NCBI GenBank assembly: GCA_020796225.1
Contig: CM036756.1
Coordinates: 55,334,616 to 55,398,615 of the forward strand
Length of the DNA: 64,000 nt
Source of the DNA: Arion vulgaris
Lineage: Eukaryota > Mollusca > Gastropoda > Stylommatophora > Arionidae
Direction of reading: 5' to 3'
The notes below the pieces were generated by a model, which was not told the origin of the DNA, ran no database searches, and was given only the letters and a program-made list of their open reading frames with translations. Within the stretch, counting starts at the first letter, position 1, and each line of letters starts with the position of its first letter. The translations under genes were made by a program, and so were the position numbers. Below, in pieces: positions 1 to 64,000 of this stretch.

Positions 1-42
1 TTGCAAAAATATTCTTAATGTTCCCTTCCTAATTGTATCGTA

Positions 43-312
43 GTCAAGAAACACCCGTGTATCTCCTGGACCGACGGGGAAGCAAAAACTAGTAACACTG
101 CGACCTACAAGGCATGTCGTAGGAGGCGACTAAGGTAGGGGCCTAGGGAAGCTACTCTAGTAAATAAAAGGCGTTGCAGAAATCGGATGCACTGGTCACT
201 TGTAGGTACATAACTGGCACAACGTACAATAGCTCTTAGGCTCAGATCACATACACATCACAGAGTGGTTAAAATGTGGTCGACATAGAGCGCTCAAAGA
301 AGAAGAAGGAGA
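43..312 (+). mobile_element. Rep-A short retroposon, copy 1
   Basis: Non-coding repeat found at least ten times here in both orientations. Landmarks in order: AGTAACACTGCGACCTACAA, GGCGACTAAGGTAGG, AGTAAATAAAAGGCGT, GCAGAAATCGGATGCACTGG, CACAACGTACAATAGC, then a GAAGAAGAAGG tail. No clear tRNA A and B boxes. The A-rich trinucleotide tail, and the target duplication around the copy at 22411, point to LINE-driven retroposition. Confidence 0.75.
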
Positions 313-448
313 AATAGTAAAGAAAGTGAGCACACGGTTAAAGGCGGAGAGGCTTCCTGGTGGAACACTATGTGTTCGTCTCATCATTAAGTTCAAAATG
401 TCGTTTATGTTAGGAAGAAAATAAATGATATAACATTTATATGTTAGT

Positions 449-806
449 GTTATATATTCAACTTTCAAAGCTAATCAGTGTCAAGTTAAAAGTAATATTT
501 ATGAACAAATAATTTATGCAATAAAAAGAACACGTTCTTCATTTTTGGTTTGGCGGAGCCGGACCTTTTTGCCCCTTAATGACAAGGGGCGTATACTAAG
601 TAGGGTAGAAAGATCCGTAAATTCAGATTTTAGAATTGGTGTGATATTTTAGCGTTACATATCAACTTTCAAATCTAATCAGTATCAGGTTGAAAGTAAT
701 AATTATGAACAAATAATTTCTAAAATAATAAGTACACGTTACTTAATATTTTTGGTGGGGCGGGGCCCCACTGGTTCCTAATGACGACCCGCACCTGATA
801 GGGCGA
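449..806. repeat. 204-bp direct duplication carrying hAT-like MITE ends
   Basis: The stretch starting CAACTTTCAAAGCTAATCAG at 459 recurs at 663, with about 80-85 percent identity by eye. Each copy ends in a GC-rich motif (near 550-590 and 752-803). The second motif, GGGGCCCCACTGG then AATGACGACCCGC, matches the reverse complement of the left end of the MITE at 3852-4003. The duplication therefore includes a MITE terminus. Confidence 0.6.
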
Positions 807-1404
807 TTACATTAAAGAAGCAAGAAAAATATTGGAGTAAAATGAACTGAAATTCGAACAACTCACTATAATTTGATATATTACCAGGCGACAGCAACAA
901 ATTAACACAACTTAACGACATAAATCTATTATATTGTGTGCACAAATAAGATTAAGCTATAAAGTAAAACATGACACGCAGATAACAATTTAAAGAAGGC
1001 TTGACAATAAAAACTAAACCACTTCACAAGATAAATTGTGAGACAACGCAATCGATCAGAACTGAAGATGTTACACGAGAAGACCTGGAGAACGGTCGGC
1101 AGACAGTCTATGAACAGCAAAAGCGATTAGAGAAGCAAACCATAAAAAAATGATTAAAAGCATGCGTCATTGATTGAGTCAGTGCTATTTTTAGCACGTT
1201 CCCATAATTCACAAGGGGCTATTTTTAGCACAGTTGACCATAATTCACCAGCTATGTATAAATGACCCTTATCTTATGTAATGTGTAGATCCTGTTACCT
1301 TCCAACCGTACGGGCAAAGTCAGCATGGACATTATTCAGGTCGTGATAACTTTCTTCCTGCCAGGCTGAATATTCTAATAAAGAAGAATAGAGAGCTTCT
1401 CATA
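807..1404. other. AT-rich spacer, no feature seen
   Basis: No coding signature or clear repeat, apart from a short doubled motif GGGCTATTTTTAGCACA around 1187-1236. Both strands are stop-rich. Confidence 0.5.
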
Positions 1405-2085
1405 AATCATTGTCATCATCAAATAGCCTGTCCTTAGCAGAACGTTGCCACTTTAATAGTCCTTGGGAATTTCTCTCTTATAAGATAAATGTTCCGCCCT
1501 GCAGGCGCATGCTCATCAAACTATCAGTTACATCATGAATGCATCTCCTTCGTGGTCTTTCTCTACTTCTCTTTGCCGGGATGCTCCTTCTTATACATAC
1601 ATGTTTTATATTTTTTTTTTCTTTCTTCTCTCTGTTTTGCATGACAAAGTCAGGATAAGAAAAGATTTCTGAAGCCATTTGTATGCTCTTCGTAAACAGT
1701 GTTTTTCGTCACCTTTGTTATCTATGAGGTCCCCATTTTGCGTCACCGACTATTGGTTTGTCTCCACTGTAGCTGAGTAACATTTCTCTTGGAGACGCAC
1801 TGTCTGTTGGTAAACTGCTTATGTGGCCGAACCATTTAATTTGTTTTTCTTGATGAAGTTCAGTACTGATGTTGTACCCACTTTGTTCCTGATGTCTTTA
1901 TTTCTAATCCGGTCTCTTCTTGTTACTCCCAGCATTCTGTGTAGACACTTCATCTCTGTCGTGACTAGTTTTCTTCTATAGTTTGATGTCAGCGTCCAGG
2001 TTTGGCACAGATATCATAATGTGGGGAGCAAGATTGTGCTGAACAATGCTCTTTTTGTGTTCATGGTTACATGTTTAAATTTTAA
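1405..2085 (-). mobile_element. LINE-Y reverse transcriptase C-terminal remnant
   Basis: Read on the minus strand, 2045 down to 1820 encodes the post-RT region of a non-LTR retrotransposon: QTWTLTSNYRRKLVTTEMKC, then LHRMLGVTRRDRIRNKDIRN, then KVGTTSVLNFIKKN. After a frameshift it continues into a basic tail RSRERPRRRCIHDVTDSL near 1530-1600. The part 1405-1545 is the LINE-Y 3' end, also seen at 6405, 16718 and 32028. Several frame breaks and at least one stop; no RT catalytic core. A dead, 5'-truncated copy. Confidence 0.75.
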
Positions 2086-2487
2086 AATTGGTGTCATTAT
2101 TTGACATATTTTATGTCTTAATTATAAAACTGAATGTCTGTTTATCTGTCACATGCAAAAACCTGAGAGCCACAAACTTTGATGTCATGAAATTTAAACA
2201 GCATAAACCTACAGAAATGCTTAGGTAAGGTCAGCAACATCATTTTTAATTAACTTTTCTTTACCAATTTACAAGTTAGTTAATGTGGTTACCACTGGCA
2301 AAAACAAGAGAAGCAAAATGAAAAACACATGAATAGAAGACATACATAAATGTTGTATAAAGAAAAGTAACTAACAAAAATATAAACTAAAAGTGAGAAT
2401 GATGGTATCTCTAATAAAGAATGACCAATTAATGTAATAGGCAAATAGATATTAAGACGCAAATAGATGGTAAGACGCAAATATATG
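2086..2487. other. AT-rich spacer
   Basis: No gene seen. The last 45 bases hold three imperfect copies of AAGACGCAAATAGATGGT leading into the next array. Confidence 0.45.
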
Positions 2488-2488
2488 G

Positions 2489-2819
2489 TAAAATGCCAAA
2501 GTCAGTTAAACATACTGTTACGACGGCTCTGATCATGGTAAAATACCAAAGTCAGTTAAACATACTGTTACGACGGCTCTGATCATGGTAAAATACCAAA
2601 GTCAGTTAAACATACTGCTATGATGGCTCTGATCATGGTAAAATGCCAAAGTCAGTTAAACATACTGTTACGACGGCTCTGATCATGGTAAAATACCAAA
2701 GTCAGTTAAACATACTGCTATGATGGCTCTGATCATGGTAAAATACCAAAGTCAGTTAAACATACTGCTATGATGGCTCTGATCATGGTAAAATATCAAA
2801 GCCAGTTAAACATACTGTA
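2489..2819. repeat. 50-bp tandem array, about 6.6 copies
   Basis: The unit contains CCAAAGTCAGTTAAACATAC and CGACGGCTCTGATCATGG. Units come in two variants (GTTACGACGG and GCTATGATGG) that alternate irregularly. No link to a neighbouring transposon was recognised. Confidence 0.9.
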
Positions 2820-3032
2820 CTGTAACCATGGAGATGAAGGAGTTGGTATATTTTGTGTACTTTAAAAAACTTGTGATGTGTTACTTCATAACAAAGTACC
2901 GCTCTTTTTTTAATTGCATTTTTCTATAATGACATTTTAAACAAAAAATCATGTTACTTAATGCTTGGTACTATCTTTTCTTGTCTATAGAACATCCACA
3001 GATACTCCATTTCGTCATTACTAAGTCTGAAT

Positions 3033-3418
3033 GGTATTGGTCTCTAGAACAATAGGCCAAGAGTCGCTACATCATTGCTATATCTACAGGGTATTAGGCC
3101 GCAGAACAATAGCCCAAGCGTCGCTACATTACTGTTATGTCTTCACCGTATTGGCCCGCAGAACAATAGCCCAACCGTCGCTACATTAATGTTATGTCTA
3201 CATGGTATTAGGCCGCAGAACAATAGCCCAGCGTCGCTACATTACTGTTATGTCTACACGGTATTGGCCCGCAGAACAATAGCCCAACCGTCGCTACATT
3301 AATGTTATGTCTACATGGTATTGGCCCGCAGAACAATAGCCCAACCGTCGCTACATTATTGTTATGTCTACATGGTATTTGATCGAAGAATAATAGCCCA
3401 ATCGTCTCTGCATCACTG
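3033..3418. repeat. 57-bp tandem array, about 7 copies
   Basis: The unit contains CGCAGAACAATAGCCCAACC and GTCGCTACATTAATGTTATG. 57 is a multiple of three, so open frames on both strands are a by-product of the repeat. The outer copies are the most diverged. Confidence 0.9.
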
Positions 3419-3639
3419 AAGAAAAAAATACATGCATGTGTAACGAACACTATAAGATATACAAGGGATTTCACTCTACGTAAAATACTGTAAAAACATT
3501 TACAATAGTTGTGTGCTCTTCGCTGATGTCTTCATTCATAATGTAGAATATTCTCATAAACCACGGACACAGATAATAAGGAAAGCATACCTTCACGAAG
3601 AAATCAGTCAGAACCTCCATACCAGGGTTATATAATAAT

Positions 3640-3843
3640 AATATAATAACACTCATAACCCGTTTGTGTCGTAGGGTGTCACTGTGGAGACATCAGCACA
3701 AAAAGCACGCAATGAATCTCTGTCTTCAACTCCTCGGCGAGTGTGGAGAAACTCTGCCCCGACCAGCTCTTGATGTTGTCAAACCAGGATTTTCTCTGCC
3801 CTCCTTTCTTTCTTCCAACCTCCATACCAGGGTTATGACTACA
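3640..3843 (-). mobile_element. LINE C-terminal tail fragment
   Basis: The minus strand encodes GGQRKSWFDNIKSWSGQSFS followed by TLAEELKTE, the basic W-D-N-I tail that follows the reverse transcriptase in many non-LTR elements. About 60 residues before a stop; no RT core. The phrase ACCTCCATACCAGGGTTAT occurs near both ends (about 3614 and 3820), a possible flanking duplication. Confidence 0.6.
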
Positions 3844-3851
3844 CCTGAATC

Positions 3852-4003
3852 CAGGGCGGCTCGTCATTAAGTGCCAGTGGGGCCTGGCCCCACCAATAAT
3901 CGAAAGGAGAATAACTTCCGGAATAATAAACACTAAAAAAACATGATTTTTCTGAAAATTTGTTTCTGGCCCCACCAAGAAAAATGACAATGAGCCGCCA
4001 CTG
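3852..4003. mobile_element. hAT-like MITE, 152 bp, with 8-bp target duplication
   Basis: Starts CAGGGCGGCTCGTCATTA and ends AATGACAATGAGCCGCCACTG-like, so the two ends are imperfect inverted repeats (CAG..GCGGCTC). It is flanked by a perfect 8-bp direct repeat CCTGAATC at 3844-3851 and 4004-4011. An 8-bp duplication with CAG termini is typical of the hAT superfamily. Non-coding, so non-autonomous. Related sequence lies at 53120-53256 and 750-806. Confidence 0.85.
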
Positions 4004-4269
4004 CCTGAATCTCTAGTGGGAGGGAGAGAGGGGTGTCGCAAGTAGAAGAGAATAAACATCACGATTTCACATCAATTATATTGAGCAATACAATGTTGAG
4101 CTCATATTTTACTTTGACCTACGGACTATGAGAGAGGATATGATCAATATCAAGCCAGCCGCCTTTACTTTCCAGTGTTTTTCTGATACACAATGCATTC
4201 TCAGTCGACCTGAGAACAATAAAAGTTTGAAAAATCTTCTTGCACTGTGGAGTTTTATAGTAGGACAAT

Positions 4270-5035
4270 ATGTTTACAAAAACAAGTACACTAACCACAA
4301 CGCTAAATTGGCCATCATACGATACATCAATGTTTACAGTAAAACAAGAGAGCCGCAGTAGCGTAGTCGTTAGTGAACTCGCATCTTAGAATAGTTGTCC
4401 AGGTTCAATTTCAAAGTGGGCCAGGAATTTATTCCAAACGTAACGGCTCTCAGCCTCAATTGAGTACCAGGAAAAACACAGGAAAATAAAGGCAACTTAC
4501 TTGATGCTGACCACATCACCCATCGGGTGCCGTGCCGATGGTCAAAGGAAAAATACAAACCTAACACATACCACATGGTATAGTAATGTTTCCGTGCAGT
4601 AAAACATTCCAAACAATTGTACTAGCCACAACTCTATACCTGCTCCCATACGATATATCAATGTATACATTTAAACATACAAAACCATCTTATTAACCAC
4701 AACTCTATACCTGCTCCCATACGATATATCAATGTATACATTTAAACATACAAAACCATCATATTAACCACAACTCTATACCTGCTCCCATACGATATAT
4801 CAATGTATACATTTAAACATACAAAACCATCATATTAACCACAACTCTATACCTGCTCCCATACGATATATCAATGTATACATTTAAACATACAACACCA
4901 TCATATTAACCACAACTCTATACCTGCTCCCATACGATATATCAATATATACATTCAAACATACAAAACCATCATACTAACCACAACTCTATACCTGCTC
5001 CCGTACAATATATCAATGTATACATTCAAACATAC
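4270..5035. repeat. 71-bp tandem array split by a SINE-4 insertion
   Basis: The unit contains CCACAACTCTATACCTGCTC and ATACGATATATCAATGTATA. Six near-identical units run from 4611 to 5035. One older unit (CCACAACGCTAAATTGGCC, 4270-4346) lies on the far side of the SINE-4 at 4347-4596. Array first, insertion second, is the simplest order. Confidence 0.88.
4347..4596 (+). mobile_element. SINE-4, tRNA-derived, intact with target duplication
   Basis: About 250 bp. The tRNA-like head has A box TAGCGTAGTCG (4359-4369) and B box GGTTCAATTTC (4402-4412). The body includes CTTGATGCTGACCACATCAC. It is flanked by a perfect 10-bp repeat CAGTAAAACA at 4337-4346 and 4597-4606, which fixes both ends and supports LINE-mediated insertion. 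A second, diverged copy is at 16535. Confidence 0.82.
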
Positions 5036-5145
5036 AACAAACAGGCAAAACGTAGTAATTAAAGGAGTAACACTTCCTGTACTGTATTTCTATAAATGTG
5101 GTTTATAACATTAGGTTAGTGTATTCATATAAGTGTCTATCTGTT

Positions 5146-5683
5146 AGTCCTGCTATTGGTTGTCTGAGTATATGTCTCCAAAGACAATCTTGTACTAACC
5201 ATGTAATGAACAGACAGAAAATAGTGTTTGCTATTGGTTGTCTGAGTATGTGTCTCCAAAGACAATCTTATACTAATCATGTAATGAACACACAGAAAAT
5301 AGTGTTTGCTATTGGTTGTCTGGGTATGTGTCTCCAAAGACAATCTTATACTAACCATGTAATGAACAGACAGAAAATAGTGTTTGCTATTGGTTGTCTG
5401 AGTATGTGTCTCCAAAGACAATCTTATACTAATCATGTAATGAACAGACAGAAAATAGTGTTTGCTATTGGTTGTCTGAGTATGTGTCTCCAAAGACAAT
5501 ATTGTACTGATCATGTAATGAACAGACAGAAAATAGTGTTTGCTATTGGTTGTCTGAGTATGTGTCTCCAAAGACAATCTTATACTAACCATGTAATGAA
5601 CAGACAGAAAATAGTATTTGCTATTGGTTGTCTGAGTATATGTCTCCAAGACAATCTTGTACTAATCATGTAATGAACACACA
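5146..5683. repeat. 78-bp tandem array, about 7 copies
   Basis: The unit contains TGCTATTGGTTGTCTGAGTA and CAGACAGAAAATAGTGTTTG. 78 is divisible by three, so both strands stay open (26-residue period on plus: MNRQKIVFAIGCLSMCLQRQ and on). No ribosomal context or homology; treated as satellite, not a gene. Confidence 0.9.
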
Positions 5684-5998
5684 GAACATATTGATTAAGG
5701 TAAAATGATCAATGCCAAAGTGTCCCCATCTAAAAAGAGTAACTAGACAAATCGATAGAATTCAAGTATCTGTAAACAGCGAACCAGTATAAGTATTTAG
5801 TTAGTAACAGCAAATTAAAAGTACAGTCATAAAATCACTTACACTGTTGCATCGATACCGATTTTGTATTATTTTTCGAACAACAAATTTGCATATCTAT
5901 TTATCATCACATTAAACTCGAGTTTTGAACAATAAATGTGCATATCTATTTATCATCACATTGAACTCGAGTTTCGAACGTTCCTAGATTTCAACACC
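5684..5998. other. Spacer with a 2-copy 52-bp repeat
   Basis: No gene. Around 5878-5980 the segment GCATATCTATTTATCATCAC plus a CTCGAGTTT(T/C)GAAC motif occurs twice in direct orientation. Confidence 0.6.
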
Positions 5999-6235
5999 AT
6001 ACATTAAAAAGAGAGCAGGTACTAGAGCCAAGGGCAGACCAAGAAAACAATGGATCGACAATATCAAGACCACACTAAATAGCAGACGTAATGAACTATG
6101 TCCCGAACCTGCTGCCTTGCAGGTCTGCTGGGGACAGCCAAAGACTGACGGAGAGAGAACCGAGTAAACGCTGGCTAAAACCGGACACATCGCTGAAGGA
6201 TAAGCACAGAGCTCCAACTGGCGCTGAAGATATAA
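5999..6235 (+). mobile_element. LINE C-terminal tail fragment
   Basis: The plus strand encodes AGTRAKGRPRKQWIDNIKTT then LNSRRNEL, the GRPRK-W-DNIK signature that ends many non-LTR reverse transcriptase ORFs. It continues open for about 40 residues to a stop near 6165. The 5' part of the element is missing. Confidence 0.65.
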
Positions 6236-6404
6236 TGAAACCCATATATGCTAAGGATGCATGAATCAGATTTCCCCATAAAGGAGATTTATGGGGAGGT
6301 CTGAGTACATCGTCTAAGCAGTGATCCAAGAGAGAGAGAACTATGTCCCAACAATAGTAGTAGTAATTTATTCCTAGAACACATTCCATAACAAAAAGAC
6401 AAAC

Positions 6405-7265
6405 TATTGTGGACTGTGCTACAGATAACTTATCCCATAGGTTGTCCTGGTCAGAACTTTGCTACCCAAACAGTCCTTTATTATTTCTCACTCTCATCGT
6501 CCTCTGCTGCCGGCATGCTCAAATAATCAGTGACATCATGATTCCAACTTCTCCGTGGTTTTCATCTTCTCATCTTTGCCGGTATGCCTATTTCCATTAC
6601 GGTCTTCTCCAACATTTCCTATCTCTTTATATGTTCAAAATACTTCAATTTTCTCTTTATTATTTGTAGAATCAGCCAGTTTTCTTTAATTTTGTGTTCT
6701 TTCTGGATAGATCTATTTGATCTCTTATCTGTCCATGTTATTAAACGGACTGTTCTGTAACACTTATATTAAAAAGCACTTATATCTTTTTCCACTCCCT
6801 TGTTAAATCTCCATGCTTCACACCCATACTTTGCCACTGGGAATAAGAATGCTTTTATTATTATATCTTTGTTTTTCTATCAGTTCCATTCAGTACTGTT
6901 TTTAGTTGTTTAAATTTGTGTAAAGTCGTGTTTGTGCTTCTGTTCATTTCCTTCATCCCACTTCCATCTCTTGTTTGCAGAGAACCAACATATTCAAAAC
7001 TGTTCAGATTTTCTATTTTCTCTCCTTTGATAAAAAATATCTATGGACGTGCTTGTTTTATCCGTTGTCATTATTTTTGTTTTTGCCACATTGAGATATA
7101 GATTATGTGTTTCGCTTTTCTCTTGCACTTCCATTATTAATTTTTCAATCCCTTTTTGCGATGTTGACAGTAAAATCTGTAAGATTAACCGCAGATTTTG
7201 TTCTGTAAAGAAAAGTCGAAGCTGTAACGGGTCGAAAGGCCATCTCGATTATGTTTACGTATTGT
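6405..7265 (-). mobile_element. LINE-Y reverse transcriptase C-terminal half
   Basis: On the minus strand the order is: a helix-rich stretch with IEKLIMEVQEKSETHN then LYLNVAKTKIM (near 7060-7160), equivalent to the post-catalytic LN..KTK motif of RT; then KAFLFPVAKYGCEAWRFNKG (about 6790-6860), the conserved YG.E.W box; then the LINE-Y 3' end (6405-6600). Frame breaks between the blocks show it is dead. The FADD catalytic motif is not present in this copy. Confidence 0.75.
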
Positions 7266-7274
7266 AGCATGTCT

Positions 7275-7830
7275 TCAAGCTAGACAGTCTGAAAACTGGA
7301 GATTAATATCAATTAATCATAGTTTACTCATGTACTATGTCGTCATCATCAGATTAGATAGTCTGAAATTGATTAATCATAAATATATACTGTACTATGT
7401 CGTCATCATCAGATTAGACAGTCTGAAATTAATTAATCATAAATATATATTGAACTATGTCGTCATCATCAGATTAGACAGTCTGAAATTAATTAATCAT
7501 AAATATATATTGAACTATGTCGTCATCATCAGATTAGACAGTCTGAAATTGATTAATCATAAATATATATTGAACTATGTCGTCATCATCAGATTAGACA
7601 GTCTGAAATTGATTAATCATAAATATATACTGCGCTATGTCAGTGTCATCATCTCATTCAGACTGGAGAAACGGAAGTTAGTCTGTCATCTCTCCATTGT
7701 ACAATATGGTCATCATCGTCGTTAGGATAATCTGAAATCCATTCATAATAAATTTCTACTATACTATGTCCTAATAATCATCATCATCATCTTCAGGTTA
7801 GACAGTCTGAAGATGTGTGACAAAGTTCTC
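7275..7830. repeat. 60-bp tandem array, 6 good plus diverged copies
   Basis: The unit contains CATCATCAGATTAGACAGTC and TGAAATTGATTAATCATAAA. Copies at 7330-7635 are near identical. From 7640 to 7830 the units decay and gain a (CAT)n stretch. The array directly abuts the 5' break of the LINE-Y remnant. Confidence 0.85.
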
Positions 7831-7891
7831 TGATAATTTCTTATTCATGTATATAATTGTCGTCGTCTCTCTTTAAGACAGCAACGCTCTC

Positions 7892-8158
7892 TTCTTCTTC
7901 TTCTTCTTTACGTTCGTTCTTTACGACCAATTTTAATCACTCTTTGTGATATGTTTGATCTTTGCCAAGAACGTGATACGTTGCACATTGGTTTGGTAGG
8001 CCCCTAAACGCATAGACTTCTACATGTTTAGGATACGTGCATCTGATTTCAGCCAAACCTCCTTAGTCGCCTCTTACGACATGCATGACAGGTAACAGTG
8101 GTTCTATTCTTTACACCCCAAATTTGGGCCCCGGTAACCACTCGGGCGACAGCAACGT
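7892..8158 (-). mobile_element. Rep-A copy, subfamily 2
   Basis: Reverse orientation, starting with the TTCTTCTTCTTC tail and ending near GGGCCCCGGTAACCACTCGG. It shares AGTCGCCTCTTACGACATG with the main Rep-A family but has its own middle (CCTAAACGCATAGACTTCTA), as does the inserted copy at 22411. Two subfamilies are therefore present. Confidence 0.7.
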
Positions 8159-8217
8159 TCTAAACTCAGATGTCTTTGCATCCCTGCATAATGATGATTA
8201 TCATCGAATGCATCTTT

Positions 8218-8668
8218 CATGTTTGATTGATTTATAGAGCCAACATCACTGCAGTTTGGTGAGTAACTATGCTTGCTCCGATCCTTTTCTTACACAGGAA
8301 GATCTCAGCGGCAGCGCATGAACTCCGTAGCGCAGGTTAGGGTCACCGATGTAATTGGGAAGATGGTAAAGATATTTTTGTAGGAATTATTTACAAAAAT
8401 GATTTCTCTAATGAATTTTGCAGCACACCTACTTTCCTGCCTGCTTTTCTCGGTTTTAAACTGCCAAGGTTTCTTTTACGTGCTCAAATTTAACACTGGA
8501 CTTATGTTTTAATGTCCGTATCCGATAGGATTGGGAACTCGATCTCATCTACACTGATATCAGGGATCTCTAGAACAAAATCCAGATGGTTCCACGAGGG
8601 AGCAAACCTGGTACCTATGGCACGAGAGGAAAGCACCTAACCTCTATGCCACAGTGTCCCCATAAAAG
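8218..8668 (-). mobile_element. SINE-2, near full length
   Basis: Minus orientation. Head at the right: GACACTGTGGCATAGAGG (A-box-like) and AGGTTTGCTCCCTCGTGG (B-box-like). The body includes GATCTCATCTACACTGATAT and TCTTTTACGTGCTCAAATTT. The 3' terminus GGTGAGTAACTATG is followed by a GATTGATTT tail at the left. Non-coding; internal Pol III promoter inferred from the boxes. Confidence 0.78.
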
Positions 8669-8814
8669 ATCCCATCTTTCAAGAATCTTCTGCCAGTAAC
8701 AAATACGTTAAACTTATTTTGTGACAAAGTCATAACACTCTTTTTTTTTTAAACAAAAATTTTATTTAACAGTTGACTATGTGCCTGGATACCGTCTAAA
8801 ATATTTAAGTTTGC

Positions 8815-9180
8815 ATTTATATGTAGACAACTTGGTGTATTAGAAGAGCTGCAGGTGTGACAATAAGAGACACAATTAGAAATGATTGAAATCAGAGGAA
8901 GACTGGATATAAAACCAGTCAAGCAATTTATAAAAGAAAAATAGATTAAATGCTTTGGACACCTGATAAGAATGCCCTGGTATCGCATACCACAGAGAGC
9001 CACACATAAAAAAGTATAATGAGTACAAAGCAAGAGGAAGATCACGCAAAAAATGGAGCGACGGCATCAAGAACAGCCTTACAAAAATGAAAATCAGCTT
9101 ACAAAGTGCCTTAAAACAAGCACACACAATATCTATAAAGAAGTAAATGGTGGAAGAGAAGAGGAAGACAAACTATGTTG
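8815..9180 (+). mobile_element. LINE reverse transcriptase C-terminal remnant
   Basis: The plus strand reads RRAAGVTIRDTIRN, IKCFGHLIRMPWYRIPQRAT, then ARGRSRKKWSDGIKNSLTKM and ISLQSALKQ. This is the TR.D.IRN / FGH..RM / GR.RK.W.DGIK order of the post-RT domain. At least three frame breaks. The same family is on the minus strand at 45330-45720, where the phrase R(A/S)RGR.RK is conserved. Confidence 0.72.
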
Positions 9181-9376
9181 TAATTGCTCTTGCTACTTGC
9201 ATTTTTCTAATGGCAACGGTAATCATGGACAATTACACACACATTATATAATAAAATTGATTATTTTAAAACAGAGAGCTTCAGACAGTCTTAGAAATCT
9301 CTGTACAACGATGAGATAAAATATAAACATTCTACATAATCTGATTAACGATAAACATTGACTAATAAACAATCAT

Positions 9377-9640
9377 TCTTCTTCTTCAAACGCTCCATAT
9401 TGATCACATGTTAACTACTCTTTGTGATTTGTATGTGGATATGAGCCTAAGAGCGATTGTACGTTGTGCCAGTTGTGCGTCTACATGTAGGCCAGTACAT
9501 CCGATTTCTGCGATGCTTTTATTTACTAGGGTAGCTTCTCTAGGTCGCTACATCATTCGCTTCTTACGACATGTCGTGTAGATCGTAGTGTTACTATTCT
9601 TTGCTCCCCTTGCGAGCATCGGCAACACACGGGCGATAAC
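9377..9640 (-). mobile_element. Rep-A copy
   Basis: Reverse orientation: TTCTTCTTC tail, AACGCTCCATATTGATCACA, CCTAAGAGCGATTGTACGTT, TTTTTATTTACTAGGGTAGC-like, ending GGCAACACACGGGCGATAAC. Near full length and only mildly diverged from the 40345 copy. Confidence 0.78.
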
Positions 9641-9675
9641 AAATCAAAGTAGTTATCACACAAACCTTTATAGCA

Positions 9676-10098
9676 GCACAAGAGAAAAAACCCAGAAAAC
9701 CAGGACACTGGGTAGTAGCCCGGTAAGAATATGATGAAAAACCCAGAAAACCAGGACACTGGGTAGTAGCCCGGTAAGAATATGATGAAAAATCCCAGAA
9801 AAGCAGGACACTGGGTAGTAGCCCGGTAAGAATATGATGAAAACCCCCAGAAAACCAGGACACTGGGTAGTAGCCAGGTAAGAATATGATGAAAACCCCA
9901 GAAAACCAGGACACTGGGTAGTAGCCCGGTAAGAATATGATGAAAAACCCAGAAAACCAGGACACTGGGTAGTAGCCCGGTAAGAATATGATGAAAAACC
10001 CAGAAAACCAGGACACTGGGTAGTAGCCCGGTAAGAATATGATGAAAACCCCAGAAAACCAGGACACTGGGTAGTAGCCCGGTAAGAATATGATGAAA
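9676..10098 (+). repeat. 51-bp array derived from the LINE-X 3' end, about 8 copies
   Basis: The unit contains CAGAAAACCAGGACACTGGG and TAGTAGCCCGGTAAGAATAT. It aligns with the stop-codon region of LINE-X (CAGAAAACCACGACACTGGG then CAGCACCCGGTAACAGTG at 10980-11010). The array is therefore an expanded LINE-X 3' segment. All minus frames are open because the unit has no stop on that strand; no coding role is claimed. Confidence 0.8.
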
Positions 10099-10311
10099 AG
10101 AGAAGAATAAACAATATGACATCTCTGAAAATGAAATATATTTGCCACAAGAAAGTCACAGAGACTAAAAGGACACAATAGATTGCATGGTTCCTGGAAG
10201 AAGGCAATAGGCATGATCTAGAAGGCGGTGAGAAAAGACAATTACTGAACTTTTGAACATGATGGAATATTTGGACAGCTGCCTAGAGATTCAGTCTTTC
10301 AGTCACACTGT

Positions 10312-10535
10312 GTGCCAGGGCCCGCAGAAGCAAGAATAGTACCACTGTGACCTACAAGGCATGTCGTAAGAGAAACTATGTAAGAGCGAAACTACCTAGA
10401 ATAAATAATCGCAGAAATCGGATGTACTTCCTACTTGTCCGCATAACTGGCAAACGTATAATTGCTTTAGCCAGATCACATACAAATCACAAGAATGGTT
10501 AACGTGGTCGATAGGAACGTGAAAATAAGAAGATA
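10312..10535 (+). mobile_element. Rep-A copy
   Basis: Shows CCACTGTGACCTACAAGGCA, TGTCGTAAGAG, GCAGAAATCGGATGTACTTC, CATACAAATCAC, GGTTAACGTGGTCGATAGGA. Internal deletions relative to the other copies. Confidence 0.72.
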
Positions 10536-10614
10536 GTTCCAGTTGACTGTGATGACAACGACCATCTGCAAAGGAAATGTTACACGAAGTCATGTTGCTA
10601 TCTTAGCATTTAAT

Positions 10615-11180
10615 CAAATTTAGTTATTTAGTTCTTTAGTTTACCAGAGCCAAACATGGACAATGAGCAAAGCGCAGTCCAAAAATAACTACATGCTAGA
10701 ATGCGCTGCCTGAAAGTTACCAACAACACCAGAAAATACAGAGTCACCAACATAAGAAAGACAGTTAGTACAGAACCTTGCTTGAATTACATTGAGAAAA
10801 CATAATGAAGTGGTTTGGCCTAATAAGAATGCATCCAAACTCCACAGTACTAGAGTCTTCTATAACATATCATCAGGGAAGAAGGCGAAAGCAATGTTGA
10901 AAAAGATGGTTAGATGGCGTAGCAGAATCGTCAAATAGCAAAATAACAAAAGCCAAGCCACCAGAACAGCGCAAGAAAAAACAGAAAACCACGACACTGG
11001 GCAGCACCCGGTAACAGTGTACGACACTGGGCAACAACCCAGTAGCAGTGACGACACTGGGCAAAACCCGGTAGCAGTGTGACGACACTGGGTAGCAACC
11101 CGTAGCAGTGTGATGACACTGGTGCAACCCGGTAGCAGTGTGACGACCTGTCAACAACCCGGTAGCAGTGTGACGACAAA
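10615..11180 (+). mobile_element. LINE-X C-terminal region with expanded 3' array
   Basis: The plus strand reads TWTMSKAQSKNNYML, MRCLKVTNNTRKYRVTNI, TEPCLNYIEK, then MHPNSTV and a KRWLDGVAESS basic tail, matching the post-RT region of non-LTR elements. Stops and frameshifts are frequent. From 10985 to 11180 the terminal segment (GACACTGGGCAACAACCCGG) is repeated about six times in units near 31-35 bp, and the element then ends in AAAAGAAGAAGAAAG. Host-decayed, non-functional. Confidence 0.78.
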
Positions 11181-11335
11181 AGAAGAAGAAAGAGGAAGTT
11201 ATTTAGCGTTATTTCTTTCTTTCTTAACTATTTTGTTACCTCGAGGAATATTGTAATACAGGTAGCCACCCCGCAATTGAACCGACCACTAGCTAGAAGT
11301 GAGTCATTTATTTATTTGTCAATATTTCATTTGTT

Positions 11336-14140
11336 TCAGTGAGCGATTTTTCTTTTAATAGTTAGTAGTCTTCCTCTGGCCTGTGGCGCGCATAGAGGAG
11401 AGGTCAGTAGCTTCCATGTCTGCGGTTCGTTGCTATTTGCTTTAAGTCTTTGATGTTTACTAGGCCCATCGTTGAGCCTTCTGGTGATGGTTCTAGCAGA
11501 GTCCTCTTGGTCTTCCTCGTTTTCTTTTCCTCTGGTGCCATATGAGGATTGGTAAGAGTCTTCTCTCATCCATTCTAAGTGTGAGCGATGTAGTTCCAGC
11601 GCGCTTTCTTATAAAATTTGATACATTTTCTTGCTTGGTCTCTTGTCTTATTTGTGTATTGGGTCTGAAATCTGACCATTTGAGTCAGTATTCTTCAAGA
11701 CATTTATTCTCAAAGTTATCTAATTTTCTTTCTAGAGCTTTGTTGCTTTCCAACTCTCGCATCCATAAGTTAATACTGGAATCACACAAGAGTTAAAGAT
11801 CTTTAATTTTAAGTGCTTGCTGAGTGAATTGGACTTCCATATATTTGACAATTTGTTAAAGCACTTGATGCATCGATTCTGTGTGAATTTCGGCGCTGTA
11901 TCCCAGTAGATGACATCATACTCCCTAGTAGTAAAACTTTTGACTTTTTCAAGAGTGTAGTTTTTTAGTTGAATATTTTCTTGACTGCTGGTAAGGTCAA
12001 CAATTTTTGTTTTTGTGGTGTTTATTTGGAACCAATTTGTCCTGAGATATTTTTGAGAAGGTTTGTTTTCATTTGAATATCTTGATGTGATGAACTCAAA
12101 AGGGCTATATCGTCTGCAAAATCAAGGTCTTCTAAAATTTTATCAACCCACTTGATGCCATATTTGCGTTATTGGTGCATTTTCGCATGACAGTAATCAT
12201 TCCAAAGCATTGGCGATAAGACCAGCTGTATTTCATCCTGGTTTCACTGGGAACCAGTCAGAATTACCGAAATCTGTTCTTACACTGCAGCGTGATTCAC
12301 TATAGAAGGATTTTATGATGATGAATTTAGCAGGAAACCATAGTTTTTGAGTAGTTTCCAAAGCGTAGGACGGTGAATACTGTCAAACGCTTTCTGAAAA
12401 TCAACAAAGTTGATGATTAAATTAGATTGAAATTTACGAACCTTCAATGATTACTCTTAGTGTAAGATGATCTATGCATGCTCGTTTTAGTCTAAACCCT
12501 GCTTGTTCTTCTCTTAGCCTTTCATCTATAGACTTTCAGTCTCTCGAGTACATGCTCAAAAAGTTTTCCTGGCACTGACAGTAGGGTGATCACGCCAGTT
12601 ATTACAATCAGACAAATCTCCTTTTTAGGTAATTTGAAAATAATACCATCTTTCCACTGTTGTGGGGATTCATTTTGCCAGATTTCATTCATAAGTTGGA
12701 GTATATGTTGTAATGTTATATTCTGCTGCTTTGAGCATTTCTCCAGAGATGTTATCATCACCAACCAGCTTTGTTGTTTCTCAATTTTTTAATGCAGATT
12801 TCAACTCTTCCAGTGTGAATGGCTCGCAGGAAGCTTCTAGTGTGGGCATGGTGATTTCTTCATCTAGGTTGGGAACAATCTCTGGTTGCGGTCTATTTAG
12901 TATTTCTTTAAAATGTTCTGCCCATCGTTGTTTTTGTTGTTCTTCTGACAGCAGTATCCTACCTTGATTGTCTTTGATGGGTTTATTTGGTGTAGGAGTA
13001 TGTTTGCATAGTTGCTTACATAATGTGGATATACGGTCTTGTTGTTCCCAGTTTTGCAGCTGTTTCCGCATCGGTGGCTAGATTGTGAATAAAGTTTTGT
13101 TTATCTTTTCGTGTTCTTGATTCACCTCTTATCTAACATGGTGATTTTGTTTCTTGGATCGTATGCAAGCTTGTCTTTCGTGGATAAAGATTAGTTTTGC
13201 TTGTTTCCTTTCTTGAATTTTTGTCCAGGATTATCACTAGCCACTTTTTCTTCTGTCTTTGGACATACCCTACTGTGTTTTGCAGCATTTATCAGCGTGT
13301 TTTTGAAAAGTCCAATTTTCTTCTATGTTGTTCTTTGTGTTCACATTTACCGTTTTGTTTTCTTTGTTTGTGTAGGTATTTCGTACCTCTGTTTAAATGA
13401 GTTTTGTTCTTTACCAGTAGGGACTGGAGTTTATTTCTTGTTCTAGGTGGTTTATTAGTGATTGAGTTTTATTTTTATTTTGGCAATGCAGAGATTGTTG
13501 ATCGCTGCCAACATCTCTCCTCTTTAGGCTCAGGCATCTTGTATTGAGAACGAATTTGGTATTAATGCAAAAATGTCAATCTGGTTTTTGTGATGTTATC
13601 AGGCAGTTCACGTAATTTTATGAATGTTTTGTGTGAAACAAGAGTTTGCTATTACCAGATTTGCTATTCCACAAAATTCTGTTAGTCTCTCTCCGTTTTG
13701 ATTTAAGTCTCTAGTCCATGTTTTCCATATATTTTTCTACGTCCTTGTTTTCTGACCCTATTTTGGCGTTAAAATCACCCATCACAACAGTAATGTCGTG
13801 TTTAGGTATTTTGTTGATGGTACCGATTAGTAAATTATAAAAGTGTCTTTGTTGTCGTCTGAATCGTCGTTTGTAGGTGCGTAGCACTGTATGATTGTTA
13901 ACTTGAAAAATTTTGTTTGGTAGCGCGCTGATATAATTCTGTCATTGACTGGTTCCCAGCTAACTAGTGCTTTCTCCGAGTTGGGTGACATTATAATAGC
14001 AACTCCGTTTGAATGATGGTCGTCAAGTCTCCCTGAATAAATTACGTGTTTTTGTTCGTTGTTAAGAAACGTCTTACCTGAGCCAGTCCACCTACACTCA
14101 CTGACCCCGAGTATATCCAGTTTGAAATCGCTCATAACTG
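11336..14140 (-). mobile_element. Longest LINE remnant: endonuclease plus reverse transcriptase
   Basis: Minus strand. 14135-13827 is an open APE-type endonuclease segment of about 102 residues: LDILGVSECRWTGSGK, the HHSNGVAIIMS block, and QCYAPTNDDSDDNKD. It continues after a frameshift with VVMGDFNAKIG (GDFN near 13769-13780). 13071-12781 is the linker before RT (QKQRWAEHFKEILNRPQP, then LEELKSALKN). RT motifs follow: EEQAGFRLKRACIDHL (about 12489), DFQKAFDSIHRPTLWKLLKN (about 12360-12410), catalytic FADDIALLSSSHQD (FADD at 12109-12120) and LTYGCESWK (about 11740). The C-terminal tail ends near 11340. The first part of the endonuclease is missing, so the copy is 5'-truncated, and at least eight stops or frameshifts disable it. 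An autonomous element of this kind would copy itself by target-primed reverse transcription. Clade not assigned. Confidence 0.9.
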
Positions 14141-15085
14141 AAATCTTCTTTTAATAGACAGCTATTTATATGTTTATGTTTACATTTTCCATTATTTGTG
14201 TCTAGGAACTTTGTGGCAAACGTTGTTTATATCTTATGTAACTGTAACCATTCACATGATTTATTCGCAGGTTAGCGACATTTCTGGGAGAGAATTCCTC
14301 CTACGAACAACGTTTCTTGCAGAATGGTTAACGTGACACTACTCTGTCCATTTATTCCCTAAGGTATCTGTCTCTCCACGTCGACATATATTCTGGGTCA
14401 TCTTGATCGATATATATTTTGTTACCAGGCCTATGTGTCAAGGTGGTCAAGATGTTTGTTTTGTGTTCTGAAGATTGTGGGTGGTAATACGAACTACGTT
14501 GTTCGTTTTACGAATGAACTTTTCCGGAGATCCGTAGAATTATTGCGTGTACTGAATAGATAGTAAACACGCATTAAGGACATTCGGAATAAACAATTTA
14601 CCAAACACTGAATTCGAATACCTTACTTCTTGCAGAACACCTTGCCAAATCCCACAAACGTTTTTTCAGTGCACAAACAGCTATACTACGGCGTTCGTTC
14701 TTTGTCCAGTACACTCGGCAGGTAGGGTATCATTTCTTCGAAGAAAGATCGAGTCATATGGAGAAACTAGATGATTGTTTTTCTAGATATTTGCTTCCTC
14801 TACTGCGTCAGGAAGCCGGCCTACCGTCCACCACTTTTAGCCTACCCACTTACCAAATACTTACTTTTTACTCTCTGCTCCTCATGCAGCATGAGGCCTT
14901 AACACTTTCTCCCGTCTCTGTTTTCTTTCTGGCTTACCGGGATAATAAAGCAGCCTTCAGTTTGTCAAGAAGACAGACTTCATGTGCGTTTAGAACGTCT
15001 CATTTTCCGCTTTTCTTGCGGGTTCCACTCAAGTGCCTGCATGATGACACTATTTTCTCCTCTTACATGTGTTTTCCTGGTTCCT
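14141..15085. other. Unassigned spacer before the 20-bp array
   Basis: Nothing recognised. A plus-strand frame is open from 14758 into the array (about 110 non-repetitive residues, start MEKLDDCFSRYLLP), but it has no known domain, no splice context I can defend, and runs straight into repeat DNA. Confidence 0.4.
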
Positions 15086-15089
15086 ATAC

Positions 15090-15862
15090 TGTACTTACCC
15101 ACATATCTATGTTCTTACCCACATATCTATGTTCTTACCCACATATCTATGTACTTACCCACATATCTATGTTCTTACCCACATATCTATGTTCTTACCC
15201 ACATATCTATGTTCTTACCCACATATCTATGTTCTTACCCACATATCTATGTTCTTACCCACATATCTATGTACTTACCCACATATCTATGTTCTTACCC
15301 ACATATCTATGTTCTTACCCACATATCTATGTTCTTACCCACATATATATGTACTTACCCACATATTATGTACTCTACCCACATATCTATGCACTTACCC
15401 ACATATCTATGTTCTTACCCACATATCTATGTTCTTACCCACATATCTATGTTCTTACCCACATATCTATGTACTTACCCACATATCTATGTTCTTACCC
15501 ACATATCTATGCTTCTACCCACATATCTATGTATTTATCCACATATCTATGTTCTTACCCACATATCTATGTACTTACTCACATATCTATGTTCTTACCC
15601 ACATATCTATGTACTTACCCACATATCTATGTACTTACCCACATATCTATGTTCTTACCCACATATCTATGTACTTACCCACATATCTATGTTCTTACCC
15701 ACATATCTATGTACTTACCCACATATCTATGTACTTACCCACATATCTATGTACTTACCCACATATCTATGTTCTTACCCACATATCTATGTTCTTACCC
15801 ACATATTTATGTTCTTACCCACATATCTATGTTCTTACCCACATATCTATGTACTTACCACA
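15090..15862. repeat. 20-bp tandem array, about 38 copies
   Basis: The unit is CTTACCCACATATCTATGTT with a common T/A change at the junction (GTTC or GTAC). The unit length is not a multiple of three, so all three plus frames read the same 20-residue cycle and all stay open (LTHISMFLPTYLCSYPHIYV). Two indel units lie near 15361-15380. Satellite, not coding. Confidence 0.95.
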
Positions 15863-15949
15863 TAAATATAACAATTTAATAGGTAATATCATCATCATCA
15901 TGTGTCATGTCGACTGCTTTGACGATCATCACACTCCACAAACGTATGT

Positions 15950-16205
15950 CCCTAGTAAAGTTAATTGCATATCCTTTACAGGACTTTGCGAATCAACCCC
16001 AGCTTTTAACGCTGTTTGTGATTTTTCTAGACATTATTACATCCAGTAGTTTGCCATTGCTTTCTGAACTTGTGGCGCCATAGTCCTTTTGTAAAAATCC
16101 ACGCGAAACAGTTTGCAACCAAACTGTCCGCAGCGTGATTCGAACTCAGAACGTCGGGGTTAATAGACCGAGTCACTATTCCATAAGCCAGAGACCCCAC
16201 GATGT
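15950..16205 (-). mobile_element. SINE-3, reverse orientation
   Basis: Right end holds the tRNA-like head: GTGATTCGAACTCAGAACGT gives a B box GAGTTCGAATC on the minus strand. The core includes TAGTTTGCCATTGCTTTCTG (reverse of the shared SINE-3 core) and GTAAAAATCCACGCGAA. The left end carries CATATCCTTTACAGGACTTT. Close relative of the plus-strand copy at 26977. Confidence 0.78.
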
Positions 16206-16534
16206 CCCTAGTACTGGCTATAATTCGGATGTTGACACTCTTCTATGCCATGAAGCCAGTCTGTTTATTTTTTTCTCTCTCTATCGTCTCCTGCTTCGCC
16301 AATATTGATTTTGCCAACTGTCTAAATGTGTTCTAAGCCTCTCGCTATCAGTGCACAACCGAAAAAAAATATGTATTCTCTCTTATATTTGTATGTGTTT
16401 TCTCAGTGACTTGTCATTTTTGTCAGTACACCAGCATTAGTTATTTTAGTTGTCCCTACTAGAGAGTATTGATAACCAAAATGTAACACTCCATCTTTGG
16501 GATGAGTAATACATTTTTTGTAATAACAATTGTA
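16206..16534. other. Spacer, no feature seen
   Basis: AT-rich with a short A run at 16363-16370. No coding or repeat signature recognised. Confidence 0.45.
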
Positions 16535-16715
16535 GCCAATGTGAACCGCAGTAGCATCCGGATTAATTCACTGGCTTTTTTACGATGGTCCAGGTTTAAT
16601 TTAACAATGGGAGTTGAATTTATTTGTCCGATCATAGCAGCTTTCGTTTAGATACAACCTCATTTAAGTGCTAGGAAAGCACTGGGAAGAAAGTGTTGAC
16701 CACATAATTGATCGG
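16535..16715 (+). mobile_element. SINE-4, diverged copy
   Basis: Shares with the 4347 copy the head phrase CCGCAGTAGC, a B-box-like AGGTTTAATTT, and the body phrases AGGAAAGCACTGGGAAGAAA and TTGACCACATAATTGATCGG. Strongly diverged, hence older. Confidence 0.6.
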
Positions 16716-16717
16716 GT

Positions 16718-16840
16718 CATCATCATCAAATACATTGTCCTGAACAGAACTTTGCCATCCCAACAGTCCTCGGAAATATCTCTCTCTCTCACACAGGCCA
16801 GATGTTCTGCCTCTGCAGCTGTCATGTTAAAATCATCGGT
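16718..16840 (-). mobile_element. LINE-Y 3' end fragment
   Basis: Begins CATCATCATCAAATACATTG and continues CAGAACTTTGCCATCCCAAC AGTCC, matching the 3' ends at 1405, 6405 and 32028. Only the terminal 120 bases remain. Confidence 0.65.
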
Positions 16841-17065
16841 TTAGTGTCCTCATCCAACAGACAGTCGCGAAGAGACTGAAGAACATCTCCATTATCCATC
16901 TTCAACTCCCCAACAATCGATGCTGTTGATGCAAGCAAATAATAAGGTGTTATGCGTATACCTTCCATCTTTTAATCATTCTTTTAATGATAGTCAATCG
17001 TGACATATCTTCTTTATTATTATCTAAATATCGACTTTTGTCTGAAACGAAATCTTGTTAACCAT

Positions 17066-17312
17066 ATTCCACGCGTATGTCGCCGGGGCTTGCAGGGAGA
17101 GAAAATAATAGTAACACTGCGACCTACAAGTCACTTCGTTAGAGGCGATTAAGATAGGGTCTAGTAAATAAAAGCGTCACAAAATCGGAATGTACTGCCC
17201 TACTTATAGGCGCACAACCGGAACGATATACAATCGCTATTAGGCTCAGATCACATACAAATTACAAAGCGTGGTTTAACAAGAGATCGATATTGCGCGT
17301 TCGAAGATGATA
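17066..17312 (+). mobile_element. Rep-A copy
   Basis: CCACGCGTATGTCGCCGGGG at the 5' side, then AGTAACACTGCGACCTACAA, TCTAGTAAATAAAAGCGTC, CAATCGCTATTAGGCTCAGA and a terminal CGATATTGCGCGTTCGAAGA. The 3' end runs directly into the 70-bp array. Confidence 0.75.
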
Positions 17313-18050
17313 ACCCTTTCCCTGGGTGTGTAGCAAGACATATGCATTTCACTTCTTCAAATCTGTATCTATAAAGAAGATAACCTTTCCCTGGTTGTGT
17401 TAGCAAACATATGCATTTCACTTCTTCAAATCTGTATCTATAAAGAAGATAGCCTCTTTCCCTGGTGTGTTTAGCAAACACATGCATTTCACTTCTTAAA
17501 TCTGTATCTATAAAGAAGATAACCTCTTTCCTGGGTGTAGAATACACATCATTTACTTTCAAATCTGTATCTATAAAGAAGATAACCCTTTCCCTGGGTG
17601 TGCAAACGACATATGCATTTCATCTTCAAATCTGTATCTATAAAGAAATAACCCTTTCCCTGGGTGTGCTGCAAAACACATGCATTTCACTTCTTCAAAT
17701 CTATATCTATAAAGAAGATAACCTTTCCTGGGTGTATTAGAAAACATAGCATTTCACTTCTTCAAATCGATATCTATAAAGAAGATAACCCTTTCCCTAG
17801 GTGTTAGCAAACATATGCATTTCATTTTCAAATCTGTATCTATAAAGAAGATAAGCTTTCCTGGTTGTAGTCAAGACATATGCATTTCACTTCTTCAAAT
17901 CTGTATCTATAAAGAAGATAACCCTTTCCCTGGGTGTGTAGTAAGACATATGCATTTCACTTCTTCAAATCTTTATCATAAAAGAAGATAACCTTTCCCT
18001 GGTGTGTAGCAAAACATATGCATTTCATTTCTTCAAATCTTTATCTATTG
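17313..18050. repeat. About 70-bp tandem array, about 11 copies, indel-rich
   Basis: The unit contains ATGCATTTCACTTCTTCAAA, TCTGTATCTATAAAGAAGAT and CCCTTTCCCTGGGTGTGT. Almost every copy differs from its neighbours by one- to three-base deletions, far more than substitutions, which is unusual beside the other arrays here. Confidence 0.9.
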
Positions 18051-18454
18051 GTTTTGACAGAAATACTTGATTCAGGAAACGCTGAATAATTTATAAATTA
18101 AAATAAATTGATTTTGATGTTTTCTTCACGTCTTTTTTCCTTTAGTGCAGAGAGAAACGCAAAACATTGTTAAGAAATTCTCGACCAGTAAGAAGTATTC
18201 ACTATTAGAGGTGATTGACATGCATGACAATATTGATCTGAGATCTGAACAGTCATCTTGTTGGACTGCCGTCATTTCAACTGTAAAATCAGACAGTATT
18301 CATTATTAAGAACTGGGTAGAAAGCTGTTAACTGTGTCTAATAAAGTAAAACACGACTAAATCGGCACTGTCCAGTCGGCTTGGCAACAATCCGGTAGCA
18401 GTGTGACGACACAAGAAGAAAGTCCAGCTGGCAGGTTGACTTGATCATATCGAG
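18051..18454. other. Spacer with a LINE-X 3' end scrap
   Basis: Mostly unassigned. At 18385-18421 CTTGGCAACAATCCGGTAGC then AGTGTGACGACACAAGAAGA is the LINE-X 3' terminus in plus orientation, retaining only about 40 bases. Confidence 0.6.
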
Positions 18455-18700
18455 TTTTCGCCCATGTATTCGGCATGCAAGGAAGCAAAGAATAGCATCT
18501 GCGATCTCAAGGCATGTCTAAGAGGTGACTCAGTAGGCTAGAGCTACCTAGTAAATAAAAAGCATTGCAGAAACCGGGTGGGCTGGTCTATGTGTAGGCG
18601 CATAACTGGCAAATGTACAATCGCTCTTAGGCTAAAATCACATACAGATGGCAAAGATGGTTTAACAATTTATCGATATGGAGGTGTCAGAAGAAAATTT
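18455..18700 (+). mobile_element. Rep-A copy
   Basis: Landmarks: TTCGCCCATGTATTCGGCAT, AAGAGGTGACTCAGTAGGC, CCTAGTAAATAAAAAGCATT, CATAACTGGCAAATGTACAA, TCGATATGGAGGTGTCAGAA. Somewhat diverged. Confidence 0.7.
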
Positions 18701-19674
18701 AGGTTTTTATAACGCAATTTCTTTCTTTTCAAGTCTAAATACTTCAAGAACGTCATGGACAGTAGACTAGTTAATTTCAATAGTACTGTATGACCGCCCA
18801 TCAATTGTATTGTACTAAGTAATGATGATAAACATGTATTCAAGAACTCCAAGTGTGCACAATCCGGTATAGATTTAGTGAAATTAAAGTGTCATGTGTA
18901 GAGTACTCGAACAGTAGTCAAGATCGATCCATCTCTCATCTCAGAAATTCTAGCACCATCTTTAGCTTAGACTTGAAAGTCTAATCTAACAGATTTCTTT
19001 CAATTTGCTGATATTCTTAATCTATATTCTTTCCAAAACATCCTCTTTTCTAAGCTCCTACTTGTGTTTGTTTATTTATTTGAGAAGTTGTTCGTTAGTG
19101 AGCTTCTCATACCATTTTTAAATCTTTCAATTTGTCAGCATTCATCAATGCAAGTCGCAAGAATGATGAAATATCTTATCAGAGTTCTGAAACCGGTTTA
19201 GGGAATAGAAGACATCATGGGAAAAGTGTTACAATATCAGTACAGAGCTTCACCAAGTACACAGAGACATCATGGGAAAAGTGTGTACAATATCAGTACA
19301 GAGCTTCACCAAGTACTAACAGATTAAACAGTTGGGACACTAAGCAGATTACTAACACACAGTGTAATTCAGAGGGTACTGTTACACACTGATACAGAAG
19401 TTACATAACAAAATGTCACCAATGAAAACGATGAAGCATAAAATAAGAGGCAGTGAAAAATCATGTTTGAAGAGAACATCGAACTAGACGTAGAAATCTT
19501 TTATCTTGATGCTGAGATTTCTTTTTCTACCATATTTTACTAACGATAACTGAGAAGAAACAAAGTTTCATCTAGAAAATTCTTGATATATTTGGTAGTC
19601 GTTATGTTCTCCATATTTCTAAAATCATTCATAACGAGTTGTACATTCGATGTAAATATCCTTCGGTGAGTAGT
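18701..19674. other. Spacer with a 2-copy 56-bp duplication
   Basis: No gene found. Between about 19208 and 19318 the phrase GACATCATGGGAAAAGTGT plus CAATATCAGTACAGAGCTTC occurs twice in direct orientation; the open plus-strand frame across it is short and unrecognised. Confidence 0.5.
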
Positions 19675-19812
19675 GTCAGAGGAGAAGATGTTGGATGGCC
19701 TGACATCATGGTTCGACAAAAGATCGACGTCAGAACTTATTACGATGCACCAAGCGAGCGTTGTGGAGACATGACTCGCCTACGCCGTGCAGGTATAGCA
19801 CTTGATTAATTG
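19675..19812 (+). mobile_element. RTE-like LINE terminal fragment
   Basis: The plus strand gives LDGLTSWFDKRSTSELITMH followed by a broken continuation ending near AYAVQV. The same tail occurs at 40040-40290 in better shape. The style (W.D......S...L....... DRE.WR..) resembles the C terminus of RTE-type elements; that clade link is inference. Confidence 0.6.
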
Positions 19813-20100
19813 AGTCTTGCTTCCTCAGTTCTCAGGTCCTTTTTCAGTCTGTCTCCAGATTGACTCTGTCGCTGTCGAGTTCCTCCCAGTAGTGTAACTG
19901 TTGTCAAGCAAGTACTATTTGCATACGTTTTTGTATAGGAAGGAATGGTCTTTTTACTGTTGTTCTGTCAGAAACCAGTGCTCCATATAGCTACTCTACA
20001 AATTCTCATTTGTCATCTTAGCTATTCTAGTTATCCGTCTGTAAATGTTTATTTCTGTGACATCAAGAGATATCAATGTGTGTTTACTGACTGTCTACGA
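19813..20100 (-). pseudogene. Possible Tc1/mariner transposase relic
   Basis: On the minus strand a frame reads RPFLPIQKRMQIVLA, then a stop, then LHYWEELDSDRVNLETD. This loosely resembles the Tc1/mariner run P.L....R..RL.FA....W and FSDESR.NL. The catalytic DES region would be shortened and two stops occur. Only the pattern supports this; it could be chance. Confidence 0.25.
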
Positions 20101-20235
20101 TTCGTTATCACATGACGACAATGTCTCCATGCCGAACTAAAATACGCACTTCGTTCTTCAGTTCACAAGAACTTGTACTGGATGGCTTTCAATTCATCAA
20201 CAACTATTTATTCAGCGTGTTCTATTTTCTATTTC

Positions 20236-20322
20236 AGTATTTTAACTAATAGTTTCCCTGTTCATATTGTTAGATAGTTCTGACTAATAGTTTCCTTGTT
20301 CATATTGTTAGATAGTTAATAT
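20236..20322. repeat. 2-copy direct repeat, about 42 bp
   Basis: CTAATAGTTTCC(C/T)TGTTCATATTGTTAGATAGTT occurs twice back to back. Confidence 0.75.
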
Positions 20323-20439
20323 CAACACATTTATTACAGACATTTCATTTGTTGAATAATGCTATATTAATTACATTATTATACATTATTTTATTCCAAA
20401 CGGTAGGTACTGAAATGGGAGGCAAAGGTTTCAAGAAAG

Positions 20440-20582
20440 AGAGGGTGACCTAGGTAAACCCTGAAACGAACCTTGCTGAGAGAGGCAAGAAATATCGGAC
20501 TCAATTCCATGGAAGAGATTGATCTAGTAACACAGGACAGAGTGGTATGGAGAAATTACTTGCAGACCCTATGTAACGTGTA
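20440..20582 (+). mobile_element. LINE C-terminal tail fragment
   Basis: An open stretch reads KRTLLREARNIGLNSMEEID then LVTQDRVVWRNYLQTLCNV and a stop. The W(K)RTL..E....G.....EI.L..QDR..WR.YL..LC pattern is a typical last segment of a non-LTR ORF. It lacks everything upstream. Confidence 0.65.
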
Positions 20583-20689
20583 ACGGTACAAGAGTAATAT
20601 TTATATTTTCTATAACTTGAATGTTACTGAATTATGTTATTTGTTACACAGTTGTTATTTTAAGACATCAGCATTTTATCAACACATGT

Positions 20690-20865
20690 TTTGGAGGGAA
20701 GAGAAATGGTTATATAGAGCACACACTCCGTAGCTTCAGTACCAATCGTAGTCTCTGGGGACAAAATGCATATTTGAGAGGAACGGCACTGTCCGGATTG
20801 AAACTTGAGACCTTTAAAACCTAAGGAGACATGCAAAACCACTTAGCAACATAGAGCCTCTCTCT
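20690..20865 (-). mobile_element. SINE-1, partial, reverse
   Basis: Reverse complement shows TTGCTAAGTGGTTTTGCATG (A box side), AGTTTCAATCCGGACAGTGC (B box side) and CTACGGAGTGTGTGC in the body. The 3' third is missing. The middle GAGACCTTTAAAACC resembles the SINE-1 copy at 32660. Confidence 0.65.
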
Positions 20866-21706
20866 CTCTCTTTTTATATACATATCATCAAATACGCTGC
20901 TTATTAATACAACGCTGCTTATTAATATATATATAACTATCATAAAACTTGGTCGGATTAGTACAGACAGAAAGTGGCCTATGTGAAAATCCACTATATT
21001 ATGCTGGTGGTGTAATTGGTGCACATTTGTACGCCTCTATAGTAATTCATGGCGTGGACCGAATTGTAAACTATCGTAACTTCTCACCTTCTTATCCTAT
21101 TCTTATTCGCTAAGAAGAATTGTTTTCATGCAACAAATATCAGACAGATTAAAGAATATTAGTTGAAGTGACTTTGTGAATTATCATATACCTGTCGAGT
21201 GCACCGAACAAGCTGATTTTGTGAATTATCATCTGCTTGTAAAGTGCACCTAACAAAATGACTTTATAAATTATGATACACTTGTAAGGTGCACCGAATA
21301 GACTATAATAATTTCGTAAATTTTGATGTACAGTTCTTCATGTAGTGAAAATGAGGTATTTACTTTTGCTTATTTTACAGAACAGAAAGAGAGACCACGG
21401 GAAAACTATGGTGAATTGTCAATAAAATATACAAATTAACAACCATAATAAATAGCAGAAAACTATATATGTTCAGTTTAATACGATTGGCCTCATCAAA
21501 TATCCTAGACGAATCTCTGAGCCCAATCAGATAAATTCCTAGAAAAAAAAATAGTATTGAATGTGAGAGATAACAGGGAAGAGCCGTCCAAACCGACGAT
21601 CGTTTATTGCTGATTACGATATCGATTTTTGGGAGCGTCAAGGAAGAGGGATGTTTTCTCTGAAATCTAAAATACCAGTACATGCACAGATAGGAATAGA
21701 TGAATG
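20866..21706. other. AT-rich spacer with microsatellites
   Basis: (TC)n at 20859-20872 and (TA)n near 20926-20936, plus three loose copies of a TTTGTGAATTATCAT(C/A) motif at 21170-21320. No gene recognised. Confidence 0.45.
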
Positions 21707-21708
21707 AT

Positions 21709-22352
21709 GGAATACGTGAAGATTATATTTGGTATAGAGATATGTAGTTTGTCATATGTTGATATTATATGAGTAACAATGGAATACGTGAAGATTATAT
21801 TTGGTATAGAGATATGTAGTTTGTTATATGTTGATAGGATATGAGTAACAATGAAATACGTGAAGATTATATTTGGTATAGAGATATGAAGTTTGTTATA
21901 TGTTGATAGGATATGAGTAACAATGAAATACGTGAAGATTATATTTGGTATAGAGATATGAAGTTTGTTATATGTTGATAAGATATGAGTAACAATGGAA
22001 TACGTGAAGATTATATTTGGTATAGAGATATGTAGTTTGTCATATGTTGATATTATATGAGTAACAATGGAATACGTGAAGATTATATTTGGTATAGAGA
22101 TATGTAGTTTGTTATATGTTGATATTATATGAGTAACAATGAAATACGTGAAGATTATATTTGGTATAGATATATGAAGTTTGTTATATGTTGATAAGAT
22201 ATGAGTAACAATGGAATACGTGAAGATTATATTTGGTATAGAGATATGTAGTTTGGTATATGTTGATAGGATATGAGTAACAATGGAATACGTGAAGATT
22301 ATATTTGGTATATAGATATTTAGTTTGTTATATGTTGATAGGATATGAGTAA
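21709..22352. repeat. 72-bp tandem array, 9 copies
   Basis: The unit contains GGAATACGTGAAGATTATAT and TTGGTATAGAGATATGTAGT. Substitution variants (ATGTAG or ATGAAG; GATATTATATG or GATAGGATATG) occur in blocks, suggesting multi-unit duplications. Despite the 72-bp length, stops prevent long frames. Confidence 0.92.
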
Positions 22353-22378
22353 CAGCACTTCTTATCTACATGTTCCAA

Positions 22379-22760
22379 AGGCAAAGGATTGACTTCATTT
22401 CACCGGGTTTGGCTGAAATCGGATGCACATGTCCTAAACGTATAGAAGTCTATGTGTTTAGGGGCCTATCAAACCAATGTGCAACGTATACACGTTCTTG
22501 GCAAAGATCAAACATATCACAAAGAGTGATTAAAATTGATTGTAAAGAACGAACGCCAAGAAAAAGAAGAAGATTTCACCGGGTTTCCCCATATGGCGCC
22601 GTCCCCATATGCCGGGAGCTTTGCACGAAGCACGCAATCCGTAACTCCTGCAATAATCCAAGAGATTTCCTGAAAACATTGCACATCTGTCTCTGTCCGA
22701 ATTCGAACGCACAACCTTTAGTACGGCATGCAAACGATTTAACCACTTCACCATTGAGAC
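22379..22760 (-). mobile_element. SINE-1, reverse, with nested Rep-A insertion
   Basis: Two parts, 22379-22410 (the 3' end: GGATTGACTTCATTTCACCG) and 22573-22760 (the body and head). The head on the minus strand has A box TGGTGAAGTGG and B box GCGTTCGAATTC. The gap is filled by a Rep-A copy bounded by a 14-bp direct repeat. At the head the sequence passes straight into the 34-bp array. Confidence 0.8.
22411..22572 (+). mobile_element. Rep-A subfamily 2, 5'-truncated insertion with 14-bp target duplication
   Basis: Insert of 162 bp from GGCTGAAATCGGATGCACAT to CAAGAAAAAGAAGAAG. It is flanked by a perfect direct repeat ATTTCACCGGGTTT at 22397-22410 and 22573-22586, inside a SINE-1. A variable 5' truncation, an A-rich 3' tail and a target duplication are the classic products of target-primed reverse transcription. 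This is the best proof in the window that Rep-A is a retroposon. Confidence 0.85.
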
Positions 22761-23415
22761 CACTACATTTCATTAACCACTTCACCATTGAGAGCACTAC
22801 ATTTCATTAACCACTTCACCATTGAGAGCACTACATTTCATTAACCACTTCACCATTGAGAGCACTACATTTCATTAACCACTTCACCATTGAGAGCACT
22901 ACATTTCATTAACCACTTCACCATTGAGAGCACTACATTTCATTAACCACTTCACCATTGAGACCACTAAATTTCATTAACCACTTCACCATTGAGAGCA
23001 CTACATTTCATTAACCACTTCACCATTGAGAGCACTACATCATTAACTTCACCATTAGAGCACTACTTTCATTAACCACTTCACCATTGAGAGCACTACA
23101 TTTCATTAACCACTTCACCATTGAGAGCACTACATTTCATTAACCACTTCACCATTGAGAGCACTACATTTCATTAACCACTTCACCATTGAGAGCACTA
23201 CATTTCATTAACCACTTCACCATTGAGAGCACTACATTTCATTAACCACTTCACCATTGAGAGCACTAAATTTCATTAACCACTTCACCATTGAGAGCAC
23301 TACATTTCATTAACCACTTCACCATTGAGAGCACTACATTTCATTAACCACTTCACCATTGAGAGCACTACATTTCATTAACCACTTCACCATTGAGAGC
23401 ACTACATTTCATTAA
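22741..23415 (-). repeat. 34-bp array made of SINE-1 heads, about 20 copies
   Basis: The unit, AACCACTTCACCATTGAGAG plus CACTACATTTCATT, contains the reverse complement of the SINE-1 5' end with its A box (TGGTGAAGTGG). It joins the SINE-1 at 22379-22760 exactly at that element's 5' end. The B box is not part of the unit. Units near 23035-23070 carry several small deletions. Confidence 0.9.
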
Positions 23416-23433
23416 AACTATATATTGATATTA

Positions 23434-23632
23434 CACGTAATCACAAAGTACTGTAGTTTTACAAATTACAAAAACATTGACAAAATACAGCAACGTTTCG
23501 ACCAACAAGGCCTTTATCAAGCAAACGAACAACAGGAGTGACAAATTGATAAAGTCCTTGTTGGTCGAAACGTTGCTGTATTTTGTCCTTGTATTTGTAA
23601 TTTGTAAAACTACAGTACTTTGTGATTACGTG
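23434..23632. repeat. Long palindrome: 87-bp arms, 25-bp loop, hammerhead-like motif
   Basis: Left arm 23434-23520 and right arm 23546-23632 are inverted copies with only a few differences; outer ends read CACGTAATCACAAAGTACTG and its complement. Each arm, read outward from the loop, contains TTGATAAAG(T/G)CCTTGTTGGTCGAAACGTTG (split here for clarity: TTGATAAAG, CCTTGTTGG, TCGAAACGTTG). This resembles the CUGANGA...GAAAC core of hammerhead ribozymes found in Penelope-like retroelements, but with core changes that should inactivate it. Related sequence flanks at 28030-28079 and 28186-28215. Confidence 0.7.
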
Positions 23633-23727
23633 TTTTGCCAATCAAATAGTTTTACTACAGTCTCATCTATTTTGTAAATATATTGATATTCAAACTCAAA
23701 ATCTTGTGTTCCATAACAAAAACAGAC

Positions 23728-24080
23728 TTATGTGTTCAAACTGTCTTGTATGTATTAAACTGAATTCAATATTACTTATATTCAAACTGTCTTGTATGTA
23801 TTAAACTGAATTCAATATGACTTATATTCAAACTGTCTTATGTATTCAAACTGAAATAGATAATTATAAGATAACTTGAACAGCTAATAGTGGAAAGCAA
23901 AGTACAGAAATCATATTGTGGAACAAAGTAGATATTTCGATATGTTGAAAATTTATTTGTGTATGTAACAAAGTAGATTAGTTTCTTGATATCACACAGT
24001 TGGAAAGTAACATTTTATTTTGTGTATGTAACAAAGTAGATTAGTTTCTTGATATCACACAGTTGGAAAGTAACATTTTC
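23728..24080. repeat. Two short direct repeats (about 45 and 64 bp)
   Basis: CAAACTGTCTTGTATGTATT with AAACTGAATTCAATAT recurs about 2.5 times at 23728-23853. TGTATGTAACAAAGTAGATT with CTTGATATCACACAGTTGGA recurs twice at 23948-24080. Confidence 0.8.
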
Positions 24081-24244
24081 AGCAACCATCTGTACTTTAC
24101 ATTTAGTTTAATCTAGTTCTGTTTGTTTTTAGTTGTCGTTGGCAATCTCAATCCTATGACTATACTTCTATATTAATTTGTCAATATATAAAATATGATT
24201 TTTGTTTCGATGATATACATAAGAAAGGTGAAACTTGTACACTT

Positions 24245-24500
24245 AAGGGTCTAAAGTCAACGGAATTACTTCATTGTGCGGGTTTTACACTATATTGTTT
24301 GGTCCCTCTCTGCCAGAAATGGCACGCAACATGCTGATAGTATTGCACAATGCACAAACTCCAGAGCAAAGCAACAAGAATAGGAGTCTCTGGAAAAAGT
24401 GGACCCGTGAACAGAAGGGCGTGGCCCGGATTCAAACCCACGACCTTCTGAATGCTAGGCAATGGCTTAACCACTTCGCCACAGAGACCCTCTGCGCTCT
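24245..24500 (-). mobile_element. SINE-1, near full length
   Basis: Minus orientation. A box TGGCGAAGTGG (reverse of 24471-24481) and B box GGTTTGAATCC (reverse of 24428-24438), spaced as in a tRNA. The body reads CAGAGAGGGACC and ends toward AATGAAGTAATTCC at the left. The head begins GGGTCTCTGTGGCGAAGTGG, a good type example of the family. Pol III transcription is inferred from the boxes. Confidence 0.85.
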
Positions 24501-24501
24501 T

Positions 24502-24614
24502 TACAGTTTCAACAATGCAACATTTTGATATACCAATGTTTACAGTTTCAACAATGCAACATTTTGATATACCAATGTTTACAGTTTCAACAATGCACAT
24601 TTTGATATAACAAT
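24502..24614. repeat. 39-bp tandem repeat, about 2.8 copies
   Basis: TTTACAGTTTCAACAATGCA then ACATTTTGATATACCAATG is repeated directly against the 5' end of the SINE-1 at 24245-24500. It does not visibly include SINE sequence. Confidence 0.8.
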
Positions 24615-24889
24615 GTCATTGCTCGTGCTCAGCCAAATCTTACATTTTATTTGTTTCAATGTTCGTTATAAATCAAAGGTCGATATTTTCTTGTTGGCTA
24701 ATCTCTTTCTCAAAACATTATTTTCTCTCTTCATTCTAACATTGTCTTCTTCTGTGAAATTGAACTGTCATATCTCTGATCTCAGCGATAAATGTAGCAT
24801 GGACTTAATCCCAAGCCTGCACTGTTCTGTTCTCGTGGTTTTAAATTAAACCATAAATACTCCCGCGATTATTTTCTAGAAACAAAATA

Positions 24890-25180
24890 CGGCGCAGCTT
24901 TGTTGCAATGGTTTGGAGTGCTACCCATACGCATACTGCAGGGCGTATCAATAGGAAATATGTTTAGAAATGAAAACATCAGGAAAAATGTGGGTACAAC
25001 ATTCGTACTGAGCTTCATCAATAAACAACAAATTAAATATTTCGGCCACATAAGCAGATTACGAACAGACTCAAAAAGCAATGCTATTCCGATAGAGTGG
25101 ATACAACGCAAAAAGAAGTCCAGACAAAGGTTGGAACTCAGAAGTAACAGAGGCGGTGAAAAATAAATTTGTATGAAGTA
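24890..25180 (+). mobile_element. LINE C-terminal remnant
   Basis: Open plus frame with NENIRKNVGTTFVLSFINKQ, then QIKYFGHISRLRTDSKS and IEWIQRKKKSRQRLELR. The IRN..GT..vl..I.k.Q.k.FGHI.Rl order is the post-RT region and is closest to LINE-Y at 1820-1920. About 90 residues without a stop, then lost. Confidence 0.72.
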
Positions 25181-25329
25181 CACAGAAAAGCCCGTTCTAT
25201 AAATTTCTTATCCTGACACTGTGTAACAAAACAGGATTAGAGAAAAGAAGACAAATGTCACCTTAAATCTAATTTATTATGTACCTTAATGATATTAGTA
25301 CTACATGCCTGAGAAAAATGTCTATTTGT

Positions 25330-26612
25330 GCTATCTTCTTCTATATTCCTCTTTTGTCGTCACACTGCTACCGGGTTGTTGCCCAGTGTAGTAGTTTTCT
25401 GTTTTTGTCTTGCTCTGTTCTGGTGGCTTGGGTGATTGTTATTTTGATCTTTGATAGGATTCTGCTATGCCATCTAACCATCTTTTTCGTGGTCTGCCTC
25501 TCGTCTTCTTTCCTGATGTTCTGTTGTAGAAGACTTTGTATACTGTGGAGTATGGATGCATTCTTATTATGTGGTCAAACCACTTCATTCTTTGTTACTC
25601 AATGTAATTCAAGCAAGATTCTGTACCAGCTTTATTTCTTATGCTGATGTTGGTGACTATGTTTCTCAATGTAATTTAAGCAAGGTTCTGTGCCAGCTTT
25701 ATTTCTTATGCTGATGTTGGTGACTATGTTTCTCAATGTAATTTAAGCAAGGTTCTGTGCCAGCTTTATTTCTTATGCTGATGTTGGTGACTATGTTTCT
25801 CAATGTAATTCAAGCAAGGTTCTGTGCCAGCTTTATTTCTTATGCTGATGTTGGTGACTATGTTTCTCAATGTAATTCAAGCAAGGTTCTGTGCCAGCTT
25901 TATTTCTTATGCTGATGTTGGTGACTATGTTTCTCAATGTAATTCAAGCAAGGTTCTGTGCCAGCTTTATTTCTTATGCTGATGTTGGTGACTATGTTTC
26001 TCAATGTAATTCAAGCAAAGGGTTTTGTGCCAGCTTTATTTCTTATGCTGATGTTGGTGACTATGTTTCTCAATGTAATTCAAGCAAGGTTCTGTGCCAG
26101 CTTTATTTCTTATGCTGATGTTGGTGACTATGTTTCTCAATGCTAATTCGAGGTTCTGTGCCAGCTTTATTTCTTATGCTGATGTTGGTGACTATGTTTC
26201 TCAATGTAATTCAAGCAAGGTTCTGTGCCAGCTTTATTTCTTATGCTGATGTTGGTGACTATGTTTTCAATGTAATTCAAGCAAGGTTCTGTCCACTTTA
26301 TTTCTATGCTGATGTTGGTGACTATGTTTCTCAATGTAATTCAAGCAAGGTTCTGTGCCAGCTTTATTTCTTATGCTGATGTTGGTGACTATGTTCTCAA
26401 TGTAATTCAAACAAGGTTCTGTGCCAGCTTTATTTCTTATGCTGATGTTGGGGACTCTGTTTGCTCATTGTCCATGCTATGTTATGCTGATGTTGGTGAC
26501 TTTGTTTTTTCTGGTGTTGTTGGTAACTTTTCACAGGCACCCCATTTCTTCGCATGTAGATATTTTTTGCTACTGCGCTTTGCTCGTCGTCCGTGTTTGG
26601 CTCTGGTAACAC
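25330..26612 (-). mobile_element. LINE-X C-terminal region, coding segment expanded
   Basis: Reading minus from 26612: YQSQTRTTSKAQ, then KVTNNTRKNKVTNISI, then the 67-bp array (25599-26505), then the tail with HIIRMHP, KVFYNRTSGKK and RGRPRKRWLDGIAES (25450-25560), then TRTEQDKNRKLLHWATTR and the 3' end AGTGTGACGACAAAAGAGG. Outside the array the element is a normal, frame-broken LINE-X end. Confidence 0.82.
25599..26505 (-). repeat. 67-bp array derived from LINE-X coding sequence, about 13 copies
   Basis: The unit contains CAAGCAAGGTTCTGTGCCAG and CTTTATTTCTTATGCTGATG. Its complement encodes VTNISIRNKAGTEPCLNYIE, the conserved segment of the LINE-X post-RT domain also seen once at 10735-10790. 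67 is not divisible by three, so the LINE frame rotates in each copy. Units near 26140-26310 have small deletions. Confidence 0.88.
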
Positions 26613-26929
26613 AAATATTTGCTATAATGAAGTAAACTCAATATCAAACAGCTTTCTTGTGCATTGTGAAACATTTTACGATCTTTATTTTATACTTATT
26701 CCAAGATCTGACATTTGAGCCAAAAGATGAGAGTAGTGATACACGCAAATCTGTACTATAAATAAATACAATGGTGATAATGTAAGAATTATAAAAGACT
26801 GATATGCAAAGCTCTACTGGATTTGTATACTACAGTTAAACCAAAAATGATGTCAGATGTCATCAACAACAGTACTTATAATGTCATGAAGATTACATGA
26901 TTCTTAGCAACAATTTTCACAGTTTCTGT

Positions 26930-27415
26930 GATTTTGGTTGTTTTGTTATAGAATTTCAGTAATGTTAATCAATTGGTTGGTGGCGTCTGTACATTAGGGG
27001 ATAGTGCCTCGGTCTATTGACCCCGACATTTTGAGTTCGAACCACGCTGCGGATAATTTGGTTGCAAATTTTTTCGCGTGGATTTTTACAAAGGACGATG
27101 GCACCACCCGTTCAGAAAGCAATGACAAACTACTGAACGTAATAATGCCTAGAAAAATCACAAACATCGTTAAAAAGCTGGGGTTGATTCGCAAAGTCCT
27201 GTAAAGGATATGCAGTTAACTCACTTCAGTGAATTTGTTGTTGAGTTATAGAAGTTCTACAATTTAGGTCAATTGGTTGTTGAGCTATAGAAGTTCTACA
27301 ATTTGTTTCAACTGTTTGATGAGTTATACAATTTCAACATTTTCTTTACATTTGTTGTTGGAGTTATAGAATTTCAACAATTTTGGTCAATTGATTGTTG
27401 AGTTGTTACATAACT
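26930..27415. repeat. Loose about 45-bp repeat interrupted by SINE-3
   Basis: GTTGTTGAGTTATAGAA with TTCTACAATTTAGGTCAATT recurs four to five times at 27225-27412. One copy (TTGTTATAGAATTTCAGTAA, CAATTGGTTGG) lies before the SINE-3 at 26977. The SINE appears to have landed in the repeat. Confidence 0.65.
26977..27210 (+). mobile_element. SINE-3, tRNA-derived
   Basis: Head GGCGTCTGTACATTAGGGGA, anticodon-like TCTATTGACC, B box GAGTTCGAACC (27034-27044 region). The core contains GTGGATTTTTACAAAGGACG and AGAAAGCAATGACAAACTAC. The 3' side is GATTCGCAAAGTCCTGTAAA GGATATG. Same subfamily as 15950. Confidence 0.8.
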
Positions 27416-28029
27416 TTAAAGAATAGCCAGTTTCTAAATGAACTATACTACAAGAGATAGTTAATGGACAACAACACCAGACAATGATATTCAACATGAC
27501 AATTGTCCAGTTGTTTTGCATCCCGTAAGATGTGAATCGACTGTCATTTCACATTTGAAATCCGTGTATTTGAAAACCCAAGGTGTTAATTCATTTCCTG
27601 ACTTGTTGGATGTCGGTTGCGTGGATTTAACTCACGTTTCGTTTTTCCTTGATTTGAAAAGAGAATGTTGTATATGATGGGTTATTACGTCCAAGCTAGT
27701 TAATAAACGAAGGATAACTTCATGATCGACTAAGTAAGATAAATCCATACCTTCTATTTCTGTTTGACTTAATATGCTGACAGCAACGACGACATGTACT
27801 GATTAGAAATGGCAGTCCTAATGTAGTAGTCGTTCAAGTATAACGATATTTCCTTCTAATGATATTTCTACAGGTCTTGTTACTTTGCATTTAATCATGT
27901 GAAACGAACTAATGATGACATTACCAGTAAATGTGTTTTTGTACGCAAAGTGCAGAAAGGTTAAGCGTATTCCTTTTCTCATTTGGATTAGTTATAAAAC
28001 TTTCTGGACTTAAGCAAATATTCACAAAA
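27416..28029. other. Spacer, no feature seen
   Basis: AT-rich, stop-dense on both strands, no repeat recognised. Confidence 0.45.
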
Positions 28030-28215
28030 TAGATGAGACTGCAGTAAAACTATTTGATTGCCAAAACACGTAAGAAAATATTTTTGTAGGCATTTTTATT
28101 TTTAATCTTGTTTAATGAATACACCCAGGCAGCGGCTACTTTCGATTTTGATCGGTCACATGTTCTTTTACGTGCTCTAATGATTCACGTACTTTGTGAT
28201 TACGTGTTTGGACTT
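28030..28215 (-). mobile_element. Palindrome-family element split by a SINE-2 scrap
   Basis: 28032-28077 (AATAGATGAGACTGCAGTAA, TTTGATTGCCAAAACACGTA) is the reverse of 23624-23675, the flank of the palindrome. 28186-28215 (CACGTACTTTGTGATTACGT) matches the arm end. Between them 28080-28185 is a SINE-2 piece (AATGAATACACCCAGGCAGC). Confidence 0.6.
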
Positions 28216-28539
28216 AAGCAACACACTTTTTTTCTACAATCTTTTATCACTGAAATACTAGCATTTAGAGGACAGTTACGAAATCAACTTCACTTGCCCC
28301 AAATCTGGACATCCACAACTCTGTACTACTCAATTGCCAAGCTGATCTAGTTCATTTATAGATGTAAGGCCACAATTTGAATGTGTCTGTACTACATGTC
28401 GTAAGTGTCTAAGAACCAGAGAGCGATGTGATCACGTTCTGGGAACCATATGTATGTACAGTCTCTCTTATTTTATTTTTCTAAGTCTATGTTAAAACGG
28501 ACTGGGTACAAGACATCACCTTGTTTTTATTCTTATTAA

Positions 28540-28720
28540 CACAGACTCCAGAGCACATCCTGCAGTCATGTCCACATACACCAACGAAATGTGGCCTCAT
28601 GAACGAATCTTACAGAGCAAGTTATGGTGAACTCTCAAGAAACTCCAACTGATACACAGCTTCATAGAGGCAACCCATCTCATGGTTTAGACAAGAATAG
28701 AAAACTGAACGCCACGAAAA
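28540..28720 (+). mobile_element. LINE terminal zinc-finger-like fragment
   Basis: Plus strand: TPEHILQSCPHTPTK, then after a frameshift MWPHERILQSKLW and KLQLIHSFIEATHLMV. The H..qsCP ... WP ... KLWG ... FI..T pattern ends the ORF in a group of Jockey-like elements. Short and broken. Confidence 0.55.
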
Positions 28721-28744
28721 GAACTTATGTGGTATTTCCCATTC

Positions 28745-28945
28745 CTGCATTATATTTCACAGACTACTGATATGCACACTATCAAATGCTTTTCTTACAT
28801 TTCAGAAATGTATGTATTATTTTTGTATATTCCCATATTTTCTCAGCTATATGTCTCGGAGTAAATATCTGATCTATAGTTCATCTGTTCAACCTGAAAC
28901 CTGCTTGACAGCCACCTAAGATATATTCTGCGTAAATCGTTACTC
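28745..28945 (-). mobile_element. Reverse transcriptase core fragment
   Basis: Minus strand: EYILGGCQAGFRLNR, then TIDQIFTPRHIAEKIWEYTK, then a frameshift before RKAFDSVHISSLW-like sequence near 28760. These are the Q.GFR..R.T.DQIF and K.FDS RT motifs of non-LTR elements. The catalytic F/Y-A-D-D block is absent. Confidence 0.7.
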
Positions 28946-28977
28946 TATTCAGTATGACATATAATAATATTTTACTT

Positions 28978-29230
28978 GTGGTGAGCGACTGTAGCTGTAG
29001 AGAGCTCAATCACAACCCAAGCATAGCTGGTTGAAACTCCGTGATCGGCAAGTTTGGAAGCAAATTAGTATCCTTGGATTTTTACAAACGGTAAAAGTAG
29101 ACCACATCGTCCAGAAAGCAATGGCAAACTACTGAATGTATAAGTGGCGACTAGAAAATTGACGACTCGTTTACTGTTGTTGATGGCTACGTCCTGAACA
29201 GGATATGCCACGATTTTCATTTCAATATTT
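28978..29230 (+). mobile_element. SINE-3 (second head type)
   Basis: Head GAGCGACTGTAGCTGTAGAG with B-box-like CTGGTTGAAACTCC. It shares with 26977 the core AGAAAGCAATGGCAAACTAC and ends near CCTGAACAGGATATGCCACG. Same head type as 44618. Confidence 0.75.
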
Positions 29231-29469
29231 ACAGTACAGAGATAATCCCAATATACCTCTAAATTTTACTCAATTCTTGGTCCATTTCTTGTAGATGTTA
29301 ACAGTAGTGTTTTCTCCAATAATCTACCGTTTTTCTCTACTCCAAAATTGATTTTTAAATTAACAAATCTCCTAACAGACTGATTGACCAACTTTTCTGT
29401 TTTAAACGACCATTATTCATTTCATCCCATCCAGTATTCTTATCAAGATTTGTTTTTTCATACATTCAT
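29231..29469. other. Spacer
   Basis: No gene or repeat recognised. Confidence 0.4.
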
Positions 29470-29800
29470 CATCAAGGTACGTATCCTTTGCTCTCTTTGC
29501 AGCACATCTGAAATTCACTCTGTCTCTAGCCAGTTCACACACTTCGTCGATGGTCATATTCATGGTTTCTTTAATATAATGTAGCCATATTCTTCTTGGT
29601 TTGCCTCTGCCTCTACGTTCTGGGACCTTGCCCTCTAATAGTGTTTTCTCCAGGTTATCGTGACGCTTGAAGTGGCCAAAGTATCTAATTTTTCTGTACC
29701 GTATGTTGTTTATCAGTCAATTGTCTTTAATATTCAGTTCTTTCAGGACATCAGTGTTGTTCTGCATCAAGTTCTTGGCAACATACATTCAGTAGTTTCT
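29470..29800 (-). mobile_element. LINE C-terminal tail, well preserved
   Basis: The minus strand runs open for about 85 residues: RKIRYFGHFKRHDNLEKTLL, EGKVPERRGRGKPRRIWLHY, IKETMNMTIDEVCELARDRV, then NFRCAAKRAKDT. This is the full RK..FFGH..R...LEK....GK..G.RGRGR.R..W...I........E....A.DR..WR tail. Among the better preserved LINE tails in the window; RT core absent. Confidence 0.78.
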
Positions 29801-29984
29801 TATATTACCTATTTGAAATCAGTATTTCCATTATTGAATTCATATACTAGAAAATTGTTTAATAAAAGTGTGCATTAGATTTACACAATTTAAAAGTTAT
29901 CTACAATATTCTTTCGATTTGTGACTTATTTCTGCCCATTTTTTAAAGCATGGTTTCATTGTTATCTTTGCTACCATATATAAT

Positions 29985-30088
29985 TTGATGTCCTCGTTTG
30001 ATTGCTTTATTGTTTTTTTAACACTACTTTCTAGTTGATGTCCTCGTTTTATTGCTTTATTGTTTTTTTAACACTACTTTCTAGTTTC
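29985..30088. repeat. 2-copy 54-bp direct repeat
   Basis: TTGATGTCCTCGTTT(G/T)ATTGC and TTTTTTTAACACTACTTTCT occur twice in tandem. Confidence 0.8.
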
Positions 30089-30299
30089 ATTATGTTGGTA
30101 GTTGGCTTAGTTGTGTATACATAATTACATAATAGGTTTGAAGAATATCATTTTATATGATATAGATTTGCATTTTAATAGAAGAATAGCTTATATATTG
30201 TACGTACAATGGTGTCGTTGTACAGACAAATTATGTTCAGGAATAGCTAAAATAACTTAATGATGATGTTTATACATACACTATTAACATTTAAACAAA

Positions 30300-30495
30300 A
30301 ATTTATTTAGAAGCACTTGAGCTTACAGCTTTTCGACTCTGTGTCATGGACATGGTAACCCTTCGGTTCTGTGCCACGAATATCGTAAATCTGCAGAACC
30401 TGTGGTTTTTCTGCCGGCCCACGGAATTGAACCGAACTCACAGGGGGCTTGTCACCAGTAGTCCAACGCTGTACGAACACGCTGGACAGATGGGC
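30300..30495 (-). mobile_element. Possible tRNA-derived SINE fragment
   Basis: The reverse complement contains a B-box-like GGTTCAATTCC within GAGTTCGGTTCAATTCCGTG, preceded by an arm-like GTTGGACTACTGGTGACAAG. No clear match to the other SINE bodies, so weak. Confidence 0.35.
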
Positions 30496-30499
30496 ATAC

Positions 30500-30778
30500 A
30501 TACACTATCAAGACTAAATAACACATTTATTGATAGGACTATCAACATTGCACTTCGGTGAGTAACCATGTGTGCTCCAATTTCGTTCTTACACAGGACG
30601 TTCCCAGCTGCAGTGCACGAGCTATGTAGCACCCGCGAGGGTCCCCGATGTAATTTGGAAGATGGTGAAAATATTTTTGTAGGCATTTTTATTTTTTTAT
30701 TTTGTCTAATGAATACACCCAGGCAGCGGCTACTTTCGATTTTGATCGGCCACAGGTTCTTTTACGTGCTCTAAACAG
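30500..30778 (-). mobile_element. SINE-2, head missing
   Basis: 3' part: CATTGCACTTCGGTGAGTAA, CCATGTGTGCTCCAATTTCG, TGTAATTTGGAAGATGGTGA, GTTCTTTTACGTGCTCTAAA. It stops before the tRNA-like head. Left tail ACACATTTATTGATAGG. Confidence 0.75.
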
Positions 30779-30804
30779 CCCAACGTCATGCTAATATGTA
30801 AGTA

Positions 30805-31500
30805 GAGTTGATCACGATGAAGAAGTATGAACACAACTTCATGTCAATGTATCGATAGAATAAGTTGAAGAATTATGAACACAACTTCATGTCAATGTAT
30901 CGATAGAATAAGTTGAAGAATTATGAACACAACTTCATGTCAATGTATCGATAGAATAAGTTGAAGAATTATGAACACAACTTCATGTCAATGTATCGAT
31001 AGAATAAGTTGAAGAATTATGAACACAACTTCATGTCAATGTATCGATAGAATAAGTTGAAGAATTATGAACACAATTTCATGTCAATGTATCGTTAGTA
31101 TAAGTTAAAGAATTATGAACACAATTTCATGTCAATGTATCGATAGAATAAGTTGAAGAATTATGAACACAATTTCATGTCAATGTATCGATAGAATAAG
31201 TTGAAGAATTATGAACACAATTTCATGTCAATGTATCGATAGAATAAGTTGAAGAATTATGAACACAATTTCATGTCAATGTATCGATAGAATAAGTTGA
31301 AGAATTATGAACACAATTTCATGTCAATGTATCGATAGAATAAGTTAAAGAATTATGAACACAATTTCATGTCAATGTATCGATAGAATAAGTTAAAGAA
31401 TTATGAACACAATTTCATGTCAATGTATCGATAAAATAAGTTGAAGAATTATGAACACAATTTCATGTCAATGTATCGTTAGAATAAGTTGAATATTTAG
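30805..31500. repeat. 48-bp tandem array, about 14 copies
   Basis: The unit contains AAGTTGAAGAATTATGAACA and TCATGTCAATGTATCGATAG. A C-to-T change (CAACTTC to CAATTTC) separates the first five units from the later ones. A few units have GTTAAAG. It lies just beyond the truncated 5' side of the SINE-2 at 30500. Confidence 0.93.
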
Positions 31501-32027
31501 GAATACAACTTCACTTTATTTTATAAATGTAACTGTATAAAAACCACACTTTCATGCCTACATGTGCAAATTATAGAAAATATCGACGGGAAATGTGGGA
31601 AATTATTACGCACAGAACTTTTAGCTAAAATATTAATTTAAAATAAATAAAAACAATTATTTGTCTTCAAATAAAATAAAACTTTCATTAAAACACTTTT
31701 GTTTTCTCTCATTCTCATATTTCTTTATCTCATATTTGATAAATTTATAATGAACATTATATACTCAGAGATGAAATATTATCATGAACATGACATACTG
31801 TCAACAAATAGAGATTGAATATTCAACTGGTTGTTTTATTGTGTGATTGTACTGCTGTAGAGAGATACTCTCGTAGCAAACCGCGAAGCTATAGAAGACA
31901 AATGTCTTATTTCTTGTGTTTAGAAGTTCTACTCTTCGATGTGGCAATAGTATTGTTGTATTTATCATTTGTTCAGAGATGTGTGTTTTAAGTAGTATAA
32001 TCTCCATCACCATCTGTCACTAAGTGT
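31501..32027. other. AT-rich spacer, no feature seen
   Basis: A very A/T-rich core (31610-31750). A short minus-strand open frame at 31801-32013 is unrecognised and probably chance. Confidence 0.45.
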
Positions 32028-32225
32028 TACGCCAATCATCATCATTAAATAGTTTGTACTGAGCAGAACTTTGCCACCTTAATTAACAGTCCTTTGCAAT
32101 TTTCTCTCTGGTAGGCCTGGTTTCTGCAGCCGTCATGCTCTAACCATCAGTTACATCCTGAATTCATTTTCTCCGTGATCTTCCCATCATGTCCTTCTCC
32201 ACATTCCCTAATTCTAAATGGGGAA
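32028..32225 (-). mobile_element. LINE-Y 3' end fragment
   Basis: CATCATCATTAAATAGTTTG, GAGCAGAACTTTGCCACC, AGTTACATCCTGAATTCATT, TTCTCCGTGATCTTCC: the same 3' end as at 1405, 6405 and 16718. Confidence 0.7.
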
Positions 32226-32284
32226 ATGACAATCCACAATAACAAAATAACAAAAAAACAATGTAACATTTATGAGGACATTCA

Positions 32285-32668
32285 TTTTTCGTTTTTTGCA
32301 ACATATTAGTGGAAATTAATAACTTATTAAGCCATTACCTCTCGCTCTCAATGTCTTGTGCAACATATTAGTGGAAATTAATAACTTATTAAACGATTAC
32401 CTCTCGCTCTCAATGTCTTGTGCAACATATTAGTGGAAATTAATAACTTATTAAACGATTACCTCTCGCTCTCAATGTCTTGTGCAACATATTAGTGGAA
32501 ATTAATAACGTATTAAACGATTACCTCTCGCTCTCAATGTCTTGTGCAACATATTAGTGGAAATTAATAACTTATTAAACGATTACCTCTCGCTCTCAAT
32601 GTCTTGTGCAACATATTAGTGGAAATTAATAACTTATTAAACGATTACCTCTCGCTCTCAATGTCTTG
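32285..32668 (+). repeat. 62-bp array that runs into a SINE-1 head, 6 copies
   Basis: The unit contains GTGCAACATATTAGTGGAAA and GATTACCTCTCGCTCTCAAT GTCTT. The last copy passes without a break into GGGTTCGTATCTGGACAGTG, the B-box end of a SINE-1. The anticodon-arm part of the SINE head is therefore inside the unit and the B box is just outside it. Confidence 0.88.
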
Positions 32669-32880
32669 GGTTCGTATCTGGACAGTGCCGTTCAGTTCAT
32701 GAGATCTCCAAGAGATCTCTAGTATTGTTTCCGAAGCTACGGAGTTCGTGTTTTGAGCAATACTTTTCGCAAGTGACCATGCCATTTCTAAGAAGAGGAA
32801 CTGATATATGGGGTACAACTCATTGCAGTAAATTTAGTCCTTCGTCCTTAGACATTGAGACCTTTAAGAGGAACTGAGCT
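32660..32880 (+). mobile_element. SINE-1 between two arrays
   Basis: B-box side GGGTTCGTATCTGGACAGTG, body AGCTACGGAGTTCGTGTTTT, then GGGGTACAACTCATTGCAGT and TCCTTCGTCCTTAGACATTG. Its 5' side is continuous with the 62-bp array and its 3' terminus with the 75-bp array, so both ends were amplified. Confidence 0.8.
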
Positions 32881-33696
32881 ATATGGGGTACAACTCATTG
32901 CAGTAAATTCAGTCCTTCGTCCTTAGACATTGAGACCTTTAAGAGGAACTGAGCTATATGGGGTACAACTCATTGCTGTAAATTCAGTCCTTCGTCCTTA
33001 GACATTGAGACCTTTAAGAGGAACTTAGCTATATGGGGTACAACTCATTGCTGTAAATTCAGTCCTTCGTCCTTAGACATTGAGACCTTTAAGAGGAACT
33101 TAGCTATATGGGGTACAACTCATTGCTGTAAATTCAGTCCTTCGTCCTTAGACATTGAGACCTTTAAGAGGAACTGAGCTATATGGGGTACAACTCATTG
33201 CTGTAAATTCAGTCCTTCGTCCTTAGACATTGAGACCTTTAAGAGGAACTGAGCTATATGGGGTACAACTCATTGCTGTAAATTCAGTCCTTCGTCCTTA
33301 GACATTGAGACCTTTAAGAGGAACTGAGCTATATGGGGTACAACTCATTGCAGTAAATTCAGTCCTTCGTCCTTAGACATTGAGACCTTTAAGAGGAACT
33401 GAGCTATATGGGGTACAACTCATTGCTGTAAATTCAGTCCTTCGTCCTTAGACATTGAGACCTTTAAGAGGAACTGAGCAGCTATATGGGGTACAACTCA
33501 TTGTAGTAAATCCAGTCCTTCGTCCTTAGACATTGAGACCTTTAAGAGGAACTGAGCTATATGGGGTACAACTCATTGTAGTAAATCCAGTCCTTCGTCC
33601 TTAGACATTGAGACCTTTAAGAGGAACTGAGCTATATGGGGTACAACTCATTGTAGTAAATCCAGTCCTTCGTCCTTAGACATTGAGACCTTTAAG
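32797..33696 (+). repeat. 75-bp array made of the SINE-1 3' end, 12 copies
   Basis: The unit contains GAGCTATATGGGGTACAACT, CATTGCTGTAAATTCAGTCC and TTCGTCCTTAGACATTGAGA. The first unit is the 3' end of the SINE-1 at 32660. Compare GCAATATGGAGAATCCCGGT, GCAATGAAGTCAATCCTTC in the copy at 38993. One unit near 33476 has a 3-bp insertion. Confidence 0.9.
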
Positions 33697-33904
33697 GATT
33701 ATTATACAAATATTACATAGGAAAATATAATTGCTGAAAACCAACTGTTACAGAACAAAATTTCATATATCACCAGGGGTAAGGTAGAGATTAAAATTCT
33801 ACTTCTTACAGTTCATGAACATTGATTAACACTGTCTCATAAACAGTGACATGTTTCAGAGATTGAAATATTATTCTTACATTAAACATCACATACGTAT
33901 TATT

Positions 33905-34110
33905 TCGTTAGGTGTCACTGTGGTGTAGAGGTTAGGTGTCACTGTGGTGTAGAGGATATGTATCACTGTGGTGTAGAGGTTAGGTGTCACTGTGGTGTAG
34001 AGGATATGTATCACTGTGGTGTAGAGGTTAGGTGTCACTGTGGTGTAGAGGATATGTATCACTGTGGTGTAGAGGATAGGTGTCACTGTGGTGTAGAGGA
34101 TAGGTGCTCG
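33905..34110 (+). repeat. 24-bp array made of the SINE-2 head, about 8 copies
   Basis: The unit GGTGTCACTGTGGTGTAGAG plus GTTA or GATA is exactly the first part of the SINE-2 that follows at 34080, including its A-box-like TGTGGTGTAGAGG. Two unit types (GGTGTC and TATGTATC) alternate. Confidence 0.92.
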
Positions 34111-34540
34111 TCTCTCGTGCCAAAGGTACAAGGTTCGCTCCCTCGTGGAACCATCCGGATATTTTTCCAGAGATCCCTGATCTCAGTAAAGGTGAGATCG
34201 AGTTCCTAGTAATATCGGAGACGGACGATAAAACGTGGGACCTGGGTTCAATTCAAGCACGTAAAAGAACCCTTGACAGTTTAAAATCAAGAAGATCAGA
34301 CTGGAAATTCACTGTCCTGGCAAATTTCATAAGAAAAAATTAAAATTAGATTCCCACAAAAATATCTTTACTATCTTCAAAATTACATCGTGGACCTTCG
34401 TCTGTGCTACGGAGTTCGTGCACTGCAGCTGAGCTCTTCCTGTGTAAGAAAGAGATCGGAGCACACATGGTTACTCACTGAGGTGCAATTATGATTGTCC
34501 TATCATCAATCAATTAATCAATAAATATTAGTTTCATGTT
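34080..34540 (+). mobile_element. SINE-2, full length
   Basis: Head: TGTGGTGTAGAGG (34087-34099) and B box GGTTCGCTCCC (34132-34142). Body: AGAGATCCCTGATCTCAGTA (includes a short hairpin GAGATC..GATCTC), GGAGACGGACGATAAAACGT, ACGTAAAAGAACCCTTGACA, TTCCCACAAAAATATCTTTA, TGCTACGGAGTTCGTGCACT. 3' end GGTTACTCACTGAGGTGCAA and tail ATCAATCAATTAATCAATAA. Best plus-strand example of the family. Confidence 0.87.
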
Positions 34541-34640
34541 GATCACCAATAAAAATTGTTTCCGTATTAAATATCAGATAAATATTTTGTTCCAGGTTAA
34601 ACATCAGAGTAACATTTTGTTCATATTAAATATCACAGTG

Positions 34641-34674
<34 letters not shown>

Positions 34675-34974
34675 CAATAAATGAGAGTACAGATATCTTG
34701 GAAAACTAGTCGAGACGACCAAGAATATGATAACAAATGGCGATTTAACAAAAAATTGAAACAACTACGAAAAAAACTTGTGGAAAATTTTGATAACAAG
34801 AGCCTTTTGTGTAGATTGTGAAGTAAACGACGTTCTGTAATATGTCGTGTTATCATCATGTGCCATGACAACAGGCGTAGCTTATCATGTTCTTATACAA
34901 CTCTCTTTCTCTAGTTCTAGCTAGGAGTTATGATACTGTTTTCCAAGCCGTGTTATGATGCCAAGCGGTCTAGA
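34541..34974. other. Spacer with (GA)n and a loose 30-bp repeat
   Basis: TTAAATATCAGA with ATTTTGTTC recurs loosely three times at 34565-34640, followed by ACACACACAGAGAGAGAG and a GA run to 34674. No gene. Confidence 0.6.
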
Positions 34975-35265
34975 ATATGTTTACACTATCGACATCTTGT
35001 CTTTCTTGCCCTGTATCTTGCCCGTTGTCACATTCTTTGTCGACATCTTGTCTTTCTTGCCGTTGTCACATTCTTTGTCGACATCTTGTCTTTCTTGCTC
35101 TGTATCTTGCCCGTTGTCACATTCTTTGTCGACATCTTGTCTTTCTTGCCCTGTATCTTGCCCGTTGTCACATTCTTTGTCGACATCTTGTCGTTCTTGC
35201 CGTTGTCACATTCTTTATCGACATCTTGTCTTTCTTGCCTTGAATCTTGCGGTTGTCACAATGTA
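34975..35265. repeat. 51-bp/36-bp alternating array
   Basis: The unit contains TCGACATCTTGTCTTTCTTG and CCGTTGTCACATTCTTTG. Long units add CCTGTATCTTGC, which short units lack. All three plus frames are largely open as a by-product. Confidence 0.88.
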
Positions 35266-35701
35266 TTCAAGCTTTTTGTTTTCTTTTCCACAGAGTGTTG
35301 ATTGTTGTTGCTATCATATGAGCTTCATAAACGATCTGTTGTCTGTTTTCTTGAAAATATCTAGTGACGTCTTTCCTGCCCCAAATATTTTCATTATTCT
35401 TCAATAAAATTACATCTCTGCAGCATTTAATAGTTTACTATTACTTTTATTTATTGTCAATGAATTCTCTCCGTATGTGAAAGTTTGTTCCACACAGCAC
35501 ACTAATCTCACTTTCCATGAAAAGATTTGATTACACAACTAGTTTGTTTTCATTTTCCAGAAATCGCATTAGATTGGTTGATCCTACACTTTATTTCTGA
35601 AATTACATTTAATATCGGATTGAAATGCTATAGCCATGTTTCTGAATTGTTTTTCTTCCTTTAGAACGGTTTCCTTTTACATTATTACGCATTTTTGGGG
35701 A
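35266..35701. other. Spacer, no feature seen
   Basis: Unassigned AT-rich sequence between the array and the LINE-H fragment. Confidence 0.4.
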
Positions 35702-36275
35702 CTAATATTTAGTAGTTACATGAGGTTTATCATCATAGCACTCCGGACATGTCCATAAGTGCTCCGATCTCCGCCTCAGCAAATCCAGCAGCGTCCAGCG
35801 GCCCAACATGCCAGTTGGATGTTGATTAATCAATCTCTTTGCATATTTAGTATGTCGTTCTTTATGGGCTGCACCAATATTGACACCCATCTCTCGCAAT
35901 CTGGTCAGCGAGTGGAATTCACAGCAATGAAACTCCTCTGTTCGGAAAGACTCTCTCAATACGTGAAGAATGTAATTTCGATCCATGGCAGCTCCCTCTG
36001 ATATTGTAGCTAAGCCAGCCAATCTATTAGCTCGTTCATTACCCCTATCTCCTGCGTGCCGAGGGACAAAAATAAAGGTGATTTCTCTGATCATTGTCTG
36101 TACCAGTACCTCCACACAGTTGCGTCTCACCATTCTTGATTCTACTTAACGAATCATGCTCATGGAGTCACTGAGTATGAAAACATGAGAGTAGGTGTGA
36201 GATACCAACCATTTCATCGCCTTCGTAACCGTCCGAATCTCCATTGTCAAACTACTTGAGATTTGTTTATGTTTT
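35702..36275 (-). mobile_element. LINE-H fragment with RNase H domain, copy 1
   Basis: Minus strand. From 36250: SLTMEIRTVTKAMKWLVSHT (acidic E of RNase H), VFILSDSMSMI (the DS active-site strand), a stop, then ITFIFVPRHAGDRGNERANR with LAGLA (the P.H.G..GNE.A..LA motif; the usual D is N here). The C-terminal part reads RLINQHPTGMLGRWTLLDLL, RRRSEHLWTCPECYDD, with a C..C pair. RNase H removes RNA from the hybrid in some non-LTR elements. The RT part is not present. Two more copies lie at 39285 and 63597. Confidence 0.82.
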
Positions 36276-36320
36276 ATGTTACTATCTTTTTTCTTGTTGC
36301 TATTTATAGTTAAACGTTTT

Positions 36321-39035
36321 TGTTTACTACATACTAAACAATATATATATATTAGCGTCTCAGTGGTGAAGCGGTTATGTGGTGTGTCTGTTGTACTGAT
36401 GTTAGTTTACTACATACTAAACAATATATATATATTAGCGTCTCAGTGGTGAAGCGGTTATGTGGTGTGTCTGTTGTACTGATGTTAGTTTACTACATAC
36501 TAAACAAGATATATATATTAGCGTCTCATTGGTGAAGCGGTTATGTGGTGTGTCTGTTGTACTGATATTAGCGTCTCAGTGGTGAAGCGGTTATGTGGTG
36601 TGTCTGTTGTACTGATGTTAGTTTACTACATACTAAACAAGATATATATATATTAGCGTCTCAGTGGTGAAGCGGTTATGTGGTGTGTCTGTTGTACTGA
36701 TGTTAGTTTACTACATACTAAACAATATATATATATTAGCGTCTCAGTGGTGAAGCGGTTATGTGGTGTGTCTGTTGTACTGATGTTAGTTTACTACATA
36801 CTAAACAAGATATATATATATTAGCGTCTCAGTGGTGAAGCGGTTATGTGGTGTGGCTGTTGTACTGATATTAGCGTCTCATTGGTGAAGCGGTTATGTG
36901 GTGTGTCTGTTGTACTGATATTAGCGTCTCAGTGGTGAAGCGGTTATGTGGTGTGTCTGTTGTACTGATGTTAGTTTACTACATACTAAACAAGATATAT
37001 ATATATTAGCGTCTCAGTGGTGAAGCGGTTATGTGGTGTGTCTGTTGTACTGATGTTAGTTTACTACATACTAAACAATATATATATATTAGCGTCTCAG
37101 TGGTGAAGCGGTTATGTGGTGTGTCTGTTGTACTGATGTTAGTTTACTACATACTAAACAAGATATATATATATTAGCGTCTCAGTGGTGAAGCGGTTAT
37201 GTGGTGTGTCTGTTGTACTGATGTTAGTTTACTACATACTAAACAATATATATATATTAGCGTCTCAGTGGTGAAGCGGTTATGTGGTGTGTCTGTTGTA
37301 CTGATGTTAGTTTACTACATACTAAACAAGATATATATATATTAGCGTCTCAGTGGTGAAGCGGTTATGTGGTGTGTCTGTTGTACTGATATTAGCGTCT
37401 CAGTGGTGAAGCGGTTATGTGGTGTGTCTGTTGTACTGATGTTAGTTTACTACATACTAAACAATATATATATATTAGCGTCTCAGTGGTGAAGCGGTTA
37501 TGTGGTGTGTCTGTTGTACTGATGTTAGTTTACTACATACTAAACAATATATATATATTAGCGTCTCAGTGGTGAAGCGGTTATGTGGTGTGTCTGTTGT
37601 ACTGATGTTAGTTTACTACATACTAAACAATATATATATATTAGCGTCTCAGTGGTGAAGCGGTTATGTGGTGTGTCTGTTGTACTGATGTTAGTTTACT
37701 ACATACTAAACAATATATATATATTAGCGTCTCAGTGGTGAAGCGGTTATGTGGTGTGTCTGTTGTACTGATATTAGCGTCTCAGTGGTGAAGCGGTTAT
37801 GTGGTGTGTCTGTTGTACTGATGTTAGTTTACTACATACTAAACAATATATATATATTAGCGTCTCAGTGGTGAAGCGGTTATGTGGTGTGTCTGTTGTA
37901 CTGATGTTAGTTTACTACATACTAAACAATATATATATATTAGCGTCTCAGTGGTGAAGCGGTTATGTGGTGTGTCTGTTGTACTGATGTTAGTTTACTA
38001 CATACTAAACAATATATATATATTAGGATCTCAGTGGTGAAGCGGTTATGTGGTGTGTCTGTTGTACTGATGTTAGTTTACTACATACTAAACAATATAT
38101 ATATATTAGGATCTCAGTGGTGAAGCGGTTATGTGGTGTGTCTGTTGTACTGATGTTAGTTTACTACATACTAAACAATATATATATATTAGGATCTCAG
38201 TGGTGAAGCGGTTATGTGGTGTGTCTGTTGTACTGATGTTAGTTTACTACATACTAAACAATATATATATATTAGGATCTCAGTGGTGAAGCGGTTATGT
38301 GGTGTGTCTGTTGTACTGATGTTAGTTTACTACATACTAAACAAGATATATATATTAGATCTCAGTGGTGAAGCGGTTATGTGGTGTGTCTGTTGTACTG
38401 ATGTTAGTTTACTACATACTAAACAAGATATATATATATTAGGATCTCAGTGGTGAAGCGGTTATGTGGTGTGTCTGTTGTACTGATGTTAGTTTACTAC
38501 ATACTAAACAAGATATATATATATTAGCGTCTCAGTGGTGAAGCGGTTATGTGGTGTGTCTGTTGTACTGATGTTAGTTTACTACATACTAAACAATATA
38601 TATATATTAGCGTCTCAGTGGTGAAGCGGTTATGTGGTGTGTCTGTTGTACTGATATTAGCGTCTCAGTGGTGAAGCGGTTATGTGGTGTGTCTGTTGTA
38701 CTGATATTAGCGTCTCAGTGGTGAAGCGGTTATGTGGTGTGTCTGTTGTACTGATATTAGCGTCTCAGTGGTGAAGCGGTTATGTGGTGTGTCTGTTGTA
38801 CTGATATTAGCGTCTCAGTGGTGAAGCGGTTATGTGGTGTGTCTGTTGTACTGATGTTAGTTTACTACATACTAAACAATATATATATATTAGCGTCTCA
38901 GTGGTGAAGCGGTTATGTGGTGTGTCTGTTGTACTGATATTAGCGTCTCAGTGGTGAAGCGGTTATGTGGTGTGTCTGTTGTACTGATATTAGCGTCTCA
39001 GTGGTGAAGCGGTTATGTGGTGTGTCTGTTGTACT
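36321..39035 (+). repeat. 2.7-kb array of SINE-1 heads with higher-order pattern
   Basis: Long unit about 83-85 bp: GCGTCTCAGTGGTGAAGCGG, TTATGTGGTGTGTCTGTTGT, ACTGATG, then a spacer TTAGTTTACTACATACTAAA with (TA)n. Short unit 50 bp: the head alone, joined by GATATTA. Long and short units alternate in an ordered way, with GCGTCTC and GGATCTC variants in blocks. The head carries the A box TGGTGAAGCGG. The last copy continues into a SINE-1 (38993). About 35 A boxes without B boxes. Confidence 0.93.
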
Positions 39036-39240
39036 GAAAGTTGTGGGTTTGAATCAGGACAGAGACACATTTTCAATTTTTTTTCATGAGATTCATAGGA
39101 CTGTTGCTGGAGCTACGGTGTTCATGCTTTGTGCAATGCTCTGTGTAGATCGCATGTCCTCTCTGCCGACAGGGACGGAGCAATATGGAGAATCCCGGTG
39201 CAATGAAGTCAATCCTTCATTTTTTAGACATAAATATTTA
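38993..39240 (+). mobile_element. SINE-1, parent of the head array
   Basis: A box TGGTGAAGCGG (39002-39012), B box GGGTTTGAATC (39045-39055), body AGCTACGGTGTTCATGCTTT, GACAGGGACGGAGCAATATG, 3' end GTGCAATGAAGTCAATCCTT. It is followed by a (TTTAG)n run at 39236-39280, probably the retroposon tail. Confidence 0.88.
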
Positions 39241-39284
39241 GTTTAGTTTAGTTTAGTTTAGTTTTAGTTTAGTTTAGTCGTCGG

Positions 39285-39690
39285 ATCACCATCACTCACG
39301 TCGAACTAATTTTTCCAAATGCTCCACTCTCTCCATCAGTATGTCCCTCAGCGTGTGGCGACTAACGACACCGGTTCTTTGTTGGTTTACAATTCTTCTT
39401 TGTCTGCCAGTATAGCGTTCTTGTCGAGCTACAACACACTTAACTTTGAGTTCTTGCAATCTGGTTAGTATTCTAGATTAACGGCCATTGCGTGAATCAT
39501 GCACACGACCTCTCTCCCTTAAGGAATTTATAATATCAGTCTGGTTCATTGCTCACCCGCTTTGTACAGTAGCCATACCTTCAAGCCTAACCGCACGTTC
39601 ATTACCCTTACACCTGCATGCCCTGACACAAAAATAAAAGTGATCTTTGTCAGCTTAGATCTTCCCAGCGACTCCATCCAAACATATACA
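39285..39690 (-). mobile_element. LINE-H fragment, copy 2, diverged
   Basis: Minus strand: SKLTKITFIFVSGHAGV (the RNase H GHAG motif), a frameshift, then GNERAVRLEGMATVQSG, and the C-terminal part RRIVNQQRTGVVSRHTLRDI with LMERVEHLEKL. It aligns with 35702-36100 but is far more diverged, so it is an older or different subfamily. Confidence 0.68.
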
Positions 39691-40039
39691 TATAGACATA
39701 AACATATATATTTAAAATGACACTGTACGAAATGGTCTAAGTTTATTTGTGCATTCAAGTCAACAACTACACATGTTTTTGTTTTCTTTTACTGTCAAGT
39801 AGAAATGCCAATCTCAACAGCGTTAAATCTCTAATGTTCTTTGTTAATTATGTTTTTGCCTTTTGTTTTGAAGTTGAGATAAGTTTAATTTCTTTGCACT
39901 GTATGACATATGCGTGTGAACTGAATAAAATATGTCTGGGAAATGCAATAAACATCGAATTTGAAGAAGATCTGGTGAGTTCTTTACAAAACATAAAGTT
40001 TAACTGTGCTGTAGAGAAAAGGATTGCACACAAAGAAAT
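39691..40039. other. Unassigned, plus-strand open frame
   Basis: An open frame of about 100 residues (39747-40055) has no recognised domain. Its last part (VEKRIAHKEIISKE) may be the start of the RTE-like tail that follows. Confidence 0.35.
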
Positions 40040-40290
40040 CATATCAAAAGAATAAGAATCAGACAATGTTCTTCGGGGATATAATGGTAAGGAGGCTTAG
40101 AACATTTGGTGACAACTGGTAAATTTCAGGGAAGGAGAGATCGTGGAAGGCAGAGGGAAAATATTTAGATGGTTGGACATCATGGTTCGACAAACGATCG
40201 ACGTCGGAACTGATTAACTGGAGCAAGGAGAGAGAGAGAGAGTTGTGGAGAGACGTGATCGCCTATGTCGGCAGGCATGACACTTGATTT
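40040..40290 (+). mobile_element. RTE-like LINE terminal fragment
   Basis: Plus strand, two frames: ERSWKAEGKYLDGWTSWFDK, RSTSELINWS, ERERELWRDVIAYVGRHDT then stop. The W.D..........L....RE.WR..... terminus is typical of RTE-type elements. Same family as 19675. A GA run at 40226-40242 may be a slippage product. Confidence 0.68.
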
Positions 40291-40344
40291 ATTGAAAGAT
40301 TATATGTTTGTTCATTGCTTACTCTTCTTCAACCAACTAAACAT

Positions 40345-40625
40345 TGTTGTTCTTCTCCTTCTTCTTATTTGAACGCTCCATATCGACCACTTGTTAACCA
40401 CTCTTTGTGATTTGTATGTGATGTGAGCCTAAGAGCGATTGTACGTTGTGCCAAATATGCGTCTACAAGATGGTAAGCACATTCCAATTATTGCGACACT
40501 TTTTATTTACTATGATAGCTTCCCTAGGCCCCTACCTCAGTCGCCTCTTATGACATGCTTTATAGGTCGCACTGTTACAATTCTTTGTTTCCCTTGAGAT
40601 CCTCCTCAGGAACACATAGGCGGAT
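40345..40625 (-). mobile_element. Rep-A copy
   Basis: Reverse orientation: CTTCTCCTTCTTCTT tail, GAACGCTCCATATCGACCAC, CCTAAGAGCGATTGTACGTT, GCCTCTTATGACATGC, ending AGGAACACATAGGCGGATT. It faces the copy at 40828, giving an inverted pair about 200 bp apart. Confidence 0.78.
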
Positions 40626-40827
40626 TGTTGTTACTGAAATCTCACAGTAAAGTCCCTTAGAATCGTAGTCTATGTGCTAAGTGGGCCTCATATTTCTAGT
40701 AACATCTTGTACGGCGTCCTATTAGAGACATGTCCAGTTGGATGCTGACTGTGGACACAGGCTTTTATTACTAGAGATGGCAGTTCTCATACAACAAGCG
40801 TAATGTAGACGTGTTGGAATGAAGCCA

Positions 40828-41073
40828 CCCGTGTGTTGCCGGGGCTCTCAAGGGGAGCAAAGAATAGTAACCTTAGTAAGAGGCGACTGAGGTAGTGGCC
40901 TACAGAAACCACCTTGGTAAATAAAACGTCGCAGAAATCGGATGTGCTGGCCTACTTGTAGGCACATAACTGGTACAACGTAAAATCACTCTTAGACTAA
41001 GATCACACATAAACCACAAATAGTGGTTAACAAGTGGTCGATATGCAGCCTTGAAGGAAGAAGAAGAAGGAGA
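40828..41073 (+). mobile_element. Rep-A copy
   Basis: 5' CCACCCGTGTGTTGCCGGGG, CTCTCAAGGGGAGCAAAGAA, GAGGCGACTGAGGTAG, GCAGAAATCGGATGTGCTGG, TGGTCGATATGCAGCC, tail GAAGAAGAAGAAGG. An internal deletion removes the ACTGCGACCTACAAGGCATG part. Confidence 0.78.
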
Positions 41074-41363
41074 ATGAAGCATTATCTTATGTACAATCTC
41101 TCATTTACTCAAAAACACACACACCCCCCTCTACCAGTCCCCAAAATTTGAACTTGTCTCCAGATTAACAAGAGAATAATTTGCTTTAAACCACTAATCC
41201 AATTTCTACGTGCTTAATATGAAGCATTATCTTATGTACAATCTCTCATTTACTCAAAAACACACACACGCCCCTCTACCAGTCCCCAAAATTTGAACTT
41301 GTCTCCAGATTAACAAGAGAATAATTTGATTTAAACCACTAATCCAATTTCTACGTGCTTAAT
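41074..41363. repeat. 145-bp direct duplication
   Basis: GAAGCATTATCTTATGTACA through TTCTACGTGCTTAATAT occurs twice back to back (41076 and 41221), over 97 percent identical by eye. It begins exactly at the 3' tail of the Rep-A at 40828. Confidence 0.92.
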
Positions 41364-41539
41364 ATGAACAGTGGATCTACGTTTTATGGTCCTACTACGA
41401 TAGGGCAAGGCACTTGATATCAAGTACATCATGGATCTCTGGAAAGTAGCGTTATCGCTCCATGCGGAAAGCGAACCGTTACTCTTGGAGTTAGAGTCCA
41501 GCACCACCATAACTCCACAACAAAGAAATATCCCTCATT

Positions 41540-41880
41540 AAATTCAATGGGCACTGTTTACACTGTCAACGGTAAGAACATTTTGCAACTATTCTGTTTA
41601 CACTGTCAACGGTAAGAACATTTTGCAACTATTCTGTTTACATTGTCAACGGTAAGAACATATTGCAACTATTCTGTTTACATTGTCACGGTAAGAACAT
41701 ATTGCAACTATCTGTACATGTCCGAGAACTTTAACTATTCTGTTTACATTGTCAACGGTAAGAACATATTGCAACTATTCTGTTTACATTGTCAACGGTA
41801 AGAACATATTCAACTATTCTGTTTACATTGTCAACGGTAGAACATATTGCAACTATTCTGTTTACATTGTCGTAAGAACA
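41540..41880. repeat. 40-bp array touching the SINE-2 3' end, about 8 copies
   Basis: The unit contains CTGTTTACATTGTCAACGGT and AAGAACATATTGCAACTATT. Late units (41680-41880) carry small deletions. The array stops at the 3' end of the minus-strand SINE-2. Confidence 0.88.
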
Positions 41881-42300
41881 TTCACTTTGCACTTCCCGGT
41901 GAGTAACTATGTTTTTTTCACGTCTTCTATTCTTTACAGCAGAAGATCTCAGCTATTTTATGTCATAACTCCACTTCAGGCACTCAGCTGGAGAGTGTCC
42001 CCCTCGATTATAGATATCAGAGAAGATAGGTTAAAGAAAATATTTTGTAGGAATTTTTATTTTTCTAATGAATTTCGTTCAGGCAGGAGCTTTCCAGCTT
42101 GCTCTTCTCGACTTAGAACTGCCACGAATTGTTGGGTGCTCAACTTGAACATGGGACCTACGTTTTGTCGTCCGTCTCCGATAGGAGTAGGAACTTGATC
42201 TCACCTTAACTGAGATAAGAGATAACTTTTAAAATATCATGAAGGAGCGAACCGTGTACTTTTAGAACGAGAGGCAACCACATAGCCTCTACACTACAGA
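41880..42300 (-). mobile_element. SINE-2, reverse, between two arrays
   Basis: 3' end CTTCCCGGTGAGTAACTATG at the left, body GTAGGAATTTTTATTTTTCT and CGTCCGTCTCCGATAGGAGT, head at the right (GGAGCGAACCGTGTACTTTT, GCCTCTACACTACAGAGACC). Full length. Arrays abut both ends. Confidence 0.85.
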
Positions 42301-42562
42301 GACCACTAACTATTCTGTATCATCTGCTAAAGTTACCTAGACTGTGCTAATAAATCCTACGCCGAAGAGACCACTAACTATTCTGTATCATCTGCTAAAG
42401 TTACCTAGACTGTGCTAATAAATCCTACACACAGGACTACTAACAATTTGTATCATCTGCTAAAGTTACCTAGACTGTGCTAATAAATCCTACGCCGAAG
42501 AGACCACTAACTATTCTGTATCATCTGCTAAAGTTACCTAGACTGTGCTAATAAATCCTACA
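42298..42562. repeat. About 65-bp array at the SINE-2 5' end, 4 copies
   Basis: The unit contains AGAGACCACTAACTATTCTG, TATCATCTGCTAAAGTTACC and TAGACTGTGCTAATAAATCC. Its first 8-12 bases repeat the outermost part of the SINE-2 head (ACAGAGACCAC). The third unit has small deletions. Confidence 0.88.
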
Positions 42563-43177
42563 CTACTTAACTGAAACGATTGTGTTTGGAGATTGAAAAA
42601 CAAAATATGAAACATTGTATAACGCATCTTAGAAGCAACATAAACACCCCACAGATGGAGATATAAAAACAGAACTATATGCAGGAATTTGCTGATATCG
42701 TCATATAAATCTGCGCTTTCCTTTCTACTTTTAATGTACAATAAAAACCAAGATGGCTACCGAAGGATGACGTAACGTTTTCGTATCGATCAATTCATCC
42801 ACCCGTCTCAACGCTACCCTGCTCACAACATATCGGCTAATGTATACTCTTCTAGTTATGTGGTGTTGGTAGCAGTGAGTGAAAGGCAATTCAAGATTCA
42901 GATATGTGTACATTTTCAGGGTTGAATTAAATATTGTCACATATAATAACTAGAAGAATACCATTTCTAGACTTATTAACCAAACATTTATTTGGCATGA
43001 ATATAACACATATGCAAAGGTTGTATTTATGTTTCTTGCGTCTATGACTTATATAAACACATATCATGTGAGTAGCCTTCGACCCTTTTCAGATGTAATG
43101 AATGTATCAGCATGCTCCTACTACCGGCCTTCATTATACCAAGTCATTTCTTGCGCTACTCTAAAGTATATCTTAAT
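42563..43177. other. Spacer, no feature seen
   Basis: No domain or repeat recognised; short open frames only. Confidence 0.4.
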
Positions 43178-43575
43178 ATCTCGTGACAGATGTACCAGGT
43201 TTACTTCCTCGTGAAGCCATCTATTTTTCAAGAGATCCCTGATCTCAGTGTAGATGAGATCGAATTCCTAATCATATCGGAGACGGAAGATAGATCGCAG
43301 GTCCCGTGTTTAATTTGAGCTCGTAAAAGAAGTCTTTGCAGTTCAAAATCGAGAAGCTGGAAAGCCGCTGCCCGGCAAAACTAATTAGAAAAGATTAAAA
43401 ATAAAATTCCCACAAAAATATCTTCACCATCTTCAAAATTACATCTGAGACCCTCGCCGATGCTACGGGGTTCGGACACTACCTATCTTCCTATGTAAGA
43501 AAGAGATCAGAGCACACATGGTTACTCATCGAAGTGCAATGATGATGGTCCTATCAATCAATCAATATCTCAATA
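43178..43575 (+). mobile_element. SINE-2, head truncated
   Basis: Begins inside the tRNA-like part (CAGGTTTACTTCCTCGTGAA), continues AGAGATCCCTGATCTCAGTG, CGGAGACGGAAGATAGATCG, GCAGTTCAAAATCGAGAAGC, TTCCCACAAAAATATCTTCA, CATGGTTACTCATCGAAGTG, and ends in TATCAATCAATCAATATC. The A-box part is absent. Confidence 0.82.
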
Positions 43576-43889
43576 GGTCTTGTACTATATAGTAAGGTTT
43601 TGGGTTTCTAAAATATTATCAGTTTTCCATCTGTATACATTGCTGTCTGTTGGACACATTTTCTCCTAGTTATAGAAATATAGGGGATGTAGTGCAGTTT
43701 GTTGATTAAGGATAACATCCCAAATATTTCAAACTCGTTTTATTAGTGACATTGTAATGAAAGACTGACATAGTGTTAAATGCAATTTCAGCCCTATGTT
43801 TCATTAGGTACGCTGAATGGAATGATTTTTTTTAATGTTATGGATGAGTTGCAGTCATGTGTATTATTGGAAGCGGATATAAATAAGTG
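43576..43889. other. Spacer, no feature seen
   Basis: AT-rich; nothing recognised. Confidence 0.4.
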
Positions 43890-44467
43890 AGAAGATAGAG
43901 AAGACATCACTGGCCACTAGTAGACAGCGGATGGGAATGTAGATGAGAAGACATCACTGGCCACTAGTAGACGCGGATGGAATGTAGATGAGAAGAAATT
44001 ACTGGCCACTAGTAGACAGTGGATGGGAATGTAGATGAGAAGACATCACGGGCCACTAGTAGACAGCGGATGGGAATGTAGATGAGAAGAAATTACTGGC
44101 CACTAGTAGACAGCGGATGGGAATGTAGATGAGAAGACATCACTGGCCACTAGTAGACAGCGGATGGGAATGTAGATGAGAAGAAATTACTGGCCACTAG
44201 TAGACAGTGGATGGGAATGTAGATGAGAAGACATCACTGGCCACTAGTAGACAGTGGATGGGAATGTAGATGAGAAGAAATTACTGGCCACTAGTAGACA
44301 GTGGATGGGAATGTAGATGAGAAGAAATTACTGGCCACTAGTAGACAGTGGATGGGAATGTAGATGAGAAGACATCACTGGCCACTAGTAGACAGCGGAT
44401 GGGAATGTAGATGAGAAGACATCACTGGCCACTAGTAGACAGCGGATGGGAATGTAGATGAGTAGAA
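43890..44467. repeat. 47-bp tandem array, about 12 copies
   Basis: The unit contains CACTGGCCACTAGTAGACAG and GGATGGGAATGTAGATGAGA. Variants AGACATCAC versus AGAAATTAC and CAGCGG versus CAGTGG alternate in blocks. One unit at 43965-43985 has deletions. Confidence 0.92.
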
Positions 44468-44617
44468 AAAAGCAACTGTAAAGACAAACAACGTGCGGTC
44501 ATAGATGCAATGAAATAAATTGGGAGAGGAAAGTGCTAGGGACAGCCAGCACTGAAAAGATCATACTCAATCTACATATGGTGGTCCTGGCAACCGATTT
44601 CTGTACTGTAGTCTCGC

Positions 44618-44875
44618 TGTGAGCGTCTGTAGCTCATGCGGTAGTGAGCTCGATCACAAACACAAGCGTACCTGGTTCAAACCCCACGGTGGGCAAGTTT
44701 GGAAGCAAATTCGTTTCCGTGGGATATTTACAAATGGTAAAATTAGATCCCGCCGTTCAAAAGCAATGGCAAACTACTGAACGTATAAGTGGTGCCTAAA
44801 AAAACAACGACTCGTTTAATGTAGTTGATGGATATGCCCTGTAAAAGAAATGCCACTATTTTCATTTTCATTCTC
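44618..44875 (+). mobile_element. SINE-3 (second head type), full length
   Basis: A box TAGCTCATGCGG (44630-44641), B box GGTTCAAACCC (44674-44684). Core AAAAGCAATGGCAAACTACT and GAACGTATAAGTGGTGCC. 3' side GATGGATATGCCCTGTAAAA then ATTTTCATTTTCATT. Best copy of this type; same body as 28978. Confidence 0.85.
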
Positions 44876-45325
44876 GCAAAGCGGGCATGGATTCATTGGG
44901 AGCTACCATTATATTAGATACAACTGTCTGTGCAGCTAGGAATGTCATGAAATCTGTTTGCACAAAAGACAATCCGAATCTCAGAGAGGCTTCAAGTATG
45001 TGAGTCTCTTGACTGACGTCAAGAAATTAATAACCAGTTCAGAAAGCATTCAAGTGTCCAAGATGCCTGGCTCTGGCAATCGGGCCAAAAAAGTTAAAAG
45101 AAGGTTCAAAGGAATGCCTCATAGACTTAATCAGCCTGGTAGTGCAAGAATTGTCTGGTCTTGGCAAATCTCTTACAATGACTGATGTTCCTGTACAGTA
45201 CCCGGAGAACAAAATATGTAAAACATACAACCCACTATCTGGTCTGCAAGCTTCTCCTCTTCCACCATTTACATTTTATATAAGTGTGGGGGAAGAGAGA
45301 GAGGGGTGTAGTGATCTTGTGTAGG
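44872..45325 (+). pseudogene. Unidentified decayed coding-like segment
   Basis: Three overlapping plus frames follow each other: KAGMDSLGATIILDTTVCAA with RNVMKSVCTKDNPNLREASS (44878-45000), then VSLLTDVKKLITSSESIQVS (about 45000-45060), then KKLKEGSKECLIDLISLVVQ with ELSGLGKSLTMTDVPVQYPE (45090-45215). The residue mix looks protein-like and the frame changes look like indels. I do not recognise a family; it could be a transposon ORF or an old host exon. No splice sites can be defended. Confidence 0.3.
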
Positions 45326-45329
45326 CTTG

Positions 45330-45720
45330 TTCTAATGCACTTTGTAAGCTGTTTTTCATGTTCTTAAGGCTGTTTTTGTTGCCATCAAACAATCTTTTTC
45401 GTGGTCGTCCTCTTGCTCTGTGCTCGTTATACCTGTTATGTGTGACTGTGGTAGACGATACCAGGACATTCTTGTTAGGTGTCCAAACTAATTAATCTGG
45501 GGTTATTTTATGAATTGAACTGGTCTTCTTCGGATTTCTTTATTTCTAATTTTGTCTCTTATTGTCACACCTGCAGCTCTTCAAAGACACATCATCTCCG
45601 TTGTTATGATTTTCCGCTCATTATCTGCTGTTATTGGCCATGTTTGACACTGGTAATATAGTGTTGTCCAGAAAATCGTTCTTATAAGATTTACTTTAGT
45701 TTTAGCCCTATCAATACGGA
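45330..45720 (-). mobile_element. LINE C-terminal remnant
   Basis: Minus strand: ILPVSNMANNS, TEMMCL, RAAGVTIRDKIRNKEI, GHLTRMSWYRLPQ, then YNEHRARGRPRKRLFDGNKN with SLQSALEQAYT. Same family and order as the plus-strand copy at 8815, with a similar number of frame breaks. Confidence 0.72.
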
Positions 45721-45784
45721 TGATATAAACATAGATGGCATGTTTTCAACATTTCAGTTTCCCCTAGAAGAATATATATTAGCA

Positions 45785-45975
45785 TCCTCTAGCTGGACAT
45801 TGTTGGAACTTGGCTCCCATGCCATAAGGTCCATCCTTGCATCCTTGTCCTAAGTGAGGTCTTCGACGTCTGCCGCAGTCACACTTGACTCCTTTTTGAC
45901 ATCCTGCGCCAATTTTCTCCTTGGTCTTCCACTCTCTCTCTCTCGTCTGCCCGGCATCATGCACACCAGAATGAT
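45785..45975 (-). mobile_element. LINE C-terminal tail fragment
   Basis: Minus strand: MPGRRERESGRPRRKLAQDV, KKESSVTAADVEDLT, stop, then DKDARMDLMAWEP. The G.R.RGRPRRKW..DVK....... LT.DR..W pattern marks the end of a non-LTR ORF. Distinct from the neighbour at 45330. Confidence 0.65.
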
Positions 45976-46319
45976 TCTCTGCAGAGAATCGTGCCGTTTT
46001 TTATATTCAAAATATTAGTTTTCTCATTTGTATATCCTATATCAAACCTTTTACCTTTACTTTTAAGCTACTGTAATATAAATATATGTGTTATTTTCTT
46101 CCATCCATGATATTATGATTACTCTTCGGTAGCACTTGCATATGAATACATTCATTGATATTTTCACTGCTTTATCAATAATTCATTCCTTACAGTCAAA
46201 CATTGCTATAGGATAAATACAGGCGCTAAGCAATCAGTTTTAGTTTAAACAGAAAATACAAAGCGACAGTTCCAAATCAATTGTTAGCGAAATAAACGAC
46301 GCACGTTAACGACAAAAAG
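45976..46319. other. Spacer, no feature seen
   Basis: AT-rich, nothing recognised. Confidence 0.4.
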
Positions 46320-46640
46320 TGTCACATTCCGGAACGACCTCACCGTGTCTGAAAAAGAAGGAAAGGATGAACGTACTTTTTGGCTCGGATCCTATATACA
46401 AGATGAATTGAGTGGATGAGAAATGATCACGAAAGATTGAATAACGTTCGGTGAGAGAAAGAAAGGAAGATGTCTGAAATTGTCAGGTCACTTGAACCCA
46501 ATGATCACTTAAATTCTGATGGAACTATGCTACCTGTTACTGGGAACTAAATACGGGTCCGCAACGTACTCACTTTCTCGACGTAGCCCCCACATACGAC
46601 AAAAAGCGATTAACTTGGTGGATAGGAAGTACACAAACAA
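46320..46640 (+). mobile_element. Fragment related to the GC-rich element at 53.8-55.3 kb
   Basis: TCCGGAACGACCTCACCGTG (46329) matches TCCGGAACGACCTCACAG at 55025, and AACGTACTCACTTTCTCGAC with ACATACGACAAAAAGCGATT aligns loosely with 55065-55115. Low identity, same order, so probably one family. Confidence 0.45.
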
Positions 46641-46679
46641 AGATACATATATCAAGTCTTCTTCTACCAACCTTGTTCG

Positions 46680-47640
46680 GACATCGATTTGTGTACTTCT
46701 TAAACAGTTAGTGGTCAACCAGAGTCCATGTACATCTCTGTATAGTTTGTCTTGGAGTGACATCGATTTGTGTACTTCTTAAACAGTTAGTGGTCAACCA
46801 GAGTCCATGTACATCTCTGTATAGTTTGTCTTGGAGTGACATCGATTTGTGTACTTCTTAAACAGTTAGTGGTCAACCAGAGTCCATGTACATCTCTGTA
46901 TAGTTTGTCTTGGAGTGACATCGATTTGTGTACTTCTTAAACAGTTAGTGGTCAACCAGAGTCCATGTACATCTCCGTACAGTTTGTCTTGGAGTGACAT
47001 CGATTTGTGTACTTCTTAAACAGTTAGTGGTCAACCAGAGTCCATGTACATCTCTGTATAGTTTGTCTTGGAGTGACATCGATTTGTGTACTTCTTAAAC
47101 AGTTAGTGGTCAACCAGAGTCCATGTACATCTCCGTACAGTTTGTCTTGGAGTGACATCGATTTGTGTACTTCTTAAACAGTTAGTGGTCAACCAGAGTC
47201 CATGTACATCTCTGTATAGTTTGTCTTGGAGTGACATCGATTTGTGTACTTCTTAAACAGTTAGTGGTCAACCAGAGTCCATGTACATCTCCGTATAGCT
47301 TTTCTTGGAGTGACATCGATTTGTGTACTTCTTAAACAGTTAGTGGTCAACCAGAGTTCATGTACATCTCCGTACAGTTTGTCTTGGAGTGACATCGATT
47401 TTTGTACTTCTAAAACAGTTAGTGGTTAACCAGAGTCCATGTACATCTCCGTATAGCTTTTCTTGGAGTGACATCGATTTGTGTACTTCTTAAATAGGTA
47501 GTGGTCAACCAGAGTCCATGTACATCTCCGTATAGTTTGTCTTGGAGTGACATCGATTTTTGTACTTCTAAAACAGTTAGTGGTTAACCAGAGTCCATGT
47601 ACATCTCCGTATAGCTTGTCTTGGACTGATATGGGGATTT
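46680..47640. repeat. 79-bp tandem array, about 12 copies
   Basis: The unit contains CTTCTTAAACAGTTAGTGGT, CAACCAGAGTCCATGTACAT and TTGTCTTGGAGTGACATCGA. Variants TCTGTATAG and CCGTACAG alternate at first. Later units carry TTTTGTACTTCTAAAAC. No transposon link recognised. Confidence 0.93.
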
Positions 47641-48028
47641 GCCATGTGTTTTCTCTCTATTCAGTGTATGTTGGACATTATTGCAGTATGTGTGTCTCTG
47701 CCACATGTGCATATGTCAGAAGGGCATTTTTTGTCCTTGTTAAACAGGTGGTAACCAGCCTATTGCTCTTGTTTGTAGCTGAAAAATGACAACCTGTTCT
47801 TCTCTATTGAGTTGCTAGTATGCATCATCTTTTTCATGGTCTCTGCAACCTCTATCAAATACCAGTAAGAAAATTACATGCTAGAGATTAATTATTGCTT
47901 TTGTCAACTGTAATCAAATATGTTAATACTAGTTAACACACACACAGAAATAAACATGATATGTGAATGTTTCGCTCATAGTAAATAGTATATGTCAATA
48001 CAGAAGAAATAACTAACATGGTCCAAGG
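47641..48028. other. Spacer; last part resembles the 58-bp array unit
   Basis: 47993-48028 (TATGTCAATACAGAAGAAAT, AACTAACATGG) matches the 58-bp unit that starts at 48500, placing a unit on the left of the SINE-1 at 48029. The rest is unassigned. Confidence 0.55.
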
Positions 48029-48240
48029 GCAAAGGACTGACTTAATTGCACCAGATTTCTCCATACGGCCCCGTCCCTGTCAGCAGAGACTGCCGAGAGC
48101 ATTGTACAAAGCATGACCTCCGTAGTACCGGCAATAATCATATAGATCTCATGAAAAATTGGAATTGTCTCGGTCCGGGATTGAATTCAGAACCTCCAGT
48201 AACAAAGGCAAACGACTTAATCACTTCGACATTCAGATCT
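48029..48240 (-). mobile_element. SINE-1, reverse, inside array-like sequence
   Basis: 3' end CAAAGGACTGACTTAATTGC, body CCTCCGTAGTACCGGCAATA, B-box side GGGATTGAATTCAGAACC, A-box side CGACTTAATCACTTCGACAT. Flanked by AACATGG (left) and AACATAG (right), a possible short target duplication in a 58-bp-unit context. Confidence 0.72.
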
Positions 48241-48297
48241 AACATAGAAGACGGCCAACATTATTGTTGCAAAATATATCAATACATAACAAAAACG

Positions 48298-48470
48298 TAG
48301 CAGGAAAAGTGTCTTTAAAGCTTTTTTTCGGTCCACCAGCAGAACGTCTGCCCCTTTCTAGTTCGCCACACATCAACTGTTTTTGGTTGCGTTTATCAAG
48401 CATCCGAGCTACGTGACCGGATCGGTCTATTTCACATGGGCCTTCTGCAACAGGGTGAAGGCCCAAGTGA
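48298..48470 (-). mobile_element. LINE C-terminal tail fragment
   Basis: Minus strand open frame: DRSGHVARMLDKRNQKQLMC, GELERGRRSAGGPKKSFKDT. The GHVARM....R..K.L..GEL..G.R..GGPKK.FKD pattern is a standard LINE ending. Nearly 60 residues without a stop. Confidence 0.72.
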
Positions 48471-48499
48471 GATGGGCTGTAAGCCCATAAACATTAATA

Positions 48500-49170
48500 T
48501 TGATATACTACTCGTATATCAATACAGAAGAAATAGCTAACATGGAAGACCACCAACATTAATATCCCAACATATATCAATACAGAAGAAATAGCTAACA
48601 TGGAAGACCACCAACATTAATATCCCAACATATATCAATACAGAAGAAATAGCTAACATGGAAGACCACCAACTTTAATATTTCAAAACATATCAAAACA
48701 GAAGAAAAACTTAACATGGAAGACCACCAACATTAATATCCCAACATATATCAATGCAGAAGAAAACATATATCAATACAGAAGAAATAGCTAACATGGA
48801 AGACACCAACATTAATATCCCAACACATATCAATACAGAAGAAATAGCTAACATGGAAGACCACCAACATTAATATCGCAACATATATCAATACAGAAGA
48901 AATAGCTAACATGGAAGACCACCAACATTAATATCCCAACATATATCAATACAGAAGAAAAGCTTGACATGGAAGACCACCAACATTAATATCGCAACAT
49001 ATATCAATACAGAAGAAATAGCTAACATGGAAGACCACCAACATTAATATCCCAACATATATCAATACAGAAGAAATAACTAACATGGAAGACACCAACA
49101 TTAATATCCCAACATATATCAATACAGAAAAGCTTGACATGGAAGACCACCAACACTGATATTTCAATAT
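48500..49170. repeat. 58-bp tandem array, about 12 copies
   Basis: The unit contains AATAGCTAACATGGAAGACC, ACCAACATTAATATCCCAAC and ATATATCAATACAGAAG. Variants AGCTTGACATGG and CTTAACATGG occur singly. Minus frames are open in part. Confidence 0.92.
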
Positions 49171-49744
49171 CATATCGTTAACCAAAATTCGTTTTGGAGA
49201 TCGCGAAACTTTAAACAAAAATTTAATTAACAAATCTGTGCAATCAGGATTTGATCCGATTTCTTCCCATATTTAATCAGTAATGTTAACCCTTGAAGCA
49301 CACTAGATATTGACTTGTACATGCTTTATTTAGGTATTTCATTACACGGTGATATCCTATCATGACCTGTTAGCTAAGTAGTTCAAGGTTCCTGTGACTT
49401 TATGCAATGATCATCAATTAATGACATAGTTTAATGTGGAACTGATTAGAACAGTCTATAGAAATCTCACATTTCAAATTCTAAAGTTCGTTTCAAAATT
49501 CGGGAACACACTAAGATTTAATTTGAACGAAATCTACAGGATGGATAACAGTAATTTTTTGCAGGCAGTCTTATATACCTCACGACCTTACAAATTCTTG
49601 TTTAACTAATTGGTAGGTAGCTTAGTTGATGCACAGGCCGTTTTTTGTTATATAATTTTGCATAAGCACAACAGCATGAAAATCAAAGTTTAGAATTTAC
49701 AGTAATACACAAAATGGCGGTGAATTGATTTATTGATTGAATGA
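49171..49744. other. Spacer, no feature seen
   Basis: Unassigned AT-rich sequence. Confidence 0.4.
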
Positions 49745-52190
49745 TAAGACCATCATCATTACACTTCAGTGAGTAACATTATATGTAACAGTATTACACT
49801 TCAGTGAGTAACATTATATGTAACAGTATGTGTAACAGTATTACACTTCAGTATGTAACATCATGTGTAACAGTATTACACTTCAGTAAGTAACATCATG
49901 TGTAACAGTATTACACTTCAGTGAGTAACACCATGTGTAACAGTATTACACTTCAGTGAGTAACATCATGTGTAACAGTATTACACTTCAGTGAGTAACA
50001 TCATGTGTAACAGTATTACACTTCAGTGAGTAACACCATGTGTAACAGTATTACACTTCAGTGAGTAACATCATATGTAACAGTATTACACTTCAGTGAG
50101 TAACACCATGTGTAACAGTATTACACTTCAGTAAGTAACATCATGTGTAACAGTATTACACTTCAGTGAGTAACATCATGTGTAACAGTATTACACTTCA
50201 GTAAGTAACATCATGTGTAACAGTATTACACTTCAGTGAGTAACACCATGTGTAACAGTATTACACTTCAGTGAGTAACACCATGTGTAACAGTATTACA
50301 CTTCAGTAAGTAACATCATGTGTAACAGTATTACACTTCAGTGAGTAACATCATGTGTAACAGTATTACACTTCAGTAAGCAACATCATGTGTAACAGTA
50401 TTACACTTCAGTGAGTAACATGATATGTAACAGTATTACACTTCAGTGAGTAACACCATGTGTAACAGTATTACACTTCAGTGAGTAACATCATGTGTAA
50501 CAGTATTACACTTCAGTGAGTAACACCATGTGTAACAGTATTACACTTCAGTGAGTAACACCATGTGTAACAGTATTACACTTCAGTGAGTAACATCATG
50601 TGTAACAGTATTACACTTCAGTGAGTAACACCATAGGTAACAGTATTACACTTCAGTGAGTAACACCATGTGTAACAGTATTACACTTCAGTGAGTAACA
50701 CCATGTGTAACAGTATTACACTTCAGTGAGTAACACCATGTGTAACAGTATTACACTTCAGTGAGTAACATCATATGTAACAGTATTACACTTCAGTAAG
50801 TAACATCATGTGTAACAGTATTACACTTCAGTGAGTAACATCATGTGTTACAGTATTACACTTCAGTAAGCAACATCATGTGTAACAGTATTACACTTCA
50901 GTGAGTAACACCATGTGTAACAGTATTACACTTCAGTGAGTAACACCATGTGTAACAGTATTACACTTCAGTGAGTAACACCATGTGTAACAGTATTACA
51001 CTTCAGTGAGTAACACCATGTGTAACAGTATTACACTTCAGTGAGTAACACCATGTGTAACAGTATTACTCTTCAGTGAGTAACATCATGTGTAACAGTA
51101 TTACACTTCAGTGAGTAACCATGTGTAACAGTATTACACTTCAGTGAGTAACACCATGTGTAACAGTATTACACTTCAGTGTGTAACATCATGTGTAACA
51201 GTATTACACTTCAGTGAGTAACACCATGTGTAACAGTATTACACTTCAGTGAGTAACACCATGTGTAACAGTATTACACTTCAGTGAGTAACATCATGTG
51301 TAACAGTATTACACTTCAGTGAGTAACACCATGTGTAACAGTATTACACTTCAGTGAGTAACATCATATGTAACAGTATTACACTTCAGTAAGTAACATC
51401 ATGTGTAACAGTATTACACTTCAGTGAGTAACACAATGTGTAACAGTATTACACTTCAGTGAGTAACATCATGTGTAACAGTATTACACTTCAGTGAGTA
51501 ACACAATGTGTAACAGTATTACACTTCAGTGAGTAACACCATGTGTAACAGTATTACACTTCAGTAAGTAACATCATGTGTAACAGTATTACACTTCAGT
51601 GAGTAACACCATGTGTAACAGTATTACACTTCAGTGAGTAACACCATGTGTAACAGTATTACACTTCAGTGAGTAACACCATGTGTAACAGTATTACACT
51701 TCAGTGAGTAACACCATGTGTAACAGTATTACACTTCAGTAAGTAACACCATGTGTAACAGTATTACACTTCAGTGAGTAACACCATGTGTAACAGTATT
51801 ACACTTCAGTGAGTAACACCATGTGTAACAGTATTACACTTCAGTGAGTAACACCATATGCAACAGTATTACACTTCAGTGAGTAACACCATGTGTAACA
51901 GTATTACACTTCAGTGAGTAACACCATGTGTAACAGTATTACACTTCAGTGAGTAACACCATATGCAACAGTATTACACTTCAGTGAGTAACACCATGTG
52001 TAACAGTATTACACTTCAGTGAGTAACACCATGTGTAACAGTATTACACTTCAGTGAGTAACACTATGTGTAACAGTATTACACTTCAGTGAGTAACACC
52101 ATGTGTAACAGTATTACACTTCAGTGAGTATAACCATGTGTAACAGTATTACACTTCGGTGAGTAACCATGTGTAACAGTATTACTCCTT
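49745..52190 (-). repeat. 2.4-kb array of 35-bp units made of the SINE-2 3' end, about 70 copies
   Basis: The unit TATTACACTTCAGTGAGTAA plus CACCATGTGTAACAG contains the SINE-2 3' terminus (compare CATTGCACTTCGGTGAGTAA, CCATGTGTGC at 30540). It begins beside a SINE-2-like tail (GATTGAATGATAAGACCATC at 49735) and ends by passing into a SINE-2 body at 52160. Variants ACACCATG, ACATCATG and AGTAAGTAAC are mixed along the array. Confidence 0.94.
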
Positions 52191-52420
52191 TTACTGGTAC
52201 GCATGTGTTCTCCGATCTCATTCTTGCACAGGAAGATCTCAGCTGCAATACAGGAACTTTGTAGCACCAGTGAGAGTCCCCGATGTAATTTTAAAGATAG
52301 GAAAGTTATTTTTGTAGGAATTTTACTTTAAATCTTGTCTAATTAATTTTGCATGGGTAGCGGCTTTCCATCTTGTTCGTCTCGATTGTGGCCACGCTGG
52401 TGCACACTTAAACAGTTTTA
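52160..52420 (-). mobile_element. SINE-2 body, head missing
   Basis: CGATCTCATTCTTGCACAGG, AAGATCTCAGCTGCAATACA, GTCCCCGATGTAATTTTAAA, AATTTTGCATGGGTAGCGGC, ending near GCTGGTGCACACTTAAAC. The tRNA-like head is absent. Confidence 0.8.
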
Positions 52421-52554
52421 TTGCGCTATAAATTTGTCCGGTGTGTTAGTACCGAAGGATATGAAACAATTTTAGGAAAAAGTATAAATAGTTAAATAAC
52501 CAGCATGTAATAGTTTAAGGTAATCGCCCGTTTCATCAATATACATCTCTGTAC

Positions 52555-53045
52555 GACAACGTACGTTTAGACAAGTTGACAAGTTGTGACCCACTTTATC
52601 GTACGATTAGACAAGTTGACAAGTTGTGACCAACGTTATCGTACGTTTAGACAAGTTGACGAGTTGTGACCCACTTTATCGTACGATTAGACAAGTTGAC
52701 AAGTTGTGACCAACGTTATCGTACGTTTAGACAAGTTGACGAGTTGTGACTAACTTTATCGTACGATTAGACAAGTTGACAAGTTGTGACCAACTTTATC
52801 ATACGATTAGAGAAGTTGACGAGTTGTGACCAACTTTATCATACGATTAGACAAGTTGACGAGTTGTGACCAACTTTATCGTACGTTTAGACAAGTTGAC
52901 GGGTTGTGATCAACTTTATCGTACATTTAGACAAGTTGACAAGTTGTGATCAACTTTATCGTACGTTTAGACAAGTTGACAAGTTGTGACCAACTTTATC
53001 ATACGATTAGACAAGTTGACGAGTTGTGATCAACTTTATAAAGTG
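52555..53045. repeat. 40-bp tandem array, about 12 copies
   Basis: The unit contains CGTACGATTAGACAAGTTGA and CAAGTTGTGACCAACTTTAT. Two unit forms (CGTTTAG/GACGAG and CGATTAG/GACAAG) alternate in the first 250 bp. Confidence 0.93.
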
Positions 53046-53119
53046 GTCAACTTTTTTTTATAAGAAACGGTGTCTCTTTTTCAGTTTAGTTTTGCACCTT
53101 AGTTGTATGCTAGACCATT

Positions 53120-53256
53120 CTAGTAAAGTGAGGATAACTTCAAAGAAAAGACATATATTAGTACATTTTAAAATGATACCTAATCCCAAACCATGACTTT
53201 TTCGAAAATATGTGTCTGGCCCCCATTAACAAAAATGATCACGGGTCGCCACTGAC
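53120..53256 (+). mobile_element. hAT-like MITE copy
   Basis: Matches the right two-thirds of the MITE at 3852-4003: AAACCATGACTTTTTCGAAA, GTGTCTGGCCCCCATTAACA, AAAATGATCACGGGTCGCCA CTG. The left end is not clear, so no target duplication could be called. Confidence 0.6.
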
Positions 53257-53819
53257 TAAACATACTATAAATTCTGATATTCTATGCAAACGTTTTACGG
53301 ATGTGGAAAAACGGTGAAAATGAGATATGAATTATGACTGTACAGTAGATCAAAGAATTTCTATCATTCAGTTGGTGAGATACTGATAATTTGATGTGAT
53401 TGATTGATCAGTGTGGGTGGTGTTATTTTGAAAAATAAGTGGAATTGTCAGTGAGAATAACAATATTTCATGTTCGTATAAAACTTGGAATAATTAACAA
53501 AGTCACGTGCAACCTGTTTACTGACCTACTCTCATTTCTATTTCATAGTTCATAAGTACGGTTCCAACTTCATTGCAACGGGTCACCCCATAATTGCTCC
53601 ATTTCTATTGATGTTATGTTATACGACCGACGCCATGGCACATTGTGCATTCCTATGCGTGCTCTGTCCTCCACTGCAGCAGCCATCTCAAAATCAATTT
53701 GCTCACTGTACCCATGAGAAGTTGATTAGTATACCTTCTCTCTCTACCACGAAGACGACACTGTCTGACATGTGCAAATTTAACTCCTATTAGATCGTAC
53801 CACATTTATAACATCGGCT
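53257..53819. other. Spacer, no gene seen
   Basis: Unassigned. A short open plus frame (53608-53793) has no recognised domain. Confidence 0.4.
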
Positions 53820-55335
53820 CTGTCCATACTTCTGTCTGCCCACTTGAATCGGTAGATGGGGTCAAAGGCTTATGGGCATTGTGGTAACATGAGCCAGGGT
53901 TAGCGAGGGCGCGCTACCAAGACCCTGCCCCCAACCTCCACGCGGTGACCCTGAAACAGACTCAGGTTCTGGTCTGGCTAAGGGGCAGGGATCGGGAGAG
54001 CTACTTTGGTGCAAGTAGCGATGTAAAGGTAGTCATGCTTGATGGAATACGCTCGCAACATAGACGAGCGAACTCCCAGAGTGACCATCAATTCTCGACT
54101 CTCCCGACCGAAGAAAAACCTCGGACAGCCCAGAGGGAATTGACGGACATGGTGAAGGTAGGCGCCAGGGCAAGAACGAAAATCGTAATCTCCGGAGCAA
54201 GAGACACCATACACGCGCTCGACGTATAAGCCAAAGGTACCGCCATAAATCACCAGTTTCTCTGTCGATGGGGAGACTTGTGAATATGAAAGGAAGAGAG
54301 GCGCATCTAGTGAAGAAACTTGTGCCCACGCTGGGCGAAGCTCGAAGCCCTGAGGAAGGGACAAACATTGCCAGCTCGTTGGCAAAATAAATGTCAGATC
54401 CGTAACGAATAAAAGTCTACCCTCGTGTTGGTACGAGGAAAGATCGCAGCTGACTGCGCATCGGTGGCCTGGTTCAGATATATGTACTGGGCATGGTTTG
54501 CCGAGCGCAAAACAACAAGTTGCGTTCTAGTGCATAACGAACCTACCCTCCTGGGAAGACCGTGCAAGGTACTGTTGAGATAACAATTAACATCCCGGGA
54601 AGAACTGAGGTGGGTGGTGCCTAACGGTACTGCCAGCCTTGGGACAACCGGGCAAGGTACTATTGAAGTCACAACTAACATCCCTGGAAGAACTGGGGTG
54701 GGTGATGGTGGCGAGCTGAAAATTCTCAGTTGCGTTGCTAGCGTCGATTGAAACAACCCTCTACATTGTCTGTGCCTGGCCCCAGGCCGGTGTCTTCCGA
54801 GGCTAACTGCAAATCGCCACGTACCAACGGCGTCTAGAAAAGGCTGAGAATGCTCCTACTCCGGATCAAACTCAAAACTGAACGGTAAAGTAAGGTTGAC
54901 AATGTAAAGATCTGACAGGCTGTCTGGGTCCGAACATTGGCGAAGGCCGATACTTTACACGGTGTCTTATACGAGTAAGACGCCGTCCGAGGACAAGCTT
55001 ATAAGCCCCGAGAATTGTTTCTAATCCGGAACGACCTCACAGTCAGAAAGGACATAACAGCGTAACTCACTGTCTTGGCGCAGATCACAAAGCCCAAATA
55101 TACGGCAAAGCTGATCGAAAAGGCGTAGATCCGAGCCGACTTAGTCGGCAGAAAGGATCGTCCCTAGGAAAGTTCCACCTAGTAAATCAAAAGCTGGCTG
55201 AAATCGGACGGGCGGGCCTAGTCACCATGGGCGCACAATCGACCCGATGTAGATCACTCCGTTCTTGCCAGTGGACCAATTATACATTACAAAAGAATGA
55301 TGAAATTGGCCGTGAAGAATGAACGAAAGAGAGAG
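53820..55335 (+). mobile_element. GC-rich element of unknown type, Rep-A-like 3' end
   Basis: About 1.5 kb clearly richer in G and C than its surroundings. Inside: a diverged direct duplication near 54550-54710 (GTGCAAGGTACTGTTGAGAT, AACATCCCGGGAAGAACTGA and a second copy), a hairpin around GTCTTATACGAGTAAGAC (about 54965), and CCTGGCCCCAGGCCGGTGTC at 54777. The last 195 bases (55140-55335) align with Rep-A (CACCTAGTAAATCAAAAGCT, CTGAAATCGGACGGGCGGGC) and end in GAACGAAAGAGAGAG. It may be the 5' non-coding or ORF1 part of a LINE, or a longer relative of Rep-A. No RT or other domain seen. Confidence 0.5.
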
Positions 55336-55611
55336 AGAATCGGGACATTGTTTTCAAGAAAGTCAAGACTCTCGTTTCCCTGCACTCCAGCATGTCCAGG
55401 TGTTTACAGTTAAGTCATTTTCTTGAGATGTGATCCCCGAATGCTGTCCACCCATTCCACGCGCAGACTTCCAGATTCAATCATTTGAAGCATATTCATC
55501 GAGCCTGATATGATAATCCTATGGGTTACCTGCTGCTCAGCAACCCTTGAGAGAGCCCTTGAGGCAGCGGTAATTTCCATTAATTATTGATCTTGATAGT
55601 CGTAATGTTAA

Positions 55612-55840
55612 AGGGTATCTATGGCGAAGTCGTTCAGAGGTTTGCCTGAAGGTTGTACATTCGAATTCAGAACGAGTCACATGTGACATTTTGTACGGAG
55701 ATCCATAGGATTGCTTCTGGGGCTACGGAGTTCGGCCTTTGTTCAAAACACTATCGATAGATCGCGTGGCAGTACTGTCGAGAGGGACGGAGACATGGAC
55801 AATTCCGATGCTATGAAGTCAATCCTTCATATTTAGACTT
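55612..55840 (+). mobile_element. SINE-1, near full length
   Basis: Head GTATCTATGGCGAAGTCGTT (A box TGGCGAAGTCG), B-box-like CATTCGAATTC, body GGGGCTACGGAGTTCGGCCT, GAGAGGGACGGAGACATGGA, 3' end GCTATGAAGTCAATCCTTCA followed by TATTTAGAC. Confidence 0.8.
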
Positions 55841-56374
55841 TTGTCTATGTATGTGTGTGTGTATGTGTGTATGTATGCGTATCCTCATAATATCAAAGTT
55901 GACACATAAAGCAATCGCAAGTGATCCTCATTTCTGTCCTGTCGTTCTGCTACATTTTTACACATGGCTTTGTGTATGTGTGTGTGTCTGTGTGTGTGTG
56001 TGTGTGTCAGTGAACACTCTTTAATTTTCTTTTCCAGCGTCAATCACCGAGTTTCCTTGCTTCTGCTATTTCCCATTCCCCTTTATGTACATTATCAGAT
56101 AACTTTTCTTATCAAAGTGCACGATGACATTTTAAACACACGTCCAAATCATCTCCATCGTCTTCATTTTTATCCTGGTTGTCAGTGATTAGCAATTAGT
56201 TTTCTTGTGTAGTTTCTATTTTATCATTTTTCTGGCAAAAATATGCGCAGTGTTTTCCTGAAATATTTGAAAATAACTTTCTCATTTTTGTCTAACACCT
56301 GCAGTCATTTTCCATTACACTCTTAATGATATAATGAGTAAGTATTGGTTTAATTGTACATGACTTTACTCCAT
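55841..56374. other. Spacer with (TG)n tracts
   Basis: (GTGT)n at 55851-55880 and again at 55971-56008. No gene recognised. Confidence 0.5.
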
Positions 56375-56575
56375 ATAGAGCAGTCGCTGTCTGTAGAAAT
56401 GACAAGCCACCTACTGAGAGTATTGCACAAAGCACTAATTCCGTAGCTCCGGTAGCAATCCTAGAGACTTCTAGAAATAGAATGCACCGTGAACAGAATG
56501 TCGTGGTCTGGACTCGAACCCACGACTTTAGGAACCCAAGACAACCACTTAACCACTTAGAAACAGAGACCTCCA
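56375..56575 (-). mobile_element. SINE-1, reverse
   Basis: Head at the right: CCACTTAGAAACAGAGACCT, B-box GGACTCGAACCCACGAC, body CTAATTCCGTAGCTCCGGTA. The 3' end is truncated or diverged at the left. Confidence 0.78.
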
Positions 56576-56744
56576 GCTCGTGATATGATACATAAATATT
56601 CTTAGAATGTCACTTTCGTATATTCTGAGTGTGATTATCAATCAAATTCTTTTAGTTTCCAATTTTTTTAATCACCTCAAACTCTTGCAATGATTTACTT
56701 TTTTGGTAGTTACATCCTTTCCTGAATCTTCTTCTGATGAAAAT

Positions 56745-59700
56745 TTTCTTCAATGTATTTACATAACTCTTTCTATTCTTGGTGATTGTCTTCAATGTAT
56801 TTACATAACTCCTTCTATTTTTGGTGATTGTCTTCAATGTATTTACATAACTCCTTCTATTCTTGGTGATTGTCTTCAATGTATTTACATAACTCCTTCT
56901 ATTCTTGGTGATTGTCTTCAATGTATTTACATAACTCCTTCTATTCTTGGTGATTGTCTTCAATGTATTTACATAACTCCTTCTATTCTTGGTGATTGTC
57001 TTCAATGTATTTACATAACTCCTTCTATTCTTGGTGATTGTCTTCAATGTATTTACATAACTCCTTCTATTCTTGGTGATTGTCTTCAATGTATTTACAT
57101 AACTCCTTCTATTCTTGGTGATTGTCTTCAATGTATTTACATAACTCCTTCTATTCTTGGTGATTGTCTTCAATGTATTTACATAACTCCTTCTATTCTT
57201 GGTGATTGTCTTCAATGTATTTACATAACTCCTTCTATTCTTGGTGATTGTCTTCAATGTATTTACATAACTCCTTCTATTCTTGGTGATTGTCTTCAAT
57301 GTATTTACATAACTCCTTCTATTCTTGGTGATTGTCTTCAATGTATTTACATAACTCCTTCTATTCTTGGTGATTGTCTTCAATGTATTTACATAACTCC
57401 TTCTATTCTTGGTGATTGTCTTCAATGTATTTACATAACTCCTTCTATTCTTGGTGATTGTCTTCACTGTATTTACATAACTCCTTCTATTCTTGGTGAT
57501 TGTCTTCAATGTATTTACATAACTCCTTCTATTCTTGGTGATTGTCTTCAATGTATTTACATAACTCCTTCTATTCTTGGTGATTGTCTTCAATGTATTT
57601 ACATAACTCCTTCTATTTTTGGTGATTGTCTTCAATGTATTTACATAACTCCTTCTATTTTTGGTGATTGTCTTCAATGTATTTACATAACTCCTTCTAT
57701 TTTTGGTGATTGTCTTCAATGTATTTACATAACTCCTTCTATTCTTGGTGATTGTCTTCAATGTATTTACATAACTCCTTCTATTCTTGGTGATTGTCTT
57801 CAATGTATTTACATAACTCCTTCTATTCTTGGTGATTGTCTTCAATGTATTTACATAACTCCTTCTATTCTTGGTGATTGTCTTCAATGTATTTACATAA
57901 CTCCTTCTATTCTTGGTGATTGTCTTCAATGTATTTACATAACTCCTTATATTCTTGGTGATTGTCTTCAATGTATTTACATAACTCCTTCTATTCTTGG
58001 TGATTGTCTTCAATGTATTTACATAACTCCTTCTATTCTTGGTGATTGTCTTCAATGTATTTACATAACTCCTTCTATTCTTGGTGATTGTCTTCAATGT
58101 ATTTACATAACTCCTTCTATTCTTGGTGATTGTCTTCAATGTATTTACATAACTCCTTCTATTCTTGGTGATTGTCTTCAATGTATTTACATAACTCCTT
58201 CTATTCTTGGTGATTGTCTTCAATGTATTTACATAACTCCTTCTATTCTTGGTGATTGTCTTCAATGTATTTACATAACTCCTTCTATTCTTGGTGATTG
58301 TCTTCAATGTATTTACATAACTCCTTCTATTCTTGGTGATTGTCTTCAATGTATTTACATAACTCCTTCTATTCTTGGTGATTGTCTTCAATGTATTTAC
58401 ATAACTCCTTCTATTCTTGGTGATTGTCTTCAATGTATTTACATAACTCCTTCTATTCTTGGTGATTGTCTTCAATGTATTTACATAACTCCTTCTATTT
58501 TTGGTGATTGTCTTCAATGTATTTACATAACTCCTTCTATTTTTGGTGATTGTCTTCAATGTATTTACATAACTCCTTCTATTTTTGGTGATTGTCTTCA
58601 ATGTATTTACATAACTCCTTCTATTTTGGTGATTGTCTTCAATGTATTTACATAACTCCTTCTATTCTTGGTGATTGTCTTCAATGTATTTACATAACTC
58701 CTTCTATTCTTGGTGATTGTCTTCAATGTATTTACATAACTCCTTCTATTCTTGGTGATTGTCTTCAATGTATTTACATAACTCCTTCTATTTTTGGTGA
58801 TTGTCTTCAATGTATTTACATAACTCCTTCTATTCTTGGTGATTGTCTTCAATGTATTTACATAACTCCTTCTATTCTTGGTGATTGTCTTCAATGTATT
58901 TACATAACTCCTTCTATTTTTGGTGATTGTCTTCAATGTATTTACATAACTCCTTCTATTTTTGGTGATTGTCTTCAATGTATTTACATAACTCCTTCTA
59001 TTTTTGGTGATTGTCTTCAATGTATTTACATAACTCCTTCTATTCTTGGTGATTGTCTTCAATGTATTTACATAACTCCTTCTATTCTTGGTGATTGTCT
59101 TCAATGTATTTACATAACTCCTTCTATTCTTGGTGATTGTCTTCAATGTATTTACATAACTCCTTCTATTTTGGTGATTGTCTTCAATGTATTTACATAA
59201 CTCCTTCTATTTTTGGTGATTGTCTTCAATGTATTTACATAACTCCTTCTATTCTTGGTGAATGTCTTCAATGTATTTACATAACTCCTTCTATTTTTGG
59301 TGATTGTCTTCAATGTTTTTACATAACTCCTTCTATTCTTGGTGATTGTCTTCAATGTATTTACATAACTCCTTCTATTCTTGGTGATTGTCTTCAATGT
59401 ATTTACATAACTCCTTCTATTCTTGGTGATTGTCTTCAATGTATTTACATAACTCCTTCTATTCTTGGATATTGTCTTCAATGTATTTACATAACTCCTT
59501 CTATTCTTGGTGATTGTCTTCAATGTATTTACATAACTCCTTCTATTTTTGGTGATTGTCTTCAATGTATTTACATAACTCCTTCTATTTTTGGTGATTG
59601 TCTTCAATGTATTTACATAACTCCTTCTATTCTTGGTGATTGTCTTCAATGTATTTACATAACTCCTTCTATTTTGGTGATTGTCTTCAATGTATTTACA

Positions 59701-60645
59701 TAACTCCTTCTATTCTTGGTGATTGTCTTCAATGTATTTACATAACTCCTTCTATTCTTGGTGATTGTCTTCAATGTATTTACATAACTCCTTCTATTTT
59801 TGGTGATTGTCTTCAATGTATTTACATAACTCCTTCTATTCTTGGTGATTGTCTTCAATGTATTTACATAACTCCTTCTATTTTTGGTGATTGTCTTCAA
59901 TGTATTTACATAACTCCTTCTATTCTTGGTGATTGTCTTCAATGTATTTACATAACTCCTTCTATTCTTGGTGATTGTCTTCAATGTATTTACATAACTC
60001 CTTCTATTTTTGGTGATTGTCTTCAATGTATTTACATAACTCCTTCTATTTTTGGTGATTGTCTTCAATGTATTTACATAACTCCTTCTATTTTTGGTGA
60101 TTGTCTTCAATGTATTTACATAACTCCTTCTATTCTTGGTGATTGTCTTCAATGTATTTACATAACTCCTTCTATTCTTGGTGATTGTCTTCAATGTATT
60201 TACATAACTCCTTCTATTCTTGGTGATTGTCTTCAATGTATTTACATAACTCCTTCTATTCTTGGTGATTGTCTTCAATGTATTTACATAACTCCTTCTA
60301 TTCTTGGTGATTGTCTTCAATGTATTTACATAACTCCTTCTATTCTTGGTGATTGTCTTCAATGTATTTACATAACTCCTTCTATTCTTGGTGATTGTCT
60401 TCAATGTATTTACATAACTCCTTCTATTCTTGGTGATTGTCTTCAATGTATTTACATAACTCCTTCTATTTTTGGTGATTGTCTTCAATGTATTTACATA
60501 ACTCCTTCTATTTTTGGTGATTGTCTTCAATGTATTTACATAACTCCTTCTATTCTTGGTGATTGTCTTCAATGTATTTACATAACTCCTTCTATTTTTG
60601 GTGATTGTCTTCAATGTATTTACATAACTCCTTCTATTTTTGGTG
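56745..60645. repeat. 3.9-kb array of a 42-bp unit, about 93 copies
   Basis: The unit is TTCAATGTATTTACATAACT, CCTTCTATTCTTGGTGATTG, TC. 42 is 14 codons and the unit has no stop in the relevant frames, so plus (LQCIYITPSILGDC) and minus (LKTITKNRRSYVNT) both stay open for hundreds of codons. A C/T variant (ILGDC or IFGDC) occurs in runs, often of three. Three units have a one-base deletion in the T/G run (about 58625, 59170 and 59673), which alone break the frames. Ends: a frame starts in unique sequence at 56703 and exits into unique sequence near 60650. No signal, domain or homology; read as satellite. Confidence 0.96.
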
Positions 60646-61149
60646 TGATTTTCTTTCCCGTTCATAAACACAATGAATTCAGGCCGTAGTCTATGCTGTG
60701 GCTAATATGTCACGATTGAATGATTTTGACGTGAAGGACGGCTTTACTAATCACCAGTGTCCCTCGCCATTCAGGCGAACGTTTCTTCGACTTTAGATGT
60801 ACTTGCAATTTAGATTCCCAAGTAAAGGATCAAGGTTTATTATGTGCAATCCCGTACTGGGTGCACACCGATAATTTGTGTCCCAAGCTGGCCTCAAACC
60901 ACGGAAATATCCACGTCATGTAGCTACTATCGTAGAGTGTTATCATCTTCGCTAGCAACGACCAGGTTTCATTGTTTAAAATCATTCTCTGTTCGTATTT
61001 CTGTTTATTTATTTGTAATTAGTTTCGCTTTACTAGTGTTATTCTTTAGTTTTAGCTTTTCTGCTATGTCTGACAGTATCTATATCATTTCAGTATCCGG
61101 GTAGCCACTGGTGGCATCTGTGTAGTCCAGATTGTACTGGGCAGAAGTA
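60646..61149. other. Spacer, no gene seen
   Basis: Unassigned; a short plus-strand frame (60844-61104) is not recognised. Confidence 0.4.
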
Positions 61150-61305
61150 TATTCGTCACCCTTCGCCCTTAGGGAGACAGATGTCCGCAACAAAGGCCTT
61201 CCAAGACTGCATATCTACGACCATCTTTTCCAGATCTCTCCAATCTCTCCCCATTTTCTTGCATTCCGATTCCAACTCCCGTCTCCATGTGCTCATGAGT
61301 CTTAC
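61150..61305 (-). mobile_element. LINE C-terminal tail with stop
   Basis: Continuous minus frame: RLMSTWRRELESECKKMGRD, WRDLEKMVVDMQSWKAFVAD, ICLPKGEG then a stop. This matches the TWRR.LE.E....G..W..L...... W...V..IC.P.G ending of a group of LINE ORFs. Only the tail is left. Confidence 0.72.
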
Positions 61306-61589
61306 TCGACAGAGGTATGTACCCATCTAGTGTTTATCTTTCTTTCCTTTCTGATTTTTCTTATCAGCCAGTCAATTGACAGATTGAATAAACATGGTGA
61401 TGATGTACATCTATCTAGGACTCAGTGTTGGCGAAAATGCGTTATGTTGTGTGATTGTACCACATTACACTGCTCCGAACTGTGTATACTACTTTAAGCA
61501 AATACACCATTTCCTACAATACACCATTCTGCCATAAAATCATCCATATTATACATACACAAACACACACATATATATATGTATACATA
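61306..61589. other. Spacer, no feature seen
   Basis: Nothing recognised besides an AT run (ACACACATATATATATGT) at 61565-61585. Confidence 0.4.
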
Positions 61590-61740
61590 TGGAACGGATT
61601 TAGAGTAAGATATAAGCGTTCGCATATTGACTCGGACACAAGAGTGGTGGGGGTTCGATCCCACACTCACGTTCAGCATGTGAGAAAAGAAAGTGGCCCT
61701 CCTACCTCCTGCACACTAGGTTCTATAAATAGGAAGTGAC
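61590..61740 (+). mobile_element. Possible tRNA-like SINE head
   Basis: GGTTCGATCCC (B box) in GGGGGTTCGATCCCACACTC at about 61648-61667, preceded by an arm-like CGCATATTGACTCGGACACA. The A box is weak and the body does not match the four SINE families here. Confidence 0.35.
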
Positions 61741-61833
61741 AAGCATTTCATACTCGCGGTCTGAAAAGGCTGCACGAATTTGAATTATGTATATATCTTC
61801 TATTTTCTCTAATAGAATTTTACATTACATTTC

Positions 61834-62345
61834 ATTTCACATGTTGTAATCTTTCTTTCTTGTGTCTTAGTCAGGGCCATGTTTGGCACTGATATCAGTT
61901 GTCGTTTGACTGTCATGTTAATGCTTGGCTGTCACCACTATTAAAATATACAAGCATTAATATGGCATTCAAACGACAACTGATAAACTGCATATTTATT
62001 TCAACTCTCTGCTATCAGTGCCCTGACTAAGACACAAGAAAGAAAGATTGCAACATGTGAAATGAGATGTCTACGAAAAGCTGTCAACGTTACAAGGAGA
62101 GATAGAATGAGAAACAAGAATATCAGAAGCATCGTTGGTACTATACCATGCATACAGTACATCGAGCAGCAAAGAATCAAGTGGGTCGGCCATCTAATGA
62201 GAATGGAACCACATTTACTATCATCACGTGCCTACAATAATCAACACCCATGGCGCAGAGCACGAGGTATGCCAAGAACACGATGGATAGATAACATCTC
62301 AGAGTCCCTGCGAAAGCGTGGACTGACACCTCAAGAATAACACAC
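61834..62345 (+). mobile_element. LINE C-terminal remnant with an inverted copy of its own 5' part
   Basis: Plus strand from about 62005: LSAISALTKTQERKIATCEM, RCLRKAVNVTRRDRMRNKNI, RSIVGTIPCIQYIEQQRIKW, VGHLMRMEPH, then RRARGMPRTRWIDNISESLR with a stop at 62339. This frame is open for over 100 residues, the best kept LINE tail here. The left 200 bases are a reverse copy: 61834-61877 pairs with 62020-62063 with one mismatch. Confidence 0.82.
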
Positions 62346-62399
62346 CTGGCACAAGATAGAAAACTAAATCTCCCCACGACGCTTCACGGCACATGTGGT

Positions 62400-62640
62400 T
62401 AAGATAAGATAAGATAAGACCTTACATTGTCGTGATAAAAGAAGAGTTACAGAACGAGATCTTTTACAATCTTCGAACATACTGACCATGCCTCCATTAT
62501 TTCTGGGTCCACTTTTTGCATGGACAACCTTTTGTTTTATTTTTAAGGTAACGGAGTAACGGAGTAACGGAGTAACGGAGTAACGGAGTAACGGAGTAAC
62601 GGAGTAACGGAGTAACGGAGTAACGGAGTAACGGAGTAGC
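62400..62640. repeat. (GATAA)n and an 8-bp (AGTAACGG)n array
   Basis: Short run of AAGATAAGATAAGATAAG at 62400-62419. At 62549-62638 eleven near-perfect copies of AGTAACGG. Minus frames through the latter read RYSVTPLL repeats; not a gene. Confidence 0.9.
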
Positions 62641-62883
62641 TTTCACTTTAGGTTTGTTGCTAATATATATATTGGTATCCGAACAGTTCGGAACTGATCG
62701 TGTACTCGCTTTTGTCCTGAAGTCTTCATGTCTCGTTGGATGAGCTGAATGCATGCAGGCAGACAGGAAAGAAAGAGATAGAGATGGAGAGGGGCAGAAA
62801 TAAAGAGACGACAGAAAGAGACAGAGACACATAAAGAGAGACATTTAAAGAGAGACTGATTAAAAAAAAACAGATACAGAGAA
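62641..62883. other. Low-complexity GA-rich spacer
   Basis: GAAAGAAAGAGATAGAGATG-type purine-rich sequence at 62765-62883. No gene. Confidence 0.6.
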
Positions 62884-63135
62884 CGAATTGGTTTTACCAC
62901 TTAATAAGAATGCATCCAAACTTCACAGTGTACAGAGCCTTCTACAACAGACCATCAGGAAAGAAGGTGAGAGGAAGACCACGAAAAAGATGGTTAGCCG
63001 GTATAGAAGAATCCTGTCAGAGAGCACAAATAACAATCACCCCAGCCACCAGAACAGTGCAAGACAAAAACAGGAAACCACAAAACTGGGCAACTCGATA
63101 ACAATGTGACAACAAAAGAAGAAAAAGAAGAAGAT
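62884..63135 (+). mobile_element. LINE-X C-terminal end, best copy
   Basis: Open frame MHPNFTVYRAFYNRPSGKKV, RGRPRKRWLAGIEESCQRAQ, ITITPATRTVQDKNRKPQNW ATR then stop at 63101, followed by CAATGTGACAACAAAAGAAG and a (GAA)n tail. Here the 3' region is single-copy, showing what the arrays at 9676, 10985 and 25599 came from. Confidence 0.85.
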
Positions 63136-63596
63136 AAAGAGAGATACAGATAGATACGCAGAAAGTGACAGAAAGGGAGACAGAGAGAGACGTCCGAATG
63201 GATAGATGGATCGATCGATTGACCGACCGCACCCCTATCGACAGACGGACAGACCGATATACAGACATATAGCCAGAACTATAGACAGATAGATAGATAG
63301 GCTACTTTAATATAACAAATAGAACTAATGGACTTTCTAAAGCTCTTTAACAACTAATATATTGATATTGACAAGGACAAATCCAATTCGTTTTGGAGTA
63401 GCTCTAAGTTCATATGTTATCCATTAGACCTGACGTTCAATCTCCATATACAGCAAGATAAGTTATACATAACGTAAAGGCATTTGCAAAATGTATCTTA
63501 AATGTATTACTAGTTCTTTGTCATCTTATATTGTGTAACCCTTTCACTCCGTACACCTTGGAACGCGCTTATATTACAGTTATCAGTTATATGAGC
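63136..63596. other. GA-rich and AT-rich spacer
   Basis: AGAGAGATACAGATAGATAC-type low complexity to about 63300, then unassigned sequence. Confidence 0.5.
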
Positions 63597-64000
63597 ACTA
63601 TCATCATAGCACTCCAGACATGTCCATAGGTGCTCCGATCTCCGCCTCAGCAAATCCAGCAACGTCCAGCGGTCCAACACGCCAGTTCGATGTTGATTAA
63701 TCAATCTCTTTGCATATTTAGTACGTCGTTCTTTTCGGGCTGCACCAATATTGACACCATCTCTTTCAATCTGGTCAGCGAGTGGGATTCACAGCCCTGA
63801 AACTCCTCTGTTAGGGAAAGCTCTCTCAATGCGTGGAGAATGTCGTTTCGATCCATGGCAGCTCCTCTGATATTGTAGCCAAGCCAGCCAATCTATCAGC
63901 TCGTTCATTACCCCTAACTCCTGCGTGCCCAGGGACAAAAATGAAGGTGATTTCTCTGATAATTGTCTGTCCTAGTACCTCCACCCAGTTGCGTCTCACT
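63597..64000 (-). mobile_element. LINE-H fragment with RNase H part, copy 3, cut by window end
   Basis: About 90 percent identical by eye to 35735-36125: INQHRTGVLDRWTLLDLLRR, RSEHLWTCLECYDD, and near the window end EITFIFVPGHAGVRGNERAD-like sequence. The motif here keeps the GHAG form. Frame breaks (for example near 63760) show it is not functional. It continues beyond the window. Confidence 0.8.

Follow-up and report, generated by a model that had tools for sequence, protein, structure and literature searches.

The window, that is, the whole stretch of 64,000 nucleotides of Arion vulgaris DNA analysed here, contains 37 tandem arrays with periods of 20–145 bp, which together cover 22,465 bp, or 35% of its length, according to TRF. 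The array units are mutually unrelated, with the sole exception of a LINE-X pair (9686/10991). All eleven arrays named in the initial annotation were recovered by TRF with edges agreeing to about 15 bp, and the links to SINEs proposed for them were upheld by family alignments and HMMs. No curated retroposon lies within 30 bp of 21 of the 37 arrays, and one of these 21 (array 9686) nevertheless has a LINE-X segment in common. Scans of the window for tRNA and Rfam families returned nothing, ARAGORN found no tRNA gene in it, and pattern scans of viral contigs and of genome contigs gave 0 matches.

Several arrays lie at the 5′ heads of SINEs. A SINE-1 copy on the minus strand (22369–22763, delimited by alignments and HMMs), into which an F3 fragment is inserted at 22411–22573, is joined to a head array (22739–23415, minus strand) of 20 units of 34 bp, each consisting of about 11 bp of flank and 23 bp of SINE-1 head, with its edge right after the A box. 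On the plus strand, a head array of six 62 bp units (32297–32668; about 18 bp of flank plus 44 bp of head from SINE-1, the array edge falling at the B box) retains ancestral bases in its outermost copy; it is followed by the SINE-1 body (32669–32792, plus strand) and by a 3′ array of the same copy (32793–33696, plus strand; 75 bp × 12). The SINE-1 copy at 38993–39233 carries a head array at 36322–39037 (plus strand), with units of 83/50 bp made of about 33–39 bp of flank and 45 bp of head. As for SINE-2, the copy at 34082–34533 has a head array of 24/48 bp units (33909–34106, plus strand; 24 bp × 8) with a TAGGTG direct repeat at its bounds, and a 68 bp × 4 array (42298–42561, minus strand) runs across a SINE-2 5′ end, with CTACACTAC direct repeats at its bounds. 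In addition, a 39 bp × 3 array (24500–24616, no strand assigned) stands 9 bp upstream of a SINE-1 head that ends at 24491.

Other arrays are found elsewhere on the elements. The 40 bp array at 41554–41871 (minus strand; HMM and by-eye reading), formerly described as abutting SINE-2, does lie beside it, with the correction that its unit includes the 3′ tail of SINE-2 41875–42504. The 35 bp × 68 array at 49758–52185 (minus strand) is likewise real, but its assignment to the SINE-2 3′ end is not exact, as it falls within SINE-2, leaving about 36 bp up to that end. A 39 bp × 4 array (27232–27404, plus strand) begins 7 bp past the 3′ end of the SINE F4 at 26960–27225. In LINE-X 3′ sequence there are a 67 bp × 13 array (25593–26506, plus strand; two TRF rows) and a 30 bp × 6 array (10991–11178, minus strand), and a 51 bp × 8 array (9686–10099, no strand assigned, TRF edges) has a LINE-X segment in common.

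The overlap between arrays and repeats is not above chance (8 vs. 8.1 with the curated annotation, 8 vs. 10.2 with the blind repeat annotation). Enrichment of arrays at TE termini is seen in the window with the curated annotation, where 10 of 37 arrays have a unit holding an element end (≤10 bp; 4.0 expected, p = 0.005), but not with the blind annotation at the same distance (6 vs. 4.9, p = 0.37); at ≤30 bp the blind annotation gives 12 vs. 7.4 (p = 0.05). Among the 26 3′ ends in the window, 3 are straddled by an array (1.2 expected, p = 0.11) and 7 lie within 30 bp of one (p = 0.007), and in 250 kb elsewhere the figures are 2/59 (p = 0.29) and, at ≤30 bp, 4/59 (p = 0.23). The excess at 3′ ends and at LINE positions is weak or none, LINE coding sequence having been judged in the window.

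A process tied to retroposon structure had also been suggested; this is not borne out for the 3′ ends or, within the window, for LINE coding sequence, but it holds for one position, the tRNA-like 5′ head. In the window, 5 of 18 SINE heads are straddled by an array (0.84 expected, p = 0.0008), the F4 heads contributing 0/4. In a first random sample, chosen beforehand, the count was 1/18 (0.38 expected, p = 0.32), and with 50 kb more it became 2/24 (0.44 expected, p = 0.07). SINE-1 copies picked by their body alone, a sample added once the null result of the random sample was known, have heads straddled in 4 of 39 cases (0.71 expected, p = 0.0055). One further straddled head was found among 7 loci, so that all heads outside the window, with samples pooled post hoc, come to 7/70 (1.28 expected, p = 0.0003).

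Genome-wide counts covered a single family (SINE-1), from which one word of the head and one of the body were taken. Tandem pairs of the head (A-box) word at 30–60 bp number 1831, with 2 for the reversed-word control, against 104 for the body word (control 0). The locus density on contig 1 is similar for the two words among the matches listed (1.46 per Mb for the head, 1.58 for the body). In 40.3 Mb of contig 1 there are 6 distinct head arrays, against 0.45 expected at the body rate, and their unit lengths differ (24, 27, 35, 42, 46 and about 52 bp). Among the first 100 places listed, 4/42 head loci and 1/99 body loci are tandem (p = 0.028), and counting copies ≤1 kb apart gives 4/42 vs. 2/98 (p = 0.066). 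By extrapolation, the ratio of head-word to body-word arrays is about 13, and the genome total of head-array starts amounts to some hundreds (83–492). The head excess is thus demonstrated for SINE-1, and the 5′ tRNA-like SINE head is very probably a recurrent birthplace, or hot spot, of tandem arrays.

The pol III boxes of the SINE heads were read by eye against the box consensus. In the 11 head units read, about 6–60 bp of flank, not common to other copies, is joined to the head, and a whole B box is present in 0/11. The SINE-side edges of these arrays lie at about +9 to +55, before or at the B-box start in all 11, which partly bears out the earlier remark on the A-box/B-box interval; unit size makes this fairly likely, however, as units of such size straddling a 5′ end often stop there, and the idea that the interval is special in itself was dropped. 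The array units measure tens of bp and, for part of the 37 arrays, show homology to a dispersed element whose sequence runs on past the array, which is what defines TE-derived minisatellites. The SINE from which the head units come is also tRNA-derived and has pol III boxes, as in SINE-derived satellites (sSat type); over a few tens of loci they vary in length and flank, and no one unit region is common to many loci.

Array ends are in phase (≤6 bp) for 26 of 37 arrays in the window (10.1 expected) and for 31 of 60 outside (21.6 expected); outside the window the closure is weak for arrays of at least 4 copies (17/36 vs. 12.5, p = 0.08). Direct repeats of at least 6 bp occur at the edges of 12/35 window arrays against 13.6%, and repeats of at least 8 bp at those of 9/48 arrays outside against 3.4%. 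Short direct repeats at the edges, the Haber–Louis feature, therefore characterise the arrays as a set and not every array. Together with the in-phase ends and the edge copies that retain ancestral bases, they point to duplication at the DNA level once the element had inserted, and to expansion on the spot. The arrays, the in-phase edges, the edge direct repeats as a set and the flank in the units are all demonstrated. Secondary structure of the units as a trigger was rejected on folding results: 4 of 37 units rank among the 10% most stable (KS p = 0.19), and three LINE-X stretches are no more stably folded than their shuffled versions.

The account that is on balance favoured as a whole combines a background of minisatellite birth with a hot spot at SINE heads. 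Minisatellites would arise at many genome sites by local tandem duplication of 20–90 bp, aided by short direct repeats, and would then expand in place; on that background, a stretch that begins some tens of bp ahead of an inserted tRNA-derived SINE and stops somewhere in its A-box/B-box interval would be prone to duplicate and amplify. As the cause of the head hot spot, the pol III promoter is preferred, tentatively, from what the sequence offers: occupancy by TFIIIB/TFIIIC, or transcription, may stall replication forks and lead to template switching. Transcription-linked events, the other option of the initial annotation, may play a part. It is a slightly more doubtful proposal that the pol III promoter is itself a duplication hot spot, where factors or transcription stall forks upstream of the B box, so that insertions would plant minisatellite nurseries with many A boxes before one B box.

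Headless 5′ ends are weakly in excess outside the window, which weakens the case for the promoter and strengthens that for a competing cause. In this competing explanation, which is rather less probable, any 5′ insertion junction provokes duplication, for example through LINE endonuclease nicks; Ahmed and Liang, as reported in PMC3389668, suggested that such a junction gave rise to 136 partial duplications located at Alu 5′ ends. The 5′ junctions here are indeed straddled by arrays, and headless 5′ ends of the 250-kb sample are straddled in 3/50 cases (0.91 expected, p = 0.06) and lie within 30 bp of an array in 6/50 (2.09 expected, p = 0.017), being indistinguishable from heads outside the window (2/24 vs. 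3/50, p = 0.53; 6/63 vs. 3/50, p = 0.37). In the window, however, none (0/12) of the headless 5′ ends, which belong to F3 and truncated SINE-2, falls in an array, and a junction does not predict that the SINE-side edges of the 11 units read reach no further than the start of the B box, though unit size partly does.

It is unlikely that chance alone is at work, with random tandem duplications between short direct repeats landing on element ends, both being dense. The chance-level overlap of arrays and repeats, the blind end test, the null first random sample, the 21 arrays away from curated elements and the generality of edge direct repeats all agree with it, but the body-selected heads (4/39) and the 13-fold head/body difference despite similar locus density do not. 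Even less probable is the reverse order, elements having inserted into or beside pre-existing arrays. This did happen in at least one case, as a SINE-1 (48018–48239, minus strand) is inserted within a unit of the 58-bp array 48515–49162 (alignment score 82 vs. a shuffled maximum of 28), but the units of head arrays themselves contain element sequence, so the element came first. Template switching by reverse transcriptase during TPRT, put forward in the initial annotation as the source of the first tandem copies, suits the position of arrays at element termini and the 3′ array 32793–33696, which is almost wholly element sequence, but is highly improbable and for heads mostly refuted, because their units are not element RNA sequence only but join unshared genomic flank to a head without a whole B box, some junctions match direct repeats that flank and head have in common (CTACACTAC, TAGGTG), and arrays of this kind are also present where no element is recognised.

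Similar systems have been described. In squamates, SINE-derived satellites arose independently in several families (Vassetzky et al. 2023, PMC10702118), and there, as here, arrays come from part of a tRNA-derived SINE whose sequence runs on at the array edge; the main snake unit described spans the B box together with a portion of the body (positions 42–108), whereas the slug units consist of flank and A-box head. In human tandem repeats derived from TEs (Ahmed and Liang 2012, PMC3389668), many element types likewise give minisatellites, some partial Alu duplications are at the 5′ end, and direct repeats, mostly of 7 bp, stand at some edges; Alu repeats are said there to arise from any region, whereas SINE-1 shows a strong preference for one region relative to one region of its body. 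The model in which minisatellites are born between short repeats that flank them (Haber and Louis 1998) fits the edge direct repeats, which taken together exceed chance, but as cited in PMC6947457 and PMC3389668 it has no preferred place in a SINE. In limpets, PcH-sat from Nin-SINE (PMC11121367) is also a gastropod satellite with a SINE segment; it is described as one pericentromeric family whose SINE part is without A and B boxes, in contrast to the many local head arrays of the slug. A narrow search found no paper joining tRNA genes, replication fork, tandem duplication, Pol III and SINE, which is no claim of absence from print.

The origin of minisatellites is an open question, and Ahmed and Liang, as reported in PMC3389668, explained only 6% of human element-derived minisatellites. 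Some hundreds of extrapolated starts at one defined spot can be compared with unduplicated sister SINE copies, and the recurrent birthplace at the head suggests that a short promoter-bearing stretch prompts DNA duplication. The head hot spot may also help to account for the tandem-repeat richness of slug genomes; in Deroceras laeve, TRF is reported to have added 28% (PMC12506671).

Two arrays at 3′ ends of a further family, F3, had been overlooked previously: a 67 bp × 11 array (17304–18048, plus strand), which begins within the (GAA)n tail that closes F3 17069–17312, and a 145 bp × 2 array (41074–41368, plus strand), which extends from an F3 3′ end to a SINE-2.

The 90 TRF rows of the window were reduced to 37 arrays with periods of 20–145 bp by excluding shorter-period and overlapping rows, and these arrays cover 22,465 bp, or 35%. 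In the same genome (an assembly of 3227 contigs and 1.52 Gb), twenty-five 10-kb stretches of contigs 1 and 2 taken at fixed-step spacing (L009–L033, hereafter the 250-kb sample) hold 90 arrays with 15.4% cover, which makes the window comparatively dense. A piece of protein from the window matches one of Arion vulgaris at 93% over 34% of its length, which suggests a land slug, probably Arion. Slugs are rich in tandem repeats; in Deroceras laeve, TRF added 28.39% (PMC12506671). One 10-kb stretch of contig 1, L013, consists of tandem arrays over 90% of its length. In the array at 56743–60645 of the window (42 bp × 93, 99% homogeneous), the unit length is divisible by 3 and so leaves long frames open on both strands.

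By self-comparison of the window, alignments and HMMs, four retroposon-like families were found in addition to LINE-X 3′ ends: SINE-1 and F4, of about 240 and about 260 bp and each with a tRNA-like head; SINE-2, of about 450 bp; and F3, which is about 260 bp long, has a (GAA)n tail and was treated as headless. The A and B boxes were assigned by eye from their consensus. An F3 3′ fragment (22411–22573) sits within a SINE-1 copy, and the ATTTCACCGGGTTT on either side of it resembles a target-site duplication; the HMM also shows a SINE-1 copy (14429–14773) in two parts, with about 138 bp of non-SINE-1 sequence between them.

The initial annotation described the arrays accurately, but its general claim, that satellites start at the termini of several families and at LINE positions, was mostly not beyond chance. 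Array overlap in the window was not enriched for curated elements (8 vs 8.1 expected) or for blind repeat intervals (8 vs 10.2). A curated element end lay in or within 10 bp of the unit in 10 of the 37 arrays (4.0 expected, p = 0.005), whereas blind interval ends did so in only 6 (4.9 expected, p = 0.37), and within 30 bp in 12 (7.4 expected, p = 0.05). Arrays in the window are therefore not generally concentrated on elements; the excess is that of tRNA-like heads, a pattern noticed before it was tested. Of 18 heads, two of them SINE-1 heads added by HMM, 5 fall within an array unit (0.84 expected, p = 0.0008), and 7 are no more than 30 bp from one (1.69 expected, p = 0.0005). All straddled heads fall within 22379–52420, the interval originally singled out (5/12 inside vs 0/4 outside, counted before the two HMM-found heads were added). 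For 3′ ends, 3/26 are in a unit (p = 0.11) and 7/26 within 30 bp (p = 0.007).

Predictions were fixed before sampling began outside the window. In the first sample, twenty 10-kb stretches of contig 1, the head excess was unconfirmed (1/18 vs 0.38, p = 0.32), and arrays held 1/51 of the 3′ ends and 2/45 of the headless ends (p = 0.23). With five more stretches, making up the 250-kb sample, the counts were 2/24 for heads (0.44 expected, p = 0.07), 2/59 for 3′ ends (p = 0.29) and 0/76 for element midpoints. Because heads were few, a body-selected sample was added once the first had come out null, drawn from genome matches to a SINE-1 body query without the head; 40 of 3777 candidates were listed and scored, leaving 39 loci once the window's own was dropped. 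An array covers the head in four of these 39 copies (L044, 71 bp; L047, 80 bp; L057, 83 bp; L072, 34 bp), against 0.71 expected if the rate per point is taken from the 250-kb sample (p = 0.0055), and lies within 30 bp of it in 5/39 (1.63 expected, p = 0.022). Seven further loci gave one head array (L003) and one array over a 3′ end (L002). Pooled by a post hoc decision, 7/70 heads outside the window are in arrays (1.28 expected, p = 0.0003).

Genome-wide, exact matches were counted for one head word and one body word of a single family. The SINE-1 head word CGAAGTGGTTAA has 5549 matches (reversed-word control 307) and the body word GTGCAATGCTCT 2650 (control 14). The first 100 matches listed for each word, all on contig 1, form 42 head loci in 28.8 Mb and 99 body loci in 62.5 Mb, a similar density of loci (1.46 and 1.58 per Mb); tandem loci among them number 4/42 for the head and 1/99 for the body (p = 0.028), or 2/98 for the body when copies up to 1 kb apart are counted (p = 0.066). 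Tandem pairs spaced 30–60 bp number 1831 for the head word (control 2) and 104 for the body word (control 0). Along the first 40.3 Mb of contig 1, the head-word pairs group into 6 arrays that differ in unit length; the 100 listed of the 104 body-word pairs group into 16 arrays. Extrapolated from this one contig, head arrays number about 226 per genome (95% interval 83–492), against about 17 for the body, a ratio of about 13. That arrays prefer SINE-1 heads to the SINE-1 body is supported, and the word counts point to SINE heads as a hot spot genome-wide; this part of the annotation holds in the window, the body-selected copies and the word ratio, but not in the first outside sample.

Eleven head arrays were read (window arrays starting at 22739, 32297, 33909, 36322 and 42298; L003, L012, L044, L047, L057 and L072), and a twelfth, of SINE-2 at L029, was only counted. 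Flank and head are joined in each unit of all 11; the SINE-side edge lies just past the A box in some, no further than the beginning of the B box in others, and at about +9 in the 42298 array, and no unit read contains a whole B box (0/11). Element-derived minisatellites and SINE-derived satellites are already known; as far as the published systems compared are concerned, a head-specific birthplace with units ending before the B box is new. In L047, the flank portion is similar to an F3 3′ end. The arrays at 36322–39037 (83/50 bp) and 33909–34106 (24/48 bp alternation) have higher-order unit structure.

The two outer edges agree in phase to within 6 bp in 26/37 window arrays (10.1 expected) and in 16/25 of those with at least 4 copies (7.0 expected). 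Outside the window the figures are 31/60 (21.6 expected, p = 0.006; 6 of 66 arrays in contact with a stretch end were dropped) and 17/36 (12.5 expected, p = 0.08). Edge direct repeats of at least 6 bp occur in 12/35 window arrays, two short-period arrays being excluded, vs 13.6% of controls; outside, repeats of at least 8 bp occur in 9/48 vs 3.4%, and of at least 6 bp in 13/48 vs 16.6%. By eye, ancestral bases are retained in the outermost copy of 32297–32668 and in the body-adjoining copy of 22739–23415. Together, these edge data agree with tandem duplication between short repeats followed by growth within the array. Unit folding energy did not explain the sites of the window arrays.

Duplication at the DNA level after insertion, with growth in place, is the supported course by which head arrays form. 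TFIIIB and TFIIIC would occupy the stretch that the arrays prefer, and headless 5′ ends show no excess in the window; on these grounds the pol III promoter may be regarded, from sequence, as a candidate cause of the head preference. Alternatively, any 5′ junction might provoke arrays, for example through endonuclease nicks (PMC3389668), in which case headless ends should carry arrays as often as heads. This runs against the window, where 0/12 headless 5′ ends lie inside a unit, but not against the 250-kb sample, where 3/50 headless ends lie in arrays (0.91 expected, p = 0.06), 6/50 lie within 30 bp of one (2.09 expected, p = 0.017), and the rate for heads is not different (p = 0.53). The reverse order, in which a SINE inserts into an existing array, also occurs: the SINE-1 at 48018–48239 breaks a unit of a 58-bp array, which seems to be a single older array split over 48018–48515 by this SINE-1 and perhaps another inserted piece. 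Copying of the head-array units from element RNA is argued against by their flank portions, which differ from copy to copy.

Among the remaining elements, the G+C-rich stretch at 53900–55340 (48% in 54001–56000), which includes F3-like sequence at 55165–55303 by HMM, is perhaps a longer parent of F3. The LINE-like coding pieces at 35702–36145 and 63585–63999 are 91% identical to each other and have an RNase H-like end, and PF00075 is present in 2 of the 7 relatives found.
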